A DNA stretch of 64,000 nt from Henricia sp. BOLD:AAB3569 (taxonomy: Eukaryota > Echinodermata > Asteroidea > Spinulosida > Echinasteridae): positions 62,001-126,000 of the forward strand of contig JBBELK010001063.1 of assembly GCA_037783545.1 (NCBI GenBank). Reading direction: 5' to 3'. Below, one piece after another: positions 1 through 64,000 of this stretch (the stretch's first letter is position 1; the number at the start of each line of letters is the position of its first letter). Under the pieces are notes generated by a model. The model was not told the origin of the DNA, made no database searches, and was given only the letters and a program-made list of their open reading frames with translations. Both the position numbers and the translations under genes were made by a program.

Positions 1-601
1 ACTTCACAGTCGAGTCGGTATTTTGTTAGTTTATGCCACAACTCGAATTTAAGGAAAATAACTATTGGAATCGATAGCTTTGACAATTTTAGAATAAGTT
101 GCATTTCCGTCGCAAAAGCTTAGTTTTAGAGAAAAATCACGGGAAAAAAAATTGCATATGATTGCACGCAATAGTAACCCCAAATTAAACATATTTTTAG
201 CCAATCTGTGAAAAAAATTTAAAGAAGCTGATTTCAACTGATTTTGGTAGGTGTGGGTGTGAACATTTACCAAAAAAAGTGAGCTGGGATTGGGGGTGGG
301 GAAATTGCGTTTTCGGGGGTCAAAGGTCATTGACCCCAAATTTTGCTCAAAGTATATCATGTTTGGTCTCAAATTAAAGGAAATTTAATTTCAAACACTG
401 AAAGTGATATTAATTTTACCATTTAATACTTCTGTAAAATGTTAAGCGTGATTGAAGATGTGGGCCTAGTGTTGGTGATCAATTCTCGTATGGCACCATG
501 AAAAAAAGCGACTTCGGCTCTATTTGAGAAGCACTGGTAGTCAGGGAATATTGCCGAAATCTCGGAACTAAATCCTTACCAAATTATTTCTTCATCAAAT
601 T

Positions 602-2692
602 GTTGTACTGTACCAAAGAGTTCTACGCAGTGGTACATGAGTTATGTCTTTTAATTTAGTAAGTAGGTCAACAGAGGTCAAATGGTCAATTTTAAAGGGA
701 GTTTCGCTAAATTTGGTAATCCTCGCCATCAAACAAAAATGTACACGTACGTGCACCCTCTCTAGAAATGACTAAACAAAATTGTTCTAGTAGGTTAGCA
801 TCTGTACTTCATTTTAAGACATGTTAACATGAGATTAACTGAGACTCACTAGTTGATTTTGGATGTTACATGAACCCTCAAGCCCAAGACTTGACGTCCA
901 TTTTAGGGTTAGGGGAAATTCAAATATCCATTGTTCCGTAAAAATTGTCGTAGAGATACAAGTTACCACTCAAAATGTAGGTCTTGGTGAGCTACACAGT
1001 GGTACATGAGTTATGTCTTTTAATTTAGTAAGGAGGTCAACAGAGGTCAAAAGGTCAATTTTAAAGGGAGTTTCGCTAAATTCGATAATCCTCGCCATCA
1101 AACAAAACTGTACGTTTAAATTAATAAATTTTTACTATAACATGATATTATTCTGTCTCAACGTATTTTCTTCGCCGTATAAATACAGGTTAATTTGATT
1201 ATATTGGTAGAAAGGCTTTCTGCCACAACGTGGGAAATATGTGGGTCAATATAGCACCAAAATACTCCAACATAAAAAAAACCCTTACAGGCATGGAAGG
1301 GAATGACTTCTCTAATATAACTGCTGATGTCAGATATAGCTAATTTTATTATTCATTAATGTGTATAACTATGGCAAGACTGGCTGCACCAGTCACCATA
1401 TGAGCCGCTAAGGCAGGGTGGGCCACTCTGCCAGAATTGCCTCCCTGACAACCTGCACTTCTAGGGCTGTTTTTGAGACATGGTGTTCAAAAAGTCTGGT
1501 CAGGCCCATGCATGTTTAATCAGGATAAAAAACCTAACAAACTTGGCCATCTCGGTTCAGCCCGAAGCCATCCCGACCAGTTCAGCCCGAAGCCATCTAA
1601 GCCAAGCTCAATGCCCTCCCAGTTATGCCCAAACCCCAAAACCCCAGCCCGAAGCCATCCCGGCCCACCCCGAAGTCATTCAGCCCCAGCCCAATGCCCT
1701 CCCAGCAAAAACCTGAAGTCCAAAAGCCCAGCCTAAAGCCCCAAAGCCCAGCCTGAAGCCACCCCAGCCCAGCACGAAGCAACCCCGGCCAAGCCCAAAG
1801 CTACCCCGGCTCAGCTCAAAGCCCTCAGGCCAAGTCTGAAGGCCACACTAGTCCAGCCTGAAGCTGTGGGATGACTGCGGGCTGGGCCAGGATGGCTTTG
1901 GGCTGAACTTAACTGGGATGGCTTCGGGCAGAGCTAAGAATTAAGGCTTTGGACAAGGTTGGGAGGGTTCCGGGCTGCACTGGGAAGTCTTTACGTTGGG
2001 TCAGGGTGCAGTGGCTTCGGGCTGGGCCTGGGGTGGCTTTAGGCTGGGCCGGAATGGCTTCGGGCTGGGCTCGGGGTATCATCGGTTTGGGCTGGGATTG
2101 ATTTGGGCTGGGCCGGGATGGCTTCGGGCTGGGCTGGGCTGGGATGGCATATGGCTGGGGTTTTGGGGTTTGGGCTGAGCTGGGAGGGCATTAGACTTGG
2201 CTGAGATGGCTTCGGGCTTGGCTGGAATGGCTTCAGACTGGGCCGAGATGGCTTCAGACTGGGCCGGGATGGCTTCGGGCTGGGGTTTTGGGGTTTGGGC
2301 TTAGCTGGGAAGGCATTATGCTTGGCTGAGATGGCTTCGGGCTTGGCTGGAATGGCTTCAGGTTGGGCCGGGATGGCTTTAGACTGGGCTGGGATGGCTT
2401 CGGGCTGGGGTTTTGTGGTTTTTGGCTGAGCTGGGAGGGCATTGGGCTTGGCTAAGATGGCTTCAGGTTGGGCCGGGATGGCTCAGTATTCAGACTGGGC
2501 CGGGATGGCTTCAGACTGGCCCGGGATGGCTTCGGGCTGGGCTGGCATGGTTTCGGGCTAGACAGGGATGGCTTAGAGCTGGGCTGGGATGGCTTAGAGC
2601 TGGGGTTTGGGTGCTTGAGCTAAGCTGGGAGGGCATTGGGCTTGGCTGAGATGTCTTCGTGCTGGGCCAGGATGGCTTCAGGTTGGGCCGGG
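602..2692 (+). mobile_element. Foldback-type element, left copy, truncated at its right end
   Basis: This region matches the left part of the element at 60497-64000. It has tandem sub-terminal units of about 350 bp (a partial one ending near 755, then 757-1100) containing AGGTCAACAGAGGTCAA. A unique segment of about 450 bp (1100-1540) follows, then a GC-rich minisatellite. In the right-hand copy the unique segment reappears inverted after the array. Here that second arm is missing and sequence of a different MITE starts at 2693. The ORFs inside are by-products of the repeat. Confidence 0.6.
1540..2692. repeat. GC-rich minisatellite that switches strand near 1865
   Basis: Degenerate units of about 17-21 bp. 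From 1540 to about 1865 the plus strand shows the C-rich form (CAGCCCGAAGCCATCC). From there to 2692 it shows the complementary G-rich form (GGGCTGGGATGGCTTC), so the array is an imperfect palindrome. At 2126-2143 four GGG runs are separated by CT, a canonical G-quadruplex pattern. Translations give Gly/Trp/Met/Ala/Ser or Pro/Ser/Lys repeats without a recognisable domain, and I do not call a protein. Confidence 0.8.
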
Positions 2693-3497
2693 ATTTAGGT
2701 GACAAAAATCCCCACCCTCGGGTGCAAAACATGCGCAAAAATACTTGGCATCAAAAAAATACTTGGCATCAAAGTAACAAGTAATCTCAAATGGGACGTA
2801 CATATCAATGACATTATATGTAAAGCCAGTGGACGGTTATTTATGTTAATAACCCTTAAAAGATTTGGCCTTGTGATTAAAGACCTTGTCACCATTTATG
2901 TCGGTTTCATTCGACCACTATTAGAGTATGCTGTCCCAGTCTGGCATCCAGGTCTCACAATCAAACAGCACAACTCATTAGAATGCATACAAAAACGTGC
3001 CTGTAAGATTATTTTAGGTACGGAGTATTTGAGTTACCATCATGCCTTGCAATTGTGCAAAATCCAAGACCTTAAACAACGTCGGCAGGAAATATGCTTG
3101 AAATTTGCTAAATCCCTGATGAACTCCAAATATTTTCGAAATTGGCTCCCTAAAACCAGAGGAGAGAGTAGTGGCACTGCTCTTCGAAACTCACATTACC
3201 TGACTGCTCCAAAAGTGCGTACCCAGAGACATGCTAATAGTGCTATTCCTTATATGGTCAAACTATTGAATGATTGTTCCTTTAATTGTTAAATGTTTTC
3301 CTGTGTAATTGTTGCATTAGTGAAGGTCATTCTTTGTTATATTTGAATAATTTTTATTAATATTTTTAATGTAAACTCAATGCAATTTTGCCTTTGGCAA
3401 CCAAGTTGAAGTTTAATAAACCATGAATAAAAAAATAAAAACAATAAAAAAATGCACAGATAATGGGCCAAATGGGGGAAACAATTGATAGGTGCAT
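2693..3497 (-). mobile_element. Partial MITE (family with TGCACCTATCAATTG ends) split by a LINE insertion
   Basis: The bases around 2693-2745 match the reverse complement of the MITE at 59808-60094 (…CCCACCCTCGGGTGCAAAAC…). The terminal sequence AACAATTGATAGGTGCA is found again at about 3480-3497. The stretch between is the LINE fragment. The other end of this MITE is missing, apparently lost at the junction with the minisatellite at 2692. Confidence 0.55.
2746..3456 (+). mobile_element. 5'-truncated non-LTR retrotransposon (LINE) 3' end with C-terminal reverse transcriptase region
   Basis: An open frame ending at 3292 encodes the region after the catalytic core of a LINE reverse transcriptase. 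It contains LGIKVTSNLKWDVHI, then KASGRLFMLITLKRFG, then FIRPLLEYAVPVWHPGLT, then LECIQKRACKIILG. That motif order is characteristic of CR1/L2/jockey-like clades. The catalytic YADD part is absent, so this is a dead 5'-truncated copy. After the stop come about 130 bases of 3' UTR and an A-rich tail (AATAAAAAAATAAAAAC…) near 3427-3456. It sits in the A-run of a MITE. Confidence 0.8.
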
Positions 3498-4225
3498 TAC
3501 TGTAAGTTTTGAGCTGTAATTTGTATTTCTTAGTGCATATTTGTACTTTACGTGCACTGAACTGTTCGACAGCAGCCTCAGAATAATGTGGTATATCTTC
3601 AAAGATACATATTCATGTGTCATGATAGAGTTCAAAGGTTTCCTAAATTGTGAATAGCGGGAAATACCCTGTTAACCAGCGCCACATCTTCAATCACGCT
3701 TAACTTTTTACAGACGTATTAAATGATAAAATGAATATCACTTTCAGTGTTAAAAATTAAATTTCCTTTCATTTGAGACCAAACACGATATACTTTGAGC
3801 AAAATTTGGGGTCAATGACCTTTGACCCCCGAAAACGCAATTTCCCCACCCCCTATCCCAGCTCACTTTTTTTTGGTAAATGTTGACACCCACACCTACC
3901 AAAATCAGTTGAAATCAGCTTCTTTAAAATTTTTTCACAGATGAACCTTACTTTAGGGATACTACAAAGCGGCCGGCCATAAACCAAACAGATCATCACG
4001 CGCACGCCCTATTTCTTTACACACTGCTCGGCCGGCAGCAGTTTCACACACTTTTGTATGGAGGCGGGTGTGACAAAAACACAGAATTTTCATGGAAACG
4101 CAACATTTGCGACGGAAATGCCTATAGAAAAGGTATTTTAAAATCGTCCAAGTTATCGATTCCAATAATTATTTTCCTTAAATTCGAGTTGTGGCATAAA
4201 CTAAAAAAATACCGTCGAGTCATGA

Positions 4226-5022
4226 ACTCGACCGTTTGCCAACTGGAGCGTTGATAAGAATTTAGTACCGGCAAAAGTGGCACTAAAACTCTTGCCAAAA
4301 GTCTGAATGTCCCGACAAAATGTCCCGGTAAATTCCTGACAAAGGTCGCTGCAAGTTGTCCCCGGTACGATTTTTCCTGTTTCCTGCGAATTCCACATTG
4401 GCAGGGGGCTTTCCAAGGCTGCGGAACTCTGTCTTCCGCATCATGGGTGAACATTTATATTTTCTACCGGAAATAGTAGCCTTGAATAGCCAAAATATGA
4501 AGCACCCGAATCTTGAGTTTGCCTTGCGACATTGTATGCTTCTAATCTATCAGTTATATCGCCCTATATCATGATGCAGTGATTTAGTGTGTGTACAGGT
4601 ACAAGGTACAGTGTTGGAGGTCTTGTTAAACAAATATGCATGTAGTATTACAAACCAGTACTTTTGTTTCATGTATTTTGTTGTCTTACCCAAGGCATAA
4701 AGTAATGAAATTAACGGCAAATAAAATACATTTTGATCTTGTTGCTGAACTTCCATATTTAGCCCTGGCAAGGAGGAAGTTAAGCCACACGTCTGAGGCA
4801 TTTAAATTTGGCTGTTGAAAAATGGAACTGTCATATTGTAAAAATAACATTTAGGGTATTCTGACTGTAATAATATGTCAACTCATTCTGTTTTGGTGCA
4901 GAATGGTTTGTGACTGTGGCTCTAACCTCCAAATCGATGTCTTTCTGAAAAACATGGGACAAGGCAAAGTTGGAATCTTGCATGGTTTAACTTTTTGCTA
5001 ATATGTTTTACTGTGCATTTAG
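4226..5022. other. No recognised gene
   Basis: Short overlapping ORFs occur on both strands but none resembles a known domain. The stretch is single-copy as far as I can see inside this window and could be intron or promoter sequence of the exon chain that starts at 5023. Confidence 0.4.
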
Positions 5023-7166
5023 GAGTTCTTCACCAAGCATTCCAGGACCAAGTTCATCTGCAGGACTAAAATTTGCCACATCCACCCCTGCACATCTATC
5101 CGGTGTAGCTCCCAGGTAAGACTATGAGTTGAAGAAAATCAGATAATGCCTTTTCTCAGTAAACACTTAAAGGCGGTATACATGATTGGTAAACCATTAC
5201 AAATAGTTTTATCCCTCTGTGTCGTTATTAGATATTCATGATAAAAACCAACCTAAGCAAAAATAAGCTCTGTACTTCGTCTAACTTTTAAGAAAACTGT
5301 CAAATAAGGGTTAACCGTCCCCAAAACCACTTCGCCCTGAACTACATGTACTTCATCCTAAACCACGGCCTGCACTCCTGATTGCCTGTGCATAAAGTTG
5401 TTTTGGGGCGGACATAAGGAAAACAGATTAAGAATCATTGGTTATTTTCTAACAAGTCTACATGTTCACATTGCACTATGCACCTTTTTGGTTGGTGTAT
5501 GCATAATTTAAATTAATTGAGTGGGATTGTGCTGCAGTGATTGAAACACATAGCTGAAAACAGTTCATTAAAAATTTATGGGTTTTTTCTTTGTAGTCCC
5601 ATGATAGGTGTATCGCCTTTGAGAGCCAATGACATGGAGGAGAAATGGCCCACTCTACTGACAGGTATTGTCTTGTCTGTATTGTATCATGTTTATTCCA
5701 GTTTTGCTTATGGGGGCATGTACATGTAGTTTGTATGTGGGCATGTTCCATATTCGCTGAATTGGGCATGAGCACGTGCCAAGCTAAAAAGGGTTTAAAA
5801 CTGTCCAGTCTTTGTCTAAAAAAAACTGTCTGATGTATATTTGTGTTTCGTAGGCTTTTATCGAGCACTTGGACCTCTAACTATATTTGAGAAAATTATA
5901 TGAGGTATGCTTCAGCCAAGCTCTCTCGTTCTTTTACCATTTGCCAGAGCTGAGTATTTCCAAATATATTGTCCTCTTACAGCTCAGGGGTGTCTGGAGT
6001 GGAACCCTTCCGAGAAAAAAAGACATCTGCCAGGTATGTAACTCAAAAGGCAAACTGTATTTAGGGTTGTTATAAAGAGTAGAATGCATGTGCTATGCAT
6101 TTCATTCCAAGTCAGTGAACACATTGCAAAATTTGTCAGAGACACATCAGTCATTAGTGAATGCCGCCAAAAAATACAGGAATGTATGAGTGAATTTACC
6201 CCACATCCACTTTGCACCATTGCTAATATGCCCATCACTTCTTCATCCCATCATCACTTTGCCACCCTGCCGAAAAATCTGCAATCGGGCCCTTACAAAG
6301 GCCAATTTAATCAGGATGTAAGGTACTTGCAATCCTTAACCCCGAGATGCCCGGGGGCCACTACTGTTTTTCCGCCCCGGGTTAAGACAAAATAAGACGG
6401 TTACGCCGGGGTTGGTTAACCCTGCCAGTGACCAGGATAAAGGAGGGCAATCTCGGGGTTAACGGCCAAAACCCCAGGGTTAGCATTGTAGAGGGAAACC
6501 AGGGGTAACATGTAAGGGTTCACAGGCAATCTCTGGGTTAGCGCGTGCTGCGCTGGCGTACATCATATAGTTACGCACGTGAATATTTTTGCTCTTCCAA
6601 CAAAGGCATGGCTTCTAAAGCACCGCAAAGCTAAATTTATAACGAAAAACAAATTTTTTGAATGAAGAAGAAAAGCTCTTCATCCAGGCACGGTCGATAG
6701 ACAAGTTCAGTAACAACTCGATGGGACTACTCGAAAATCCGAATTCAAGATGTATCATGCAGATTTTTGTTCCTCCAATTTGTATACAGATACGAAAATG
6801 GTTTTTGCACCCCTATGGGGTGTGTGCCCGCGCCTGCGCTAACCCACGGCAAGCTTATATGTGTATACCGTACACGTAATACAAACAGACTGTTCAAAAC
6901 AGTCCCAAGGATCACCTGCTACGAGGGTTAATAAGTGAATTTTCCCGTACCTTTCAGGAGAAATGGAGGGGCCTACTCCACCATGTGTGTGGAAAACATG
7001 AATGGGCATTGGGTGGGTCTGTTGGGTTAGGTCAGTGTGAGCATGAGCCACTGGAAAAGCCCCGGGAAGACTACCTGACACCAGGAGAAGCTCCCCATTC
7101 AGCACTGATGTCTATCACCATGGACAAGCGGTTCTTGAACAACATGGAGTACTATGTCAATTTCCG
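5023..7166 (+). CDS. Putative multi-exon gene, partial (at least four exon-like blocks)
   Basis: Exon-like blocks with splice consensus are 5023-5115 (acceptor TGCATTTAG, donor CAG|GTAAGA), 5597-5664 (TTTCTTTGTAG; ACAG|GTATTG), 5983-6033 (CCTCTTACAG; CAG|GTATGT), a block from about 6106 reading SEHIAKFVRDTSVISECRQ, and 6958-7166 (ACCTTTCAG; CCG|GTATGA). The first two join in phase as a Ser/Pro-rich stretch ending GVAPS followed by PMIGVSPLRANDMEEKWPTL. The last block reads EKWRGLLHHVCGKHEW, then a Cys-His pair (CEHEP), then MDKRFLNNMEYYVNFR. This resembles an uncharacterised family common in marine invertebrates, in which such a segment lies in a large transposon- or zinc-finger-associated protein. 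Not every junction agrees in phase, so the model is provisional and the ends are unknown. Confidence 0.45.
5165..5310 (-). repeat. Dispersed repeat, copy 1 of 3
   Basis: Reverse complement of the repeat at about 10080-10205 and 11020-11170. Shared features are TTCTCAAAAGTTxGACGA at one end and CAATCATGTATACTGCCTTTA at the other. There is no coding potential. It lies in a presumed intron. Confidence 0.6.
6335..6545. repeat. GC-rich foldback repeat with TTAACCCCGAGAT ends
   Basis: GCAATCCTTAACCCCGAGAT near 6330 is mirrored by ATCTCGGGGTTAA at about 6449-6463. Further GGGGTTA/TAACCCC words follow up to 6545. It is probably a small MITE. It lies between two exon-like blocks. Confidence 0.45.
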
Positions 7167-7267
7167 GTATGATGCCTATTTTGTTTGCGCAACTTTTCTG
7201 AATCTTTCTTACAGCATAATATATAATTTTCATAATGCAACATAACTCTTCTAATGCAAACTGGCCA

Positions 7268-7498
7268 CTAATTGATCACGTTCACAGATGCCATCTTCGT
7301 AGGAAAAATGCTACTGCGTATTAAACGCCATCAAGTACGCGCACGCACACCCTGAAAATTGTTCCAAACATGCGTGCGTGTTGCTCGAAATTTGTTCAAA
7401 ACACGGCGCAACCGAAGCGCGTCGCCAAAAATTATGCTGAAAATCCCGATGCCATGACATCTTGTAGGAAGTGATGTCATTTAAACGTGATCAATTGC
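7268..7498. repeat. Weak inverted repeat pair with AATTGATCACGTT arms
   Basis: AATTGATCACGTT near 7269 is mirrored by AACGTGATCAATT ending near 7497. The interior is CpG-rich and has no ORF. Only about 13 bases of each arm match well, so this is a possible decayed MITE only. Confidence 0.35.
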
Positions 7499-7515
7499 AA
7501 ACTTCATATCGATGG

Positions 7516-7644
7516 AACACTGATAATACGAGGTCCTTGGAAATAATCTTGTATTATAAGTCTTGAAAACAAAAGACTTTGGACTTAAACTTTTGCTTGT
7601 TATAGGCATTACTTTGTATTAACAGTGCTCTAATTATCAGTGTT
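7516..7644. mobile_element. Small MITE with AACACTGATAAT / ATTATCAGTGTT ends
   Basis: The ends are inverted repeats, and the interior (CTTGTTATAGGCATTACTTTGTATTAACAGTGCTC type) recurs at 9102-9245. That makes two copies of one short family in this window. Confidence 0.6.
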
Positions 7645-7695
7645 TGACTGTATAATCTCTTTTCCTTTACACAATAACAGTACATGAACATATGC

Positions 7696-7926
7696 TTACA
7701 AAATCTTTGCTGTGCATCTTCGCCTCATGGAGCCAATGACACGCGCATGAAAGTCTTGTGGGATGTCATTCCACACCTGGACGAGATCTCTACCAAGCTG
7801 TTGCAGGTTTGTTGGCTGCTGAGGAAGATGACATAATCGGCGCTCCATCTCATCCCAAACATGCTCAATGGCCTGATGACCGTCAGCTAAGGACAGACGC
7901 GGCATGACGTTTTGAGTACTGGACAC
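7696..7926 (-). pseudogene. Tc1-like transposase C-terminal fragment
   Basis: The minus-strand frame contains IEHVWDEMERRL, then LQQLGRDLVQVWNDIPQ, then VIGSMRRRCTA. This is the standard C-terminus of Tc1/mariner-superfamily transposases that follows the third catalytic residue of the DDE triad (the E of IEH). Upstream of IEH the expected Pro-Asp-Leu-Asn-Pro context is replaced by unrelated residues, and no N-terminal HTH or first two Asp motifs are seen nearby. It is a dead remnant. Confidence 0.75.
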
Positions 7927-8446
7927 AATCTTGCAAAATGCTCTTCTGGCATTTGGGTAGTCCTTTTATACGGCTTGCTAACGAGACCTGAACTTTATGG
8001 AATTCTGTTACATAACAACCTGTAGGACCCCTATTGTAAAATCAACACCCATGCATGCCTAAGTCCTGCACTATGCCATGAGCAGGTTTTGAGTGCATAA
8101 CCTTTTTCTAACAATGTCAGAGAATATTGTCTGTGAATTTGGTGTTTATTTTCTACCTTCTTGAAAAATACAGCAATTTTTACCATGCACAGTTTCTTTT
8201 GTTGGAGAGTATATATATGGTATATATATGTTATAACATGGGAAATTCTGGGTGTCCGTGCATGGTAATGAGCTCTGGGGTTACAGTAAACTCTCATTAT
8301 AGCTTTCTTCAAGAGACCGGAATAATTTGAGCTTTATATCCAGAGAGTGCTATAACCAATGCATACACGATGCGGAGAATAATGGCAGGGCGCTTTATAT
8401 CAAGAAGAGCTTTATATCAGGGGTGTTATGACAAGAGTTTACTGTG

Positions 8447-8993
8447 TTATTTCACCCAGTCTAAGTTTTGCATACTCTTAAGGGGCGTTCACACTATCGC
8501 GGAAAAATCACACTGTTCCATTGGTTTGTACACAAACTGGTTTGCCGCTTGTGCGCGGCCTATCGCGATGCGCAAAACGTTTTGAGCTGGGTCAAAGTTC
8601 AAATTTGTTGAACTTTGACCGCGGTGCGCTGACCTTTCCAACGTGCAGCCAGTGAGGTATCAGAGAAGCCCCAAGTTACCAGAGTGGAATTTTCTATTTT
8701 GGAATAATCGGCGATTAGGAACTCATGCAATGCGGTGAGCGCAGCGCGAAAGTGTGAATTTTCCGCGATAGTGTGAACGCCCCTTAAGTCTTTGCCGTCG
8801 CTGATCTGGTAAATCGATGACTGGTTGGCCTTGTCTAACAGGTTGGAGAGCAGCTCTTCTGCCTCTAGGCCTTCTCTGCGGCCCTCCCCTGGCTGCCTTT
8901 TTGACCCCTTCCTCTGGAAGGCCTACCTCTCCCCCTTCCCCCTTCCCCCTTCCCCTTCCAGTGACGGATTTAGCACCTTCAGGCTGCCAAGAT
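8447..8993 (-). CDS. Possible terminal exon split by a MITE (unidentified)
   Basis: On the minus strand, CTATCTTGGCAG at about 9005-8994 looks like a splice acceptor. Two overlapping frames then stay open for long stretches. One reads PEGAKSVTGRGRGKG… and is open throughout. The other contains EAEELLSNLLDKANQSSIYQ but has a TAG after a polypurine tract (8930-8955). A 310-bp TTAA MITE (8478-8787) interrupts it. When the MITE is skipped, both frames run to a stop shortly beyond (TAA at 8449-8447, TAG at 8463-8461). I do not recognise the protein. The polypurine tract could have slipped and shifted the frame. Confidence 0.25.
8478..8787. mobile_element. TTAA-flanked MITE (GGGGCGTTCACACTATCGCGG ends), copy 1
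   Basis: Terminal inverted repeats GGGGCGTTCACACTATCGCGG / CCGCGATAGTGTGAACGCCCC are flanked by TTAA on both sides, the target duplication typical of piggyBac-type elements. The centre is an internal palindrome (CAAAGTTCAAATTTGTTGAACTTTG). A second copy, closely similar along its length, lies at 23058-23360. Confidence 0.85.
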
Positions 8994-9101
8994 AGGTACA
9001 GATTTATACATAATTCAATACAATTTTCCAGATGCAATTGATATGTGCATAAATCTACTCAAGTGAAAGCGCCACCCTTTGTGTGTTACCAAATACAGTA
9101 T

Positions 9102-9245
9102 AACACTGATAAATTACTTTGTTATAAGAGTAATCAAGTATTATCAGTCTTAAAAACAAACGAAAACAAAGAATTGGGACCTAAATGTTTTCTTGTTAGA
9201 GGCATGACTACTTTGTATTTAACAGTGCTCTTATTATTAGTGTTT
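9102..9245. mobile_element. Small MITE, second copy of the 7516-7644 family
   Basis: It starts AACACTGATAAA and ends TTATTAGTGTT, and shares the interior with the copy at 7516-7644. Confidence 0.55.
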
Positions 9246-9423
9246 GACCATGTTGACTGTATAATACTAATTGGTGTTTCATATTTTCGGCTAATCAATA
9301 TGGCAATTGACATACGTTATTTTACTTGGGACTGAACACAACATACATGTGTGGTATGTTGCCCGATCACCATTGATATGAAATACTATATGGTAATACC
9401 CCCTCAGGATTAATATTAACTGT

Positions 9424-9486
9424 GCCTTATAGCTCAGCCAGTACAGCATCTGTCTAGCGAGTCAGAGGTATCAGGTTCTCACGATT
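9424..9486 (+). repeat. tRNA-like sequence, probable SINE head remnant
   Basis: CTTATAGCTCAGCCAG resembles a polymerase III A box. GGTATCAGGTTCTCAC is a damaged B box. No full cloverleaf can be drawn, so it is a degraded tRNA-derived sequence and not a tRNA gene. Confidence 0.4.
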
Positions 9487-9857
9487 TTTCTCTCATCTCA
9501 AGTTTGGTTGTTTCCTTGGGACTGATGATCTGGATTGCAATCAATAACCACTAATATTAAAAAATGTACAAGCACCTATCATGCCTATCTCAATAGACGG
9601 GTGTGACTATAGGCCTATTTTCCGCAAAACAAACTAAATCGACATTTCCAGTGCACTAATCTACTGGGAGTGCACAAACTTTACACAGGAATGGGATTTT
9701 GTCACGAGCTTGAAGTTTAGTCCCATATGGAGCTTAGTAGACATTGTGAACCTTCTATCAAAAATATGAATGCAAGTCACTTTGTATGTAGGTTAGATAA
9801 TGCATGGCAGATAGCTATACGCGCGTGGATTTTGAGCTTGCCGAAACTGTCTATTAC

Positions 9858-9963
9858 CACCGAGTTTTTCCGAGCCGCATACGTTTCCCGTACGCGTGAC
9901 ATCATCGCAAGGGACCATGATACGCGTACGGGAAACGTATGCAGCTCGGAAAAATCGGGTGGT
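9858..9963. repeat. Near-perfect hairpin of about 106 bp
   Basis: CCACCGAGTTTTTCCGAG…CATACGTTTCCCGTACGCGT is mirrored by ACGCGTACGGGAAACGTATG…CTCGGAAAAATCGGGTGG, with a loop of about 20 bases. The stem is about 40 bp, typical of a very short foldback MITE. Confidence 0.75.
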
Positions 9964-10079
9964 TGTATCAAAATGTTGCGTGTTTATTCAAGAAGTGAGC
10001 GAAAGTGTAGATGTACATAGGCCTATATTGATGTGAAATTCTCAGATTAATAACCACGCAATATTTTAGGACAATAACG

Positions 10080-10205
10080 GCCCGGTTTTTGACTTTTCTC
10101 AAAAGTTAGACGAAGTAAAGAGCTGATTTTTTTACTCGGGTTGTTTTTCAATCACACAGGGAGATTACACTATTTGACCAATCATGTATACTGCCTTTAT
10201 TTGAA
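10080..10205 (+). repeat. Dispersed repeat, copy 2 of 3
   Basis: Begins CTTTTCTCAAAAGTTAGACGA and ends ATGTATACTGCCTTTA. Homologous to 5165-5310 (inverted) and 11020-11170. Confidence 0.6.
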
Positions 10206-10559
10206 ATAAACACAATTTAAGAAAAAAAAAGAATGTCTTTGGTCTTTGTCTCTTTTTGTTAGCGGTACAGAAGTACATGTAAGTGTTTTGTGAAATTAAT
10301 TTACCACTTTTGTGAAAATGTCACAAAAATTGCCAATATTCTACAAAACCGGCCGAGAGTTTGAAATTCACAAAAACATGCGTTTTTCAACAAACTCGTC
10401 ACCTTGTTTTCACAAAAGTTGTAAAAAATTCACAAAACTTTTCAGTTGATCAGCTGATTTCCTCTTGTTTCCTCATATCCCATTGAAAATTGACTTCATG
10501 CACTAAATTTATGGAACATATGGCATAAAAATTCAAAGAAAAACATGACATTTTCACCC

Positions 10560-10660
10560 CTAAATTCATGTTTCCTCGCCATATTTACACTTTCTCAGTG
10601 GGGTGTTATGTCATATTATGAAGGATTAGTGGCTCGGGTGTATGGTATTTATACGGAAAA
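10560..10660 (+). repeat. Dispersed repeat shared with 33110-33205
   Basis: Both copies read TTTCCT…ATTTACACTTTCT…GTCATAT…GGATTAGTGGC/AATTAGTGGC…GGGTG. Nothing coding is visible. Confidence 0.5.
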
Positions 10661-11019
10661 TAAAAAAAAAATTCTGCATTTTCCTCTTTTTTTGTAATGA
10701 CACACACATTTACTAAAAAACACGTACCGTGTACAACGAATACGGTTTACTATACTGTGCATGTGCCATATACTAGTACACTGTATACATATATAATTGA
10801 CCTCGGCTGCCAACCAGCCGGCCAACTAGCGCGCGTACAAACGGTGTCGGATTACTTGATTTGCGCACATATCAAACGGCTGTTGTATTAGAAGAAACTA
10901 CGTAAACATGAAACAGTGCCTGCTTATCCCTGCAGTAATGTATTTTATCGCAAGAGGGCGCTAGTACAAAAACTCGCCTCGACATTTTGTTTCACACAAT
11001 TTCGGAAGAAAAACGACAC

Positions 11020-11170
11020 GGTTTTTCACTGTTTTCTCAAAAGTTTGACGAGGTATGGAGCTAGATTTTACTGAGGTTGGTTTTAATAATGCTTATCTTT
11101 ATTCATACAGGAAGATGACACTATATGACACTGTTTGTAAGGGCTTACCAATGATGTATACTGCCTTTAA
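11020..11170 (+). repeat. Dispersed repeat, copy 3 of 3
   Basis: Begins TTTTCTCAAAAGTTTGACGA and ends ATGATGTATACTGCCTTTA. It directly abuts the MITE that starts at 11169. Confidence 0.6.
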
Positions 11171-11357
11171 GCCTGGTTTCCATATCATCAAAACAAACGC
11201 AGAGAGTACCGCAAACTAGTCATAAACTGCAACGCAGGGAATCGGCAAAGTTGAACCAAGTTAACTTTGCCGATTGTTTCCGTCAGTGTTTACGTTGCAG
11301 TTGTTTAATTGTGTCTAGTCTGCGTGTGCGCGTTACGATTATATGGAAACTAGGCTT
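11169..11357. mobile_element. MITE with AAGCCTGGTTTCCATAT ends
   Basis: AAGCCTGGTTTCCATAT at the left is mirrored by ATATGGAAACTAGGCTT at the right. An internal palindrome (CGGCAAAGTTGAACCAAGTTAACTTTGCCG type) is present. There is no ORF of interest. Confidence 0.7.
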
Positions 11358-11529
11358 GTATGGATTCCACAGTGAAGAATTCATTGCGTCGTCTCTGTAA
11401 ACAGTGCGCATTTTATGTTTGGAATCAAAATGTACGCTGGTGTTCATGGTGTTGGTGGATGCAAAATAACGCATGCATCTGTGTGCAGTGATGACACAAT
11501 GCTACAATATGTAATCATAACATGATGAG

Positions 11530-11875
11530 GTACCGTGGCCGACTCACAATACTTGGGTGAAAAGTTGGGGTTGCGGGTTAGATACCCGGCTGGGGTGCTT
11601 AATCCCTGAGCAAGGTGATTAATCACAATTGCTTCATCCTTCAGAAGAGATGTAAAGCCGTTGGTCCAGTGAGTTAGGTAAAACACATCAGTCCTTTACC
11701 TGGTCCTTTTTACGAAAGAAACTTTAGGTACGGTGTGCGTTCTTTTGTGAAGAGCAAAGGGATTCCCCGGTGTCTCTAGGCCGTTTCTAATTCATCTTGA
11801 GTTTCCTCACGCTTGCGAGCGACAGTGCAATTGGCGCTTTTGGGGAATCCTTAAGAAGGTGCTCTGTTCAACAGG
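11530..11875 (+). mobile_element. SINE, copy 1
   Basis: GTTGCGGGTTAGATACCCGGC is a damaged B-box arm, followed by CCCTGAGCAAGGTGATTAATCACAATTGCTTC and a body containing AAGCCGTTGGTCCAGTG and GGGATTCCCCGGTGTCTCT. The reverse complement of 58360-58690 matches through head and body, and there the B box reads GGGTTCGAACC. The CTTGAGCAAGGCAC core is a feature of several deuterostome SINE families; assignment to a named family is not attempted. Confidence 0.65.
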
Positions 11876-12411
11876 TTGAGTTTAAAGTAAGAAAAATTGC
11901 ATTGATAATTCACTCAAATGAGATATTTTGAAAAAGTGGACTGTACATGTACATGATTTTTATGGTTTGATCATTCTACGAGAAATTACCAAATTGTTGA
12001 GTGAAAAGTCAACCTCATAATGTGCATTTATAACATGTATTAACCAGTTAACCCCGGGATTATTTCAAACATTGCAATTTTTAGTTGAAGCAAGGATGAA
12101 GGAAAACAACTGAACTCATTATCTCCTTCGCAGCGGCTCACCATTTTCCAATTCATTCCCCTGGAGCAGGATACTGCACTAGCAGTTTTGGTTATGCAGT
12201 ATACATGTCTCTGGGGCTGCAGACTTAATAACTAGTTTTTATAAATACATTTTATTTCCCAAGTCCGGTCACAAGTCATTTTCTCCAGAGTCAAAAACCC
12301 AAAACTGACTTGAGCCCAAGCCAACAGGTTGAGAGACCAGCTCTATCTGCCCTGGTAGTACTGACCCATGGGCTAGTTCTGTATAACATCCTCTGAGACA
12401 CTCTCACTTAA

Positions 12412-12850
12412 AACTGCATGTGGGTCTTTCCACAGTAAAGGGGGCATTTTGGCAACACAGACCATATTTTTCGAAAAAATACCTTTGTCTGGTTTCAAAA
12501 TAAAAGAAATAAGTTGTTCTGAAGAGATAACTTAGGCCCCGAAATGGTTACAAATAGTGTGAAAACATGCCTTTCTAAAAACCCTGTGTACAATATAACA
12601 CTCGTAATACAGCCTAAAATGTAACAAGTGTTCCATCCCGGGTACGCTCGTTATATTGGAAATTTGTACACAGGATCTGTAAAAAGGCATATTGTCGCAC
12701 TATTTGTAACCTTTTTTGGGCCTAAGTTATCTCTTCAGAACAACTGAAACTTATTTCTTTTATTTTGAGACCAGACAAAGGTATTTTCTGGAAAATATGG
12801 TCTGTGTTGCCAAAATGCCACCTTTACCGTAAAAAGACCCATATGCAGTT
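12412..12850. mobile_element. Long palindromic element with arms of about 185 bp
   Basis: The left arm begins AACTGCATGTGGGTCTTT and contains GCATTTTGGCAACACAGACC. The right arm is its reverse complement with scattered mismatches, ending AAAAGACCCATATGCAGTT. The centre has CCATCCCGGGTACGCTCGTT. It is a foldback-type MITE. Confidence 0.8.
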
Positions 12851-14029
12851 CCCCGTCGCGAAGGGGTTAACCATGCACTGTAAAGTATTTTTGTTATGCC
12901 GATGCACTGCTGTTGTATACCCCAATGTCGATTTGTTATGAACTGTTTTGGCCATTTCCCTTAGTCTTTACTGAAGACGTTAACTGTCTGTGTTTGTCAC
13001 ACGTTCATGTGAGCCATTTGCATGCCCAATAGAGGGCGCACTTCAAGTACTTGTATTTGGACTGTCGTACGTGTGGATTTGGACTCAGTTAACGTCTTTA
13101 CGATCTTGGCATTTGAGGGCGGGACCAGACTATGCTAATATCAGATGATGTTTGCATTATTCATTGTCGTGGTTGGTGATTGACGGAAGATTGTAAAATA
13201 ATATATGCATCAGCAAAGAGTTCACAACGCGTAAGGTCAACAGGTCAACTGTTCGGTAAACATACATAAAATTTGCCGAACATGTGAGCCGTTTTACAGG
13301 CGAGTTTCCCGGTCCAGCTTCCGCGTTGTGAACTGAGCCTCAGATCTAGAATGACTGAAGCGTACGGTATGCCAAATATGGGAACTAGAATCCAGAGGGG
13401 AAGTGAGGTCACCCCACCCTCCACCCCCATCTATCCCCGCCCCCCCCCCCCCCCCCCCCCCCCTCCCCCTCCCCCGATCTGAGTAACAAAGAAATGAAAA
13501 TTGTCCTAATATAAAGAAGAGATGACATCCAAATCAAACAATCAAAGTCTTAATTTGTTGTTTTTCTTGCTCTTATGATGATATTTATTATTCAACTCAC
13601 TGCTTTCATCTGCCCTTACTCGATCAGTAAACTACCTTTACTAGTATCTGTTGTTTTTATTAATTGTTTGTGCAACGGATATTTCATGCAAACATTTCTG
13701 ACCTGGTTTAAGTCAATTGCAGAATTATGGACAAGGTTGAAATTTATTCACTCCTGCACTCGGTGTGCACTTATCCTGAATATCTATTCACAAAAGTACC
13801 AGCATTTTATTTTTTTTTTTTTCATAATTTTGCTAATATAACAATAACGGTTTGGGCCAATATAGCCACTCGATAGTGATTAGTCTGCTTTTTTGGCAAT
13901 CCTTCGATCTGGGGTGCCAACACAATTTGTCTAGGTGATTTGTGTAATTGTCATTGTCATCACATTGTGTGCATGATTAATGTTTAGTCCCCAAAACCAA
14001 AATCATAATACCCATGTACAAAGTAGGGG
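12851..14029. other. No recognised gene; contains a C-homopolymer tract at 13436-13475
   Basis: Only short ORFs without similarity are visible. The run of mostly C at 13436-13475 is a simple repeat that is prone to assembly error. A stretch near 12960-13090 contains TTAACTGTCTGTGTTTG and a distant AACGTC mirror, too weak to call. Confidence 0.4.
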
Positions 14030-14560
14030 AGGGTGGGGTTAGTTGGAACATTTTTCACAAAATCGACTATAAAACACTAACATAATTTAGTAACCCTAAA
14101 TTCCTAGGGTTAATGTAAAATCATATTGATTTTGAAGGATTGAGGAGTGTTGGGGTTAAAGAAAAAACAACCGTACCACTTCAAGCATACATAATATTTT
14201 GGGCTACAAATTAATGGAGCTTATACAATGTTACGACTCGCTGGTTTCTCGGATAATCCACCTTGAACATGACCATGTCAGCTGTTCCGACTAGCCCCAC
14301 CTATGGGGTAAGTTGAAACATGGTATGTTGTCATTTAAAAACTACAGGACTTCTGTGATCACCCTAATTAGCAAGGCATACACTTAAGCTGTAAATTGGG
14401 GTGCTAATCAACTCTTTGGGGTACAGGGAGTCATTGACAACTGCTCGCATGTATATAGTTGCCACCTTCGGGACTGGCAACTATAAACAGGTGGCCTGTT
14501 TCATGTGGTCAATGAAACATGTTCCAACTATAGCCCCCTCATTTTGTTCCAACTAAACCC
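14030..14560. repeat. Inverted and direct copies of a GGGGTTAGTTGGAACA motif
   Basis: GTGGGGTTAGTTGGAACA near 14034 is mirrored by TGTTCCGACTAGCCCCAC near 14282-14300. It recurs as GGGGTAAGTTGAAACATG (14305), CATGTTCCAACTATAGCCCC (14518) and TGTTCCAACTAAACCC (14550). It is probably a decayed DNA transposon. The interior has no ORF. Confidence 0.4.
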
Positions 14561-15725
14561 GCTGGCCTGTTTAAAAAACAGGGACTACAATTTGACATCT
14601 CGTTAACCTCATTTTGTACTCAAAAACTAGTCAAGTGAATCTATGAACATCATTAGCATACAATGCAATATTTCTTAAAAATAACTGATGCCGTGGAAGA
14701 AAATATAAATGTTTCAACATACCCACTGTTCCAAGTAAACACCTCTCTTCTACTAATGGTGAATAGCTGTATTTTGATAATTGTTTTCATGTTATGAACA
14801 AGTTAAGTGCCCTCTGCCAAGTTTTTTTAAAATAACTGCATGCATCATACATGTAGGCCTACAAAATGCCATGTGCAGTAAAACAATGACACAGTGACTG
14901 TGATTTTCATAAACAGTATTATTACTAAATTTACATGTCTTTTTTCATAAGTTTGGGATTTGTTTCAGTACTTGTATGTGTTTATATACTGTTTGTATAA
15001 CTAGGCCTACAAGTCGGCAATCCATAATTGCTGAAATAAGCAAATGTAAACCAAACCAGTACAACCAAGATTAAAACCTTTTGTTTCAAGACAATTTTAA
15101 ATACTGATTTAATGTTGTTTTTTTTTACTTGGATGCAAATATCCTGCCTGCACCAAGTGCTGCAGTAAAGTGCGACTGCTTATTCTCTGTAAACAGACCT
15201 CAGATCCGGAATGCAGTAATTAATCTCTGACAATATCACGTCTGCTCTTTCAACTACGCGTGTTCAAGGCTGTGATTTTTGGATAATCATTTTTTTAATG
15301 AAATGGCACGAAAATGTACAATGCTAAAGCGAAAAATTATTTAGTAAATCCCAGTGGTCATGCATAGATTCAAGTAGTCTTGATGCAAGACCGAATTTAC
15401 TGTTAGAGTTCGCGATCCCCACATTGTTCATTTTAGCCGCCAGGGGCGTACCTACACTTACAACGTGAACTCGAAAACTCGGTCTTGATTACTCCGTAAG
15501 AAAAAAGTTCGATAACCTTTATGGAAGCACATGAATAATTAAACAGCAAGGTCAAAAATTATGGGCGCCTGCGTAGAAGAGAAAGCGATGCCTCCATAAA
15601 TAGGTCATGTGGGATGGTAACTTGCCGTGTACATTACGTGTGCAGTGATTCACCGTGCCGCGCGAAAATGATATCGGGCCGTTTTCGTGCAGTGACCGTG
15701 GTGCATGGCCTGCCGAGAAGCGGCA
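14561..15725. other. No recognised gene
   Basis: AT-rich, with short ORFs only and no repeat relation seen within this window. Confidence 0.4.
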
Positions 15726-16780
15726 TTTCTCATTTTTATCATCAAACTTGTTCGAACATGCATTGTTTATTTTTTATTTAATACAAAATAAAGACGTTTA
15801 TAGTGGTCGGATATGGAATTCAACCTACAAATTCAAATTATTTCTGCACTTATATTGAACTAATGAATCAGACAATGTTGACGAACATTTCCTTGGACAA
15901 TGTTGGACAGCAGTGGGAAAAAATTTAAAAATCATGAAAATTTCTCTCTCTCTTATAGTTTTTACACCATGGTTTTTACAACCAAACTAACATTTTACGT
16001 GGTTTTATAACAATGGAAATCCAGGCTGGGGCCTAAAATTAGACATGTCATAATTTTATTTCTCATTTTTATCATCAAACTTGTTCTAACATGCATTGTT
16101 TATTTTTCATTTAATACAAAATAAAGACGTTTATAGTGGTCGGGTATGGAATTCAACCTACAAATTCAAATTATTTCTGCACCTGAAGTTAAATATTGAA
16201 CTAATGAATCAGACAATGTTGACGAACATTTCCTTGGACAATGTTGGACAGCAGTGGAAAAAATCATGAAAATTTCTCTCTCTCTTATAGTTTTTACACC
16301 ATGGTTTTTACAACCAAACTAGCATTTTACGTGGTTTTATAACAATGGAAATTCAGGCCGAGGGCCTAAAATTAGACATGTCATAATTTTATTTCTCATT
16401 TTTATCATCAAACTTGTTCTAACAAGCATTGTTTATTTTTCATTTAATATAAAATAAAGACGTTTATAGTGGTCGGATATGGAATTCAACCTAAAAATTC
16501 AAATTATTTCTGCACTTGAAGTGAAATGTTGAACTAATGAATCAGACAATGTTGACGAACATTTCCTTGGACAATGTTGGAGAGCAGTGGGAAAACATTT
16601 AAAAATCATGAACATTTCTCTCTCTTAGTTTTTACACCATGGTTTTTACAACTAAACTAAAATTTTACATGGCTTTATAACAATGGAAATCCAGGCTGGG
16701 GGCCTAAAATCAGACATGTCATAATTTTATTTCTTATTTTTATCATCAAACTTGTTCTAACATGCATTGTTTATTTTTCA
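15726..16780 (+). repeat. Tandem satellite, unit about 333 bp, three full copies and a partial fourth
   Basis: The phrase TTTCTCATTTTTATCATC starts at 15726, 16059 and 16392, and as a variant at 16730 (spacing 333, 333, 338). Units include AATAAAGACGTTTATAGTGG, CAGACAATGTTGACGAACAT and TTTTTACACCATGGTTTTTAC. Copies differ by substitutions and small indels. Confidence 0.9.
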
Positions 16781-17158
16781 TTTACAGAATAAAGACGTTT
16801 ATAGTGGTCGGATATGGAATTCAACCTAAATTTAATAAGGGCATTTAGAAATTTTTTAAAATCTGCCCAACAATTTATAATACTTCAAACATTGTGTACA
16901 AAGCATGTGATAGTGAGTGAAATTAGTAGTTTTTAAGAAAGTGGGTGGTTCTTCACTCAGTCTTTCATTTACAGAATAAAGACGTTTATAGTGGTCGGAT
17001 ATGGAATTCAACCTAAAAATTTAATAAGGGCATTTTGAATTTTGTTTAAATCTGCCCAACAATTTATAATACTTCAAACATTGTGTACAAAGCATGTGCA
17101 TGATAGCAGTGAGTGAAATTAGTAGTTTTTAAGAAAGTGGGTGGTTCTTCACTCAGAT
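16781..17158 (+). repeat. Second tandem repeat, unit about 187 bp, two copies, sharing a segment with the 333-bp satellite
   Basis: TTTACAGAATAAAGACG starts at 16781 and 16968. Each unit begins with the AATAAAGACGTTTATAGTGGTCGG segment of the 333-bp satellite, then carries a different tail (TTTAATAAGGGCATTT…AAGAAAGTGGGTGGTTC). The two repeats therefore share a head and differ in the rest. Confidence 0.85.
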
Positions 17159-17524
17159 TAATTCACTCCTAAATTTCGGGTTTTTTTCTATCATATCTGA
17201 ACTAACTGATGCTTGCAAGTCATTTTAGGGAAAAATAGTAGTGGATAACTTCTCTGAAATCGTTTAGCACTTTTTGTTTACCGAAGCCAATAATATGAAA
17301 AGCATGCCATAGTATAGAGGAGAAGAAAACAATCCCAGTCGTTTTCTTCCTCCATGCGTAAGCGATGAAAAAAAATCGTGACCATGCAGAAAATGCCCTA
17401 AGAAAATCTCTAAATGCCAGTCTTTGATAGCCTTTGAACTTTTCGATTCCCAACTTGGAACGAAATGCTTCGTCTTCACTGGCCGCCCAATCATCACACC
17501 CGACCGTAGACCCGTTCACGGGTC
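17159..17524. other. No recognised gene
   Basis: Small ORFs without similarity only. Confidence 0.4.
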
Positions 17525-17690
17525 TAAAGCCCGCCGCACACCTTTGCGATTTACCGGCCCATCGGACACCGGACCATCGGATCCGGAAAAATCAAACAAG
17601 TTTGATTTGCTCCGGTCTATAGCGTACGGTCAGACCGGCCCGAATTGTTTCAGCGCACACCTAAATCGCAAAGGTGTGCGGCGGGCTTAA
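17525..17690. mobile_element. TAA-flanked MITE (AGCCCGCCGCACACCTTTGCG ends)
   Basis: TAA-AGCCCGCCGCACACCTTTG at the left is mirrored by CAAAGGTGTGCGGCGGGCT-TAA at the right. A 3-bp TWA target duplication is typical of PIF/Harbinger elements. The interior is CpG-rich with CCGGACCATCGGATCCGG. Confidence 0.8.
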
Positions 17691-19081
17691 CCCGACCGTA
17701 CGAGCAACGCAGGCCGGCAAGCGGCAAGGCCCGGATCGGACGGTACAGGCGAGCCACTGAGTGCAACGCGCAAGATAGCTTTATCCGTGGACAACGTGCT
17801 TGCCTCATATCATGTTTGCCTGCTGACTGCTGATCGATCGATCGATCAGCGACTGGAAAAGCAGCGACATTTGTATGCACTGTCCTGTCCAGTACGTACT
17901 CTGGGTACCAGACAGACCAGAGCTGTTGTGAATTATGGAAATTAGATGACGTCACGCATTTCAACGTGTCACACAAAGGTATGCCAGGAATTCGCTCGGT
18001 ATTTTGCGAGCGATTTATACGGAATATGAAAGACTGTCTTTTCGACTGTATTTCAGGTGCGCCCTCTGGCGGCCAATGGTGAATAGTCTATGTACATCGT
18101 GTATTGCGCGCAAAAAGGCAGTCTTTCCGAAAGACTAAGATTCAAGTCAAACTACCAGGGCAATGTGAGGGAATTTAGTGCAGTGAATGTGCACAAAATC
18201 AAACAAACCAAACAACGTAAATATTGGATGTCATTAATTTTTCCATATCAGACATATCAACATCACTTTAGTACATGTATGTTGCAGATTAGATGTAAAC
18301 AATCCACAGTTTGTAGAAGGAACAGCATGTGTAGGCCTATAAATAATCCTCCATGATGGTAATGGGGTCATTCTGTTGCATATACTTGTACATGTATAGT
18401 TCTTTTTTTAATCTGATGATATGTTGTCCAATAAAAAAACAGTAATGTAAATCTCAAACAAGACCTATGCTATCAACAGGATTGATAAAAATGTAACATT
18501 GTGTCATATAGGAAATTTGTACAACAAAAGGTCTGTTATTTCCTTTCTTTGCTGTACATGTATGGGCATCTCTTTTTTATTTAATCGTCTTGTACTGATG
18601 TGCTTTTTTAGAAAACATGATTGCATTATTTCAGAAAGATGAACTGCAAACAAGAATAGGCAAAGAATCTCTTAGGTCATTTCAGACTGTTTTGTGATGC
18701 AAACAGGCTCTCAATTTAAGAGATGTCCAGTCAAGGACATAAACATCATATTAAAATTCCATTCTGTGAATTTCTGTTTATACCCTGGATGACACGTTCT
18801 TTCCTTTATTGGTCAAGTGGTACTATATACAATGTGTTTACTGACCGGGTACATGGACGTGTGTTGAGATTTTGTTTTGCCCTGGTATTTGTGAATGTTT
18901 AAATTAGTCTGTTGTTGAGACTATAACTCGAACACTTTACTGTCAAACTTGAACATACAGTTTGTGATGATGTACTTTATTTTCGACCGAAAACAGTCGA
19001 GCAGGCCGAGAGGAAAAGGAGTATAGGCTGGGCATAGCTCGAGACCCTGTGGAAAAATACAGGGGGCTTGATTTCATCTAA
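17691..19081. other. No recognised gene
   Basis: Contains a (GATC) tetranucleotide run at about 17833-17848 and short ORFs only. I see no domain or repeat relation. Confidence 0.4.
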
Positions 19082-19375
19082 TGCACCTATCAATTGTTGT
19101 CCCCACCTAGGGGATGGGGATTTGGTTTTTATGCCCCAGGGTGGGGATTTTGTCACCTAATTTTTTTCCAGGGGTTGGAAATTTGTCACTCGGAAATTGA
19201 CAATCCCCACCTCGTTTGTGGGGTAGACCTAGCCAAGGTTACCTAGCTCGAATTGTATCCGATGTGGTAATCTGTTAAGACAGATTACCACATGATAAAA
19301 TTCGAGCCGAGGTAACCTTGGCTAGGGTAGCCCGGGGTGGGGGAGGGGGAGGGGGTTGGACAATTGATAGACCTG
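19082..19375. mobile_element. MITE with TGCACCTATCAATTG ends, carrying a nested hairpin
   Basis: TGCACCTATCAATTGTTG at the left and CAATTGATAGACCTGTA at the right are the ends of the family at 59808-60094. Internal GGTGGGGATTTTGTCACC and AATCCCCACCTC are shared. The nested 101-bp hairpin at 19227-19327 interrupts it. Confidence 0.75.
19227..19327. mobile_element. Hairpin MITE nested in another MITE, with TAG target duplication
   Basis: ACCTAGCCAAGGTTACC…GGTAACCTTGGCTAGGG forms a nearly uninterrupted stem whose centre is TGTGGTAATCTG/CAGATTACCACA. TAG lies on both sides (19224-19226 and 19328-19330). The sister MITE has a single GGGGTAGCCCGGGG at 60049-60062, which is the empty site. Confidence 0.85.
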
Positions 19376-19849
19376 TATAAGAAAATTATTAATATGGTTT
19401 TCCCTTCCAAAATTAGCCTTTTTTTAAACATCGGGGTAACCTCTCAACATTTCCCCTCTTATTTGTCTGTTTTTATAACCTTTTTATTTGGTTTAGAGAT
19501 CGTTTATCTATATAATTTAATTCAAGACGAGTAACAAGCTATAACGCGCCAGGGTACTGAAATCCCCATGTGAAATCCCGGCGGCCGTTAGCCGGGAAGC
19601 CGACCGTATCGATAGCTGCCTGCGCCTGCAGGCAGTGCGGTGTTGCCTGGCCCGGGCGCAGCGCTTGATTGTCCGCAAATTTTCCCAATGCCGAGTTTTC
19701 CCTACACGTCAAAAATAACACTTGGGGCTGTTGACTCGATCAACCCAACAGACATCCCGCAGGCATTTTACACACACATAAACCTGTTTTACGTTTGCCT
19801 AATGAATAATTCACGCTATGGTCCCAACCTAATCACTGATTGGCTCCCT

Positions 19850-20130
19850 TGGATTTCCAAGGGAGAAATAATGAAAAAGTTAAGAATTGCTGCCAAGATT
19901 GCCAAGACCTTCGTGAAGGTCCAGTATCGTATGCACCACTGGTATCGATACCAGTGCAACGAATACGTACTACCGCTACGAATACACAAAATAATCGATT
20001 AAAATGTATGAAAAAACGCCCGCAATAGTTTCGCGCACTGTTTATCGCGCGCTGTGGTTATTCTGTAAAGCAACAACAAAAACTAACACGAAGGTCTTGG
20101 AGCCAAGACTACATTTCCCTCGGAGAGTGT
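19850..20130. repeat. Inverted repeat pair (CCAAGACCTTCGTG / CACGAAGGTCTTGG)
   Basis: TCCAAGGGAGAAA…GCCAAGACCTTCGTG on the left is mirrored by CACGAAGGTCTTGGAGCC…TTTCCCTCGGA on the right. A palindrome ACTGGTATCGATACCAGT lies between. This is probably a decayed MITE. The ORF running through the left arm has no similarity. Confidence 0.45.
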
Positions 20131-20410
20131 AGACGTCAAACGCAGTAACAAACGAATTTCCCCGAAACGTGTTTACTAGTCCACCACTACGTTATACACC
20201 GATGCGGAAATCTTGGCGTGTTTACACGTCCTCCAGCGTCCAGTGGTTTAAAACAATGTACAATTTAACAGTTTAACCAGTCTTTCTCAAAAGTAGTAAA
20301 AAGTGAAAGATAGATAAGTGAAACACACATATTGTAAATGGTAGATTGTGAAAATGCCATTGATACAGAAAATAAAATTACATTGTGTAGAGAGATTTCA
20401 TACACCGTAG

Positions 20411-20722
20411 TGCACAACGATTTGTAGCATGCACATTGCAGCCAATCAGTGCACAACGATTTGTAGCATGCACATTGCAGCCATTCAGTGCACAACGATT
20501 TGTAGCATGCACATTGCAGCCAATCGGTGTACAGCGATTTGTAGCATGCACATCGCAGCCAATCGGTGCACAACGATTTGTAGCATGCACATTGCAGCCA
20601 TTCAGTGCACAACGATTTGTAGCATGCACATTGCAGCCAATCAGTGCACAACGATTTGTAGCATGCACATTGCAGCCAATCAGTGCACAACGATTTGTAG
20701 CATGCACATTGCAGCCAATCTT
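20411..20722 (+). repeat. Eight-unit 39-bp minisatellite carrying CCAAT boxes
   Basis: The unit is GTGCACAACGATTTGTAGCA followed by TGCACATTGCAGCCAATCA. It is repeated eight times head to tail without spacers. Units 1, 3, 4, 6, 7 and 8 keep CCAAT in an AGCCAAT context that fits the NF-Y consensus; units 2 and 5 read CCATT. Units 3 and 4 share TCGG ends. Because 39 is a multiple of three, several frames stay open on both strands, and those ORFs are artefacts. It lies about 180 bp upstream of a candidate first exon. Confidence 0.9.
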
Positions 20723-20903
20723 GTGATCTTTAATGGGAATGCATAGTTCCGACCTGTCAATCAAGCCGAACCCGCCGACCAATCACAACAGAGCTAGCAG
20801 ACAGCGCCCACTCAGGTCAAAGTGCATTGCATCACGCGATTTTCTGCCCATATACAGTTTGTACATGTTGTATGCGCCAGTGACCGGGTGAATTTTGGTT
20901 TCA
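20723..20903 (+). promoter_or_regulatory. Candidate TATA-less promoter with further CCAAT boxes
   Basis: Directly after the 39-bp array come GTCAATCA (about 20756) and CGACCAATCAC (about 20777) in a relatively GC- and CpG-richer stretch, followed by a start codon at 20904 with a nearby splice donor. I see no TATA box in the right place. The promoter role is inferred from layout only. Confidence 0.35.
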
Positions 20904-20928
20904 ATGTCGGGCGATTCGCTGTTCAAAG
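20904..20928 (+). CDS. Candidate first coding exon (25 nt)
   Basis: ATG at 20904 opens a frame reading MSGDSLFK and is followed at once by the strong donor AAAG|GTAAGAAAG. Position, donor and CCAAT-rich upstream sequence fit a short first coding exon. No downstream exon is recognised in the following kilobases, so the gene is unidentified and may continue far to the right. Confidence 0.3.
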
Positions 20929-21807
20929 GTAAGAAAGCGAATTTTTATGAATATATGACCGTCATCCCTGCATTACCAGCCCTTTGCTCAGTGTGTGCTA
21001 CGGTAACTGTCGACCCTAAAACATAAATACATCTGTGCTTTCTATGCCGAGTCCCGTTACTTTGTACGTTGTCGCCATTTTTTGCGATGGCTTGTGAGCA
21101 CATAGCAACAGTATCTAAGGGGCGGGGTTAACTGGGCAATCTCGGAACTATGCATTGTGGTGGCAGCAAGCAAACTCGTTCTTTTCCATTATTTACGTCA
21201 TGTTTGAGCGAAGTGCGCATGCTAATTATTATAATGCCTAACAATGTAAAAGAACCACGTTATTTGCTACCACCACTTGTCTCAAAAGTCTGTCGGCTCT
21301 TGAGGGCAATCTTTCTTCATAAACTAGTATCGATACTAATTGTTTCATTGTTTGGATTATCATTTTTGAGTGATTGTATGACACAGATTTAAAACAATGG
21401 TAATTGGTTCTAAGTATTCATTGCAAAGTCACAGGGACATGCATAGTTGAGTATTTGTTGTTAGTGTAGAGCCACTGCCTAGGCAATCATTTTGCAGTTT
21501 ATAGGGTTCTGAGATTTGTTTGCACCAGTTATCAACCAATGCCTGTGTTTTTGTTGCAAAAGAAAGAAGAAAGTTTGGATATTGTTATAAAGGTATAATA
21601 ATACGGTACGTGCAGACGCAATAACATAAACAATCCTTTAAAAATGATGATTTGGAGTTAGGCTAATTTGTACTACCAAATTAAACTTTCAGTACAGTTT
21701 TTAACATGTAAATATTGACAATTTGAGATATTGTTAAAACAGATTCTTAATAGTGTGTCTTCCCCACTCCTAACCCCTCCTGTTTATTCATAGTTAATTG
21801 TGACATA
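20929..21807. other. No recognised gene
   Basis: If the exon ending at 20928 is real this would be intron. Only short ORFs without similarity are seen. Confidence 0.35.
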
Positions 21808-22160
21808 TTAAAGGAGTGTGTCCAAATCACATTTTTTAACTCCCCGCCCCCCCATTTTTCCCATGGATGTTGAGATTTTGTACCATATTTTTCGCCATAT
21901 TTTTCTCATTACAATTCAATAGTATCACGTTCGCAATCCGTATATTTTCAAGGATATCGTACAAAAAAACCACTGATGTTTTGTAAACTAATTTATATGG
22001 TTTATGAAGCAGTGCAGTAATTATACCAACCTGTTTGCTTCCACATCCAAATTGGAGATTGCAAATTCCATTTTTTTCTCTCCATGAATAGTATTTTGGT
22101 GAGGTTACATGTAGGCATACAAAATCTATTTTCTAGGAAAGTCTGAACACAACCCCCCTC
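21808..22160. mobile_element. TTAA MITE (AAGGAGYGTGTYCAGATCACA ends), copy 1, decayed
   Basis: TTAAAGGAGTGTGTCCAAATCAC at the left matches the ends at 33213-33555 and 46901-47189. Internal phrases AACTCCCC, TTGAGATTTT and GATATCGT are shared with the 33-kb copy. The right end shows GTCTGAACAC but lacks the terminal TTAA. Confidence 0.65.
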
Positions 22161-23057
22161 CTCCCCAAGTAAACTCTTCTGAACAAATAGGCCTGTGGAA
22201 AATGACTGTTAAATTGCTCAGAAAAGAATTAAACCAGTTGTTCGTGGTTTAAGTACAGTGCATCAAGATTATCGTTAGATTATGTGTTGTAATACCGTAG
22301 TGATCGAGTGTAGTCACTAGTACAATTGGCTATAAAAACATATTCCATATGACACAACTCATATGATTTGCGTTATACTGCCTATATACATGTAGGCCAT
22401 GCACTCAAGGTAAGGGCTACCAAAGTGATGTGCTAATAAACCAACCTCTCACAACGAAACAAGACCGAATTAACCATTCTCTTTATTTAATTTGAGACAT
22501 TGTATCATATCATCGCAAAAGAAATTCATATATGAGTGAGGCCAGGAGGGGTAACTGGTCCGCATCGAGACGACCAAGTTAGTAAAATGTCTTGCTCAAG
22601 GGCACAGGATTCCAACCTGCACATTCACACAAGAAGTTACCTTTTTTGCCCTTCAACAATTTTCGTGAAAGGTAAGTGTGCTTGCTGGTCAGAGCTCATT
22701 ATTGTGGAGGGGACCCACAGTTGAAAACAAAGGTTGGGGCGGGACGAGAGGGGAGTGAATACTGCAATTTGTGACTCAAATTGTGGGGATTGCTTAAATG
22801 ACAGCCCAAAGAAACCACTGAAAATTGAACTGTTTTGTACGCATGCCTGTGGGGAATTGTTGGTGAGATGACGTCGCAACTTTGCTCATGAATATGGAAA
22901 TCATTAGCCTAAAACGGAAAACTTACAAGTATTTACCACTTGCACGGAACCGCCATATTGGCAAAACAGCGAGGCTTTCCTTGCGTGAACAATGACCCCC
23001 TCGCGTCGTTACCATGTCGGTTGCTGTACTGTGACGTTGACTTTTGTCCATTGTAAA
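22161..23057. other. Mostly unrecognised; possible SINE scrap near 22536-22640
   Basis: GTCTTGCTCAAGGGCACAGGATTCCAACCTG near 22580-22620 resembles the inverted head and core of the tRNA-derived SINEs. The rest shows nothing I can identify. Confidence 0.3.
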
Positions 23058-23360
23058 GGGGCGTTCACACTATCGCGGAAAAATCACACTGTTTCATTGG
23101 TTTGTACACAAACTGATTTGCCGCTTGTGCGCGGCCTATCGCGACGCGCAAAACGTTTTGAGATGGGTCAAAGTTCAAATTTGTTGAACTTTGACCGCGG
23201 TGCGCTGACCTTTCCAACGCGCAGCCAATGAGGTATCAGAGAAGCCCCAGGATACCAGAACTGGAATTTTCTATTTTGGAAAGATCGGCGATTGGGGGCT
23301 CATGCAATGCGGTGAGCGCAGCGCGAAAGTGTGATTTTTCCGCTATAGTGTGAATGCGCC
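23058..23360. mobile_element. TTAA-type MITE (GGGGCGTTCACACTATCGCGG ends), copy 2
   Basis: Closely similar to 8478-8787 along its length, including the central GTTCAAATTTGTTGAAC palindrome. The right end has mutated to GAATGCGCC, and the flanks read TAAA and TTAA instead of two clean TTAA sites. Confidence 0.85.
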
Positions 23361-24919
23361 TTAAAACATTATTTATGCCAGGAAAGCCTCGTTTTGAATC
23401 CGACCGTGCAAGTGCATCCTCTTGCAACAGTGCCCCTTTAACGCACTCCCTCACTCCTGCGTACAGTGGCCCTGTTGAAAAAGGCCCCGTTTCGCGGTGG
23501 GACTAGCGACAGAAATCTTGTCGCCTCGGCTGGACCAATCAGGACGCTTGGCAGTGCATTGCAGCATGATTGCAGGCATTCAAATGTAACACGCGCAGAT
23601 TGTAAACACCGTGCATGCATGTGATACATGTAGGCTACTCGGTAATGCTGGCCGTTGTCCGCGTCGACGATTGGCTGCTATTTAAAGCATTCTGGGGAAT
23701 CCGTTCCATTACATTCGTCAGTATCACTATGAACATCTAACAATGGAAATTGGGCACACACCATTGTTACTAACAATGGGGTCACAATGAACATGTACAT
23801 GTTTTTGCTCATAGTGTATGCATCCCTGTTATTAATTTGAAAAACTGCGCAGTAAATTAAGATCGTCGTTTGAAAGTTTGGTAGGAATGGTACAGTCATA
23901 AGGAACGGAACCCAATACAATTTCTGGAAAGTATAGAAATCGTTTCTTTTCGGCATAACATGACCGAATTGATTAATTTACATCAAAAATGACTCGGGCG
24001 TGAGTTGGCTCAAGACAACAGCCGGCTCACTCTACAGATTTGCGTGTATTTCCTCAGGGTATTGTTACGTCGCTTTGCAGAGTGGAAATTCCCTGATATC
24101 TCAGGATGTTCAAGTGGTGAATAGCTAAAGTCTCTGAAATTGATTGGAGTATGTAAAACATATACCAGCAAACGTTCATGTAAATTCGAATAAAACAGTT
24201 CATTCCATACGCTCATAAAATTGTACATGTAGATAAAACGAACATTATATTGGAAAAATATGATCATGACATTATAATAAAAGATTGAAACATATGTAGG
24301 GTGTATATACCAATATGTATGGGCCAATTTCTAAAAACAATGCAATATTCATTTTTCTGAATATCTACTTTTTTGATAAATCCTGTATTGCTCATTCCCA
24401 AAATAGTATTTGAATATTTAACAATACACAATCATTATATCAACTGTCAAACTCATCTACAAGTACTGGATCAGGTCAATGAATTACAGATATCATGTAG
24501 TCGATTCCTTTTAGCTGTACTGAGAATCTAAGCTAATAAATCAAATAAAGCGATGTTTTTTACAAGTTTCTAAAGTTACTGAGTTAAAGGCAGTAGGGCC
24601 GACACATATGATTTGTATCTCGGATAATCAGAAATGTTCACATATTTACACATAACTTACACGATATAAACATGATGACGGTAGAAAAATCGTTTGCAAA
24701 CGATCTAAATAATTTCATCTTTACGGATTATTTTCGGGTAAAATATATCATTTTGAGCGGAAACCTTTCATTGGGTAGTTGCTATGAATTCAATCTTTAC
24801 TTTCAGAACTTCCCCCCTGTAAACTCGTCGAATACTTTTTGGGGTCATTGCAAATGATCCACTGGGCCTTTAATATAAATTCGTTTTTATTAATAACTGA
24901 TTCAGCATAAATTTTAGTT
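23361..24919. other. No gene; contains flank sequence related to the TRIM duplication blocks near 24230-24340
   Basis: ATGATCATGACATTATAATAAAAG…ACCAATATGTATGGGCCAATTTCT at about 24262-24335 recurs at about 51610-51680 in the spacer before TRIM copy D. The rest is unrecognised. Confidence 0.45.
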
Positions 24920-25141
24920 GAATTGAATTATTCAAATATTAGAGAAGATTTTAGAAACACGAGAAAATTGCAAGGCTCCGACTGGGTTTCGAACCCAGAT
25001 CCTTGGCATACATGGCCAACCGTTCTACCAACTAAGCTATCTGGGCATCTTGTCGGAGCGTCACAACAATCTCGTGCATGCTTGCAACTCTTTTTCCAAC
25101 AATGCAGTGGGGCAAATCCGTGCCAACCAATTTAGCTACAC
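24920..25141 (-). mobile_element. tRNA-derived SINE, minus strand, with tRNA head at 24976-25049
   Basis: On the minus strand the head reads GCCCAGATAGCTTAGTTGG (A box), TTGGC-CATGTAT-GCCAA (anticodon arm) and CTGGG-TTCGAAA-CCCAG (a perfect TΨC arm). The loop lacks the invariant U33, and the acceptor stem is imperfect. A body of about 90 bp lies on the plus-strand right side. Sister copies at 25490-25620 and 25716-25870 are on the plus strand. Confidence 0.65.
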
Positions 25142-25142
25142 T

Positions 25143-25491
25143 GTAGATTGGTTCCCGATCCCTATAGATGGGTTCGCTTGTTGCGAAAATATAGGGATCG
25201 GTAAAGAGCAGCCATGACGGGCAGAATTCTGCCCGTCACGTGGTTATTATTATTTTTATTTTTTTGTAAGTGCGCAGATTTTGCATTGACATTTGTAACT
25301 TGGCCGTGCGTGTCGAACATATCCAATTATGTAAATAAAGTACATTGCCTAAAGCAAAGGGCTTGACCACTTTTTAAATATAAAAAACACAATGCGCACG
25401 CGCAAAGACGACCAATTACAGATCAAGATGAAGCGCCCTTTACCTGTCCTTATATTCTCCTGTGTGGAATATGTGGACGGGAACCAGTCTA
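25143..25491. mobile_element. MITE with GAYTGGTTCCCG ends, copy 1
   Basis: TAGATTGGTTCCCGATCCCTATA at the left and GGACGGGAACCAGTCTA at the right are inverted. The interior (TGACGGGCAGAATTCTGCCCGTCA, ATGCGCACGCGCAAAGACGACC) recurs inverted at 37984-38270. TAGCTACACTG occurs on both sides (ending 25142 and starting near 25490), which may be a long target duplication or SINE-derived repetition. Confidence 0.7.
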
Positions 25492-25640
25492 GCTACACTG
25501 ATGGCCTATCATGAAGAGAGTGTATGCCAAGGATCGGGGTTCGAATCCCAGTCGGGGCATTGCAATTTTCTCTTGTTTCTAAAATCTTCTGTAATTGTCA
25601 ATCCTATCATACACCCCATTATATACAATAATAATGACCT
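25490..25640 (+). mobile_element. tRNA-derived SINE, plus strand, internally deleted
   Basis: TGTATGCCAAGGATCGGGGTTCGAATCCCAGTCGGGGCATTGCAA keeps the anticodon 3' side, the B box and a better acceptor strand (TCGGGGCA) than the sister copy. The A-box half is missing. The tail TTTTCTCTTGTTTCTAAAATCTTCT mirrors the left-hand copy. Confidence 0.6.
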
Positions 25641-25715
25641 CTTAGTTCTATAGTAAATGGGTTTGGCATGGATTTTCCCCCTCTTCCCCTATGGAGGTAA
25701 GACCTCGCTTCACGA

Positions 25716-25870
25716 TTGGCCATCAGTGTAGCTAAATTGGTTGGCATGGATTTGAACCACTGCATTGTTGGAAAAAGAGTGGCAAGCACGAGATTGTTGT
25801 GACGCTATAGAGCGGTTGGCCATGTATGCCAAGGATCTGGGTTCGAATCCCATCTCTAATTGTCGATCAT
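25716..25870 (+). mobile_element. tRNA-derived SINE, plus strand
   Basis: AGTGTAGCTAAATTGGTTGGCATGGATTTG…GAGATTGTTGTGACGC and GCGGTTGGCCATGTATGCCAAGGATCTGGGTTCGAATCCC form the reverse complement of 24976-25141. The A box is largely lost. With the minus-strand copy this makes a large inverted pair around a MITE. Confidence 0.6.
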
Positions 25871-25884
25871 ATCATATACCCCAT

Positions 25885-26160
25885 TATATATTCAAATATT
25901 ATATTTTTTGTATTGACAATATACACGTACTTTCCTATCATCAGAATCACACTGATCAGAGGGGTTGTGATAAGTATGCAATAATTATGTAACATTTAGC
26001 TTCAAAATCAAACAATTTTTAGACAAAGGTTAAATATAATTAGTTGCTGAAGAGGATTAAACTGGCACATTACAGCTGCACGTTCTTTATTCAAAATCGA
26101 CATTCTGATCCGCCAGATTAATAATTTACAAAATTGTAATTAGGCAATAAAATATTGTGA
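25885..26160. repeat. TRIM-block spacer, copy in block A
   Basis: TTTCCTATCATCAGAATCACACTGATCAG…TGCTGAAGAGGATTAAACTGGCAC…AACATTCTGATC-type phrases recur at 27290-27460 and 52015-52400. It is the sequence that precedes a TRIM unit on the plus strand. Confidence 0.7.
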
Positions 26161-26435
26161 CATGGAGGCCGTCTCCCGATGCCTGGACTCACACTCTTCA
26201 CACTCTTCACAAATCAGATTAGAAGCCGAGGTTTTCAAAAGTAATTACGATGGATGGCGAATAAGGATCCTGCTATTACGTCCTGGAACGAACTGAAAGG
26301 CAATACCTTTCGGTGTTTCGAGCGCTTGTGACCGGTCTCACATTTTGGGGAATTGAGATCCTTAGCTGTGACGTCCTGGTGCAGACTGAGATCCGACACA
26401 ATTCGGTGCTTCTTTGTGTGCCTTGAACGCTTATT
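26160..26435 (-). pseudogene. Scrambled shards of a TRIM gene (copy A)
   Basis: CACTCTTCACAAATCAGATTAGAAGCCGAGG matches the B-box 1 coding region of copy B (29432-29470). The adjacent GGAGGCCGTCTCCCGATGCC is the same gene region in inverted orientation. GACGTCCTGGTGCAGACTGAGATC…AATTCGGTGCTTC matches the segment between the B-boxes (29300-29345). Pieces are out of order and one is inverted, so this is a rearranged relic, followed at once by the 5'-flank sequence of the duplication block. Confidence 0.75.
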
Positions 26436-27480
26436 TATTACACTCTAACACGAAATGCCACTAAAAACCACGCAATGAACGTGAATTCTCCTTTGTGCAT
26501 TATTATTATTATGGCAATACATGTACACAAACATGCTTCATCTGCAAATACTTCAAAGGGCCTGTAACATACTTATTGACATACTTATTGACTGAACAAG
26601 GTTAATTTATCCAGATGTCACTGATTTGAATAAAGCAGAATGCATTTTTCCTGTGCAGTGTTTTATTTAAACATGGCAAACCTTTTACGTTTAACAGTTC
26701 TTTGAAATTCCTTACGTATTTTGCTTGACAGCAAAACAATTTTCACAAAATGTCTAAAAAAATATGACTAAATGTACTCAAATTACATCCATATTCAAAA
26801 GACCATGTAATTAAATGTTACAGCAAAAAAAATTACACTTTCCTTAAATTAAAATTGTATAATGTACATGATAATTCACCACAAATGTATTGGTCTAAAC
26901 CAGTATTGAAATGCAGAGTAAAGCTTTATATTACATGTACATACATACGCTGAAACCTGAATCGGTTCCATAGAGTGCAAACTGTCCATTGAAAAGGTGC
27001 CAGTTATACGTATGCCTTCCAAACCTCGATCTGAAGACGAGGCTTTGAACGCATATGACGTCTTGAAAAGGTTTTCAACCAGGAGTTTGCATAATTCTAC
27101 AGAATTCAGGGGACACGATAAAACCGTTCAAACGCGTGAATACGGTCTATGATTATCAACATATCAGACGAAGATATGAATACATTCTAATAAAACAATG
27201 TAAATTACATTTCTAACAATAACTGATTAATCATCAATTATAGGCTAATCGAAATGTTCAAGTATTTCATTTTTGTATTGATAATACATCTACTTTCCAT
27301 TTTTCAGAATCACACTGATGGGAGCTAGTGATCGTTAAATTTAATTATTTGCTGAAGAGGATTGAATTTGCACGTTAAAAGTGCAGTTTCGTTATTGAAA
27401 CTCAACATTCTGATCGGATAACTTAACTTAAGTTTACAAAATAGGAATTAGGCAATAAACGGTTTTAAGGGTAACTTATC
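26436..27480. repeat. Duplicated non-coding flank shared by TRIM blocks
   Basis: TTATTACACTCTAACACGAAATGCCACTAAAAACCAC recurs near 43800 and, diverged, near 57655. CTTGACAGCAAAACAATTTTCAC recurs near 44100 and 58795. GAAATGCAGAGTAAAGCTTTATATTACATG recurs at 58975, and at 44275 where a transposon splits it. 27280-27480 matches 25890-26155 and 52010-52400. Confidence 0.75.
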
Positions 27481-27499
27481 CTATATGTATTATTCGTTT

Positions 27500-27873
27500 T
27501 ACGGTTTGGTTTTCACAGAATTGAGATGGGGGAGGAGCCCCATACTATACCCAAGACCAAACGGACAGAAATACCGTTTTGCACAGGCGTAAAAGAGGGA
27601 AGGATATGGGGACTTTTTTTTGCAGGGAACACCCCCACCCACACTCTCCATCTCACGTGGCTATAATGGTTGTACTCAGCAAAAAGTCGGAATAGGCCTA
27701 GGACTAAAATAAACGGGTTTTTTCTTCACCTTTTCACATTAACACGCAACCCGCAGGCAACATAAGGGTGTTTGTTAGTTATTTGCGGAACTCCATTTTG
27801 AAACTTATTGTCGGATTTTAGAGGAAGTATACGGTGTGGTGGTGATGGGTTGGAAAGAGCAGTATCCCAGCCA
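27500..27873 (-). other. 3' flank of TRIM copy B (shared with D and E)
   Basis: TTTTCACAGAATTGAGATGG…GGAAGGATATGGGGACTTTTTTTT is found again at 53521-53630 and 59338-59440. The AATAAA-type signal seen after copy D is altered here (AATAACTAAC on the minus strand). Confidence 0.6.
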
Positions 27874-29758
27874 TCATACTCGATGGAAAATTTTCACAGA
27901 ATTGTAATCAGCCACCACGAGATCACCACAAGGAGAGAACGCCATGCCGTAGGGCCAATATAATCCTCGAGCTATGCACTGTACATGTACTCCGTGTGCA
28001 GTGTAATGATGCAGTTCGCAGTTCCCAGCTACGTCAGTACCAAGATCAACGTCGACGTAAATATCACCCGCCTCGTCGCAGCACACGCTGCCAGGCCTCA
28101 TGAGCTGACCGTTTGATTCAGTTCTGATGCTGAAAACCCTATGACCCGAAAAATCCAGGCAGAGTAACCTCTTTCCACTGTACCCACATAGGATCAAACG
28201 GTCGTCGTGTTGGAAGGTAATGTTTTGGGGAAATATGCTTGTAGGAATGATTGAAATCGAGGACCCGTCGATGTTTGTTACAAATACAACGTTTCTTTTT
28301 TGATCTGCCACAGCTACGCGATTCTGCTTATCCGTGGCAATACAAGTAAGTTGACTTTCTTGCAGTTCCCCAGATTCATTTTGTGCCGGTCTGAACTGAC
28401 GAATCAACTGTCTGCCCGTGTTTTAAAAACACTTTAACCAAATTGCCATCTGTGACCAACATCAAATCGTCCCGTGTCACTGCCTGCAAGCCACCTTCAG
28501 GATTAAAGGGAGTCTTGAAGAGCCCATTAGACGTAGATACAGAGACCTTTGCCTTGCTTCTATTCGCTACGGCAATGTTACCATTTTTAAAGGCGCCAAT
28601 GCCCCATAGTCTAATTTTGCCGTCTTCAGTTTCTTCCCCCTCAAACTCATTCTTCAACAACCACTTTTCCTCATGAAGTATTTTCCCCAAATCTGTATTG
28701 GAGACTGACTCCTGGCATTTGACCTCAATGAATGACCTTTTGTGGTCGCCTTGTTCAAACGCCAGTTCTTCTTGAAATTCCAGGTTGTGCATTACCTTGA
28801 GCTCCAACGTCTCAAAGTCGTCAGCATGTTCCATCAGGTCGCTCACAGCGGCCACAATAGTCTTAGCTCTTTTCATCTTGTCACGATTGCTGTTAAACAC
28901 TTTTTCATACTCTTCATCTCTGTCCTTACCGATTATGGTGATCTCGTCTCTGAGAAGCCGAGCCTTGGTTTGAATTTTGTCGATTTCCTCTTTCTCCTTA
29001 GCAGAAACATCATCGCATGCCTTGGTCACCATTAGCTTCAATCTCTTCCGTGAGTGAGATGTGGATTCTTGCGAGGCTTGGAATTCCTTCTCGCTCTTTT
29101 GGAACTTCTTCAAGATGTCATCAACATCTTTACGGTGAGATCCAACAGCATCGGCAATGCTCTTTAATGTGTGTTCTGCTGTACGATGGTTAATCACTCC
29201 ACACATTGCACAGATCAGTGTCTTGCAAGTCTCGCAATAAAAGCAGAGATTTTGGTCAGGGTGCTGTCGGCATTTTGGTGAATGAGGATCCTTAGCTGTG
29301 ACGTCCTGGTGCTGACTGAGATCTGACACAATTCGGTGCTTCTTGGTGTGTTTAAAACGCTTGTGAGCGGCATGACATTGTTGGCAGATGTTCGCATTGC
29401 AGTCCAGGCATCGGGAGACGGCCTCCAAACCGTTTTCACACTCTTCACAAATCAGATTAGAAGCCGAGGTTTCTCCATGTAACTTCTCCCATTTGTTGAC
29501 GTCATCGACAAGCGAGCTCAGGAAGAAACAGCTCTTGAGATTATCAAGACGCGAGTCTGGAATCTCCGTGGTATTCCTACAGACTGGGCAGATGATCTTA
29601 TCGGCATCAGGTTGATGCCTGCTGACCATGTCTTCCAAGCAATCCCGGCAAAGGTTATGTAAGCAGTCTAGTATCTTTGGATCTTTGAAACGACGCAAGC
29701 AGATTGGGCATTCCAGATGTTCCTGGCTGATCTCACATTTGGCTGTAGATTCGGCCAT
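27874..29758 (-). pseudogene. TRIM-NHL E3 ubiquitin ligase, copy B, one frameshift
   Basis: The frame starts at ATG 29758 (MAESTAKCEIS) and not at the upstream in-frame ATGs, because a splice acceptor (TTTCCCCAG|G at 29779) lies just before it in three copies. Order of domains: C3HC4 RING (CPIC…CLHNLCRDC…CPVC, residues about 17-60), B-box 1 (CEECENGL…CLDCNANICQQCHAAH), B-box 2 (KCRQHPDQNLCFYCETC…MCGVINH), a coiled coil rich in Lys/Glu, then NHL-like propeller repeats to the stop at 27874. About 627 residues are covered. RING/B-box/NHL proteins act as cytoplasmic ubiquitin ligases; the substrate here is unknown. A net 4-nt insertion around 28411-28432 shifts the frame in the propeller (stop at 28376), after which the original frame resumes (IRQFRPAQNESG). 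Either a young pseudogene or an assembly error. Confidence 0.85.
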
Positions 29759-29769
29759 CGCGCTTTCGT

Positions 29770-29790
29770 TTAAATGTGCCTGGGGAAACA
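29770..29790 (-). other. Conserved 3' splice site before the TRIM start codon (copy B)
   Basis: The minus strand reads CTGTTTCCCCAG|GCAC, with the ATG 21 nt into the exon. The same acceptor occurs at 41598 (copy C) and 55712 (copy D), each preceded by a pyrimidine-rich tract. This indicates a 5'-UTR intron and a single coding exon. Confidence 0.65.
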
Positions 29791-29921
29791 GAGTACCATA
29801 TAACTTGAAAACATTGTGCTTGCTGTTAAGAATCCGTGTTGTGAATAATACACATTTTATGCTTTTTATGGGGTTGAAGATCCGGTATAAATTAAACCTT
29901 AGGCATTTGGACAGTGTCAGT

Positions 29922-30028
29922 GGCGGATCCATGAGCCTCATTAAAATACAAGAATACAAAGGAAAAGCGGGGGCTACAGCCCTCTGAAATCCATTGTATT
30001 CCTGTATTTTATTGAAGCTGGATCCGCC
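29922..30028. repeat. Hairpin repeat, about 107 bp
   Basis: GGCGGATCC…AAAATACAAGAATACAA is mirrored by TTGTATTCCTGTATTTT…GGATCCGCC. It is a short foldback element in the upstream intron region of TRIM copy B. Confidence 0.7.
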
Positions 30029-31415
30029 ATGTGTTGTTTGTGCAAAAAATTGAAAATTTGCTCTGGCCAACTGTGGAATGCTTTATCTGCGGCGTCGCTA
30101 GACTTTTCAAAGTGTGGGGAAGGGGGTCTGGCATTCATACTGCGTACATAAGTGTACAATACAATTATATACATATACATAAACAAAATCTTCCCCACAA
30201 CAATTGAAAGAATTGTCGGCTACGATTTTTGAATTGATTTCCTAACCAAAACTTCGGCCAACGGAAAGGTCGAATTATTACTATGATTATGTGTCATTTC
30301 AAAATTCGGGAGTTGATAGGTCCACTACTTTGGGAAATCTGATTCACAAGCAAATGTTTTGGAAAATGTGGCATGAATATTAAAAACGTCCCGTGTCTCG
30401 ACCAATCTGATCTTTACGTCCAATTCTGGTGGCGAACTCAATATCCCGTGTACAAAGTGACAGACAGGTTTCTCAAGTCGGTAACTGGAGGTCGACTAGA
30501 CTTGTTCCCAGTCCAATCGCGACGACGCTGCTGCGGTTTACGAACCAACCGGTCCAGTTACCGACTTGACATCAAGTCTATATCATCCCAAGCAAATAAC
30601 TGTTGTAAAAGTAATTCAAAAATAGTGTGTGAACGGAGGGGGCTGTCGGCGCATCGCCATATCAGCACACGAGCAATATTAGCATAGTACGTCACAATAT
30701 TTCATCCATGACATTCATCGAAAATAAACAAGCAACTTGAACTTGTTTATATGTTTGTTGCCTGTGAACATTGAAACGACACGATTTACTCCAATCTCGT
30801 ACCTACACCTGCTGGGGATGCTCGCCCGTCAGGGCCCAATTGTTTACGGAACTGTTTACGGCAGAATTCTGTGCTTACAGGCACTGTGCTTATAGGGTTA
30901 GCGCAGAATTTCTTCGCTTAAACCCGAAATGTTCTGTCAAGGAGAAAACAAAATGGCGGTCATTACGTTTTCAATCGCTAAATTTGCGGAATTGGGGAAC
31001 TTTTTCTGGCGACCCAGAAATAGTAAGATGTGCAATAGGTCGTATATACTATCCGATTTTGACAGTATAAAAATGCTTTCAAGTTCGGTCCCAAACCGCG
31101 GAGCAACCGGCACCCAACAGCGTGTGTGCCATATCGTATGTAAAAAATGAAGACATTGTATGCATGTCACAGTCTGACAGTGGCTCGGTTTATAAAAACA
31201 AAATGAAAAGTGCGCATATATCTTGCCTCAACTTTCGTCTTAGTTTGTACTAAATTAATATCCTGTGAAAAGCGCAGTTATACGGCCGTCTTGCGCCATG
31301 CCGTGAGTTGAATTATTGGCGGACCGCAAATATTTCGAAATATTGACAGTAATTGTTCGATAACTATACGTTGGTCTATTTTTTTGTTGATGTCTCATTT
31401 GAAAACCAATAACTT
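30029..31415. other. No recognised gene; one small inverted repeat at about 30474-30572
   Basis: CAAGTCGGTAACTGGA and TCCAGTTACCGACTTG form arms about 70 bp apart. The remaining sequence has short ORFs without similarity. The homology of the duplicated TRIM 5' flank does not continue here. Confidence 0.4.
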
Positions 31416-31857
31416 AGTTGTGCTCAAAATTATTCATACCCTTTAAAATATCTAAAAAATTTCAAATTTCCTCACTCCCAAAAACTATTGTGAAGGAACT
31501 TTCACTGTATCCCAGGACAGTTAGTTGATGCATTGCACAAGACCACATGTTTTGGCTCGGCACATTTGCATAACAATAGTAATGTCCAGATTTGCATTTT
31601 TGTGCCTGTTCAAAATTATTTATACCCCTTACAAAATCTAAGCATTTGGGTCATTTTTGTGTGTGATATAATGCACCCGCTTTCAACATTCTAGTGATTC
31701 CTTCTTGTTGTTCAACAGTTATCCTAACATGTTTGCATAAGATTTGAATCATTAACATATCTGTTCAATTAAATTCAAATCAAAGAATAGCACTCTGCTT
31801 GTAGGCTATTCAGTTTCTGGTCAGCATGGCAAAGAAAAGAGAACTACATGTAATTTG
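31416..31857 (+). mobile_element. 5' end of a Tc1-like transposon, interrupted by another element
   Basis: TAGTTGTGCTCAAAATTATTCATACC is a Tc1-type terminus. The sequence matches 47800-48150 through CAGTTATCCTAACATGTTTGCA. At 31826 an ATG opens MAKKRELH, the usual kind of start of a Tc1 transposase. Ten codons later the sequence is cut by the inverted-repeat element that starts at 31859. The rest of the transposase is not found to the right. Confidence 0.65.
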
Positions 31858-31858
31858 A

Positions 31859-32771
31859 TTGATTTTTGTCATACATTCCAAAAGCTATGTGTGCACCGAT
31901 GTCTTACACACACAATGGCCAGTAGACACCGTTTTCACTATGAAATCACGCATTTTATGAAATTTTGTGCCAAAACAGAAGTTGCACTTTTGTCAATATG
32001 TTCACTTTCACACACTGAAAAACTGTTTTCTGGCCATTATTAACCCTTGTCGTAACTTCAGTTAAGTATTAACAGAGTGCTTATCTGCAAGAACTAGGCC
32101 TAATCAATAATGAGTGGGTCCGCCGTCTTTTGCAATCACTTCTACATGGACAAACGCACGCAACAGGCAAAACTGACACTTTATTTTATAGCCACTTTAA
32201 TCTCAACATTTCTTAACATATATAGGCAAAGGGTTTACATCGCACAGAAAATATATTTTTTATTTAAACTCGGTGTGATTATGTACACCACATGGCGTTG
32301 CATCTGCAGTAATGTTGACTTGCATTACAAAGTCTTGTATTACAGGAGGAAAAGACATTTAAAAAGATATACACATTTCCCAAGTCACCAACCGGTATTT
32401 GAAAGACAACGGGATTGAGCGTAAGGAATGACCAGCAGGATTCCCCGACTGCAATCCTATAGAGAACCTCTGGGATGTCATTAAGCGGAAGGCCAACAAT
32501 AAGTGACACTTCTTTGCAGGATTTGCAAGTACGCATTTTACAGCAGGTCAGGGCAAACTTATCAGCAGCGCATTCAAAGTTTGATAATAATGGCCAGAAA
32601 ACAGTTTTTCAGTGTGTAACAAATACACAGAAGTGCAACTTCTGTTTTGGCGCAAAATGTCATAAAATGCGTTATTTCTTAGTGATAAATGTGTCTACTG
32701 GCCATAAGAAACCACTCGTTGTGTCCGTAAGACATCGGTGCACACATAGCTTTTTGAATGACAAAAATCAA
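31859..32771 (+). mobile_element. Tc1-like element with inverted repeats of about 180 bp and a decayed transposase end
   Basis: TTGATTTTTGTCAT…AGCTATGTGTGCACCGATGTCTTA at the left is mirrored by AAGACATCGGTGCACACATAGCT…ACAAAAATCAA at the right. Between them, 32380-32560 decodes as the C-terminal part of a Tc1 transposase with stops (PDCNPIENLWDVIKRKANN, then LISSAFKV). The N-terminal part is absent, so the element is internally deleted. A related scrap lies at 58095-58250. Confidence 0.75.
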
Positions 32772-33212
32772 TAAAATAGTTTTTGAGTTACATCAAAAAG
32801 TATTAGGCGGGAACTAACTTTTTGTGTTGGTTGTATATAAGGGCCGAGGCAGTGCGGAGGAACAATTTATATAAGTGAATTAGTGTTTTGTGTGTGCATT
32901 TTCGTCTTTACGAAAGTCTCTATATGTGCCATGAAGTAAAAATTTGTAAAAAGAGAAAAATCTGGGTTTTTCTAAGATCGTTTCTACAAGGTTACAGTCG
33001 CGTCTGATCAGTATGTACAACCACAATATTATTATAAGTATCAGTAGACGTCCACTGCATTGCAAGCTGGGAAGGCTGTCATGAAACATTAAACAAAACA
33101 GATAATTGCTAAAATCATGTTTCCTAACTAAATTTACACTTTCTGGGGGCATTATCATGTCATATCAGGAATAATTAGTGGCGAGGGTGACGGCATTTGT
33201 ATCTCCACTTGA
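32772..33212. other. No gene; includes a dispersed repeat at about 33110-33205
   Basis: The repeat is shared with 10560-10660. Otherwise unrecognised AT-rich sequence. Confidence 0.4.
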
Positions 33213-33555
33213 TTAAAGGAGTGTGACCAGATCACTTTTTTTACCCATAACTCCCCGGGACTAACCTTATGGGTCATGAGATTTTTATATCATAACATCC
33301 GTTATATTTTTCTGTTTACGAAACTGAAACTCCCGCGCTTCTAGGCCGCATATTTCCGAGGATATCGTCGAAAATCCACCGATTATTTGTAAACTAATTT
33401 TCCAGTATCAACGTTTATCCGCTGAAAGCATACTCGATAGTTTTGTTCAATTTTTTTGTTTTTGGGACATGGGAGGTGTGTATGGGAGTTACTTGATAAT
33501 ATTGGTAAGTTACATCGAAAACTATTTTCCAGAAACTCTGGTCACGCTCCTTTAA
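33213..33555. mobile_element. TTAA MITE (AAGGAGYGTGNYCAGATCAC ends), copy 2
   Basis: TTAA-AGGAGTGTGACCAGATCAC at the left, CTCTGGTCACGCTCCT-TTAA at the right. It shares AACTCCCC, GAGATTTTTAT and GAGGATATCGTC with the copy at 21808. Confidence 0.8.
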
Positions 33556-33859
33556 AGTGGGATGGCAAGCTTGGAGCTATTTGGCGAGGAAGAAAGTTAT
33601 TTTATAAAACAGATGTTATTTAATAAAGTTGCGTTTTTCTTATCTTCATTGCTGACTTTATGTTAGAGAGAGAAATGAAAAACTAGACCGTGTTCGTCAA
33701 CCGGCAACAGGCCAAAATGAAAACGGGGTGATGACGTCATAATGATATGCATTGACCCGCCACGTCATACGTATGAGACAGTCACTAGTTGCAAAGCAAG
33801 TTGCATGCTTTCTGCATGCACAAACACACTCATAGTCGTTTTCTTTTCACAAGTTTTCG

Positions 33860-34267
33860 GTGTATTTTCCCAGTGGTTGTTACACTGAATTCATTTTGGA
33901 TATCAATAAAATGCTAGCTTCGTGCCTTGTTGGTGGTAGCACTGCGAAAATCTGCGATCTCCAAAGAAAGAATGTGCGATATGTCTTTTCGGTCAACAAC
34001 ACCAGAGCGGAATTTTTGCTCAGCAAAACTTACCAAATTTCTTCGGCACACTTCACCCAGGACTTCACCCAAGACTCCATCAACGATAGAGAGAAACTGA
34101 AGAGGGATCCCACGTTTACAGAAAGGTTTAAGGGGAAAGCAAGGTCCGTGACAGCACCTAGCGAGTGCACGAAAACGGGATTCCAAAAAGTCCGGGAATT
34201 GCCCACATGCAGCCGTCATCATGTCCGCTTCGCGGGCTGTGCGTGCTGTCCATGCGGCCTACACTGA
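33860..34267 (+). pseudogene. Decayed THAP-like zinc-finger ORF
   Basis: From the Met at about 33911 the frame reads LASCLVGGSTAK, then DLQRKN…YVF, NTRAEFLL and ISSAHFTQD. This follows the THAP pattern (C-x(2,4)-C … C-x2-H with CSAHF). Two of the four zinc ligands are missing: the second Cys is Ser (AGC) and the third is Ser (TCT), each one substitution from a Cys codon. FTQD is also duplicated in tandem. THAP domains bind DNA and are common in P-element-derived genes. The frame remains open to 34267. The match is short and could be chance. Confidence 0.4.
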
Positions 34268-35400
34268 ACCGTGCTTCCGCTACTACCAACCGCTACCAGC
34301 GACGTTTTGGAGATTCATTATTTTCTTAAAAGCGAACGTGTTAGAGTAAGAAAAACACTAAATGTTAGAGGTTAATCTATTTCATATATTTTGGTGGAGA
34401 TAGAGTAGCAAGTAGTTCAAATGGTGTTTGGGCAGAACGTGAGATTTCATTTCTTTTTCACAGTTTGGAAAGCCAAACAGAACTCGTACCCGCTACGGAC
34501 AACTCGTCCTCCTAGTCATTTGACTTCCCCTCTTGGGAAAGAACTGAATAATTGACCATGTCTCCAGACCGTGTGTGCAAAACACACGAGGAAGGGTTAA
34601 AAAGTTGATCATAAATTCTTTCAAATGACTCATCAAGCATCGGTTAGTGCATTATTTGACGAGAAAACCTAAAATTAGGAGAGAGACCAAGTGAGGAATA
34701 TGTGAAAACAAAATTCAGTCTGTCTGTATATTTTGTACACAAGGAAAGAAGCCATGACCAATAAGTGTTTTCTAATATTTTTGAAGGAACTATGATTATT
34801 ACAATTATATTCCATTGGCAAAAAGTCTGTTCGTGTACAGTAAGTCTGGGTTTTGAGTCGAGCCGAACCCTTGCTGACTTGGACCAAGTCAGGTTGTTGC
34901 CACTTTTTAAAATATAGGATTTTTTAAAATGTTCATTAAAGTTACTGTAAAAAATAAAATTCATTTGTAAAATTCATTTATTCGGATAACAAAATAACTC
35001 GGTCATGCATAGGTCCTACTCGGTCTTGGTCCGACTTAGTCTGGTTCTGAGTCAGTCCGAATCAAGAACAGCGGCGACCATGAAGACTTGAGTAAACAAA
35101 CTTGAATCGAACCCTGGACCCCAAACTAACTGCAGCAGTGATACCGGCCAAACTGTAAGACCATTGTAGGGGCAATCCATAAAGTGTGTATGCACGGAGG
35201 GGCAGAGGGGGGATATATATAGCCAATGCGTACACCAAACATTAAAGTACCGGTATATATGGGTGACGTTACTAATTTTGCGTACGGGAGGGAGGGGGAG
35301 GGGGCGCGGGGGGTGTCTACAAAGTTGGCATTTCATGCGTATGTACTTTATGGACGACCCCTTACCAGCGACAAGGAAAATAAACATGTTTCTGTACAAG
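34268..35400. other. No recognised gene
   Basis: Contains a low-complexity stretch near 35005-35060 with repeated CTCGGTC/GTCCGA-type words. No coding or mobile signature is found. Confidence 0.4.
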
Positions 35401-35600
35401 TAGGGTGTTATGGCCGAGCGGTCTAGTGCGTCGAACTTAAGTTCCTGTGCTAGTACTAGAATGTAGGTTCGATTGCTGGCCGTGACGGGTTGTGGCACCT
35501 GTGCCCTTGAGCAAGGCACTCAACCACACTTGCTCCCATTCCTGTAATTGGCGGTTCCTCAGCTGTTGGATGTGGTGAATAAATAACAAAAATAAAATAA
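35401..35600 (+). mobile_element. tRNA-derived SINE (Leu/Ser-type head)
   Basis: GTGTTATGGCCGAGCGGTCTAG is an A-box arm of class II (Leu/Ser) tRNA type, and GTAGGTTCGATTGCTGGC is the B-box arm. The core CCCTTGAGCAAGGCACTCAACCACACTTGCTCC is that of the SINE at 58360-58690. It ends in an A-rich tail (AATAAATAACAAAAATAAAATAAAG). Confidence 0.7.
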
Positions 35601-37402
35601 AGTATTTCAAAATCACCAGTCTCGTTGTAACAAAACTCAAGTTAGGACACGGACTTTATCAAACGATGCAAATATGATACTTGAAAGGAGCTTACTGCAA
35701 GAAATCAAGTAAATTGTATAGCTTTACAGTCAATTCGCCCTATAGTACCACATCGCCCCACCGCCACTTCAATGAGGTTGATTTTGGCCACTTCGAATCT
35801 GGCCAATCGTAGCAAGTGTCATCCAGGCTTGGTGTTGAGTGATGTCACACAGGCGCTTCGCAGGAAAGGTCGCAATCTTTAGCAGTGGTTGAGCCGAGCA
35901 ATTAGGCTAAAGCGGTTGCGTAAAGCACTGCTAAATGAGTGTACGTACATGTACGCATGTAATTTCCTAAAATTTTTAATTAAAGAAATGCTTGCTTTAT
36001 TGCATTTTTAATTCGTCCAAATCAGGAACTTAAAACCAGAATATAGTTCTCATCAGTGTCCAGATTGATGTTTCCCTCACTTTCCTGATGATGTATAAGG
36101 GCAAAGGGACACGGTTGTGCATGCTTTCCCAAGAAGTCCCAAGATCTCATGACTTGTCGTTACGAAACTTGGTGTTATTTCCTGCATGTGAGAAAAAAAC
36201 ATGTATTTTTTTATGATCAGATCATCAGAGCTTAAACTTGTGCACAATCTTGCAAATGGTGGCAAAACTGAACACAATTGCCTGGTTAGGGCTTGGCACA
36301 GCTGGGGACGAGTGGGCAGGGGACGAGTGAGCAGGGGACAAGTGGGCAGGCGCTGCTGGCAAATCCGCCCGGTTCTCAGACATGCATGTGAAACAAAGTG
36401 CATGGACTTGAGGCTCGAGGCTTTTCAAAAAATACTCTTAACACATTGCAACAACCACCGAAAACACGGAAACTTTTGAGAGTTTCTTACCAGTCGATAA
36501 TTCCAAATGGCTTCGGTGAACTGTACGTGTTCATTGGGTTGAAGCTACACGTATAAATGGACCCGGTGGAAAGTCATTTTTATCGGCATGATCGATCTCA
36601 TCGCATCGCCCACGCCCACGGCTAGGCGTCGACCAGCAGCATGGAAAGCGGCTCAAAAGGTGACAGTTCGGCACCGCGGAAAATTTGTTCCCCTCAACAG
36701 GACGTTCACTTGGGTTCTCTGCATCTTCCAAATACAAATTTGAGTCGCTAAGCCGGCTGATTCTACGCTAAAAAATCGTCCCAAAACCCGATCAGATCGG
36801 CCACGTCAACACGGAAGTTCTGTGCATGTACTGTATAGCGCATACAACGTGTACGTGTTTGTTGCGAGAAGCAAGGTACACGATCATAGTCAGTTAAAGC
36901 AGCTCTGTGTGTCTCCTACGTAATACGTCACACACATGGCTCGAGTTGACTGACGTGACCTTTCGTTTTCAGATTCTCGTAAAAAGGGCTTCAGAAAAAA
37001 CATGAAAATTTCGGACTTTTTCAGAGAGAAATTTTAATTTTGATGTTCTTACCACATAAAGGACTATACAAAGAAGGGAATTCTGTTGAAAACTATGAAA
37101 GTGAAGCGAGCTTGCCATCCCACTTTAAGTTGATGCTTCGGAAGGTGTATTTAAAATATGCTGGTCATATACGCACGGTCGGCAAAACGAGAGTCGCTCG
37201 CTGTTTGAACGTGCGTTCTGGAACAGTAAAACTCGCCAATTTCTGACGAAGTCACGTCTTCCTTCGTTCGGGTTCAATCGGCAACTTCAAACCAGTCTCA
37301 TAACCCGAAATCGTTACTCATTTTCTTGAATTTATCATGCACAGTTTGGAAACGATCCAGCTTTCAAAGTTGACGTCCAAATCAAGTCGAACAAGACGTT
37401 CT
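35601..37402. other. No recognised gene; short minisatellite at 36304-36352
   Basis: GGGGACGAGTGGGCAG-type units of 17-18 bp occur three times at 36304-36352. ORFs in the region have no similarity. Confidence 0.4.
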
Positions 37403-37575
37403 AAAGCCCGGTTCATACTTCATGCGAAAGCTAGCGCGAACGCGAATCTCACGTCAATCTGACGTCACACATTCCGCAGCGAACATTCGCGCAAGTTGAA
37501 AGTAGTTCAACTTTCTGCGAATTCGCTGCGCGAAACATTCGCGTTCGCTTTCGCATGAAGTATGAATCCGGCTTG
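37403..37575. mobile_element. MITE with AAAGCCCGGTTCATACTTCATGCG ends
   Basis: AAGCCCGGTTCATACTTCAT…GCGAAAGC at the left is mirrored by GCTTTCGCATGAAGTATGAATCCGGCTT at the right. Internal CAACTTTC palindrome. Probable TWA-type target site. Confidence 0.8.
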
Positions 37576-37983
37576 ACTCGTTATTTTGAAGAAATTTCAT
37601 GGCGAGTACATGTTTCAACATGTTCATTTTAACATGTAATTTCGGATGGTCCAGCTTAAAATGCATAGAGTAATGTGCGAGGTATTCCAGGTACCGTACA
37701 GACTTTCGCGCCGGCTAGCATGTCCCGGACTTCTTTATGATGTTGTCCCTCGTCAAACACGGAAGAATTCCGTCCCAATCCCGGTTAAATTCAATAACAT
37801 CAGGTACCGCAGTGAGTACCCGCATAGCATTTGAAACCTATTCTGTCGTTTGATGGCGTCAGGTAAAATTGGACAAGAAGTCTGACTCGGTAAATGAAAG
37901 CAAAAAATGGCGCCGCGAAAGACATTTCGCGAGTGATTTCGAAACAAACCTGTTGTGCGGAACCCAAAATAGCTGCTGGATTC

Positions 37984-38270
37984 TATAGACTGGTTCCCGT
38001 CCACAAATTCCACATAGGAGAATATAGGGACAGGTAAAGGGCGCTACATCTTGATATGTAATTGGTCGTCTTTGCGCGTGCGCATTGTGTGTTTTATATC
38101 TTAAAATTGGCGAAGCCTTTGCATTAGGCAATGTACTTTATTTACATTTGTATATGTTCGACACGCACAGTACAGCCGTGTTACAGAATTTATTCTGCCC
38201 GTCATGACTGCCCTTTACCGATCCCTATATTTTCGCAATAAGCGATGGGATTGGGAACCAATCTACGGGA
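37984..38270. mobile_element. MITE with GAYTGGTTCCCG ends, copy 2
   Basis: TATAGACTGGTTCCCGTCC at the left and GGGAACCAATCTA at the right. The interior is the reverse complement of 25143-25491 (GGTCGTCTTTGCGCGTGCGCAT, CTGCCCGTCATGAC). Confidence 0.75.
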
Positions 38271-38434
38271 TTTCCCAGACACGAGAAACCGCGAGGTGAA
38301 AGGTCAGATCAACTGCGTGTATGGTGCGAACGGCAATTTATGCGCAACATACTGCAACTGCTGGTGCACTCATTGTATTGGACGTGAATTCGCTGTATAG
38401 GCTATAACAAATCATGTTCATACTTTGGGTGGTC

Positions 38435-38774
38435 GGGTTGGCGTGGTGGTTCTTTCTCCGCCCTTCTGACGCCCCACGTTCGATTCCGGGGCGTCCCTAT
38501 ACTTGACTGCGTTTTTTAAAACTGTTCTAAAAATAATTGCATTTCCTTCTTCGTCATCTCAAGTGTACAATAAAATAATACAATGTAATAAGTATAGTTA
38601 AACACCGTACGGTAGATGGCATAAATTAGGGCCTTAGTAGCCAAGGAGTCCATTAAATTAACAATAATATACTTATATACTTATCAATTTATTACCCTAT
38701 TTATTTGCTCTCTTGCTTCTGTTGTATTGTTGCTTGTGTTGGCCGAATAAATAATAATAATAATAATAATAACA
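38435..38774 (+). mobile_element. Probable tRNA-derived SINE ending in an (AAT) run
   Basis: TTGGCGTGGTGGTTC…CCACGTTCGATTCCGGGGCG resembles the A and B boxes of a tRNA. The stretch ends in GGCCGAATAAATAATAATAAT… at 38746-38773. Whether the head and the tail belong to one element is uncertain. Confidence 0.4.
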
Positions 38775-39437
38775 TGTAGGCCTATCCTATTTAAAATGAC
38801 GCATCATGGTTCCTCTGGATGACGTAGCTGGATGATGTCACTAGAGAATACATGTCACATCGAGGATACATATAATGGGTGGTTTCATTGGTATAGCATA
38901 TGGTGATTACCTGGTTCCACCACAAAGAGCCAACAGAGGTTTACTATAATCCTCACGGGACTACGGAAATCGGCAAGCTCTAATTCAGTATTAAGGGCGC
39001 TGAGACCAGGGCTATTTCTCTACCGCCGCTCGCCAACGAGCAACATACACCGGTCAACAGTCATGTCGTCTCTCACAGCCCATAAACCATTCCGATACAA
39101 TAATTCGCCTAGCTCTCAGAAAGTCCCTATCTCCTTTTAAAAGAATAGGTAAACACCACTTACTCGCTATATCGCTAGAACGGCTCACCGTGCTTCAATT
39201 ATCTGCTTGTCGTCGCACTACTTGGCACTCGTCGCACATGACGGCTACGCTGCAGTCGTATTTCGCGCTGTGTAGTGTGAGCGTTATCGCCAACAGCGGA
39301 AAAGGAAACCACGCTTCCGTCTTCGTGACTAATCCAAGAACGTCTCTCTCACAACTCTCCGCGCCGTCACGTGATCGGCGCGCACCCTATCAGAAAGCGA
39401 GCTCAGGCATATTAATTATTCATGTAACGTAGACGCG
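38775..39437. other. No recognised gene
   Basis: Relatively CpG-rich around 39180-39400. The 3' flank shared by TRIM copies B, D and E is absent here, so the duplication block of copy C is truncated or replaced close to its stop codon. Confidence 0.4.
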
Positions 39438-41577
39438 CTACAAGTCTGCATCTACCCCCATTTCTTGTAAAATGTTCACAGACATCACATTAGCCACCAC
39501 GAGATCACCACAAGGAGAGAACGCCATACCGCCTGCCGAATATAATCCCTGAGCTAAGCACTGTACATGCACTCCTTGAGCAGTGTAATGATACAGTTCA
39601 CTGTATCCCTCTTCGCCATGAACGGTGACGTAAATATCACCCGCCTCGTCGCAACACACCATGTGGGGCCACTTGAACCGCCAATCGAGTATTTTGGTGC
39701 TGAAAACCTCATTACCCGAAAAATCCAGGCAAAGTAACCTGTTTGCATCGTAACAAGATAGGACCAAGTGGTCGTCGTGTTGGAAGGCAATGTCCGATGG
39801 ACATACGCTGGTAGGAATGATTGAAATCAACGACCCCTCGAGGTTTGTCACGTATACAACATTTCTTTCTTCGTCTGCCACAGCTACGCGATTTTGCTCA
39901 TCCGTAGCAATACAAGTAAGTTTACTTTCTCGCGGTGCCCCAGATTCATCTTGTGCCGGTCTGAACTGACGAATCAACTGCTAGTCAGTGTTAAACACTT
40001 TAACCAAATCACCATCTGTGACCAACATCAAACCCTCTCGTGTCACTCCTACGCTGTGTGGAGCCTGCAAACCACCTGGATTAAAGGAAGTCTTGAAGCG
40101 TCCATTAGACGTAAATACGGAGACCATTGCCGTGTCTCCGTACATTACGGCGATGTCACCGTTTTTAAAGGTACCGACTCTATATGCTATGAAATCACCA
40201 CGTTCAATTTCCTTCCCCTTAAACTCATTCTTCAACAACCACTTTTCCAACACCAAATCTCGTGCCACTGCCATTCTACGGTCACACCGCAAGCCACCTT
40301 CTGTATTTAAGGAAGTCTTGAAGCGTCCATTGGACGTAAATATATATATATTTGCTCTCAGGTCATTACGGCAATATCACCGTTTTTAAAGGTGCCAATG
40401 TCGAATGGACGAATTTCGCCGTCTCCAATCTCCTCCCCTTCGAACTCATTATTTTAATCCCACTCCTCCTGATAAAGTATTTCCCCGAGATCTGTATCGG
40501 AGATTACATCTTGACATTTGAACCCAATGAATGACATTTCGTGGTTGCCTTTTTCAAGCACAAGTTCCTCCTGAAATTCCAGGGTGTGCATCACCTTCGG
40601 CCTAAGATCCTACATCTCAAAGTCTTCAGCATGTTCCATCAAGTCATCCACAGCGGTCACAATGGTCTTGGCTCTCTCCATCTTGTCACGATTACTGTTT
40701 AACACTTTTTCATACTCTTTATCTCTGTCCTTACCGATTTTGGCAATCTCGTCTCTGAGAAGCCGAGCCTTGGTTTGAATTTTGGCGATTTCCTCTTTCT
40801 CCTTAGCAGAAACATCATCGCAAGCTTTGGTCACCATCAGCTTCAATCTCTTCCGTGAGTGAGATATGGATTCTTGCGAGGCTTGGAATTTCTCCTCGCC
40901 CTTCTGAAACTTCTTCAAGATCTCATCAACATCTTTGGAGTGAGATCGAACAGCATCTGTGATGCTGGTTAATGTGTGTTCCGCTGCTTTATGTATGATG
41001 GTCAATCACTCCACACATTGAACAGATTAGTATGTTGCAAGTCTCGCAGTAAATTGAGAGATTTTGGTCAGGGTGCTGTGTGCATTTTGGTGAATGAGCT
41101 TGAGGATCCTTCACTGTGACCCCGTGGCTTGGACTGATATCTGACACAATTCGGTGATTCCTGGTGTGTTTAAAACGATTGTGAGCAGCCTCACATATTT
41201 GGCAGATGTTCGCATTGCAGTCCAGGCACCGCGAGACGGCCTCCAAACCGTCTTCACACTCTTCACAAATCGGATTAGAAGCCAATGTTTCCCCAAGTAA
41301 CTTCTCCCGTTTGTTGACGTCATAGACAAGCGAGCTCAGGAAGAAACAGCTCTTGAGATTCTCGGGCCGCGAGTCTGGAATCTCCGTGGCCTTCCTACAG
41401 ACTGGGCAGATGATCTTATCAGCGTGAGGTTGATGCTTGCTGACCAAGTCCTCCAAGCAATCCCGGCAAAAGTTATGTATTGCAGTCTAGTATCTTTGGG
41501 TCTTTGAAACGACGCAAGCAGATTGGGCATTCCAGATGTTCCTGGCTTATCTCACAATTGGCTGTAAATTCGGCCAT
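39438..41577 (-). pseudogene. TRIM-NHL gene, copy C, multiply disrupted
   Basis: Start at 41577 (MAEFTANCEIS), with the conserved acceptor at 41598. Lesions in order: one extra base in the RING near 41475-41482, after which the proper frame resumes (CPVC, then B-boxes); a 7-bp insertion near 40993-41000 after B-box 2; a TTG-to-TAG nonsense change at 40612-40610 at the end of the coiled coil; stops in the first propeller part; a 221-bp tandem duplication of one propeller segment (GTFKNGDIAVM at about 40378 and again at 40157); and a further in-frame stop at about 39978-39981. The last part is open from 39977 to 39438 but ends in a different C-terminus (NILQEMGVDADL). Clearly a pseudogene. Confidence 0.9.
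40030..40480 (-). repeat. 221-bp tandem duplication inside TRIM copy C
   Basis: CACCGTTTTTAAAGGTGCC at 40378 and CACCGTTTTTAAAGGTACC at 40157 mark two copies of one NHL segment. Copies B and D have it once. The two halves have diverged, so the duplication is not recent. Confidence 0.8.
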
Positions 41578-41599
41578 CGCGATTTCGTTTGAATGTGCC

Positions 41600-44284
41600 T
41601 GGGGAAAATAAAACGTGCAGATAGGTTTTAAAAAGTAAAGTTTGGTTGTGTCCCCATTATTGCATCTTATATTACTATTAACATTTTGTGATGAAAGTCC
41701 CAACTTTATTTTTTGTGTGGAGATATACAATCTGCCATATGCGGCCTCTATACTGCGTGGACCCCACACTCAAAATATATTGGGCAAGTCAGAAGAACTT
41801 TTTCACGTGGTTTATGTGCCACAACAGTGTAACTCCAATTTGTGTGTGGATATGGAATTCAATTCAAAATTAAACGAACCTAAAATGTGAACAAACTTGA
41901 ATCCAAACTGTATTCGTTAATTTGGAAATGAGTTTAAATTTCCGATGAGCTCGGAAATTTAACACTTCTTATAATAACACACGAAAATTCCAACCACTTT
42001 CCTGCAATATAGACGAGATTAATGAATATTAATCAGGTTTAAAATGGAGAGTGCGTCGATCCGTGTGTTTGCAATTCCGAGACCTTTACCGATTGCACCC
42101 TTTGGTATGTCTCCTTCATAACCATTCTTTGTCAAGTTTCTTTGTCAAGGGTGCAGCCTAGCAATGCAGTACCATATGGGTTCACGGTTCAATGATTCTT
42201 GGTTCAGCCTATATAAATATCGCTGCGACGTGGTTCGTTCTCTTTTCTGACTACCCTCTGATCTGACGTCTTGTAGAACAAAAACTTATCCACCTCCCAC
42301 CCCTCCTGCCATGATGTCGCGGTGGTTTTTTTTTTCTCGGGTTGGGTCTGGCATGTTATTTAATCATTATGGTGGCTGAACATAATTATGTCGTTTTTCG
42401 AAAGTATATACGTGAGATGGGACTTCAGTTCAGAGCCGGGTCAGAAAAGTGAAGATGTGTCTTGAGTCTATACAAGTATTTAAATTATAAAAGATAACAT
42501 TTCACGGTTGTATGGTTATCCATTGTTTAAAAATACGAAATAGTCCCTGTATCAAGTTTGTTATAATTATTACTGTATTCTGTCTTGTGGCGGTTCGGCC
42601 CCACAAAAACAACTCTCTTAAGTTATTGCAGTATTCCTATTTTCAAATGCCTTTTGAGGTTTAAGAAAAACCTTGATGTGTTTGGATTCTTGCTTCTCCG
42701 ATCTGTTCCATTGTGTGATAATGGGTTTTCATTAATAAACCAGACTGTTAGCTACATGTGAGTTATCAGTTGGTCCTTCGTTGTTCCATATAAATCTTAG
42801 TACAGGGGGACCAACTGATAAAGATATTTAAATCAGTTGACGATGTTTGTTGGATTATATTAATAAATCATTGGACTCTGAACCGCATAATTCCAGTGTT
42901 GTAAAATGGTTTTTCATTCCGACGTGCGAATACATAACATTACTTTACTTACTGTAAATTATACACTCGTCCTTCACCTATAAAATAAGTTTGGCGTACT
43001 GGGAGTCTGAGGAGATGAACTACAAAATAGCGCAGCAAAAAATAAATCACGAGTGATTTTGAAACTTACCTGATATGAACCAAAATAGCTTTGGGGATTT
43101 CCACGCTTGATAAACTGTTCAATGTGTAAGGTTATATAAATAAATTGCACTGTGCATGCAATGATTGGATATAGGATGGAACTGGTAAGTTATACGCAGC
43201 AATTTGCTGTTCAAAGTCCATGTTAATTGTCTTATGGAATCCCATCAGAACAACAGCACTACATTCAGAAATGTTATATACCTACATTGATCAAAAACCT
43301 TCCTTCATGCATAGATGCAGGAAATACAATTCGTTTTTGTTTTGTTTTGTTCTTTCTTTGATTGTAAAGTGAATGCTAAATTAGCGCTAATTTTCTTTAT
43401 GGTACAGTTGCCGGTTAAAGACAAATTACATGATTATAGACAACTTTTTAAAGAGCATTTTCGATTGGCAATTTCTTCCTTTTCTTGTCAACTCGTGAAG
43501 CAAGAATTTGGGTAACTGCATATTATTTGGGTTACTGCAGATAATGTATTGGGGCTTTAACATCCTTGTCGTGATTGGTCAGTATGTGTGGTTACAGCAG
43601 TATAGGTAAAAACAGACAAATTCGAGCTAGCTGAACCATACAAATGTCAACGAAAAAGAACAAAAATGGAAAACAAAAGCTCCAGCAAGTTTCTTTAAAC
43701 TATTTTAAATGTTTTATTTCCATTTTACTCATCTTCAGTTCTAATTGAAGCCTGATTGATTTGCATTTAAGTTTCCTTATGACAATGTTAAGTTCTCTTA
43801 TTTATTACACTCTAACACGAAATGCCACTAAAAACCACGTAATGAACGTGAATTATCTTTGAGGGACGGAACTATAGAAATGTATAAAACTCTCTTCATG
43901 CATTCCAATGACAATGCAAAAAAAAATGTTTCATCTGCAAATAATTCAAAGGGCGTGTAACATACTTATTGACTGAACAAGCTTGATTTATCAAAATAGC
44001 ACAAAGCATTTTCCTGTGAAGTATTTTTTTTAACATGGCAAACGTACTTTAATTTTAACATCTATTTGAAATTAATTATTCAATTATTTCAGTATTTTGC
44101 TTGAAATCAAAACAATTTGACAAAAGTCCGAAAAAAATGTACCCAGATTATATCCAAATTCCAAAGACCATGTATTTAGATATTACAAGAAGTTTAATAC
44201 AAATTAACGTAGGCCTACATGATAATTGACCACAATTCTATGTCTATGTACATTGGTCTTAATCAGTATCGAAATGCAGAGTAA
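41600..44284. repeat. Duplicated 5' flank of TRIM copy C, with an insertion of about 930 bp
   Basis: Anchors shared with 55740-57650 and beyond: GTTTGGTTGTGTCCCCATTATTG, ACTTCTTATAATAACACACGAAAATTCCAACCAC, TTACTTTACTTACTGTAAATTATACACTCGTCC, GACAAATTCGAGCTAGCTGAAC. Relative to block D about 930 bases (42013-42946) are extra. They contain CTATATAAATATCGCTGCG (TATA-like, about 42190) and an inverted pair ATCAGTTGGTCC / GGACCAACTGAT. A solo LTR is possible but no TG…CA ends or target duplication could be fixed. Confidence 0.65.
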
Positions 44285-44506
44285 AGGCCCGGTCACACTG
44301 CAGCGATAACGAACACGATAACGAATACGATAACGGGAAAATAAATCGCCACCGTGCTAACCGACGCAGATGGTCACACTGCAACGATAACGATTCCGAT
44401 GCTTCAAAACCGATACGATCGAAATCGGATGAATCGTTCAGGGAGCGATTTTTAATTTTTTTATCGGACGAATTTGTGTTCTGGCCAATCAGGCGCGACC
44501 ATTGCA

Positions 44507-46235
44507 ATGACGTCACTTTTGTTGCTGCTTGAAAGAAAAAGAAAAATAGACGACAAAAATCTAGTTTTGGAGGTAGAAAAGAAAAAGTTTTGTATGATAA
44601 GACGGATTAAAACTTCTAAAACACTCATCAGAAGACAGATATTTGGAGAGACATCGGCAGTGCACTTGGGTTTAATGGTGAGTATTTCGTTTTATTGAAA
44701 AATCTTGTGTTTTTGTTGCGCATCAGCGAGAATCGGCTCGGACCGACCGCCCTGTTTGTTTGCACGCATTTTTGTGCATGTACTGTATGCATTATCATGA
44801 ATTTACAAATGTATGTAGCGCATGTGGATAGGACATAACATTTTTGTAGACTGTTCGTGATGAGAAAGTTATGTAGAAACTTTGTTTCTCCTTCCATTCT
44901 CCCACACGTCTCCCCAAGGCTTGGATAATCATGGTCACATGTTTGTGCCCCATATGGCATGTAATGATGTATGTGAAAACTCGCACCTTTACCAACTCGT
45001 ACTTGTACCTTTGCCGTACGTACCCTTGGCAACTCGTACCCTCGCCAACTCGTACCTAACTTAAGACAACATGCATCGTACAACAGCTTGTGCAACTTAT
45101 AGTTATAGTTCATGTTTGACTTAATCATGATGACAGCTGGAATGTTGGAGGCAAGTTCTATTGTTGCTGCAATCTCAAGATGATTGTAAAGCTGTACATA
45201 AGCTGAAATCATCTCAGCTACCGGTAGGCGCTGGCATTAGGCCTACATTAGGGTACGATTTGACTATTTATTGTACATGTATGAGTTGGCTAAAAGAAGA
45301 CTTGAAGAATGACAGCCCCACAGCTACATTAAATGTAGGCCTATTGTTTTCATTTCAGGTGAAGTTTCACAGAAAACATGCATGCCTACATGTACCACAA
45401 GAAGAAGAAATCAGTGTCCAGACGCGGTGTTGCAACAAAGAGGTCTTCACGAAATACAAATTTGCTGACATATTGAGCTTCCCCTGGGACACATCTCAAA
45501 CATACAGTCAGTTTTCTTAATTGTACTATGTAGGATTTTCATGTTCACTTGGTTTTGTTCCAACATCAATCTTGATAAATCCTGTCACTTCAGGTTTTCA
45601 TTGGTGTGTTGAAGTAACTTTCTGAATCTACCAATCAAAGGGGAGCCTGGTGGAGGTCACATGCCCCCCCCCCAAAAAAAGGGTTTGTGCTACCTCTTTG
45701 TGCCCACCACCCCCAAAATAAGATTTTATTTTTGGAAAAACTCTGTGTATACCATTACAACTTGTTGTTTCACCCATCGACCTCCACTTTGAAAACGCCA
45801 GTGCTAACAAAATATAAGCAGGCTGTTCAAAATTGGTACATTGTTATCTACGTCCAGTGGCTTTCGGAATAACTGCTTCAACTTTGCTTAAACTTTCTAG
45901 TGACATATGACAATTGTTCTTTTAATGATGTAGGACTCTCCATCAGCAAGCAACAGCATTCAACTGGCTGTGGATGCTGAACTGGACACTGTGCTAAAAT
46001 GACGTTCATGATGGTGCCATTTCCCCCAGGATCCCCAGTGATGCCAACATTCACCCCCATGCATCATCTGCAGACTCCAAGCCAATTAATAACCAGGAAG
46101 AGAAGATGGGAAAGTGACAGTCTAGATGTGAAAAGGTCAATAATCGAATATCTTGAAGGCGAACTATATCATCAGCCCAATAGCATAGACAGTTTTTTCA
46201 ATGCCATGGTGATGGCAATCGGGCCACTACGGTGA
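44507..46235 (+). CDS. Possible spliced MADF/BESS-like gene inside the Harbinger-like element
   Basis: Three exon-like blocks. Block 1 is 44507-44677 (MTSLLLLLERKRKID…, donor ATG|GTGAGT). Block 2 starts after TTTTCATTTCAG near 45359 and contains FTKYKFADILSFPWDTSQ, reminiscent of the end of a MADF domain. Block 3 ends at 46235 and contains ITRKRRWESDS and a C-terminus DSFFNAMVMAIGPLR like a BESS motif. PIF/Harbinger elements usually encode a Myb/MADF-type accessory protein next to the transposase, so the context fits. Block phases were not verified, and the similarity is weak. The original start is assumed at the first ATG. Confidence 0.3.
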
Positions 46236-46318
46236 AACTTGTCTATAGAGGCCACCCTCGTACCGGGACCGTAAAAAACTGGCCACAATACAATATGTGG
46301 CCTTTTTATAGAGAATAC

Positions 46319-46904
46319 TTAAAGGGCCCCTGACATAGTGTTTTTAACAATGACATCTGTGCTACGGAACTAGTGCATTAAAGGCACAGGCTCGTCAGCA
46401 ATGCGCGCCCGCCAAATTCGTGCTCGAAACACGCAGCTCCATGCCTTTGCTATGGAGCTGCGTATTGCGTGATACACATTTGGTGGGCGCGCATTGCTGA
46501 GGAGCCTGTGCCTTTAATTTACAATCATAAAAACCCTACTTGGAAGTTGTTTGGGGGTGTTAAAATCAAGGTTTTTTATTTATATGTAAATTTGCATTAA
46601 AGGCAAATTTACATATATATGAGCAAAGTGGTATGAGCAAAGTGGTCACATTAGGAAAACACAGGAAAACCTCATTCGACTGTGCACAAAAGTTTCCACA
46701 ATTGTCTTCAACTTGCTGAAACTGTTGTAACCCATGACGACAGCGCCCTCTTTCTGTGAGTTTATGTGAAGAAATTTTCAAAGTTAAAAAATGCCAAAGT
46801 TAAAAAATGAACAGTAGTAGGCCTACTGTCTTTCTATACAAGTAATCCTTCATATTACAGCTATACTGTGAATAAAGTTATTGAGCATTTGAGGGGCCCT
46901 TTAA
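46319..46904. mobile_element. TTAA-flanked MITE (AGGGGCCCTTTAA ends) with a nested hairpin
   Basis: TTAAAGGGCCCCT at the left, AGGGGCCCTTTAA at the right. The right TTAA is shared with the next MITE, which begins at 46901. The hairpin at 46378-46517 lies inside. Confidence 0.65.
46378..46517. mobile_element. Hairpin MITE of 140 bp
   Basis: TTAAAGGCACAGGCTCGTCAGC…CACGCAGCTCCAT is mirrored by ATGGAGCTGCGT…GAGCCTGTGCCTTTAA. The stem is long, with only a short loop around CCTTTGCT. Confidence 0.8.
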
Positions 46905-47189
46905 AGGAGCATGTTCAGATCACATTTTTAACCCCCTCCCCCTATTTTTTGATACCATATCATTTGTCTCACTACCACTCCGAAATGTCATAAGAAAAAA
47001 CACTGATATTTTTTTATACTATTTTATCCAGCTATGTAAAGCAGTGCAGTGATTTACACCAAACCTTTTGCTTCCACATCCTAAAGATTGCAATTTGTCT
47101 GTTTTCTTCCCATTTGGGGAGGTATTTTATATGACAGTTAGGTTAGAACAAAATGCATTTTCCACAAAAATCTGAACACGCTCCTTTAA
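46901..47189. mobile_element. TTAA MITE (AAGGAGCATGTTCAGATCACA ends), copy 3
   Basis: TTAA-AGGAGCATGTTCAGATCACA at the left and ATCTGAACACGCTCCT-TTAA at the right. Same family as 21808 and 33213. Confidence 0.8.
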
Positions 47190-47799
47190 GCATTTTACAA
47201 ATGACATTTAAGACCAAAGACGAGTGGCCACTGTAAAAAGTGGCCTCTGTTTTAAGGTAAACTAGGGATGGAAATTTACGGTTGATTCAAAAACCGGTTT
47301 GCAATTCTTTCAAGTGAATTACTGTCAATCTTTCTCCATGTGTATAGTAGTGATTTTGTTGAAACCCAGCTTGCAGATGACATTCAAAGTGTATACATGT
47401 ACTTGCCGTTTGACAAATATAGTTTAGCACAATTTAATTTGTTATTCTAAACCAGGTATTTTTTTATTGTAAAGGTAAGTTGGCTATTGTCGGGGTCTTG
47501 AAAAATTGGTATTTGGAGTGCAAACAAACAATACAACTTTTGTGTTCGGATTTATATATAATATTGATTGGTTAAATTTCAATATCAATGCTATAATGTA
47601 AGACCATTCAGTGAAACGGGTAAATAAAATTGTCTAAATACTACCAGTGATGTTACTGAATGTTTTATTTTGTGTGGATCACAGTTTGCCTAAAAAAACT
47701 AAACTGACGAAAAGACAAAGCTGGCGTTGTCATTTTGGTCTCGTCCCAGAAGGATTTAGAAATAAAATACCCATGCGGCTGAACCGGTGAATATACATA

Positions 47800-48491
47800 A
47801 TTATATACAAAATTATTCATACCTTTAAAATATTTAACATTTTTTAAATTTCCTCTCCCAAAAACTATTGTGAAGGAACTTTCACTGTATCCTGGGACAG
47901 TTAGTTGCTGCCTTGCACAAGACCACGTGTTTTGGCTTCGACATTTGCATAACAATAGTGATGTCCAGATTTGATTTGTTAGTGCCTGTTCAAAATTATT
48001 CATACCCCTTACAGAATCTCACCATTTAGGCAATTTATTTTGTGATATTGCACCTGCTTTCAACATTCTAGTGATTCTGTTTTGTCGTTCAACAGTTATC
48101 TTAACATGTTTGAATACGATTTGAATCATTAACATCTGTTCAATTAAATATAAGGCAGTCACGAAATGGTTCGAGGACAACCATGTGGACGTTTTGGAGT
48201 GGCTGGGCCAAAGCCCGGATCTCAACCCGATCAAGAATGAGGGAACTCAAGACTCGGGTGATGGCAAGGAAACCTTCCAACCTCAATGACCTTGAGACCT
48301 TTGCGACGGATCGATCGGAGGAGTGGGTGGAAATCCCAACGTGCCAAGCCTTGTAAGCTGATACAGGAACCGTTTTGAGGCAGTGATAAAAAACAAAGGC
48401 TTTTCTTTTGATTATTAAAAGTGACTTTATTAAGGGTATGAATAATTATAACATGAAATTTTTTGGACATTGATCATTTTTAGCACAACTG
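47800..48491 (+). mobile_element. Tc1-like transposon, internally deleted
   Basis: The left part matches 31416-31750. The right end reads GGGTATGAATAATTATA…TAGCACAACTG followed by TA. Between, 48155-48350 decodes as the end of a Tc1 transposase: KWFEDNHVDVLEWLGQSPDL followed by NPIKNE (the catalytic Glu of NPIEN is Lys here), then VMARKPSNLNDLE. Frame breaks follow. It is inactive. Confidence 0.75.
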
Positions 48492-48807
48492 TATATCAGT
48501 AATGAACCATGCGTTAATTACTCCTTGACTTCAGCTAGAGGGGTGTCCGTTTTCACAAGGTCGAATAACGTCAAATTCAATTGAGAGAATTACTTTTCCT
48601 TAAAGTTGCACTACCCGTGTTTGGGCCGATTTGGGCGTACAATTTTTTTAAAAGTTAAATAGGTATTTTTCTAAAATAGAAAAAGTTATCAGCTTTCATT
48701 TGGTACCAAGAACGTAAAAATCCGTCAAGGATTAATGCCAGTCGATTAAAAACAAGAAATGATTAAATGGCTGGCAGGTCATTTAATCGACAGGGTTATG
48801 ACGTCAA

Positions 48808-48877
48808 TGTACATGTGCGCGTACATGTGTACATTGTACACATACTATGTACATATGAGTGTACGCGCACATGTACA
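48808..48877. repeat. Palindrome of TGTACATG words, 70 bp
   Basis: TGTACATGTGCGCGTACATG is mirrored by GTGTACGCGCACATGTACA with a short asymmetric centre. It can form a strong hairpin or cruciform. Confidence 0.7.
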
Positions 48878-49298
48878 ACATGTGAAGCACGTTTCAAGAA
48901 AAAGGCTTGTATCTCCAATTCCCGACGTCGGAAATTTACGTTTTTGATATTTTTCGTTACAGAGACACGTAAGCTTTCTAAATTCGTTCGCTTGTGTAAA
49001 TTAATTTTTTTAATCCTTTCACACAAACACGGGCAATGACATGCCCAACGATTTATCGTTCCTTTTTCGCACCAGTGTGACCTGCGCAAACGATATATCG
49101 TTCTCGTTTTTGACGGCGATTTCGTTATCGTGTTCGTTATCGCTGCAGTGTGACCGGGCCTTAAAGCTTTATAATACATGTATACATACGCTGAATAGTG
49201 AAAATTGTGTCACAAATTATTTGATATTGGTAAAACTAATATTTTTCGACATTTTAGATGAATATTAAGGTGTTGATTAAAAATATAAGCAAGTTATA

Positions 49299-51039
49299 CA
49301 GGGTGTCTCTATAAAAAGAATACCCATTTTAAAATTCAAATTATCGCAAAACTACACAATATTTCAGAAAAAGAAAAATAACTGTGGAAAGCTTGGAATG
49401 TCCTCTGTCCATTGGTATGACGTTCATTATGTCACTGTCATAGATGACTGAACAAAAAATACAGTTATGAAAGGTGTCGAAATCAGCACTGTGACAAGTT
49501 GTTTTCTGGAATGACAAAGCTCAGACAGGTGTTCTTCACAATTTCTTTGCTGTTACGTTAAGACTTCATAGGTCAGGGATGTACATTTATGCATCACATT
49601 ATGTAAGTATTCTTGGATGCACCAAAAGTGTTGCATGCCACAGAAAAAGTTCATACCAACAGCAAACATGGTGCAGCTCACAACTCAACAGAGGACATTT
49701 GTTGTCAAGACATACCATGAGACAAGAAGTTTCATTGCTGTCCAAAATGTCTTTAGGGACCACTTTCCTGAGAGGCAAGTGCCAACCAAAATGACTATTT
49801 GGAAAAATGTGAGAAAGTATGAAGAACACGGGACAAGCTTAAACCGTAACAAGGGACATTCTGGGCACAGACGAACTGAAAGGTCAGAGGAATTATCAAC
49901 ATGGTTAGAGAGGCGATCGAAGGTAACCCAACGCTAAGCACCAGGAGGAATGATACAGGATTACCTCGTGCTACCTTCAACAGGATCACACGTCTGGATT
50001 TGCATCTCCATCCTTATCACATCCATGTTCAACATCAACTCCTACCAGCTGACCTTGCCAGACGACTTGCCTTTTCACAATGGTTTGTGGATAAATGTCA
50101 CAGAGATCCACAGTTTCTGCAGTTCCTTAGTATCGGAGATGAGGCAGCCTTTTCCATGAATGGGAAAGTTAATTTTCATAACGAGCACATGTACGCTGAA
50201 CTGCATCATCCACCGGGTTTTTCTTATGACGTGAACATGAGTAGGGAGAAAGTTAATGTGTGGATTGGACTTTGTGGTAATGGATCATTGTTAGGACCAT
50301 TTTTCTTTGAAGGAAATTTGAACGGACAGGCATACCTGAATATGATCAATGACTTTGTGGTACCAGAGATGGATCAGAACTTCCCTAGACAGCGACGTGG
50401 AGCCTTCAGACGGGTGTGGTGGGCTCAGGATGGAGCCCCTGCACACAGACTTATTGCTGTGAGAAATCGTCTAGCAGAGCTTTTTGGTAACCGGGTGATT
50501 GCATTATTCCACCAGGTTGAATGGCCTGCAAGATCACCAGACTTGACACCATGCGACTTCTTCCTGTGGGGTCACTTAAAAGGCAAAGTGTTCACCACAC
50601 CCCCAGCTAACATTCAGGAGTTAAGAGCCCGATTAGTCAAGATCATGGGATGATAAGGCGAGCAGTAAGAGACATGACACGAAGATGCCAACTATGCATC
50701 GTCAGAAATGGTGGGCATGTGGAGGGTACAGCACCCTAAATGTGTCGGGTAGCCTACATGTAAATACCACAATTAAAGGAAAGGATCAGAAAAATGGTGT
50801 TGTTTCTTCATTCATTGTCCGGTCACCACTGTCTACAAACTTGTCACAGTGCTGATTTCGACACCTTTCATAACTGTATTTTTTGTTCAGTCATCCATGA
50901 CAGTGACATAATGAACCTCATACCAATGGATAGAGGACATTCCAAGCTTTCCACAGGTATTTTTCTTTTTCTGAAATATTGTGTAGTTTTGCGATAATTT
51001 GAATTTTAAAATGGGTATACTTTTTATAGAGACACCCTG
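49299..51039 (+). mobile_element. Mariner-like element with inverted repeats of about 200 bp and TA target duplication
   Basis: CAGGGTGTCTCTATAAAAAGAATACCC at the left and GGGTATACTTTTTATAGAGACACCCTG at the right. The arms continue inverted for about 200 bases through GATTTCGACACC / GGTGTCGAAATC with few mismatches. TA lies at 49297-49298 and 51040-51041. The small arm divergence suggests a fairly young insertion. Confidence 0.9.
49668..50653 (+). pseudogene. Mariner-type transposase (DD41D spacing), one frameshift
   Basis: Starting at MVQLTTQQRTFVVK, an N-terminal helix-turn-helix region of DUF4817 type runs to RTERSEE. A one-base loss near 49890 moves the reading to the next frame (NMVREAIEGNPTLSTRR). 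The catalytic region shows SIGDEAAFS (first Asp), WWAQDGAPAH (second Asp) and SPDLTPCDFFLWGHLK (third Asp). By my count 41 residues separate the second and third Asp, as in the DD41D group. The frame ends at 50653 (LVKIMG), where family members usually continue a few dozen residues; RRAVRDMTRRCQ-like coding is visible in another frame just downstream, so a second frameshift is likely. The transposase would cut and paste the element at TA. Confidence 0.85.
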
Positions 51040-51041
51040 TA

Positions 51042-52400
51042 TATTAAGCACATAATGTACTAATAATACATGATAATTAGTTTCTCTGACTCGATTCAAA
51101 AAGCTCATACATGTAGAGAAATATTATATCATGGGACAATACAAGAAAATACACAATTGTATTTTTTACAAATCATTTCACAATATTCATCATAATTGAC
51201 GGGAAAACATAATTACGGCGCATGCGTGTTAAATCCATTCAGAAATAACTTTAAAAACACTACATGTGCATGGTTTGCTCCCTTACTTCTTTTGAGTGTT
51301 GTATTTTGCCGTATTTACATTTATCCCAATTTTGCATACCTAATAGGGCAAATTCCGTTGAGGGGAAGGACTAGTTGATTTAGTCACAACATTTCTCATT
51401 TCACCATGATCTCACTGGCCAAATCGGATTAATCTCACTGTCACCATAACGTACATTGTTAGGACCATCAACATTTGTATACTGGTCAATTTTACTGCCT
51501 GTAAAAACTGTCAAATTGTAGCAACTGTAACTTCAGGGTGTATCAAGAAGTATACACTCGTGAAAGTGTACAGATAAAATGGAAAGTAGATGTAGGCCTA
51601 GATTTGGGAAATGGTGATCATGACGTTAATAAAAGTTTTAAACCTATGTATACCAATATGTATGAGCCAATTTCTGAAAATAAAGTATTAATCCATATGA
51701 AGATATAGAGACATTATAACAATGAAATATAATATGAATGTATATATTTTTAACAGTAACTGATTATCATAATCCGAGATATTCAAATTATTTCATTTTT
51801 GTATTGACAGTACATGTACGGAGATAACTGAGAAGTCGATCTTGGCTGCAGACCTTGTGCACAAAACATATAAGACTGATTGAAAATGTTTAAAGAAAAT
51901 CTGTAATTTTTCACACTCCTTAATTTGAGTTTTCTATCAAGTCTGCATTTACTGATGCTTAAGTTATTAAAAAAAACATTCATTATCAACTTCTCAGTTC
52001 TTACCGCATGTACTTTCCTATCATCAGACTCACACTCATGAGACGGATAGTGGGTGGTACTAAGTATGCAATCATTATGTTAACGTTCTTCAATATCAAA
52101 ATAATTAGGCATAAAATCATTATTAAGAGGATTACACTATACTCATAATAAGTTGTGGTTCAATTTTGGCATTTTTTTGAAATGACTGTTTACACCTATT
52201 CCTTTGACATGTATGTCATGCTATACAAAATCATTCAAGTGAAATGGATACCCTCAAAATATCTGCGTACACCCCACAATATCCCTAACTTATTTAGTGT
52301 AAAATGGCACTTTCGGTATTAAAACTTGGCATTCTGATCGGCCAGTTAAACATTTAGAAAAAAATAAATTATAGGTAATAACAGATTTTAAAAGTAACTT
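51042..52400. repeat. Spacer of the TRIM duplication between blocks C and D
   Basis: Phrases shared with other blocks: ATGATCATGACGTTAATAAAAG…ACCAATATGTATGAGCC (24.3 kb), TATTTCATTTTTGTATTGACAGTACATG (27.26 kb), TACTTTCCTATCATCAGACTCACACT (25.9 kb), GGCATTCTGATCGGCCAGTTAA (27.4 kb). No gene. Confidence 0.65.
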
Positions 52401-53483
52401 CCCAGACAGCAAGCATACGTCGCACCGACGCGTCGCGACGTCGGCAAAGGTCGGCATAGGTCGGCGAACGTCGCCCGTCGGTGTACGACGTCGCCCGTCG
52501 GTGTACCACGTCGGTACGACGTCAGATATGGGCCGGCGATTTCCGTATTTGCTATACGTCGGCATTAGGTTAGACACTTGGTCAACATGACGTCACTTTA
52601 ACGTCAATATTTGACGTCAATAAGGTGTCATATATAACGTCGGTAAGACGTTATATAAAGGTTATCACATTACGTCAGTGCGGCGTCGACATACTGCGTC
52701 GAATTAACGTGGGTTTAGGCACGACAATTTACGTCATGCTTGCGTCGCTATTCTGACGGCAACCTGACGTTAACGGCAACATGTGGGCACACGACGTGTT
52801 AAAGACGTCTTTTTCCAGTCATTTTAGACTCCTGCGTCATAAAGTGGTCGTGACCAGATTTACCGTAAAAAGGCTAATTTGCTTCAGTTTTGGCAGTTGT
52901 TTTGTTTTTTTGTCAATGGGTTGTTGCTTGATAATAGGCAAATTGGCAACTGTCGGGGATGAACAAACTCAAAGTGGCGAGTGATTAGTATTAAGTTTGG
53001 TATTCGGTTAGTAGGTGTGTGCCAACCATGGGTTACAGGGTGCAGGTTTTAGTGGAGCATAAATAGAAGTCGCGCATAAAGTTATGTATGAAGAGTGTAT
53101 AAGTAGTGTATGAGTAATTTATGAGTATCTATGTATGAGTATCGATGAATATGTATGAGTAATGTATGGGGCGTCAAAAAAAGACGTCTTTTGGCTTTGC
53201 ATACGACCCCACAAAGACGTTAATAAGACGTCAATAAGACGTCAATAATTTACGTCTGCCGTTGAGCCAGCATTGAATTAACGTGGAAATAAGGTTGGGA
53301 ATTAAGCGATATGACGTTTGTCCAACGTTAACGCCAACTTTAATTTAAACAACGTTGTGCCAACGTTATTCGGAAGTGCAACTTTACGTTGGAACAACGT
53401 CATTTTCTAACGTTGGTCCAACGTTTCTTCATCAATTACTGACGTTGATCCAACGTTGGGCTAACGTAAGTTTGCTGTCTGGG
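52401..53483. mobile_element. 1.08-kb element with CCCAGACAGCAAGC ends and dense ACGTC/AACGTT words
   Basis: CCCAGACAGCAAGC at the left and GTTTGCTGTCTGGG at the right, flanked by TT on both sides. The corresponding spot in block B (27474-27480, GTAACTTATCC) lacks it. The left third is packed with ACGTCGG and TGACGTCA words. The right third is packed with CCAACGTT / AACGTTGG. The middle carries a short tandem stretch (GTATGAGTA). No transposase is encoded, so it is non-autonomous. Confidence 0.75.
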
Positions 53484-53788
53484 TTATTCTAACAGTAGGA
53501 TTTTTTTTTTTGGTGGCTTAGTTTTCACCGAATTGAGATGGGGTAAAAAAAAAAAAGGGCCCCCAGACCCACGGCTAAACGGCCGGAATTGCACGGGCGT
53601 CGAAGAGGGAAGGATATCGGGACTTCCCTTCACCTCATGTATGTATAACGCTGAAATATGTGGCATGCAACATGAGGGTGTTTGTTTATTTGTAGAAATC
53701 CTATATAGTTTTTTAAAACATTGTTGCATTTTAAAGAAAGTACTTGTGGCGGTGAGGAGTTTGAAAGAGCAGTTCCTTCAAACATCAT
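53484..53788 (-). other. 3' flank of TRIM copy D with a candidate polyadenylation signal
   Basis: TTTCACCGAATTGAGATGG…GAAGGATATCGGGACTT is shared with blocks B and E. On the minus strand AATAAA lies at 53690-53685, about 100 nt after the stop codon, a plausible cleavage signal. Confidence 0.55.
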
Positions 53789-55691
53789 TTATTTTACACG
53801 ATGATAAATTTTCACAGACTTGAAATCAGCCACCACGAGATCACCACGAGGAGAGAACGTTAAGTCGAAGGGCAAAATAAATCCTCGTATTATGCTCTGT
53901 ACATGTACTCCTTGTGCAGTGTAATGATGCGTTTCACTCGCGTGTTTACTGTCTTTGTGAATGGGGACGTAAATATCACCAGCCACGTCGCAGCACACGC
54001 CGCAAGGCCTCATGAACTGACCGTGTGCTTTAGTGCTGATGCTGAAAAACTCATGTCCCGAAAAATCTAGGCAGAGTAACCTGCCCTCAGACCAACTACA
54101 TAGGATCAAACGGTCGTCGTGTTGGAAGGCAATGTCATATAGGCGTAGACCTATGCTAGTAGGAATGATTGAAATCAACGACCCGTCGAGGCTTGTCACG
54201 TATACAACGTTTCTTTCTTCGTCTGCCACAGCTACGCGATTCTGCTCATCCGCAGCAATACAAGTAAGTTTACTCTCTCGCAGTTCCCCAGATTCATCTT
54301 CTGCCGGTCTGAACTGACTAATTAACTGTCGGTCCATGTTAAACACTTTAACCAAATCGCCATCTGTGATCAACATCAAATCATCTCGTGTCACTGCCAG
54401 GCTGTGTGGAGCATGCAAGTCACCTTCTGGATTAAAGGGAATCTCGAAGCGTCCATTAGACGTAAATACAGAGACAACTGCCATGTCTCTATTTATTACG
54501 GCAATGTCACCGTTTTTAAAGGCGCCAACGTTAGAAAATGCGCCATCTTTAGTATTTTTTCCCTCAAACTCATTCTTCAACAGCCACTTTTCCTCATGAA
54601 GTATCTCCCCCAGATCTGTATCGGAGACTACATCTTGACACCTGACCCCAATGAATGACTTCTTGTGATCGACTTGTTCAAACAGAAGTTCGTTCCGATA
54701 TTCCAGGTTGTGCGTCACCTTTGGCTTAAGATCCAACATCTCAAAGTCGTCAGCACGTTCCATCAGGTCGCTCACAGCGGTCACAATGGTCTTAGCTCTA
54801 TCCATCTTGTCACGATTACTGTTGAACACTTTTTCATACTCCTCATCTCTGTCCTTACCGATGTTGGCGATCTCGTCTCTAAGAAGCCGAGCCTTGGTTT
54901 GAATTTTAGCGATTTCCTCTTTCTCCTTAGCAGAAACATCATCGCATGCCTTCGTCACCATCAGCTCTAATCTCTTCCGTGAGTGAGATATGGATTCTTG
55001 CGAGGCTTGGAATTCTTCCTCGCTTTTCTGAAACTTCTTCAAGATGTCACCAACATCTTTACGATGAGATCCAACAGCATCTGTAATACTTTTTTACTGT
55101 GTGTTCCGCTGTATGATGGTCAATCGCTTCACACATTGAACAGATTAGTATCTTGCAAGTTTCGCAGTAAAAGCAGAGATTGTGGTCATGGTGCTGTGTG
55201 CATTTTTGGGAATGAGGATCCTTAGCTGCTGTTACGTCCTGGCTTGGACTGAGATCTGACACAATTCGGTGCTCCTTGAAGTGCTTCAAGCGCCCATGAG
55301 TGGTCTTGCATTGTTGGCAGATGTTCGCATTGCAGTCCAAGCATCGGGAGACGGCCTCCAAACCGTCTTCACACTCTTCACAAATGAGATTAGAAGCCGA
55401 TGTATGTCCAAATAACTTCTCCCGTTTGTTGACGTCATCGACAAGCGAGCTCAGGAAGAAACAGCTCTTGAGATTATCAAGGCGCGAGTCTGGAATCTCC
55501 GTGGCCTTCTTACAGACTGGGCAGATGATCTTATCAGCATCCGGTTGATGCTTGCTGACCAAGTCTTCAAAGCAATCTCGGCAAAAGTTATGTAAGCAGT
55601 CTAGTATCTTTGGATCTTTGAAACGGCGCAAGCAGATTGGACATTCCAGATGTTCATGGCTGATCTCACTTTTGGCTGTAGATTCGGCCAT
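53789..55691 (-). pseudogene. TRIM-NHL E3 ubiquitin ligase, copy D, nearly intact
   Basis: Start at 55691 (MAESTAKSEIS) after the conserved acceptor at 55712. RING ligands C17, C20, C32, H34, C37, C40, C57 and C60 are all present. B-box 1 begins at C104 (CEECEDGL…CLDCNANICQQC) and B-box 2 at about residue 164 (KCTQHHDHNLCFYCETC). One extra T in a T6 run (55090-55095) shifts the frame after B-box 2; the downstream frame then covers the coiled coil (SEEEFQASQESISHSRKR…) and the whole NHL propeller to the stop at 53789 (KSVKIYHRVK). About 633 residues without the slip. A homopolymer slip is also the commonest assembly error, so the gene may be functional. Expected role: ubiquitin ligase, substrate unknown. 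Confidence 0.88.
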
Positions 55692-58094
55692 CGCGCTTTC
55701 GTTTAAATATGCCTGGGGAAAATCAAAACTCGCAGATATAGGTTTACACAACTAAAGTTTGGTTGTGTCCCCATTATTGAATCTTACACGTACTATAAAA
55801 AATTCTTGATGAAAGTCAGAAATACATTTTATTGTATTTTATTTTGATTTTTATATTATTTTGTGGAAGGAATGCCATATGTGGCCACTACTGCGTGGAA
55901 CCCATGCTCAAACCTATTAGGCAAGTCAGAAAACTTCAAAGTTTTTGCCTTTTTATTATCAAACTCCACACGTGGTTTATATGCCGTAACAGTGTGTGTG
56001 GATATGAAATTCAACCCCACATGGAACGAACGTAATGTGAACAAACGTGAATCCACAGCAAACCGTATTCGTTAATTTAAACAGAAATTAAAAAAGTGCG
56101 AGTTCGGGAATTTAACACTTCTTATAATAACACACGAAAATTCCAACCACTCTCCTGCAGTATAATTACTTTACTTACTGTAAATTATACACTCGTCCTT
56201 CACCTATAAAATCAGTTTGGTGCACTGGGAGTCTGAAGAGATGAACTACAAAATGGCGCAGCAAAAAATAAGTCACGAGTGATTCCGAAATTACTCACCT
56301 GATATGAACTAAAATAGATGCGGAGATTTTCACGCTTGATAAACTATTCAAGGTGAAAGGTTAGATAAGTAAATCGTGTTTACCGTGCAATTATGAAGAG
56401 ACTAGTAATTTATACGCAGTAATTTGCTGTTCAAAGGCCATTTTGAAAAATGGATTCCCAGAACAACGAAACTACATCCACAAATGTTAGCTGCATTGAT
56501 CATCAATTTTCCTCCATGCATATGCAGCGATGTTTGAGAAAATGATTAAAATTCATACATTTCTTTGAAAAGTGAATGCTAAAACTAGCGTTAATTTTCC
56601 TAAAATTAAGGTAATGATTAGAAAACGTTTAAGAAAAGGAACAACAGCATCACATTGAATAGACTGCCTGGTAGAAATTCCAGCCACAAAAATCCATGCA
56701 TATTTTAATGTCTCGTACAAAAATTGTCTTCAGTTGGCAATTTCTCTCTCAAAGGTACCATTTTACACGGAAGTAGTGTTTGTTCAACACTTCTTTTCTT
56801 GTCAACTCATGAAGCAACATTTCGGGTCACTTCAAATGATGTTCATGTATTGGGCTTGACCCTTCACTGTAAAAGTGACTCTACATCATGCACGTGATTT
56901 TACCAAGCTCATGCACCTGAGGTGTTGCGGTTGTGCAACGCATACCCCTCATGGTGAGGCAAGTGTCACCTCATGTTGAGGTGACTGTCACTTCATGTTG
57001 AGGCGAGTGTCACCTCAAGTGTTTCATGTGCCTGGTGTGATAGTAAAAGTTTAAATGGAAACAATTCATGTGCGAGAGATGAAATTATTTTCAGTAAAAC
57101 CTTTTTCATTGTCAATCATCTTACACGTCAGGTGCAACACATGCTGCTCAACACGCTCTGACCACTACTTCACACACCTGAAGTGACCATTCAATTTACT
57201 TTTTAAATTTTCCGGCCCCACACGTGCATGAGACGCGAGTTAACAAATTAAACCATCACATATGATGTACATGATGAACAGTGGTTTAATCTACTTGAGC
57301 TATACTTTGGGTGCTAGTCACAAACACACCAGGTACATGTACCTCATCCATGAGCAGTTACTTGCCTCATGTGTTCATGATTGTGGGACAAAAATGTGTT
57401 AGTGAAATAATTTTTACAGTGTGGTCGTGATTGGTCAATGAGTATGTGTGTTTTAACAGCACGGGACAGCAGTGCAGTAGGCAACAACAGACAAATTCGA
57501 GCTAGCTGAACTATACAAACGTCAACGGAAACAACATATATCGAAAACAAAAGGTCTAACAAGCACTCTAAAGTATTTTAAACATTTTATTTCCATTTTA
57601 CTCATCTTTAGTTCCAATTAAATAAATGTTCTCTGTGCATTTATGTTATCTTATTTATTACACCCCTACACGAAATATCACTATAGAAAACACCATTGAA
57701 CATTGACTATCTTTGAGGGATGAAACCTGCGAAACTTTCAAAATTCTCCTTTGTGCATTAGGCCTACTATTATGACAATACACAAGAACTTTCTTCCGTA
57801 AAAAAAAGGGGATGTTACATACTTTTTGACTGAACAAGCTTGATTTATCCAGATTTCACTGATTTGAAAATAGCAGAATGCATTTTTCCTGTGACGTATT
57901 TTTTCAAACATGGCAGTTATGTTTGACAGTTCTGTTAAACACATATTGTCGGCTCGAAATAGACCCATACATTATTCTGAAAGTCTTTCCGAAATAAACT
58001 AAATAGATTCTGAAAAGAAACCATCAAATTTGGCCGGTTTTTTAGCATTTTCCAAAAATTCAAGGTCACGGGATTTATCCGAACCAGATTTCTG

Positions 58095-58250
58095 GGCAAA
58101 CTTATCAGCGGCGCATTCAAAGTTTGATCAACAGCATGCGCAAAAAATGTCTTGGGGTGATTGCAAAGAAGATTTTTATCGTTTTCACTGTAATTTCCTG
58201 TGATATGTGATAATAAACAATAGTCATTTTCCTAAATCTGTGTGTCGTTG
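58095..58250 (+). pseudogene. Tc1-like transposase 3' scrap
   Basis: GGGCAAACTTATCAGCGGCGCATTCAAAGTTTGAT matches 32547-32585 at the end of the Tc1-like transposase fragment. The following AATAAACAATAGTCATTTTCC could be its 3' end. Very short and broken. Confidence 0.5.
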
Positions 58251-58359
58251 TTTTCTCAACAGTTTCTTAATAAAAGGTGTAGCGTCTTAAAACCCTTTGT
58301 GTTAAGAATCTACACTTTTCGTAGATTCTTAAAATTATTTTTTATTATTATTATTTATT

Positions 58360-58690
58360 TCTGGTATTCATACCAAGGATTCCTCTAAAGTGCCCATTGC
58401 ACTGTCACTCGGAAGTGTTAGGAAACCCATGAAGAATTAGAAATTAGAGATGGCCAGAGACACCGGGGAATCCCCTTGCTCTTCACGAAAGAATGCTCTG
58501 GGAACTTAAAAGTGCGTTACCGTTACCTAACACAGTGGACCAACGGCTTCACATCCCTTCCGAAAGATGGAGCAAGTGTGGTTGAGTGCCTTGCTCAAGG
58601 ACACAGGTACCGCAGCCGGGGGAGGTTCGAACCCGCAACCCCAAGTTTTCACCTGTGATTGCGAGTCAATGACCTAAACCACTTAATTCG
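58360..58690 (-). mobile_element. SINE, copy 2 (better preserved)
   Basis: On the minus strand: GGTTTAGGTCATTGACTCGC…GGGTTGCGGGTTCGAACC (B box), GTCCTTGAGCAAGGCACTCAACCACACTTGCTCC (core), AAGCCGTTGGTCCACTG and GGGATTCCCCGGTGTCTCTGGCC, ending near AGAGGAATCCTTGGTATG. Same family as 11530-11875 and related in the core to 35401-35600. Confidence 0.75.
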
Positions 58691-59337
58691 GTAAAAACCA
58701 AACCGCGAACGAATGAAAATGTCACATAGGCCTACACATAGGCCTACATCCAGTTTGTATAGTGTGACGTCACTAAAATTCTTTCCGTATTTTGCTTGAC
58801 AGCAAAACAATTGTACAAAATGTCCGAAAAAAGATGACCTGATGTACACAAATTATATCCAATTTCCAAAGAACATGTAATTACAGCAAGATATTACAAT
58901 TTACTTTCTTAATTTACAGGATAGCTGTCCACAATTCCATTTCCATGTATATTGGTCTAAATCAGTATTGAAATGCAGAGTAAAGTTTTATATTACATGT
59001 ACATACGCTGAAAACTGAATCTGTGTCAAATTATTTGATATTGGTGAAACTAATGTTCGAGAATGAATATTAATGTTTGACAATGAATATTAATAATATA
59101 TTGGATCGCTTTAATTTGAGGGTGATGTGAGAATATACTGCACGAGTCATGAAAAATACCGAACGAGCCGAAGTTATTTTTAAGACGAGGGTACACCACA
59201 CAATATCACTAACTTCGGAGTATAGTGTAAATTGGCACACGTTAGAACTACACTTTCGTTATTTTAATCGGAATAAACAAATATTCATCTGCTGTTTCGT
59301 GATGTATGTGACATTTTCATTCTTTCCGCGGACTTGT

Positions 59338-59440
59338 TTTCACCGAATTGAGATAGGGAGGGGCCCTAGCTAGACCCAATACCCAACGGCCAGAAAGACC
59401 GCTTTGCACGGGCATTATAGAGGATATCGGGACTTTTTTT
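59338..59440 (-). other. 3' flank of a lost TRIM copy (block E)
   Basis: TTTTCACCGAATTGAGATAGGGAGG…GAGGATATCGGGACTTTTTTTT is the same downstream flank as after copies B and D. Confidence 0.7.
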
Positions 59441-59807
59441 TCTGAATGTCCTTCAGATCAAGTCGTCTGTGGGCAGTTTCAAATATGCCTTCAAACATTA
59501 TCTCATCTCCTGTTATGTAACATAGTCTTCCCTTTACTCTCATCCAAACTTTCTTCTCATCTTCAACTGGTACAAGCTTTCACGTTTTGAAAAAAGTGTC
59601 ATTTGATTTACAACAAAAATGCATACAAAAGAGGTCCGTATTAAATATACGTTTATTCGTTAAGTGGCTTATACATCGGTCGTCTTATGTATAGCAGTTG
59701 GTGCGAAAACAACCAGAATGTACCAGAATGCACATATTCTGCACGTTTGTGAACGGCGAGTGTTTGCATTCGAATATTGTGGCTTTAGTTGCACTTATCG
59801 TGTGTAA
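59441..59807. other. No recognised gene
   Basis: Unique sequence between two parts of block E. Nothing identified. Confidence 0.4.
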
Positions 59808-60094
59808 TGCACCTATCAATTGTTTCCCCCACCCCTCCCCCCCCCTCCCCCCCACGCGCTGCCCCACCCCCTAGGTGGGGGTTTGGTCACGTTTTTCATG
59901 CCCCAGGGTAGGGCATTTGACCCATTTTATGTGCATTTTTTTGCGCATGTTTTGCACCCGAGGGTGGGGATTTTTGTAACCTAAATGTTGCCCCAGGGGT
60001 GGGGATTTTGTCACGCAAAAAGTGGCAATCCCCACCTCTTAGGCGGGGTAGCCCGGGGGGCGGGGAGGGGTGGGGAAAACAATTGATAGGTGCA
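59808..60094. mobile_element. MITE with TGCACCTATCAATTG ends, full copy
   Basis: TGCACCTATCAATTGTTT…CCCC at the left and GGGGAAAACAATTGATAGGTGCA at the right. The interior carries runs of GGTGGGGAT and ATCCCCACC. It serves as the uninterrupted reference for the copies at 2693-3497 and 19082-19375. Confidence 0.85.
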
Positions 60095-60284
60095 AAAGTG
60101 GTTGGAAAAAAATTGTAAAGTACTTGTGGCAATGAGGAGCAGCGGCGTCGCCAGAGCCTTAAAATATCGCTCCTCCTCCTGATGACCCCACAATGAGTCT
60201 TGAGGTTTGCACAACTGTATGTGTCCGCCCTCGCCCGTCCAATGTGCCGTGCCACCCCTCGTCTGCCAACCTACTGGCGACGCA

Positions 60285-60440
60285 GCTGAAAGAGTTGAAA
60301 GAGCAGTTTCCCAACCATCATACTCGATGAAAACAAAAGATGACCACAAGGAGAGAACGTCACGCCGCCGGGCCAATCTAATCCCTGAGCTATGCACTGT
60401 ACATGTACTCCTCGTGCTGTGTAATGATGCAGTTCATGCC
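60285..60440 (-). pseudogene. TRIM C-terminal remnant (copy E)
   Basis: The minus strand reads ELHHYTARGVHVQCIAQGLD, then GGVTFSPCG, the last NHL segment of copies B and D, then breaks off before the expected VVADxxSVKI end. The following AGTTTCCCAACCATCATACTCGATG (plus) is the shared 3' UTR. Everything upstream of the last blade is gone. Confidence 0.85.
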
Positions 60441-60467
60441 TTTTAGTCCATGGGCCAGAGGGGCCCA

Positions 60468-60497
60468 CCGTGCACCCCCCCCCCCCCCCCCCCCCAC
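60468..60497. repeat. C homopolymer tract
   Basis: A run of about 25 C forms the junction between the TRIM remnant and the foldback element. Its length is unreliable in any assembly. Confidence 0.8.
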
Positions 60498-61504
60498 CCC
60501 TAGAATTGACGAAACAACATTTTTCTAGTAGGTTTGCATCTGTACTTCATTTTAACACTTGTTAACATTCGATTAGCTGGGACTCACTACTCGAATTTGG
60601 ATGTTACATGAACCCCCAAGCCCAAGACTTTTGACGGCCAACTTAGGGTTAGGGGAAATTCAAATACTCTTTGTTCCGTCAAAAATTGTCGTAGAGATAC
60701 AAGTTACCCCTCAAAATGTAGGTCTTGGTGAGCTCTACACAGTGGTATATGGTAATTTAGTACGCAGGTCAACAGAGGTCAAAAGGTAAATTTTAAAGGG
60801 AGTTGCGCAAAATTTGGTAATCCTCGCCATTACACAAAAATTTACACGTACGTGCACCCTCCTAGAAATTACGAAACAACATTTTTCTAGTAGGTTTGCA
60901 TCTGTACTTCATTTTAAGACATGTTAACACGAGATTAACCGAGACTTACTAGTTGATTTTGGATGTTACATGAACCCTAAAGCCCAAGACTTCACGGCCA
61001 TTTTAGGGTTAGGGGAAATTCAAATATCCATTGTTCTGTCAATAATTGTCGTAGAGATACAAGTTACCCCTCAAAATGTAGGTATTGGTGAGTTCTACAC
61101 AGTGGTACATGATTTATGTCTTTTAATTTAGTAAGTAGGTCAACAGAGGTCAAAAGGTCAATTTTAAAGGGAGTTTCGCTAAATTTGGTAATCCTCGCCA
61201 TTCAACAAACGTGTAAATTAATAAAGTTTTACTACCTTATTTATACATGATATTATTCTGTCTCAACGTATTTTATTCGCCATATAAATACAGGTTAATT
61301 TGATTATAGTGGTAGAAAGGCTTTCTGCCACAACGTGGGAAATAGGTGGGTCAATATAACACCAAAAATACCCCAACATAAAAAAAAAATCATTGTCGAA
61401 GGGGTGGAGACAATGACTTCTCTAATATAACTACTGATGTCAAATATAGCTAATTTTATTATTCATTAATGTATATAACATGATACTGTGGCAAGACTGC
61501 CTGC

Positions 61505-61548
61505 ACCAGGGGGGGGGGGGGGGGGGGGGTGGGGTGGGGTGGGGGCAC
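61505..61548. repeat. G homopolymer and GGGGT run
   Basis: About 22 G followed by GGGGT repeats. Inserted in the arm relative to the other copy, which reads GGCAGGGTGGGCCACTCTGCC there. Confidence 0.8.
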
Positions 61549-61689
61549 GGGGCACTCTGCCAAAATTGCCTCCCTGACAACCTGCACTTCTGGGGCTGTT
61601 TTTAAGACATGGGATTCAAAAAGTCTGGTCAGGCACATGCAGGTTTAATCAGGATAAAAAACCTAACAAACTTGGCCATCCCGGTTCAG

Positions 61690-63590
61690 CCCAAAGCCAT
61701 CCAAGCCAAGCTCAATGCCCTCCCAGCTATGCCCAAACCCCAAAACCCCAGCCCAAAGCCATCCCGGCCCAGCCTGATGCCATTCCGGCCCAGCCTGAAG
61801 TCATCAAGCCCCAGCCCAATGCCCTCCCAGCAAAAACATGAAGTCCAAAAGCCCAGCCTGAAGCCCCAAAGCCCAGCCTGAAGCCACCACAGCCCAACAC
61901 GAAGCCACCCCGACCCAGCCCAAAGCTACCCCCGGCCCAGCCCAAAGCCCTCTGGTATTGATTTGGGCTGGGCCGGGTTGGCTTCGGGCTGGGCTGGGAT
62001 GGCATAGGGCTGGGGTTTTGGGGTTTGGGCTGAGCTGGGAGGGCATTAGGCTTGGCTGAGATGGCTTCGGGCTTGGCTGGAATGGCTTCAGATTGGGCCG
62101 GGATGGCTTCAAACTGGGCCGGGATCTTCGGGCTGGGCTGGCATGGTTTCGGGCTAGACAGGGATGGCTTCGGGCTGGGTTGGGATGGCTTATAGCTGGG
62201 CTGGGATGGCGTCGGGCTGGGGTTTTGGGGTTTGGGCGTAGCTGGGAGGGCATTGGGCTTGGCTGGGATGGCTTCGGGCTAGACAGGGATGGCTTCGGGC
62301 TGGGTTGGGATGGTTTAGAGCTAGGCTGGGATGGCTTCGGGCTGGGGTTTTGGGGTTTGGGCGTAGCTGGGAGGACATTGGGCTTGGATGGGATGGCTTC
62401 GAGCTGGGCCAGGATGGCTTCAGGTTGGGCCGGGATGTCTTCAGACTGGGCTGGGATGGCCTCGGGCTGGGCTGGGATGGCCTCGGGCTGCGCTGGGAGG
62501 GCCACGGGCTGGGCTGGGATGGCCACGGGCTGGGCTGGGATGGCTTCGGGCTGGGCTGGGAGGGCCAAGGGCTGGGCTGGGAGATCCTCGGGCTGGGCTA
62601 GAATTGCTTAAGTTGGGCCGGGATGGCTTCGGGCTGGGGTTTGGGGGTTTGAGCTAAGCTGGGAGGGCATTGGGCTTGGCTGGGAGGGCATTGGGCTTGG
62701 CTGAGATGGCTTCAGGCTGGGCTAGAATGGCTTCCCTTGGGCCGGGATGGCTTCAGACTGGGCCAGGATGGCTTCGGGCTGAGGTTTTGGGGTTGGGACG
62801 AGCTGGGAGAGCGTTGAGCTTGACTGAGATGTCTTTGGGCTGGGCCAGTATGGCTTCAGATTGGGCCTGGATGGCTTGAGGTTGGGCCGGGATGGCTTCA
62901 GACTGGGCTGGGATGGCTTCGGGCTGGGTCAGGATGGCTTCAGGCTGGGCCGGGATGGCTTCGGGCTGGGCTGGTATGGTTTCTAGCTAGACAGGGATGG
63001 CTTCGGGCTGGGTTGGGATGGCTTATAGCTGGGCTGGGATGGCGTCGGACTGGGGTTTTGGGGTTTGAGCGTAGCTGGGAGGGCATTGGGCTTGGCTGGG
63101 ATGGTTTCGGGCTGAGCCAAGATGGCTTCGGGTTGGGCCGGGATGGCTTCGGCCTGGGCGGGATGGCTTCAGGCTGGGCCGGGATGGCTTCGGGCTGGGA
63201 CGGGATGGCTTCGGGCTGGGACGGGATGGCTTCGGGCTGGGACGGGATGGCTTCGGGCTGGGACGGGATGGCTTCGGGCTGGGACGGGATGGCTTCGGGC
63301 TGGGACGGGATGGCTTAAGGCTGGGCCGGGATGGTTTTGGGCTCGGCTAGTATGGCTTCGGGATAAACCGGGATGGTTTCTGGCTGAAACGGGATGGCTT
63401 TGATGGCTTCAGGCTAGGCTTTGATGGCTTCAGGCTTGCCTGGCATGGCTTCGGGCTGGGCTGGGATGTCTTTAGGCTGGGGTTTTCGGGTTTGGGCATA
63501 GCTGGGATGGCATTGAGCTTGGCTGGGATGGCTTCGGGCTGGGCTAGGATGGCTTAGAGCTGGGCTGGGATGGCTTCATGCTGAAGTTTG
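61690..63590. repeat. GC-rich minisatellite, strand switch near 61958
   Basis: C-rich units (CAGCCCAAAGCCATCC) up to about 61958, then G-rich units to 63590. At 63175-63315 a homogeneous run of about seven 21-bp units (GGGATGGCTTCGGGCTGGGAC) indicates a recent local expansion. Larger units that include GGGGTTTTGGGGTTTGGGC recur every 110-130 bp in parts of 62000-63070, so the array has a higher-order structure. Confidence 0.85.
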
Positions 63591-64000
63591 TTAGGTTTTT
63601 ATCCTGATTAAACCTGCATGGGCCTAACCAGACCTTTTGAATCCCATGTCTCAAATACAGCCCTAGAAGTGCGGGTTGTCGGGGAGGCAATTCTGGTAGA
63701 GTGGCCCACCCTGCCTTAGCAGCTCATATGGTGGGTGGTGCAGCCAGTTTTGCCACAGTATCATGTTATACACATTACTGAACAATAGAATTAGCTACAT
63801 CTGACATCAGCAGTTATATTAGAGAAGTCATTGTCTCCACCCCATCCATGCCTGTAAGGTTTTTTTTATGTTGGGGTATTTTTGGTGCTATATTGACCCA
63901 CCTATTTAATTCCCACGTTGTGGCAGAAAGCCTTTCTACCACTATAATCAAATTAACCTGTATTTATATGGCGAATAAAATACGTTGAGACAGAATAATA

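Follow-up and report, generated by a model that had tools for sequence, protein, structure and literature searches.

Mosaic and broken TRIM-NHL genes at the probable decaying edge of a large tandem family in an apparent sea star genome

Introduction

PMC3137616 describes fish finTRIM, btr and trim35, together with TRIM5alpha, as carrying hypervariable, positively selected C-terminal recognition loops, and reports recombination breakpoints inferred in btr. The family examined here resembles these in being a TRIM multigene set whose recognition loops diversify, but whereas they are B30.2/SPRY proteins, it carries an NHL propeller and belongs to a probable echinoderm, and its genes have a single open frame as their coding part. 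TRIM71/LIN41, TRIM2, TRIM3 and Brat are low-copy, conserved genes. Like the TRIM members among them (TRIM71/LIN41, TRIM2 and TRIM3), the present copies combine RING, B-boxes, coiled coil and a six-bladed NHL propeller; unlike all four, they number in the dozens and their loops diversify. No filamin domain was found in them. The invertebrate TRIM subgroup D (worm, fly) differs in consisting of filamin-related genes, according to a source whose abstract names fruitfly, worm and ciona.

Two further systems are comparable in their mode of variation. In the fungal HNWD NOD-like receptors, positions on the propeller interaction surface are positively selected and exchange takes place within and between genes (PMC4986451). 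The likeness lies in a diversifying beta-propeller surface with exchange between genes; the difference is that HNWD proteins bear WD repeats on an NLR in fungi, with exchange also between near-alike repeats of one gene. The sea urchin SpTransformer genes form a tandem family with allelic clusters of unequal gene number, mosaics and short flanking repeats (PMC8634487). The present genes, from a probable echinoderm, share with it the tandem arrangement, unequal allelic clusters, mosaic sequences and short repeats beside genes and clusters. The SpTransformer proteins themselves are unrelated and without ligase architecture. Among the titles and abstract openings listed, we recognised no paper on an echinoderm TRIM-NHL expansion, nor one on positive selection in a TRIM NHL domain. 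PMC5787515, a work on amphioxus and bony fishes, may already document fast evolution of an NHL TRIM, since its fast-evolving genes include one annotated as TRIM71, with a ratio of 1.41.

Results

A tandem cluster of TRIM-NHL genes

The DNA analysed here (the window) comprises 64,000 nucleotides, positions 62001 to 126000 of contig C1063, and the assembly searched totals 740.7 Mb in 2104 contigs. The initial annotation had described five blocks, A to E, sharing order and orientation in both the gene and its non-coding flanks. Self-BLAST of the window, with finer searches for shards A and E, confirmed this layout through off-diagonal matches (Table 1). Gene B matched D at 83.7% identity over its tabulated length (2084 columns, E = 0) and C at 85.3% over 1323 columns and 78.2% over 804, while C and D matched each other at 80.3% (40248-42011 against 54371-56164). 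In the non-coding 5' flanks, C 42939-43320 was 79.5% identical to D 56165-56527, C 43568-44286 was 70 to 76% identical to D 57424-57915 and 58777-58985, and A 26430-26966 matched the same C and D flanks at 69 to 77%. The distal 5' flank of B was not found in the self-BLAST of the window. The count of five stands in that every block contains TRIM-NHL parts, but A and E are mere shards: A retains B-box-region pieces at 26163-26432, one of them, of 27 bp, inverted, and what remains of E is a piece of 3' flank at 59319-59441 and, at 60297-60471, the last blade, with tblastn E values down to 6e-13. The proposed unit of about 6 kb without insertions agrees with median array spacings of 6.2 to 9.1 kb elsewhere in the genome. 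Blocks A to E are an excerpt from a cluster continuing beyond the right end of the window, and from a far larger family.

Table 1. Coordinates of the TRIM-NHL blocks and associated insertions in the window
Feature	Position	Strand	Remarks
Block A, lost unit	26163..26966	-	Shards of the B-box region, among them a small inverted piece; distal 5' flank
Block B 3' flank	27376..27752	-	Pieces 27376-27621 match D and E flanks
Block B TRIM-NHL gene	27753..29788	-	Frameshift near 28429, blade 2
Block C TRIM-NHL gene	39459..41607	-	Frameshifts, stops, 225-bp redundancy at ~40022-40470
Foreign tract in C	39900..40246 (edges approximate)	-	Nearest C1021:152k copy; surroundings nearest C1063:170k copy
Repeat inserted in C 5' flank	42012..42938	.	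Also in 170k copy at 96%; relatives elsewhere 92%
Block C 5' flank	42939..44286	-	Self-BLAST
4.9-kb insertion	44287..49161	.	39-bp perfect terminal inverted repeats; absent at C548 site
1.7-kb DNA transposon	49295..51043	.	Inverted ends 97.6% over 206 bp, TA target; C548 site empty
Block D 3' flank and spacer	51044..53662	-	C548 alignment, finer searches
Block D TRIM-NHL gene and proximal 5' flank	53663..56527	-	Extra T at 55090-55095 here; frame open on C548
Block D distal 5' flank	57424..59024	-	Self-BLAST
Block E	59319..60471	-	3'-flank piece and last NHL blade

Family size and tandem arrays

Searching the assembly with the D protein yielded at least 98 places, a lower bound in that 97 of 446 candidates were scored. 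An open frame of at least 600 aa without a stop in the match was present in 83 of the 98, a stop in 8 and a shorter frame in 10, in a list that favours intact copies and leaves out B, C and other broken copies of C1063. DNA searches add places beyond this list. Probable haplotype pairs (e.g., C171/C266) are counted twice, and the gene number per haploid genome is therefore lower. Within each of contigs C882, C263, C387 and C715, copies share one orientation, with median spacings of 6.6, 9.1, 6.4 and 6.2 kb, respectively, three of which match the 6-kb unit; on C171, copies lie in both orientations. The C1063 cluster itself continues past the window, with copies near 140k, 146k, 170k and 180k. 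Birth and death of genes, as suggested earlier for this cluster, is supported, with the window as one edge of a much larger family.

On C882, L027 and L028 lie 22 kb from each other and do not differ in coding sequence, and L021 and L022, 24 kb apart, have equal scores and frame lengths; these pairs reflect either segmental duplication in the very recent past or a repeat made by the assembly.

Domain architecture

Pfam searches supported the identification of B, C and D as three minus-strand TRIM-NHL copies: RING and two B-boxes were recovered in the B and D pieces, B-boxes in the C piece and NHL above cut-off in pieces of all three. The TRIM (RBCC) order was also found in three intact relatives, with RING and two B-box stretches above cut-off. 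In a structure model, the B-boxes are followed by a long helix, modelled with low confidence, and the linker between coiled coil and NHL spans about 60 alignment columns. The C-terminal part is a six-bladed NHL propeller by structure model and comparison; among the relatives, Pfam lists NHL above cut-off in L014 and at 19.6 against a cut-off of 20 in L010, and does not list it in L057. No filamin family, as in the TRIM2/TRIM3/TRIM71 subclass, was detected at E 0.001 in three full-length relatives, and B30.2/SPRY is absent from the Pfam lists of the window pieces and the three relatives, with NHL instead. The coding part of intact members consists of a single open frame.

Lesions in B, C and D

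Lesions were scored against the nearest intact relative of each copy. In B, we found one net frame shift near 28429, which is +1 in the present alignment compared to the net 4-nt insertion read previously, the same modulo 3. Gene C has frame shifts of +1 at 41481, +7 at 40994 and -4 at 40368. Stops interrupt the reference frame at 40612, 40456 and 39983, and another, at 39405, falls where the alignment ends raggedly. The gene also contains a redundancy of 225 bp near 40252. Its first frame shift, at codon 33, is common to the C1063:170k copy. The redundancy had been taken for a tandem duplication, but we rejected a recent one and read it instead as an exchange scar, the junction of two diverged paralogues, because its arms are only 74% identical over 156 columns and have different nearest relatives. 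D has one extra T in the T run at 55090-55095 on C1063. This T is absent from C548, which is 99% identical with an open frame of 682 aa; it is therefore an allele or an assembly error, and D was rejected as a fixed pseudogene. Differing lesions were found, as listed initially for B, C, D and E, but copies each broken in its own way do not represent a settled state, since the lesion of D is absent from its allele, the first one of C is shared and the duplication of C is a paralogue junction.

The dN/dS values called for among the three copies were 0.60 (B-C), 0.53 (B-D) and 0.54 (C-D), against 0.44 to 0.64 for the six pairs among four intact copies under the same computation. Given this similarity, inactivation of B, C and D was probably recent relative to their divergence.

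Allelic contigs and mobile elements

The alignment of C548:20-9338 to window positions 51040-60335 contains 12 indels and, over 9281 columns, 42 substitutions; two single-base homopolymer differences, besides the extra T of D, fall within its 9.3 kb. C548 lacks both the 1.7-kb inverted-repeat element, at 49299-51039, and the 4.9-kb element at 44287-49161. The 1.7-kb element contains a 257-aa open frame (49880-50653) that by eye looks like a Tc1/mariner-type transposase and had no Pfam match at E 0.001. Beyond the sites of both missing elements, C548 carries a C-like 5' flank of only 77 to 90% identity, and next to it, in 20 kb of C548, there is no full TRIM-NHL gene, only a 24- to 29-residue trace. 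Neither B nor C has a near-identical allele among the scored matches, in which the best other copy reaches 87% for B and, over part of the query, 96% for C.

To the right of the window, C1063 pairs with the end of C163, with substitutions of 0.12%, 0.23% and 0.06% around the 146k, 140k and 170k copies, respectively. On C1063, the 146k copy has a Trp changed to a stop and the 140k copy a 17-bp deletion, and both are open on C163; the 170k copies are broken on both contigs. All six C1063 copies that were read (B, C, D, 140k, 146k and 170k) are broken, compared to three open among the four paired copies on partner contigs; the unpaired C163:90k copy has a stop. Equal-score contig pairs and near-identical aligned pairs suggest that both haplotypes are partly assembled.

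Mosaic copies and exchange between paralogues

Overlapping 300-bp windows were scanned against the nearest copies. C is 94 to 99% identical to the 170k copy (L055/L056) at 39.55-39.99 kb and again from about 40.25 kb upward, and at about 39.9-40.24 kb its nearest relative is the C1021:152k copy (L051; 89 to 92%). L057/L058 are level or slightly closer in two windows at 40.60-41.05 kb and closest (91.9%) at the very end of the gene, 39.40-39.70 kb. C and the 170k copy share both the codon-33 frame shift and the repeat in the flank; the duplication therefore involved a gene that was already dead, and a tract from a third copy seems to have been added afterwards. B is 95 to 97% identical to the C1063:146k copy at 28.95-29.85 kb and 99.7 to 100% from 29.70 kb into the 5' flank, over the extent compared, and 80 to 88% identical to the nearest copies compared at 27.75-28.95 kb, with one overlapping window (28.80-29.10 kb) at 93.6%.

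Linkage was then computed for 19 main-array copies at 128 two-state sites, and our statistical claim of exchange is limited to these. Mean r2 was 0.21 within 10 bp, 0.08 at 50-100 bp and 0.059 to 0.066 beyond 200 bp, against 0.056 expected without linkage, and none of 500 permutations matched the decay. All four combinations occurred at 5737 of 8128 site pairs (71%), and distances from the two gene halves were uncorrelated (r = 0.00, against 0.44 for random halves, with 0 of 1000 as low). Taken together, these features are the pattern given by frequent short-tract gene conversion between paralogues. Adjacent 60-codon blocks correlated at 0.01, a weak measure in that scattered sets of equal size reached only 0.13, and we therefore base the claim on the decay of r2 and on the gene halves. 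In a set of 26 copies, the halves were strongly correlated (0.82 contiguous versus 0.94 random), which we think is due to the split between main-array and C1063-type clusters. We place high confidence in this account of mosaics and turnover.

Selection on the propeller loops

The loop analysis used 26 intact copies, which are best matches to the window's copies and not a random draw, with broken loci left out; variable columns were viewed before loop classes were assigned. The RING is conserved (dN/dS 0.14 to 0.28) and the AB and CD loops are constrained (0.28 to 0.46), whereas in the same proteins the NHL BC loops reach a pN/pS of about 2. For the DA loops the ratio is close to neutrality, at 1.09 when all pairs are used and at 0.98 and 0.83 for disjoint pairs; with disjoint pairs, the top face taken as a whole does not significantly exceed neutrality (P = 0.063 and 0.19). 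Positive selection therefore rests on the BC loops, the only part of the proposed recognition face above neutral in this multigene set. Intact members are conserved from the RING through the B-boxes to the coiled coil, and vary in the NHL propeller.

These values bear on the possibility that surplus copies simply drift under relaxed constraint, with loops that tolerate change and have no recognition role. Such drift would fit the death of every readable C1063 copy, three of them open on the partner contig, as well as DA loops near neutrality and a top face that as a whole does not exceed it in disjoint pairs, but it agrees poorly with the open frames kept in most listed copies, biased as the list is, and with a constrained RING and AB/CD loops beside BC loops above 1. 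We consider it unlikely.

By crude counts in the 26 proteins, net charge averages -4.5 in the top loops (range, -14 to 3) and -12.7 in the NHL part. An alternative is that LIN41/Brat-like RNA-binding regulators were amplified, their loops varying because each copy binds a different RNA. LIN41 is described as having a large basic patch on its upper surface; the negative top-loop count, made without electrostatics, and an identity of 15 to 19% to domains of this kind speak against the alternative, which we consider improbable.

Discussion

The explanation that we consider probable is a recognition repertoire in which gene conversion reshuffles the copies and genes arise and die at the margin, the window being a decaying, worn part of that margin. 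The assembly has about a hundred or more TRIM-NHL places, both haplotypes being partly counted, and in the main arrays tandem units of about 6 kb share one orientation. Copies are mosaics arising from exchange between paralogues, and one dead copy has itself been duplicated; some copies are broken on one contig and keep an open frame on the allelic one, and two mobile elements are likewise present on only one of two such contigs. The BC and DA loops would form the ligand-holding face, and each protein would act as a RING ubiquitin ligase directed by that face to a partner that changes fast, the simplest candidate being a protein of a pathogen or of a parasitic element. Gene conversion would supply new face combinations, and unselected copies would rot in place. 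Ligand binding on the top face is suggested by analogy to LIN41, and our confidence in a recognition role, which also draws on analogy with fish TRIMs (PMC3137616) and fungal propeller receptors (PMC4986451), is moderate. In its most specific form, the proposal is a sea star germline repertoire of dozens to a hundred one-frame propeller TRIM ligases trading tracts of less than about 200 bp, each copy with a new loop combination and single haplotypes losing stretches that the partner keeps; this we put forward tentatively.

The vertebrate TRIM families that race against viruses use B30.2/SPRY; NHL-loop diversification, if true, would mean that a different solution had been built on this ligase frame, in animals that lack adaptive immunity. 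A single genome would then suffice to time turnover, by means of its dead and allele-specific copies, and the shuffled-repertoire reading predicts that BC loops decide the ligand.

That the window's lesions are assembly or base-calling errors in mostly living copies is very improbable, for although D differs from the open C548 frame by one homopolymer T, with two more such differences in the alignment, and an allele of B is not available for comparison, a general explanation by sequencing noise is rejected by the 17-bp deletion and the nonsense substitution, neither a typical read error, and by the many lesions of C, one of them common to the 170k copy on two contigs.

Repeats and the mitochondrial contig

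Close to each window end (652-2694 and 60500-64000) is the same GC-rich minisatellite, built from a 21-bp unit with a higher order of 125 bp; C548 starts near the right-hand one, and C163 ends there by extrapolated paired coordinates. Positions 3965-8400 are a high-copy repeat with many scored copies at 94 to 99% genome-wide and no stop-to-stop frame of at least 150 aa. Positions 12412-12850, 15725-17156 and 20409-20720 contain a palindrome (79%), tandem repeats of 333 bp and 189 bp, and a 39-bp repeat in eight copies.

In the mitochondrial contig C2104 (16,221 bp), COX1 reads best, by eye, with AAA as Asn (code 9), judged at what we take to be conserved Asn positions. The gene order is trnF, 12S(+), 16S(-), ND2(-), ND1(-), tRNAs(-), COX1(+), with ND1 and ND2 recognised by eye, which is presumably the sea star order. 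Code and order thus point to a sea star, in keeping with the invertebrate deuterostome suggested by the initial annotation. C955 contains three COX1 matches at 16,221-bp steps and seems to hold the mitochondrial genome in tandem.
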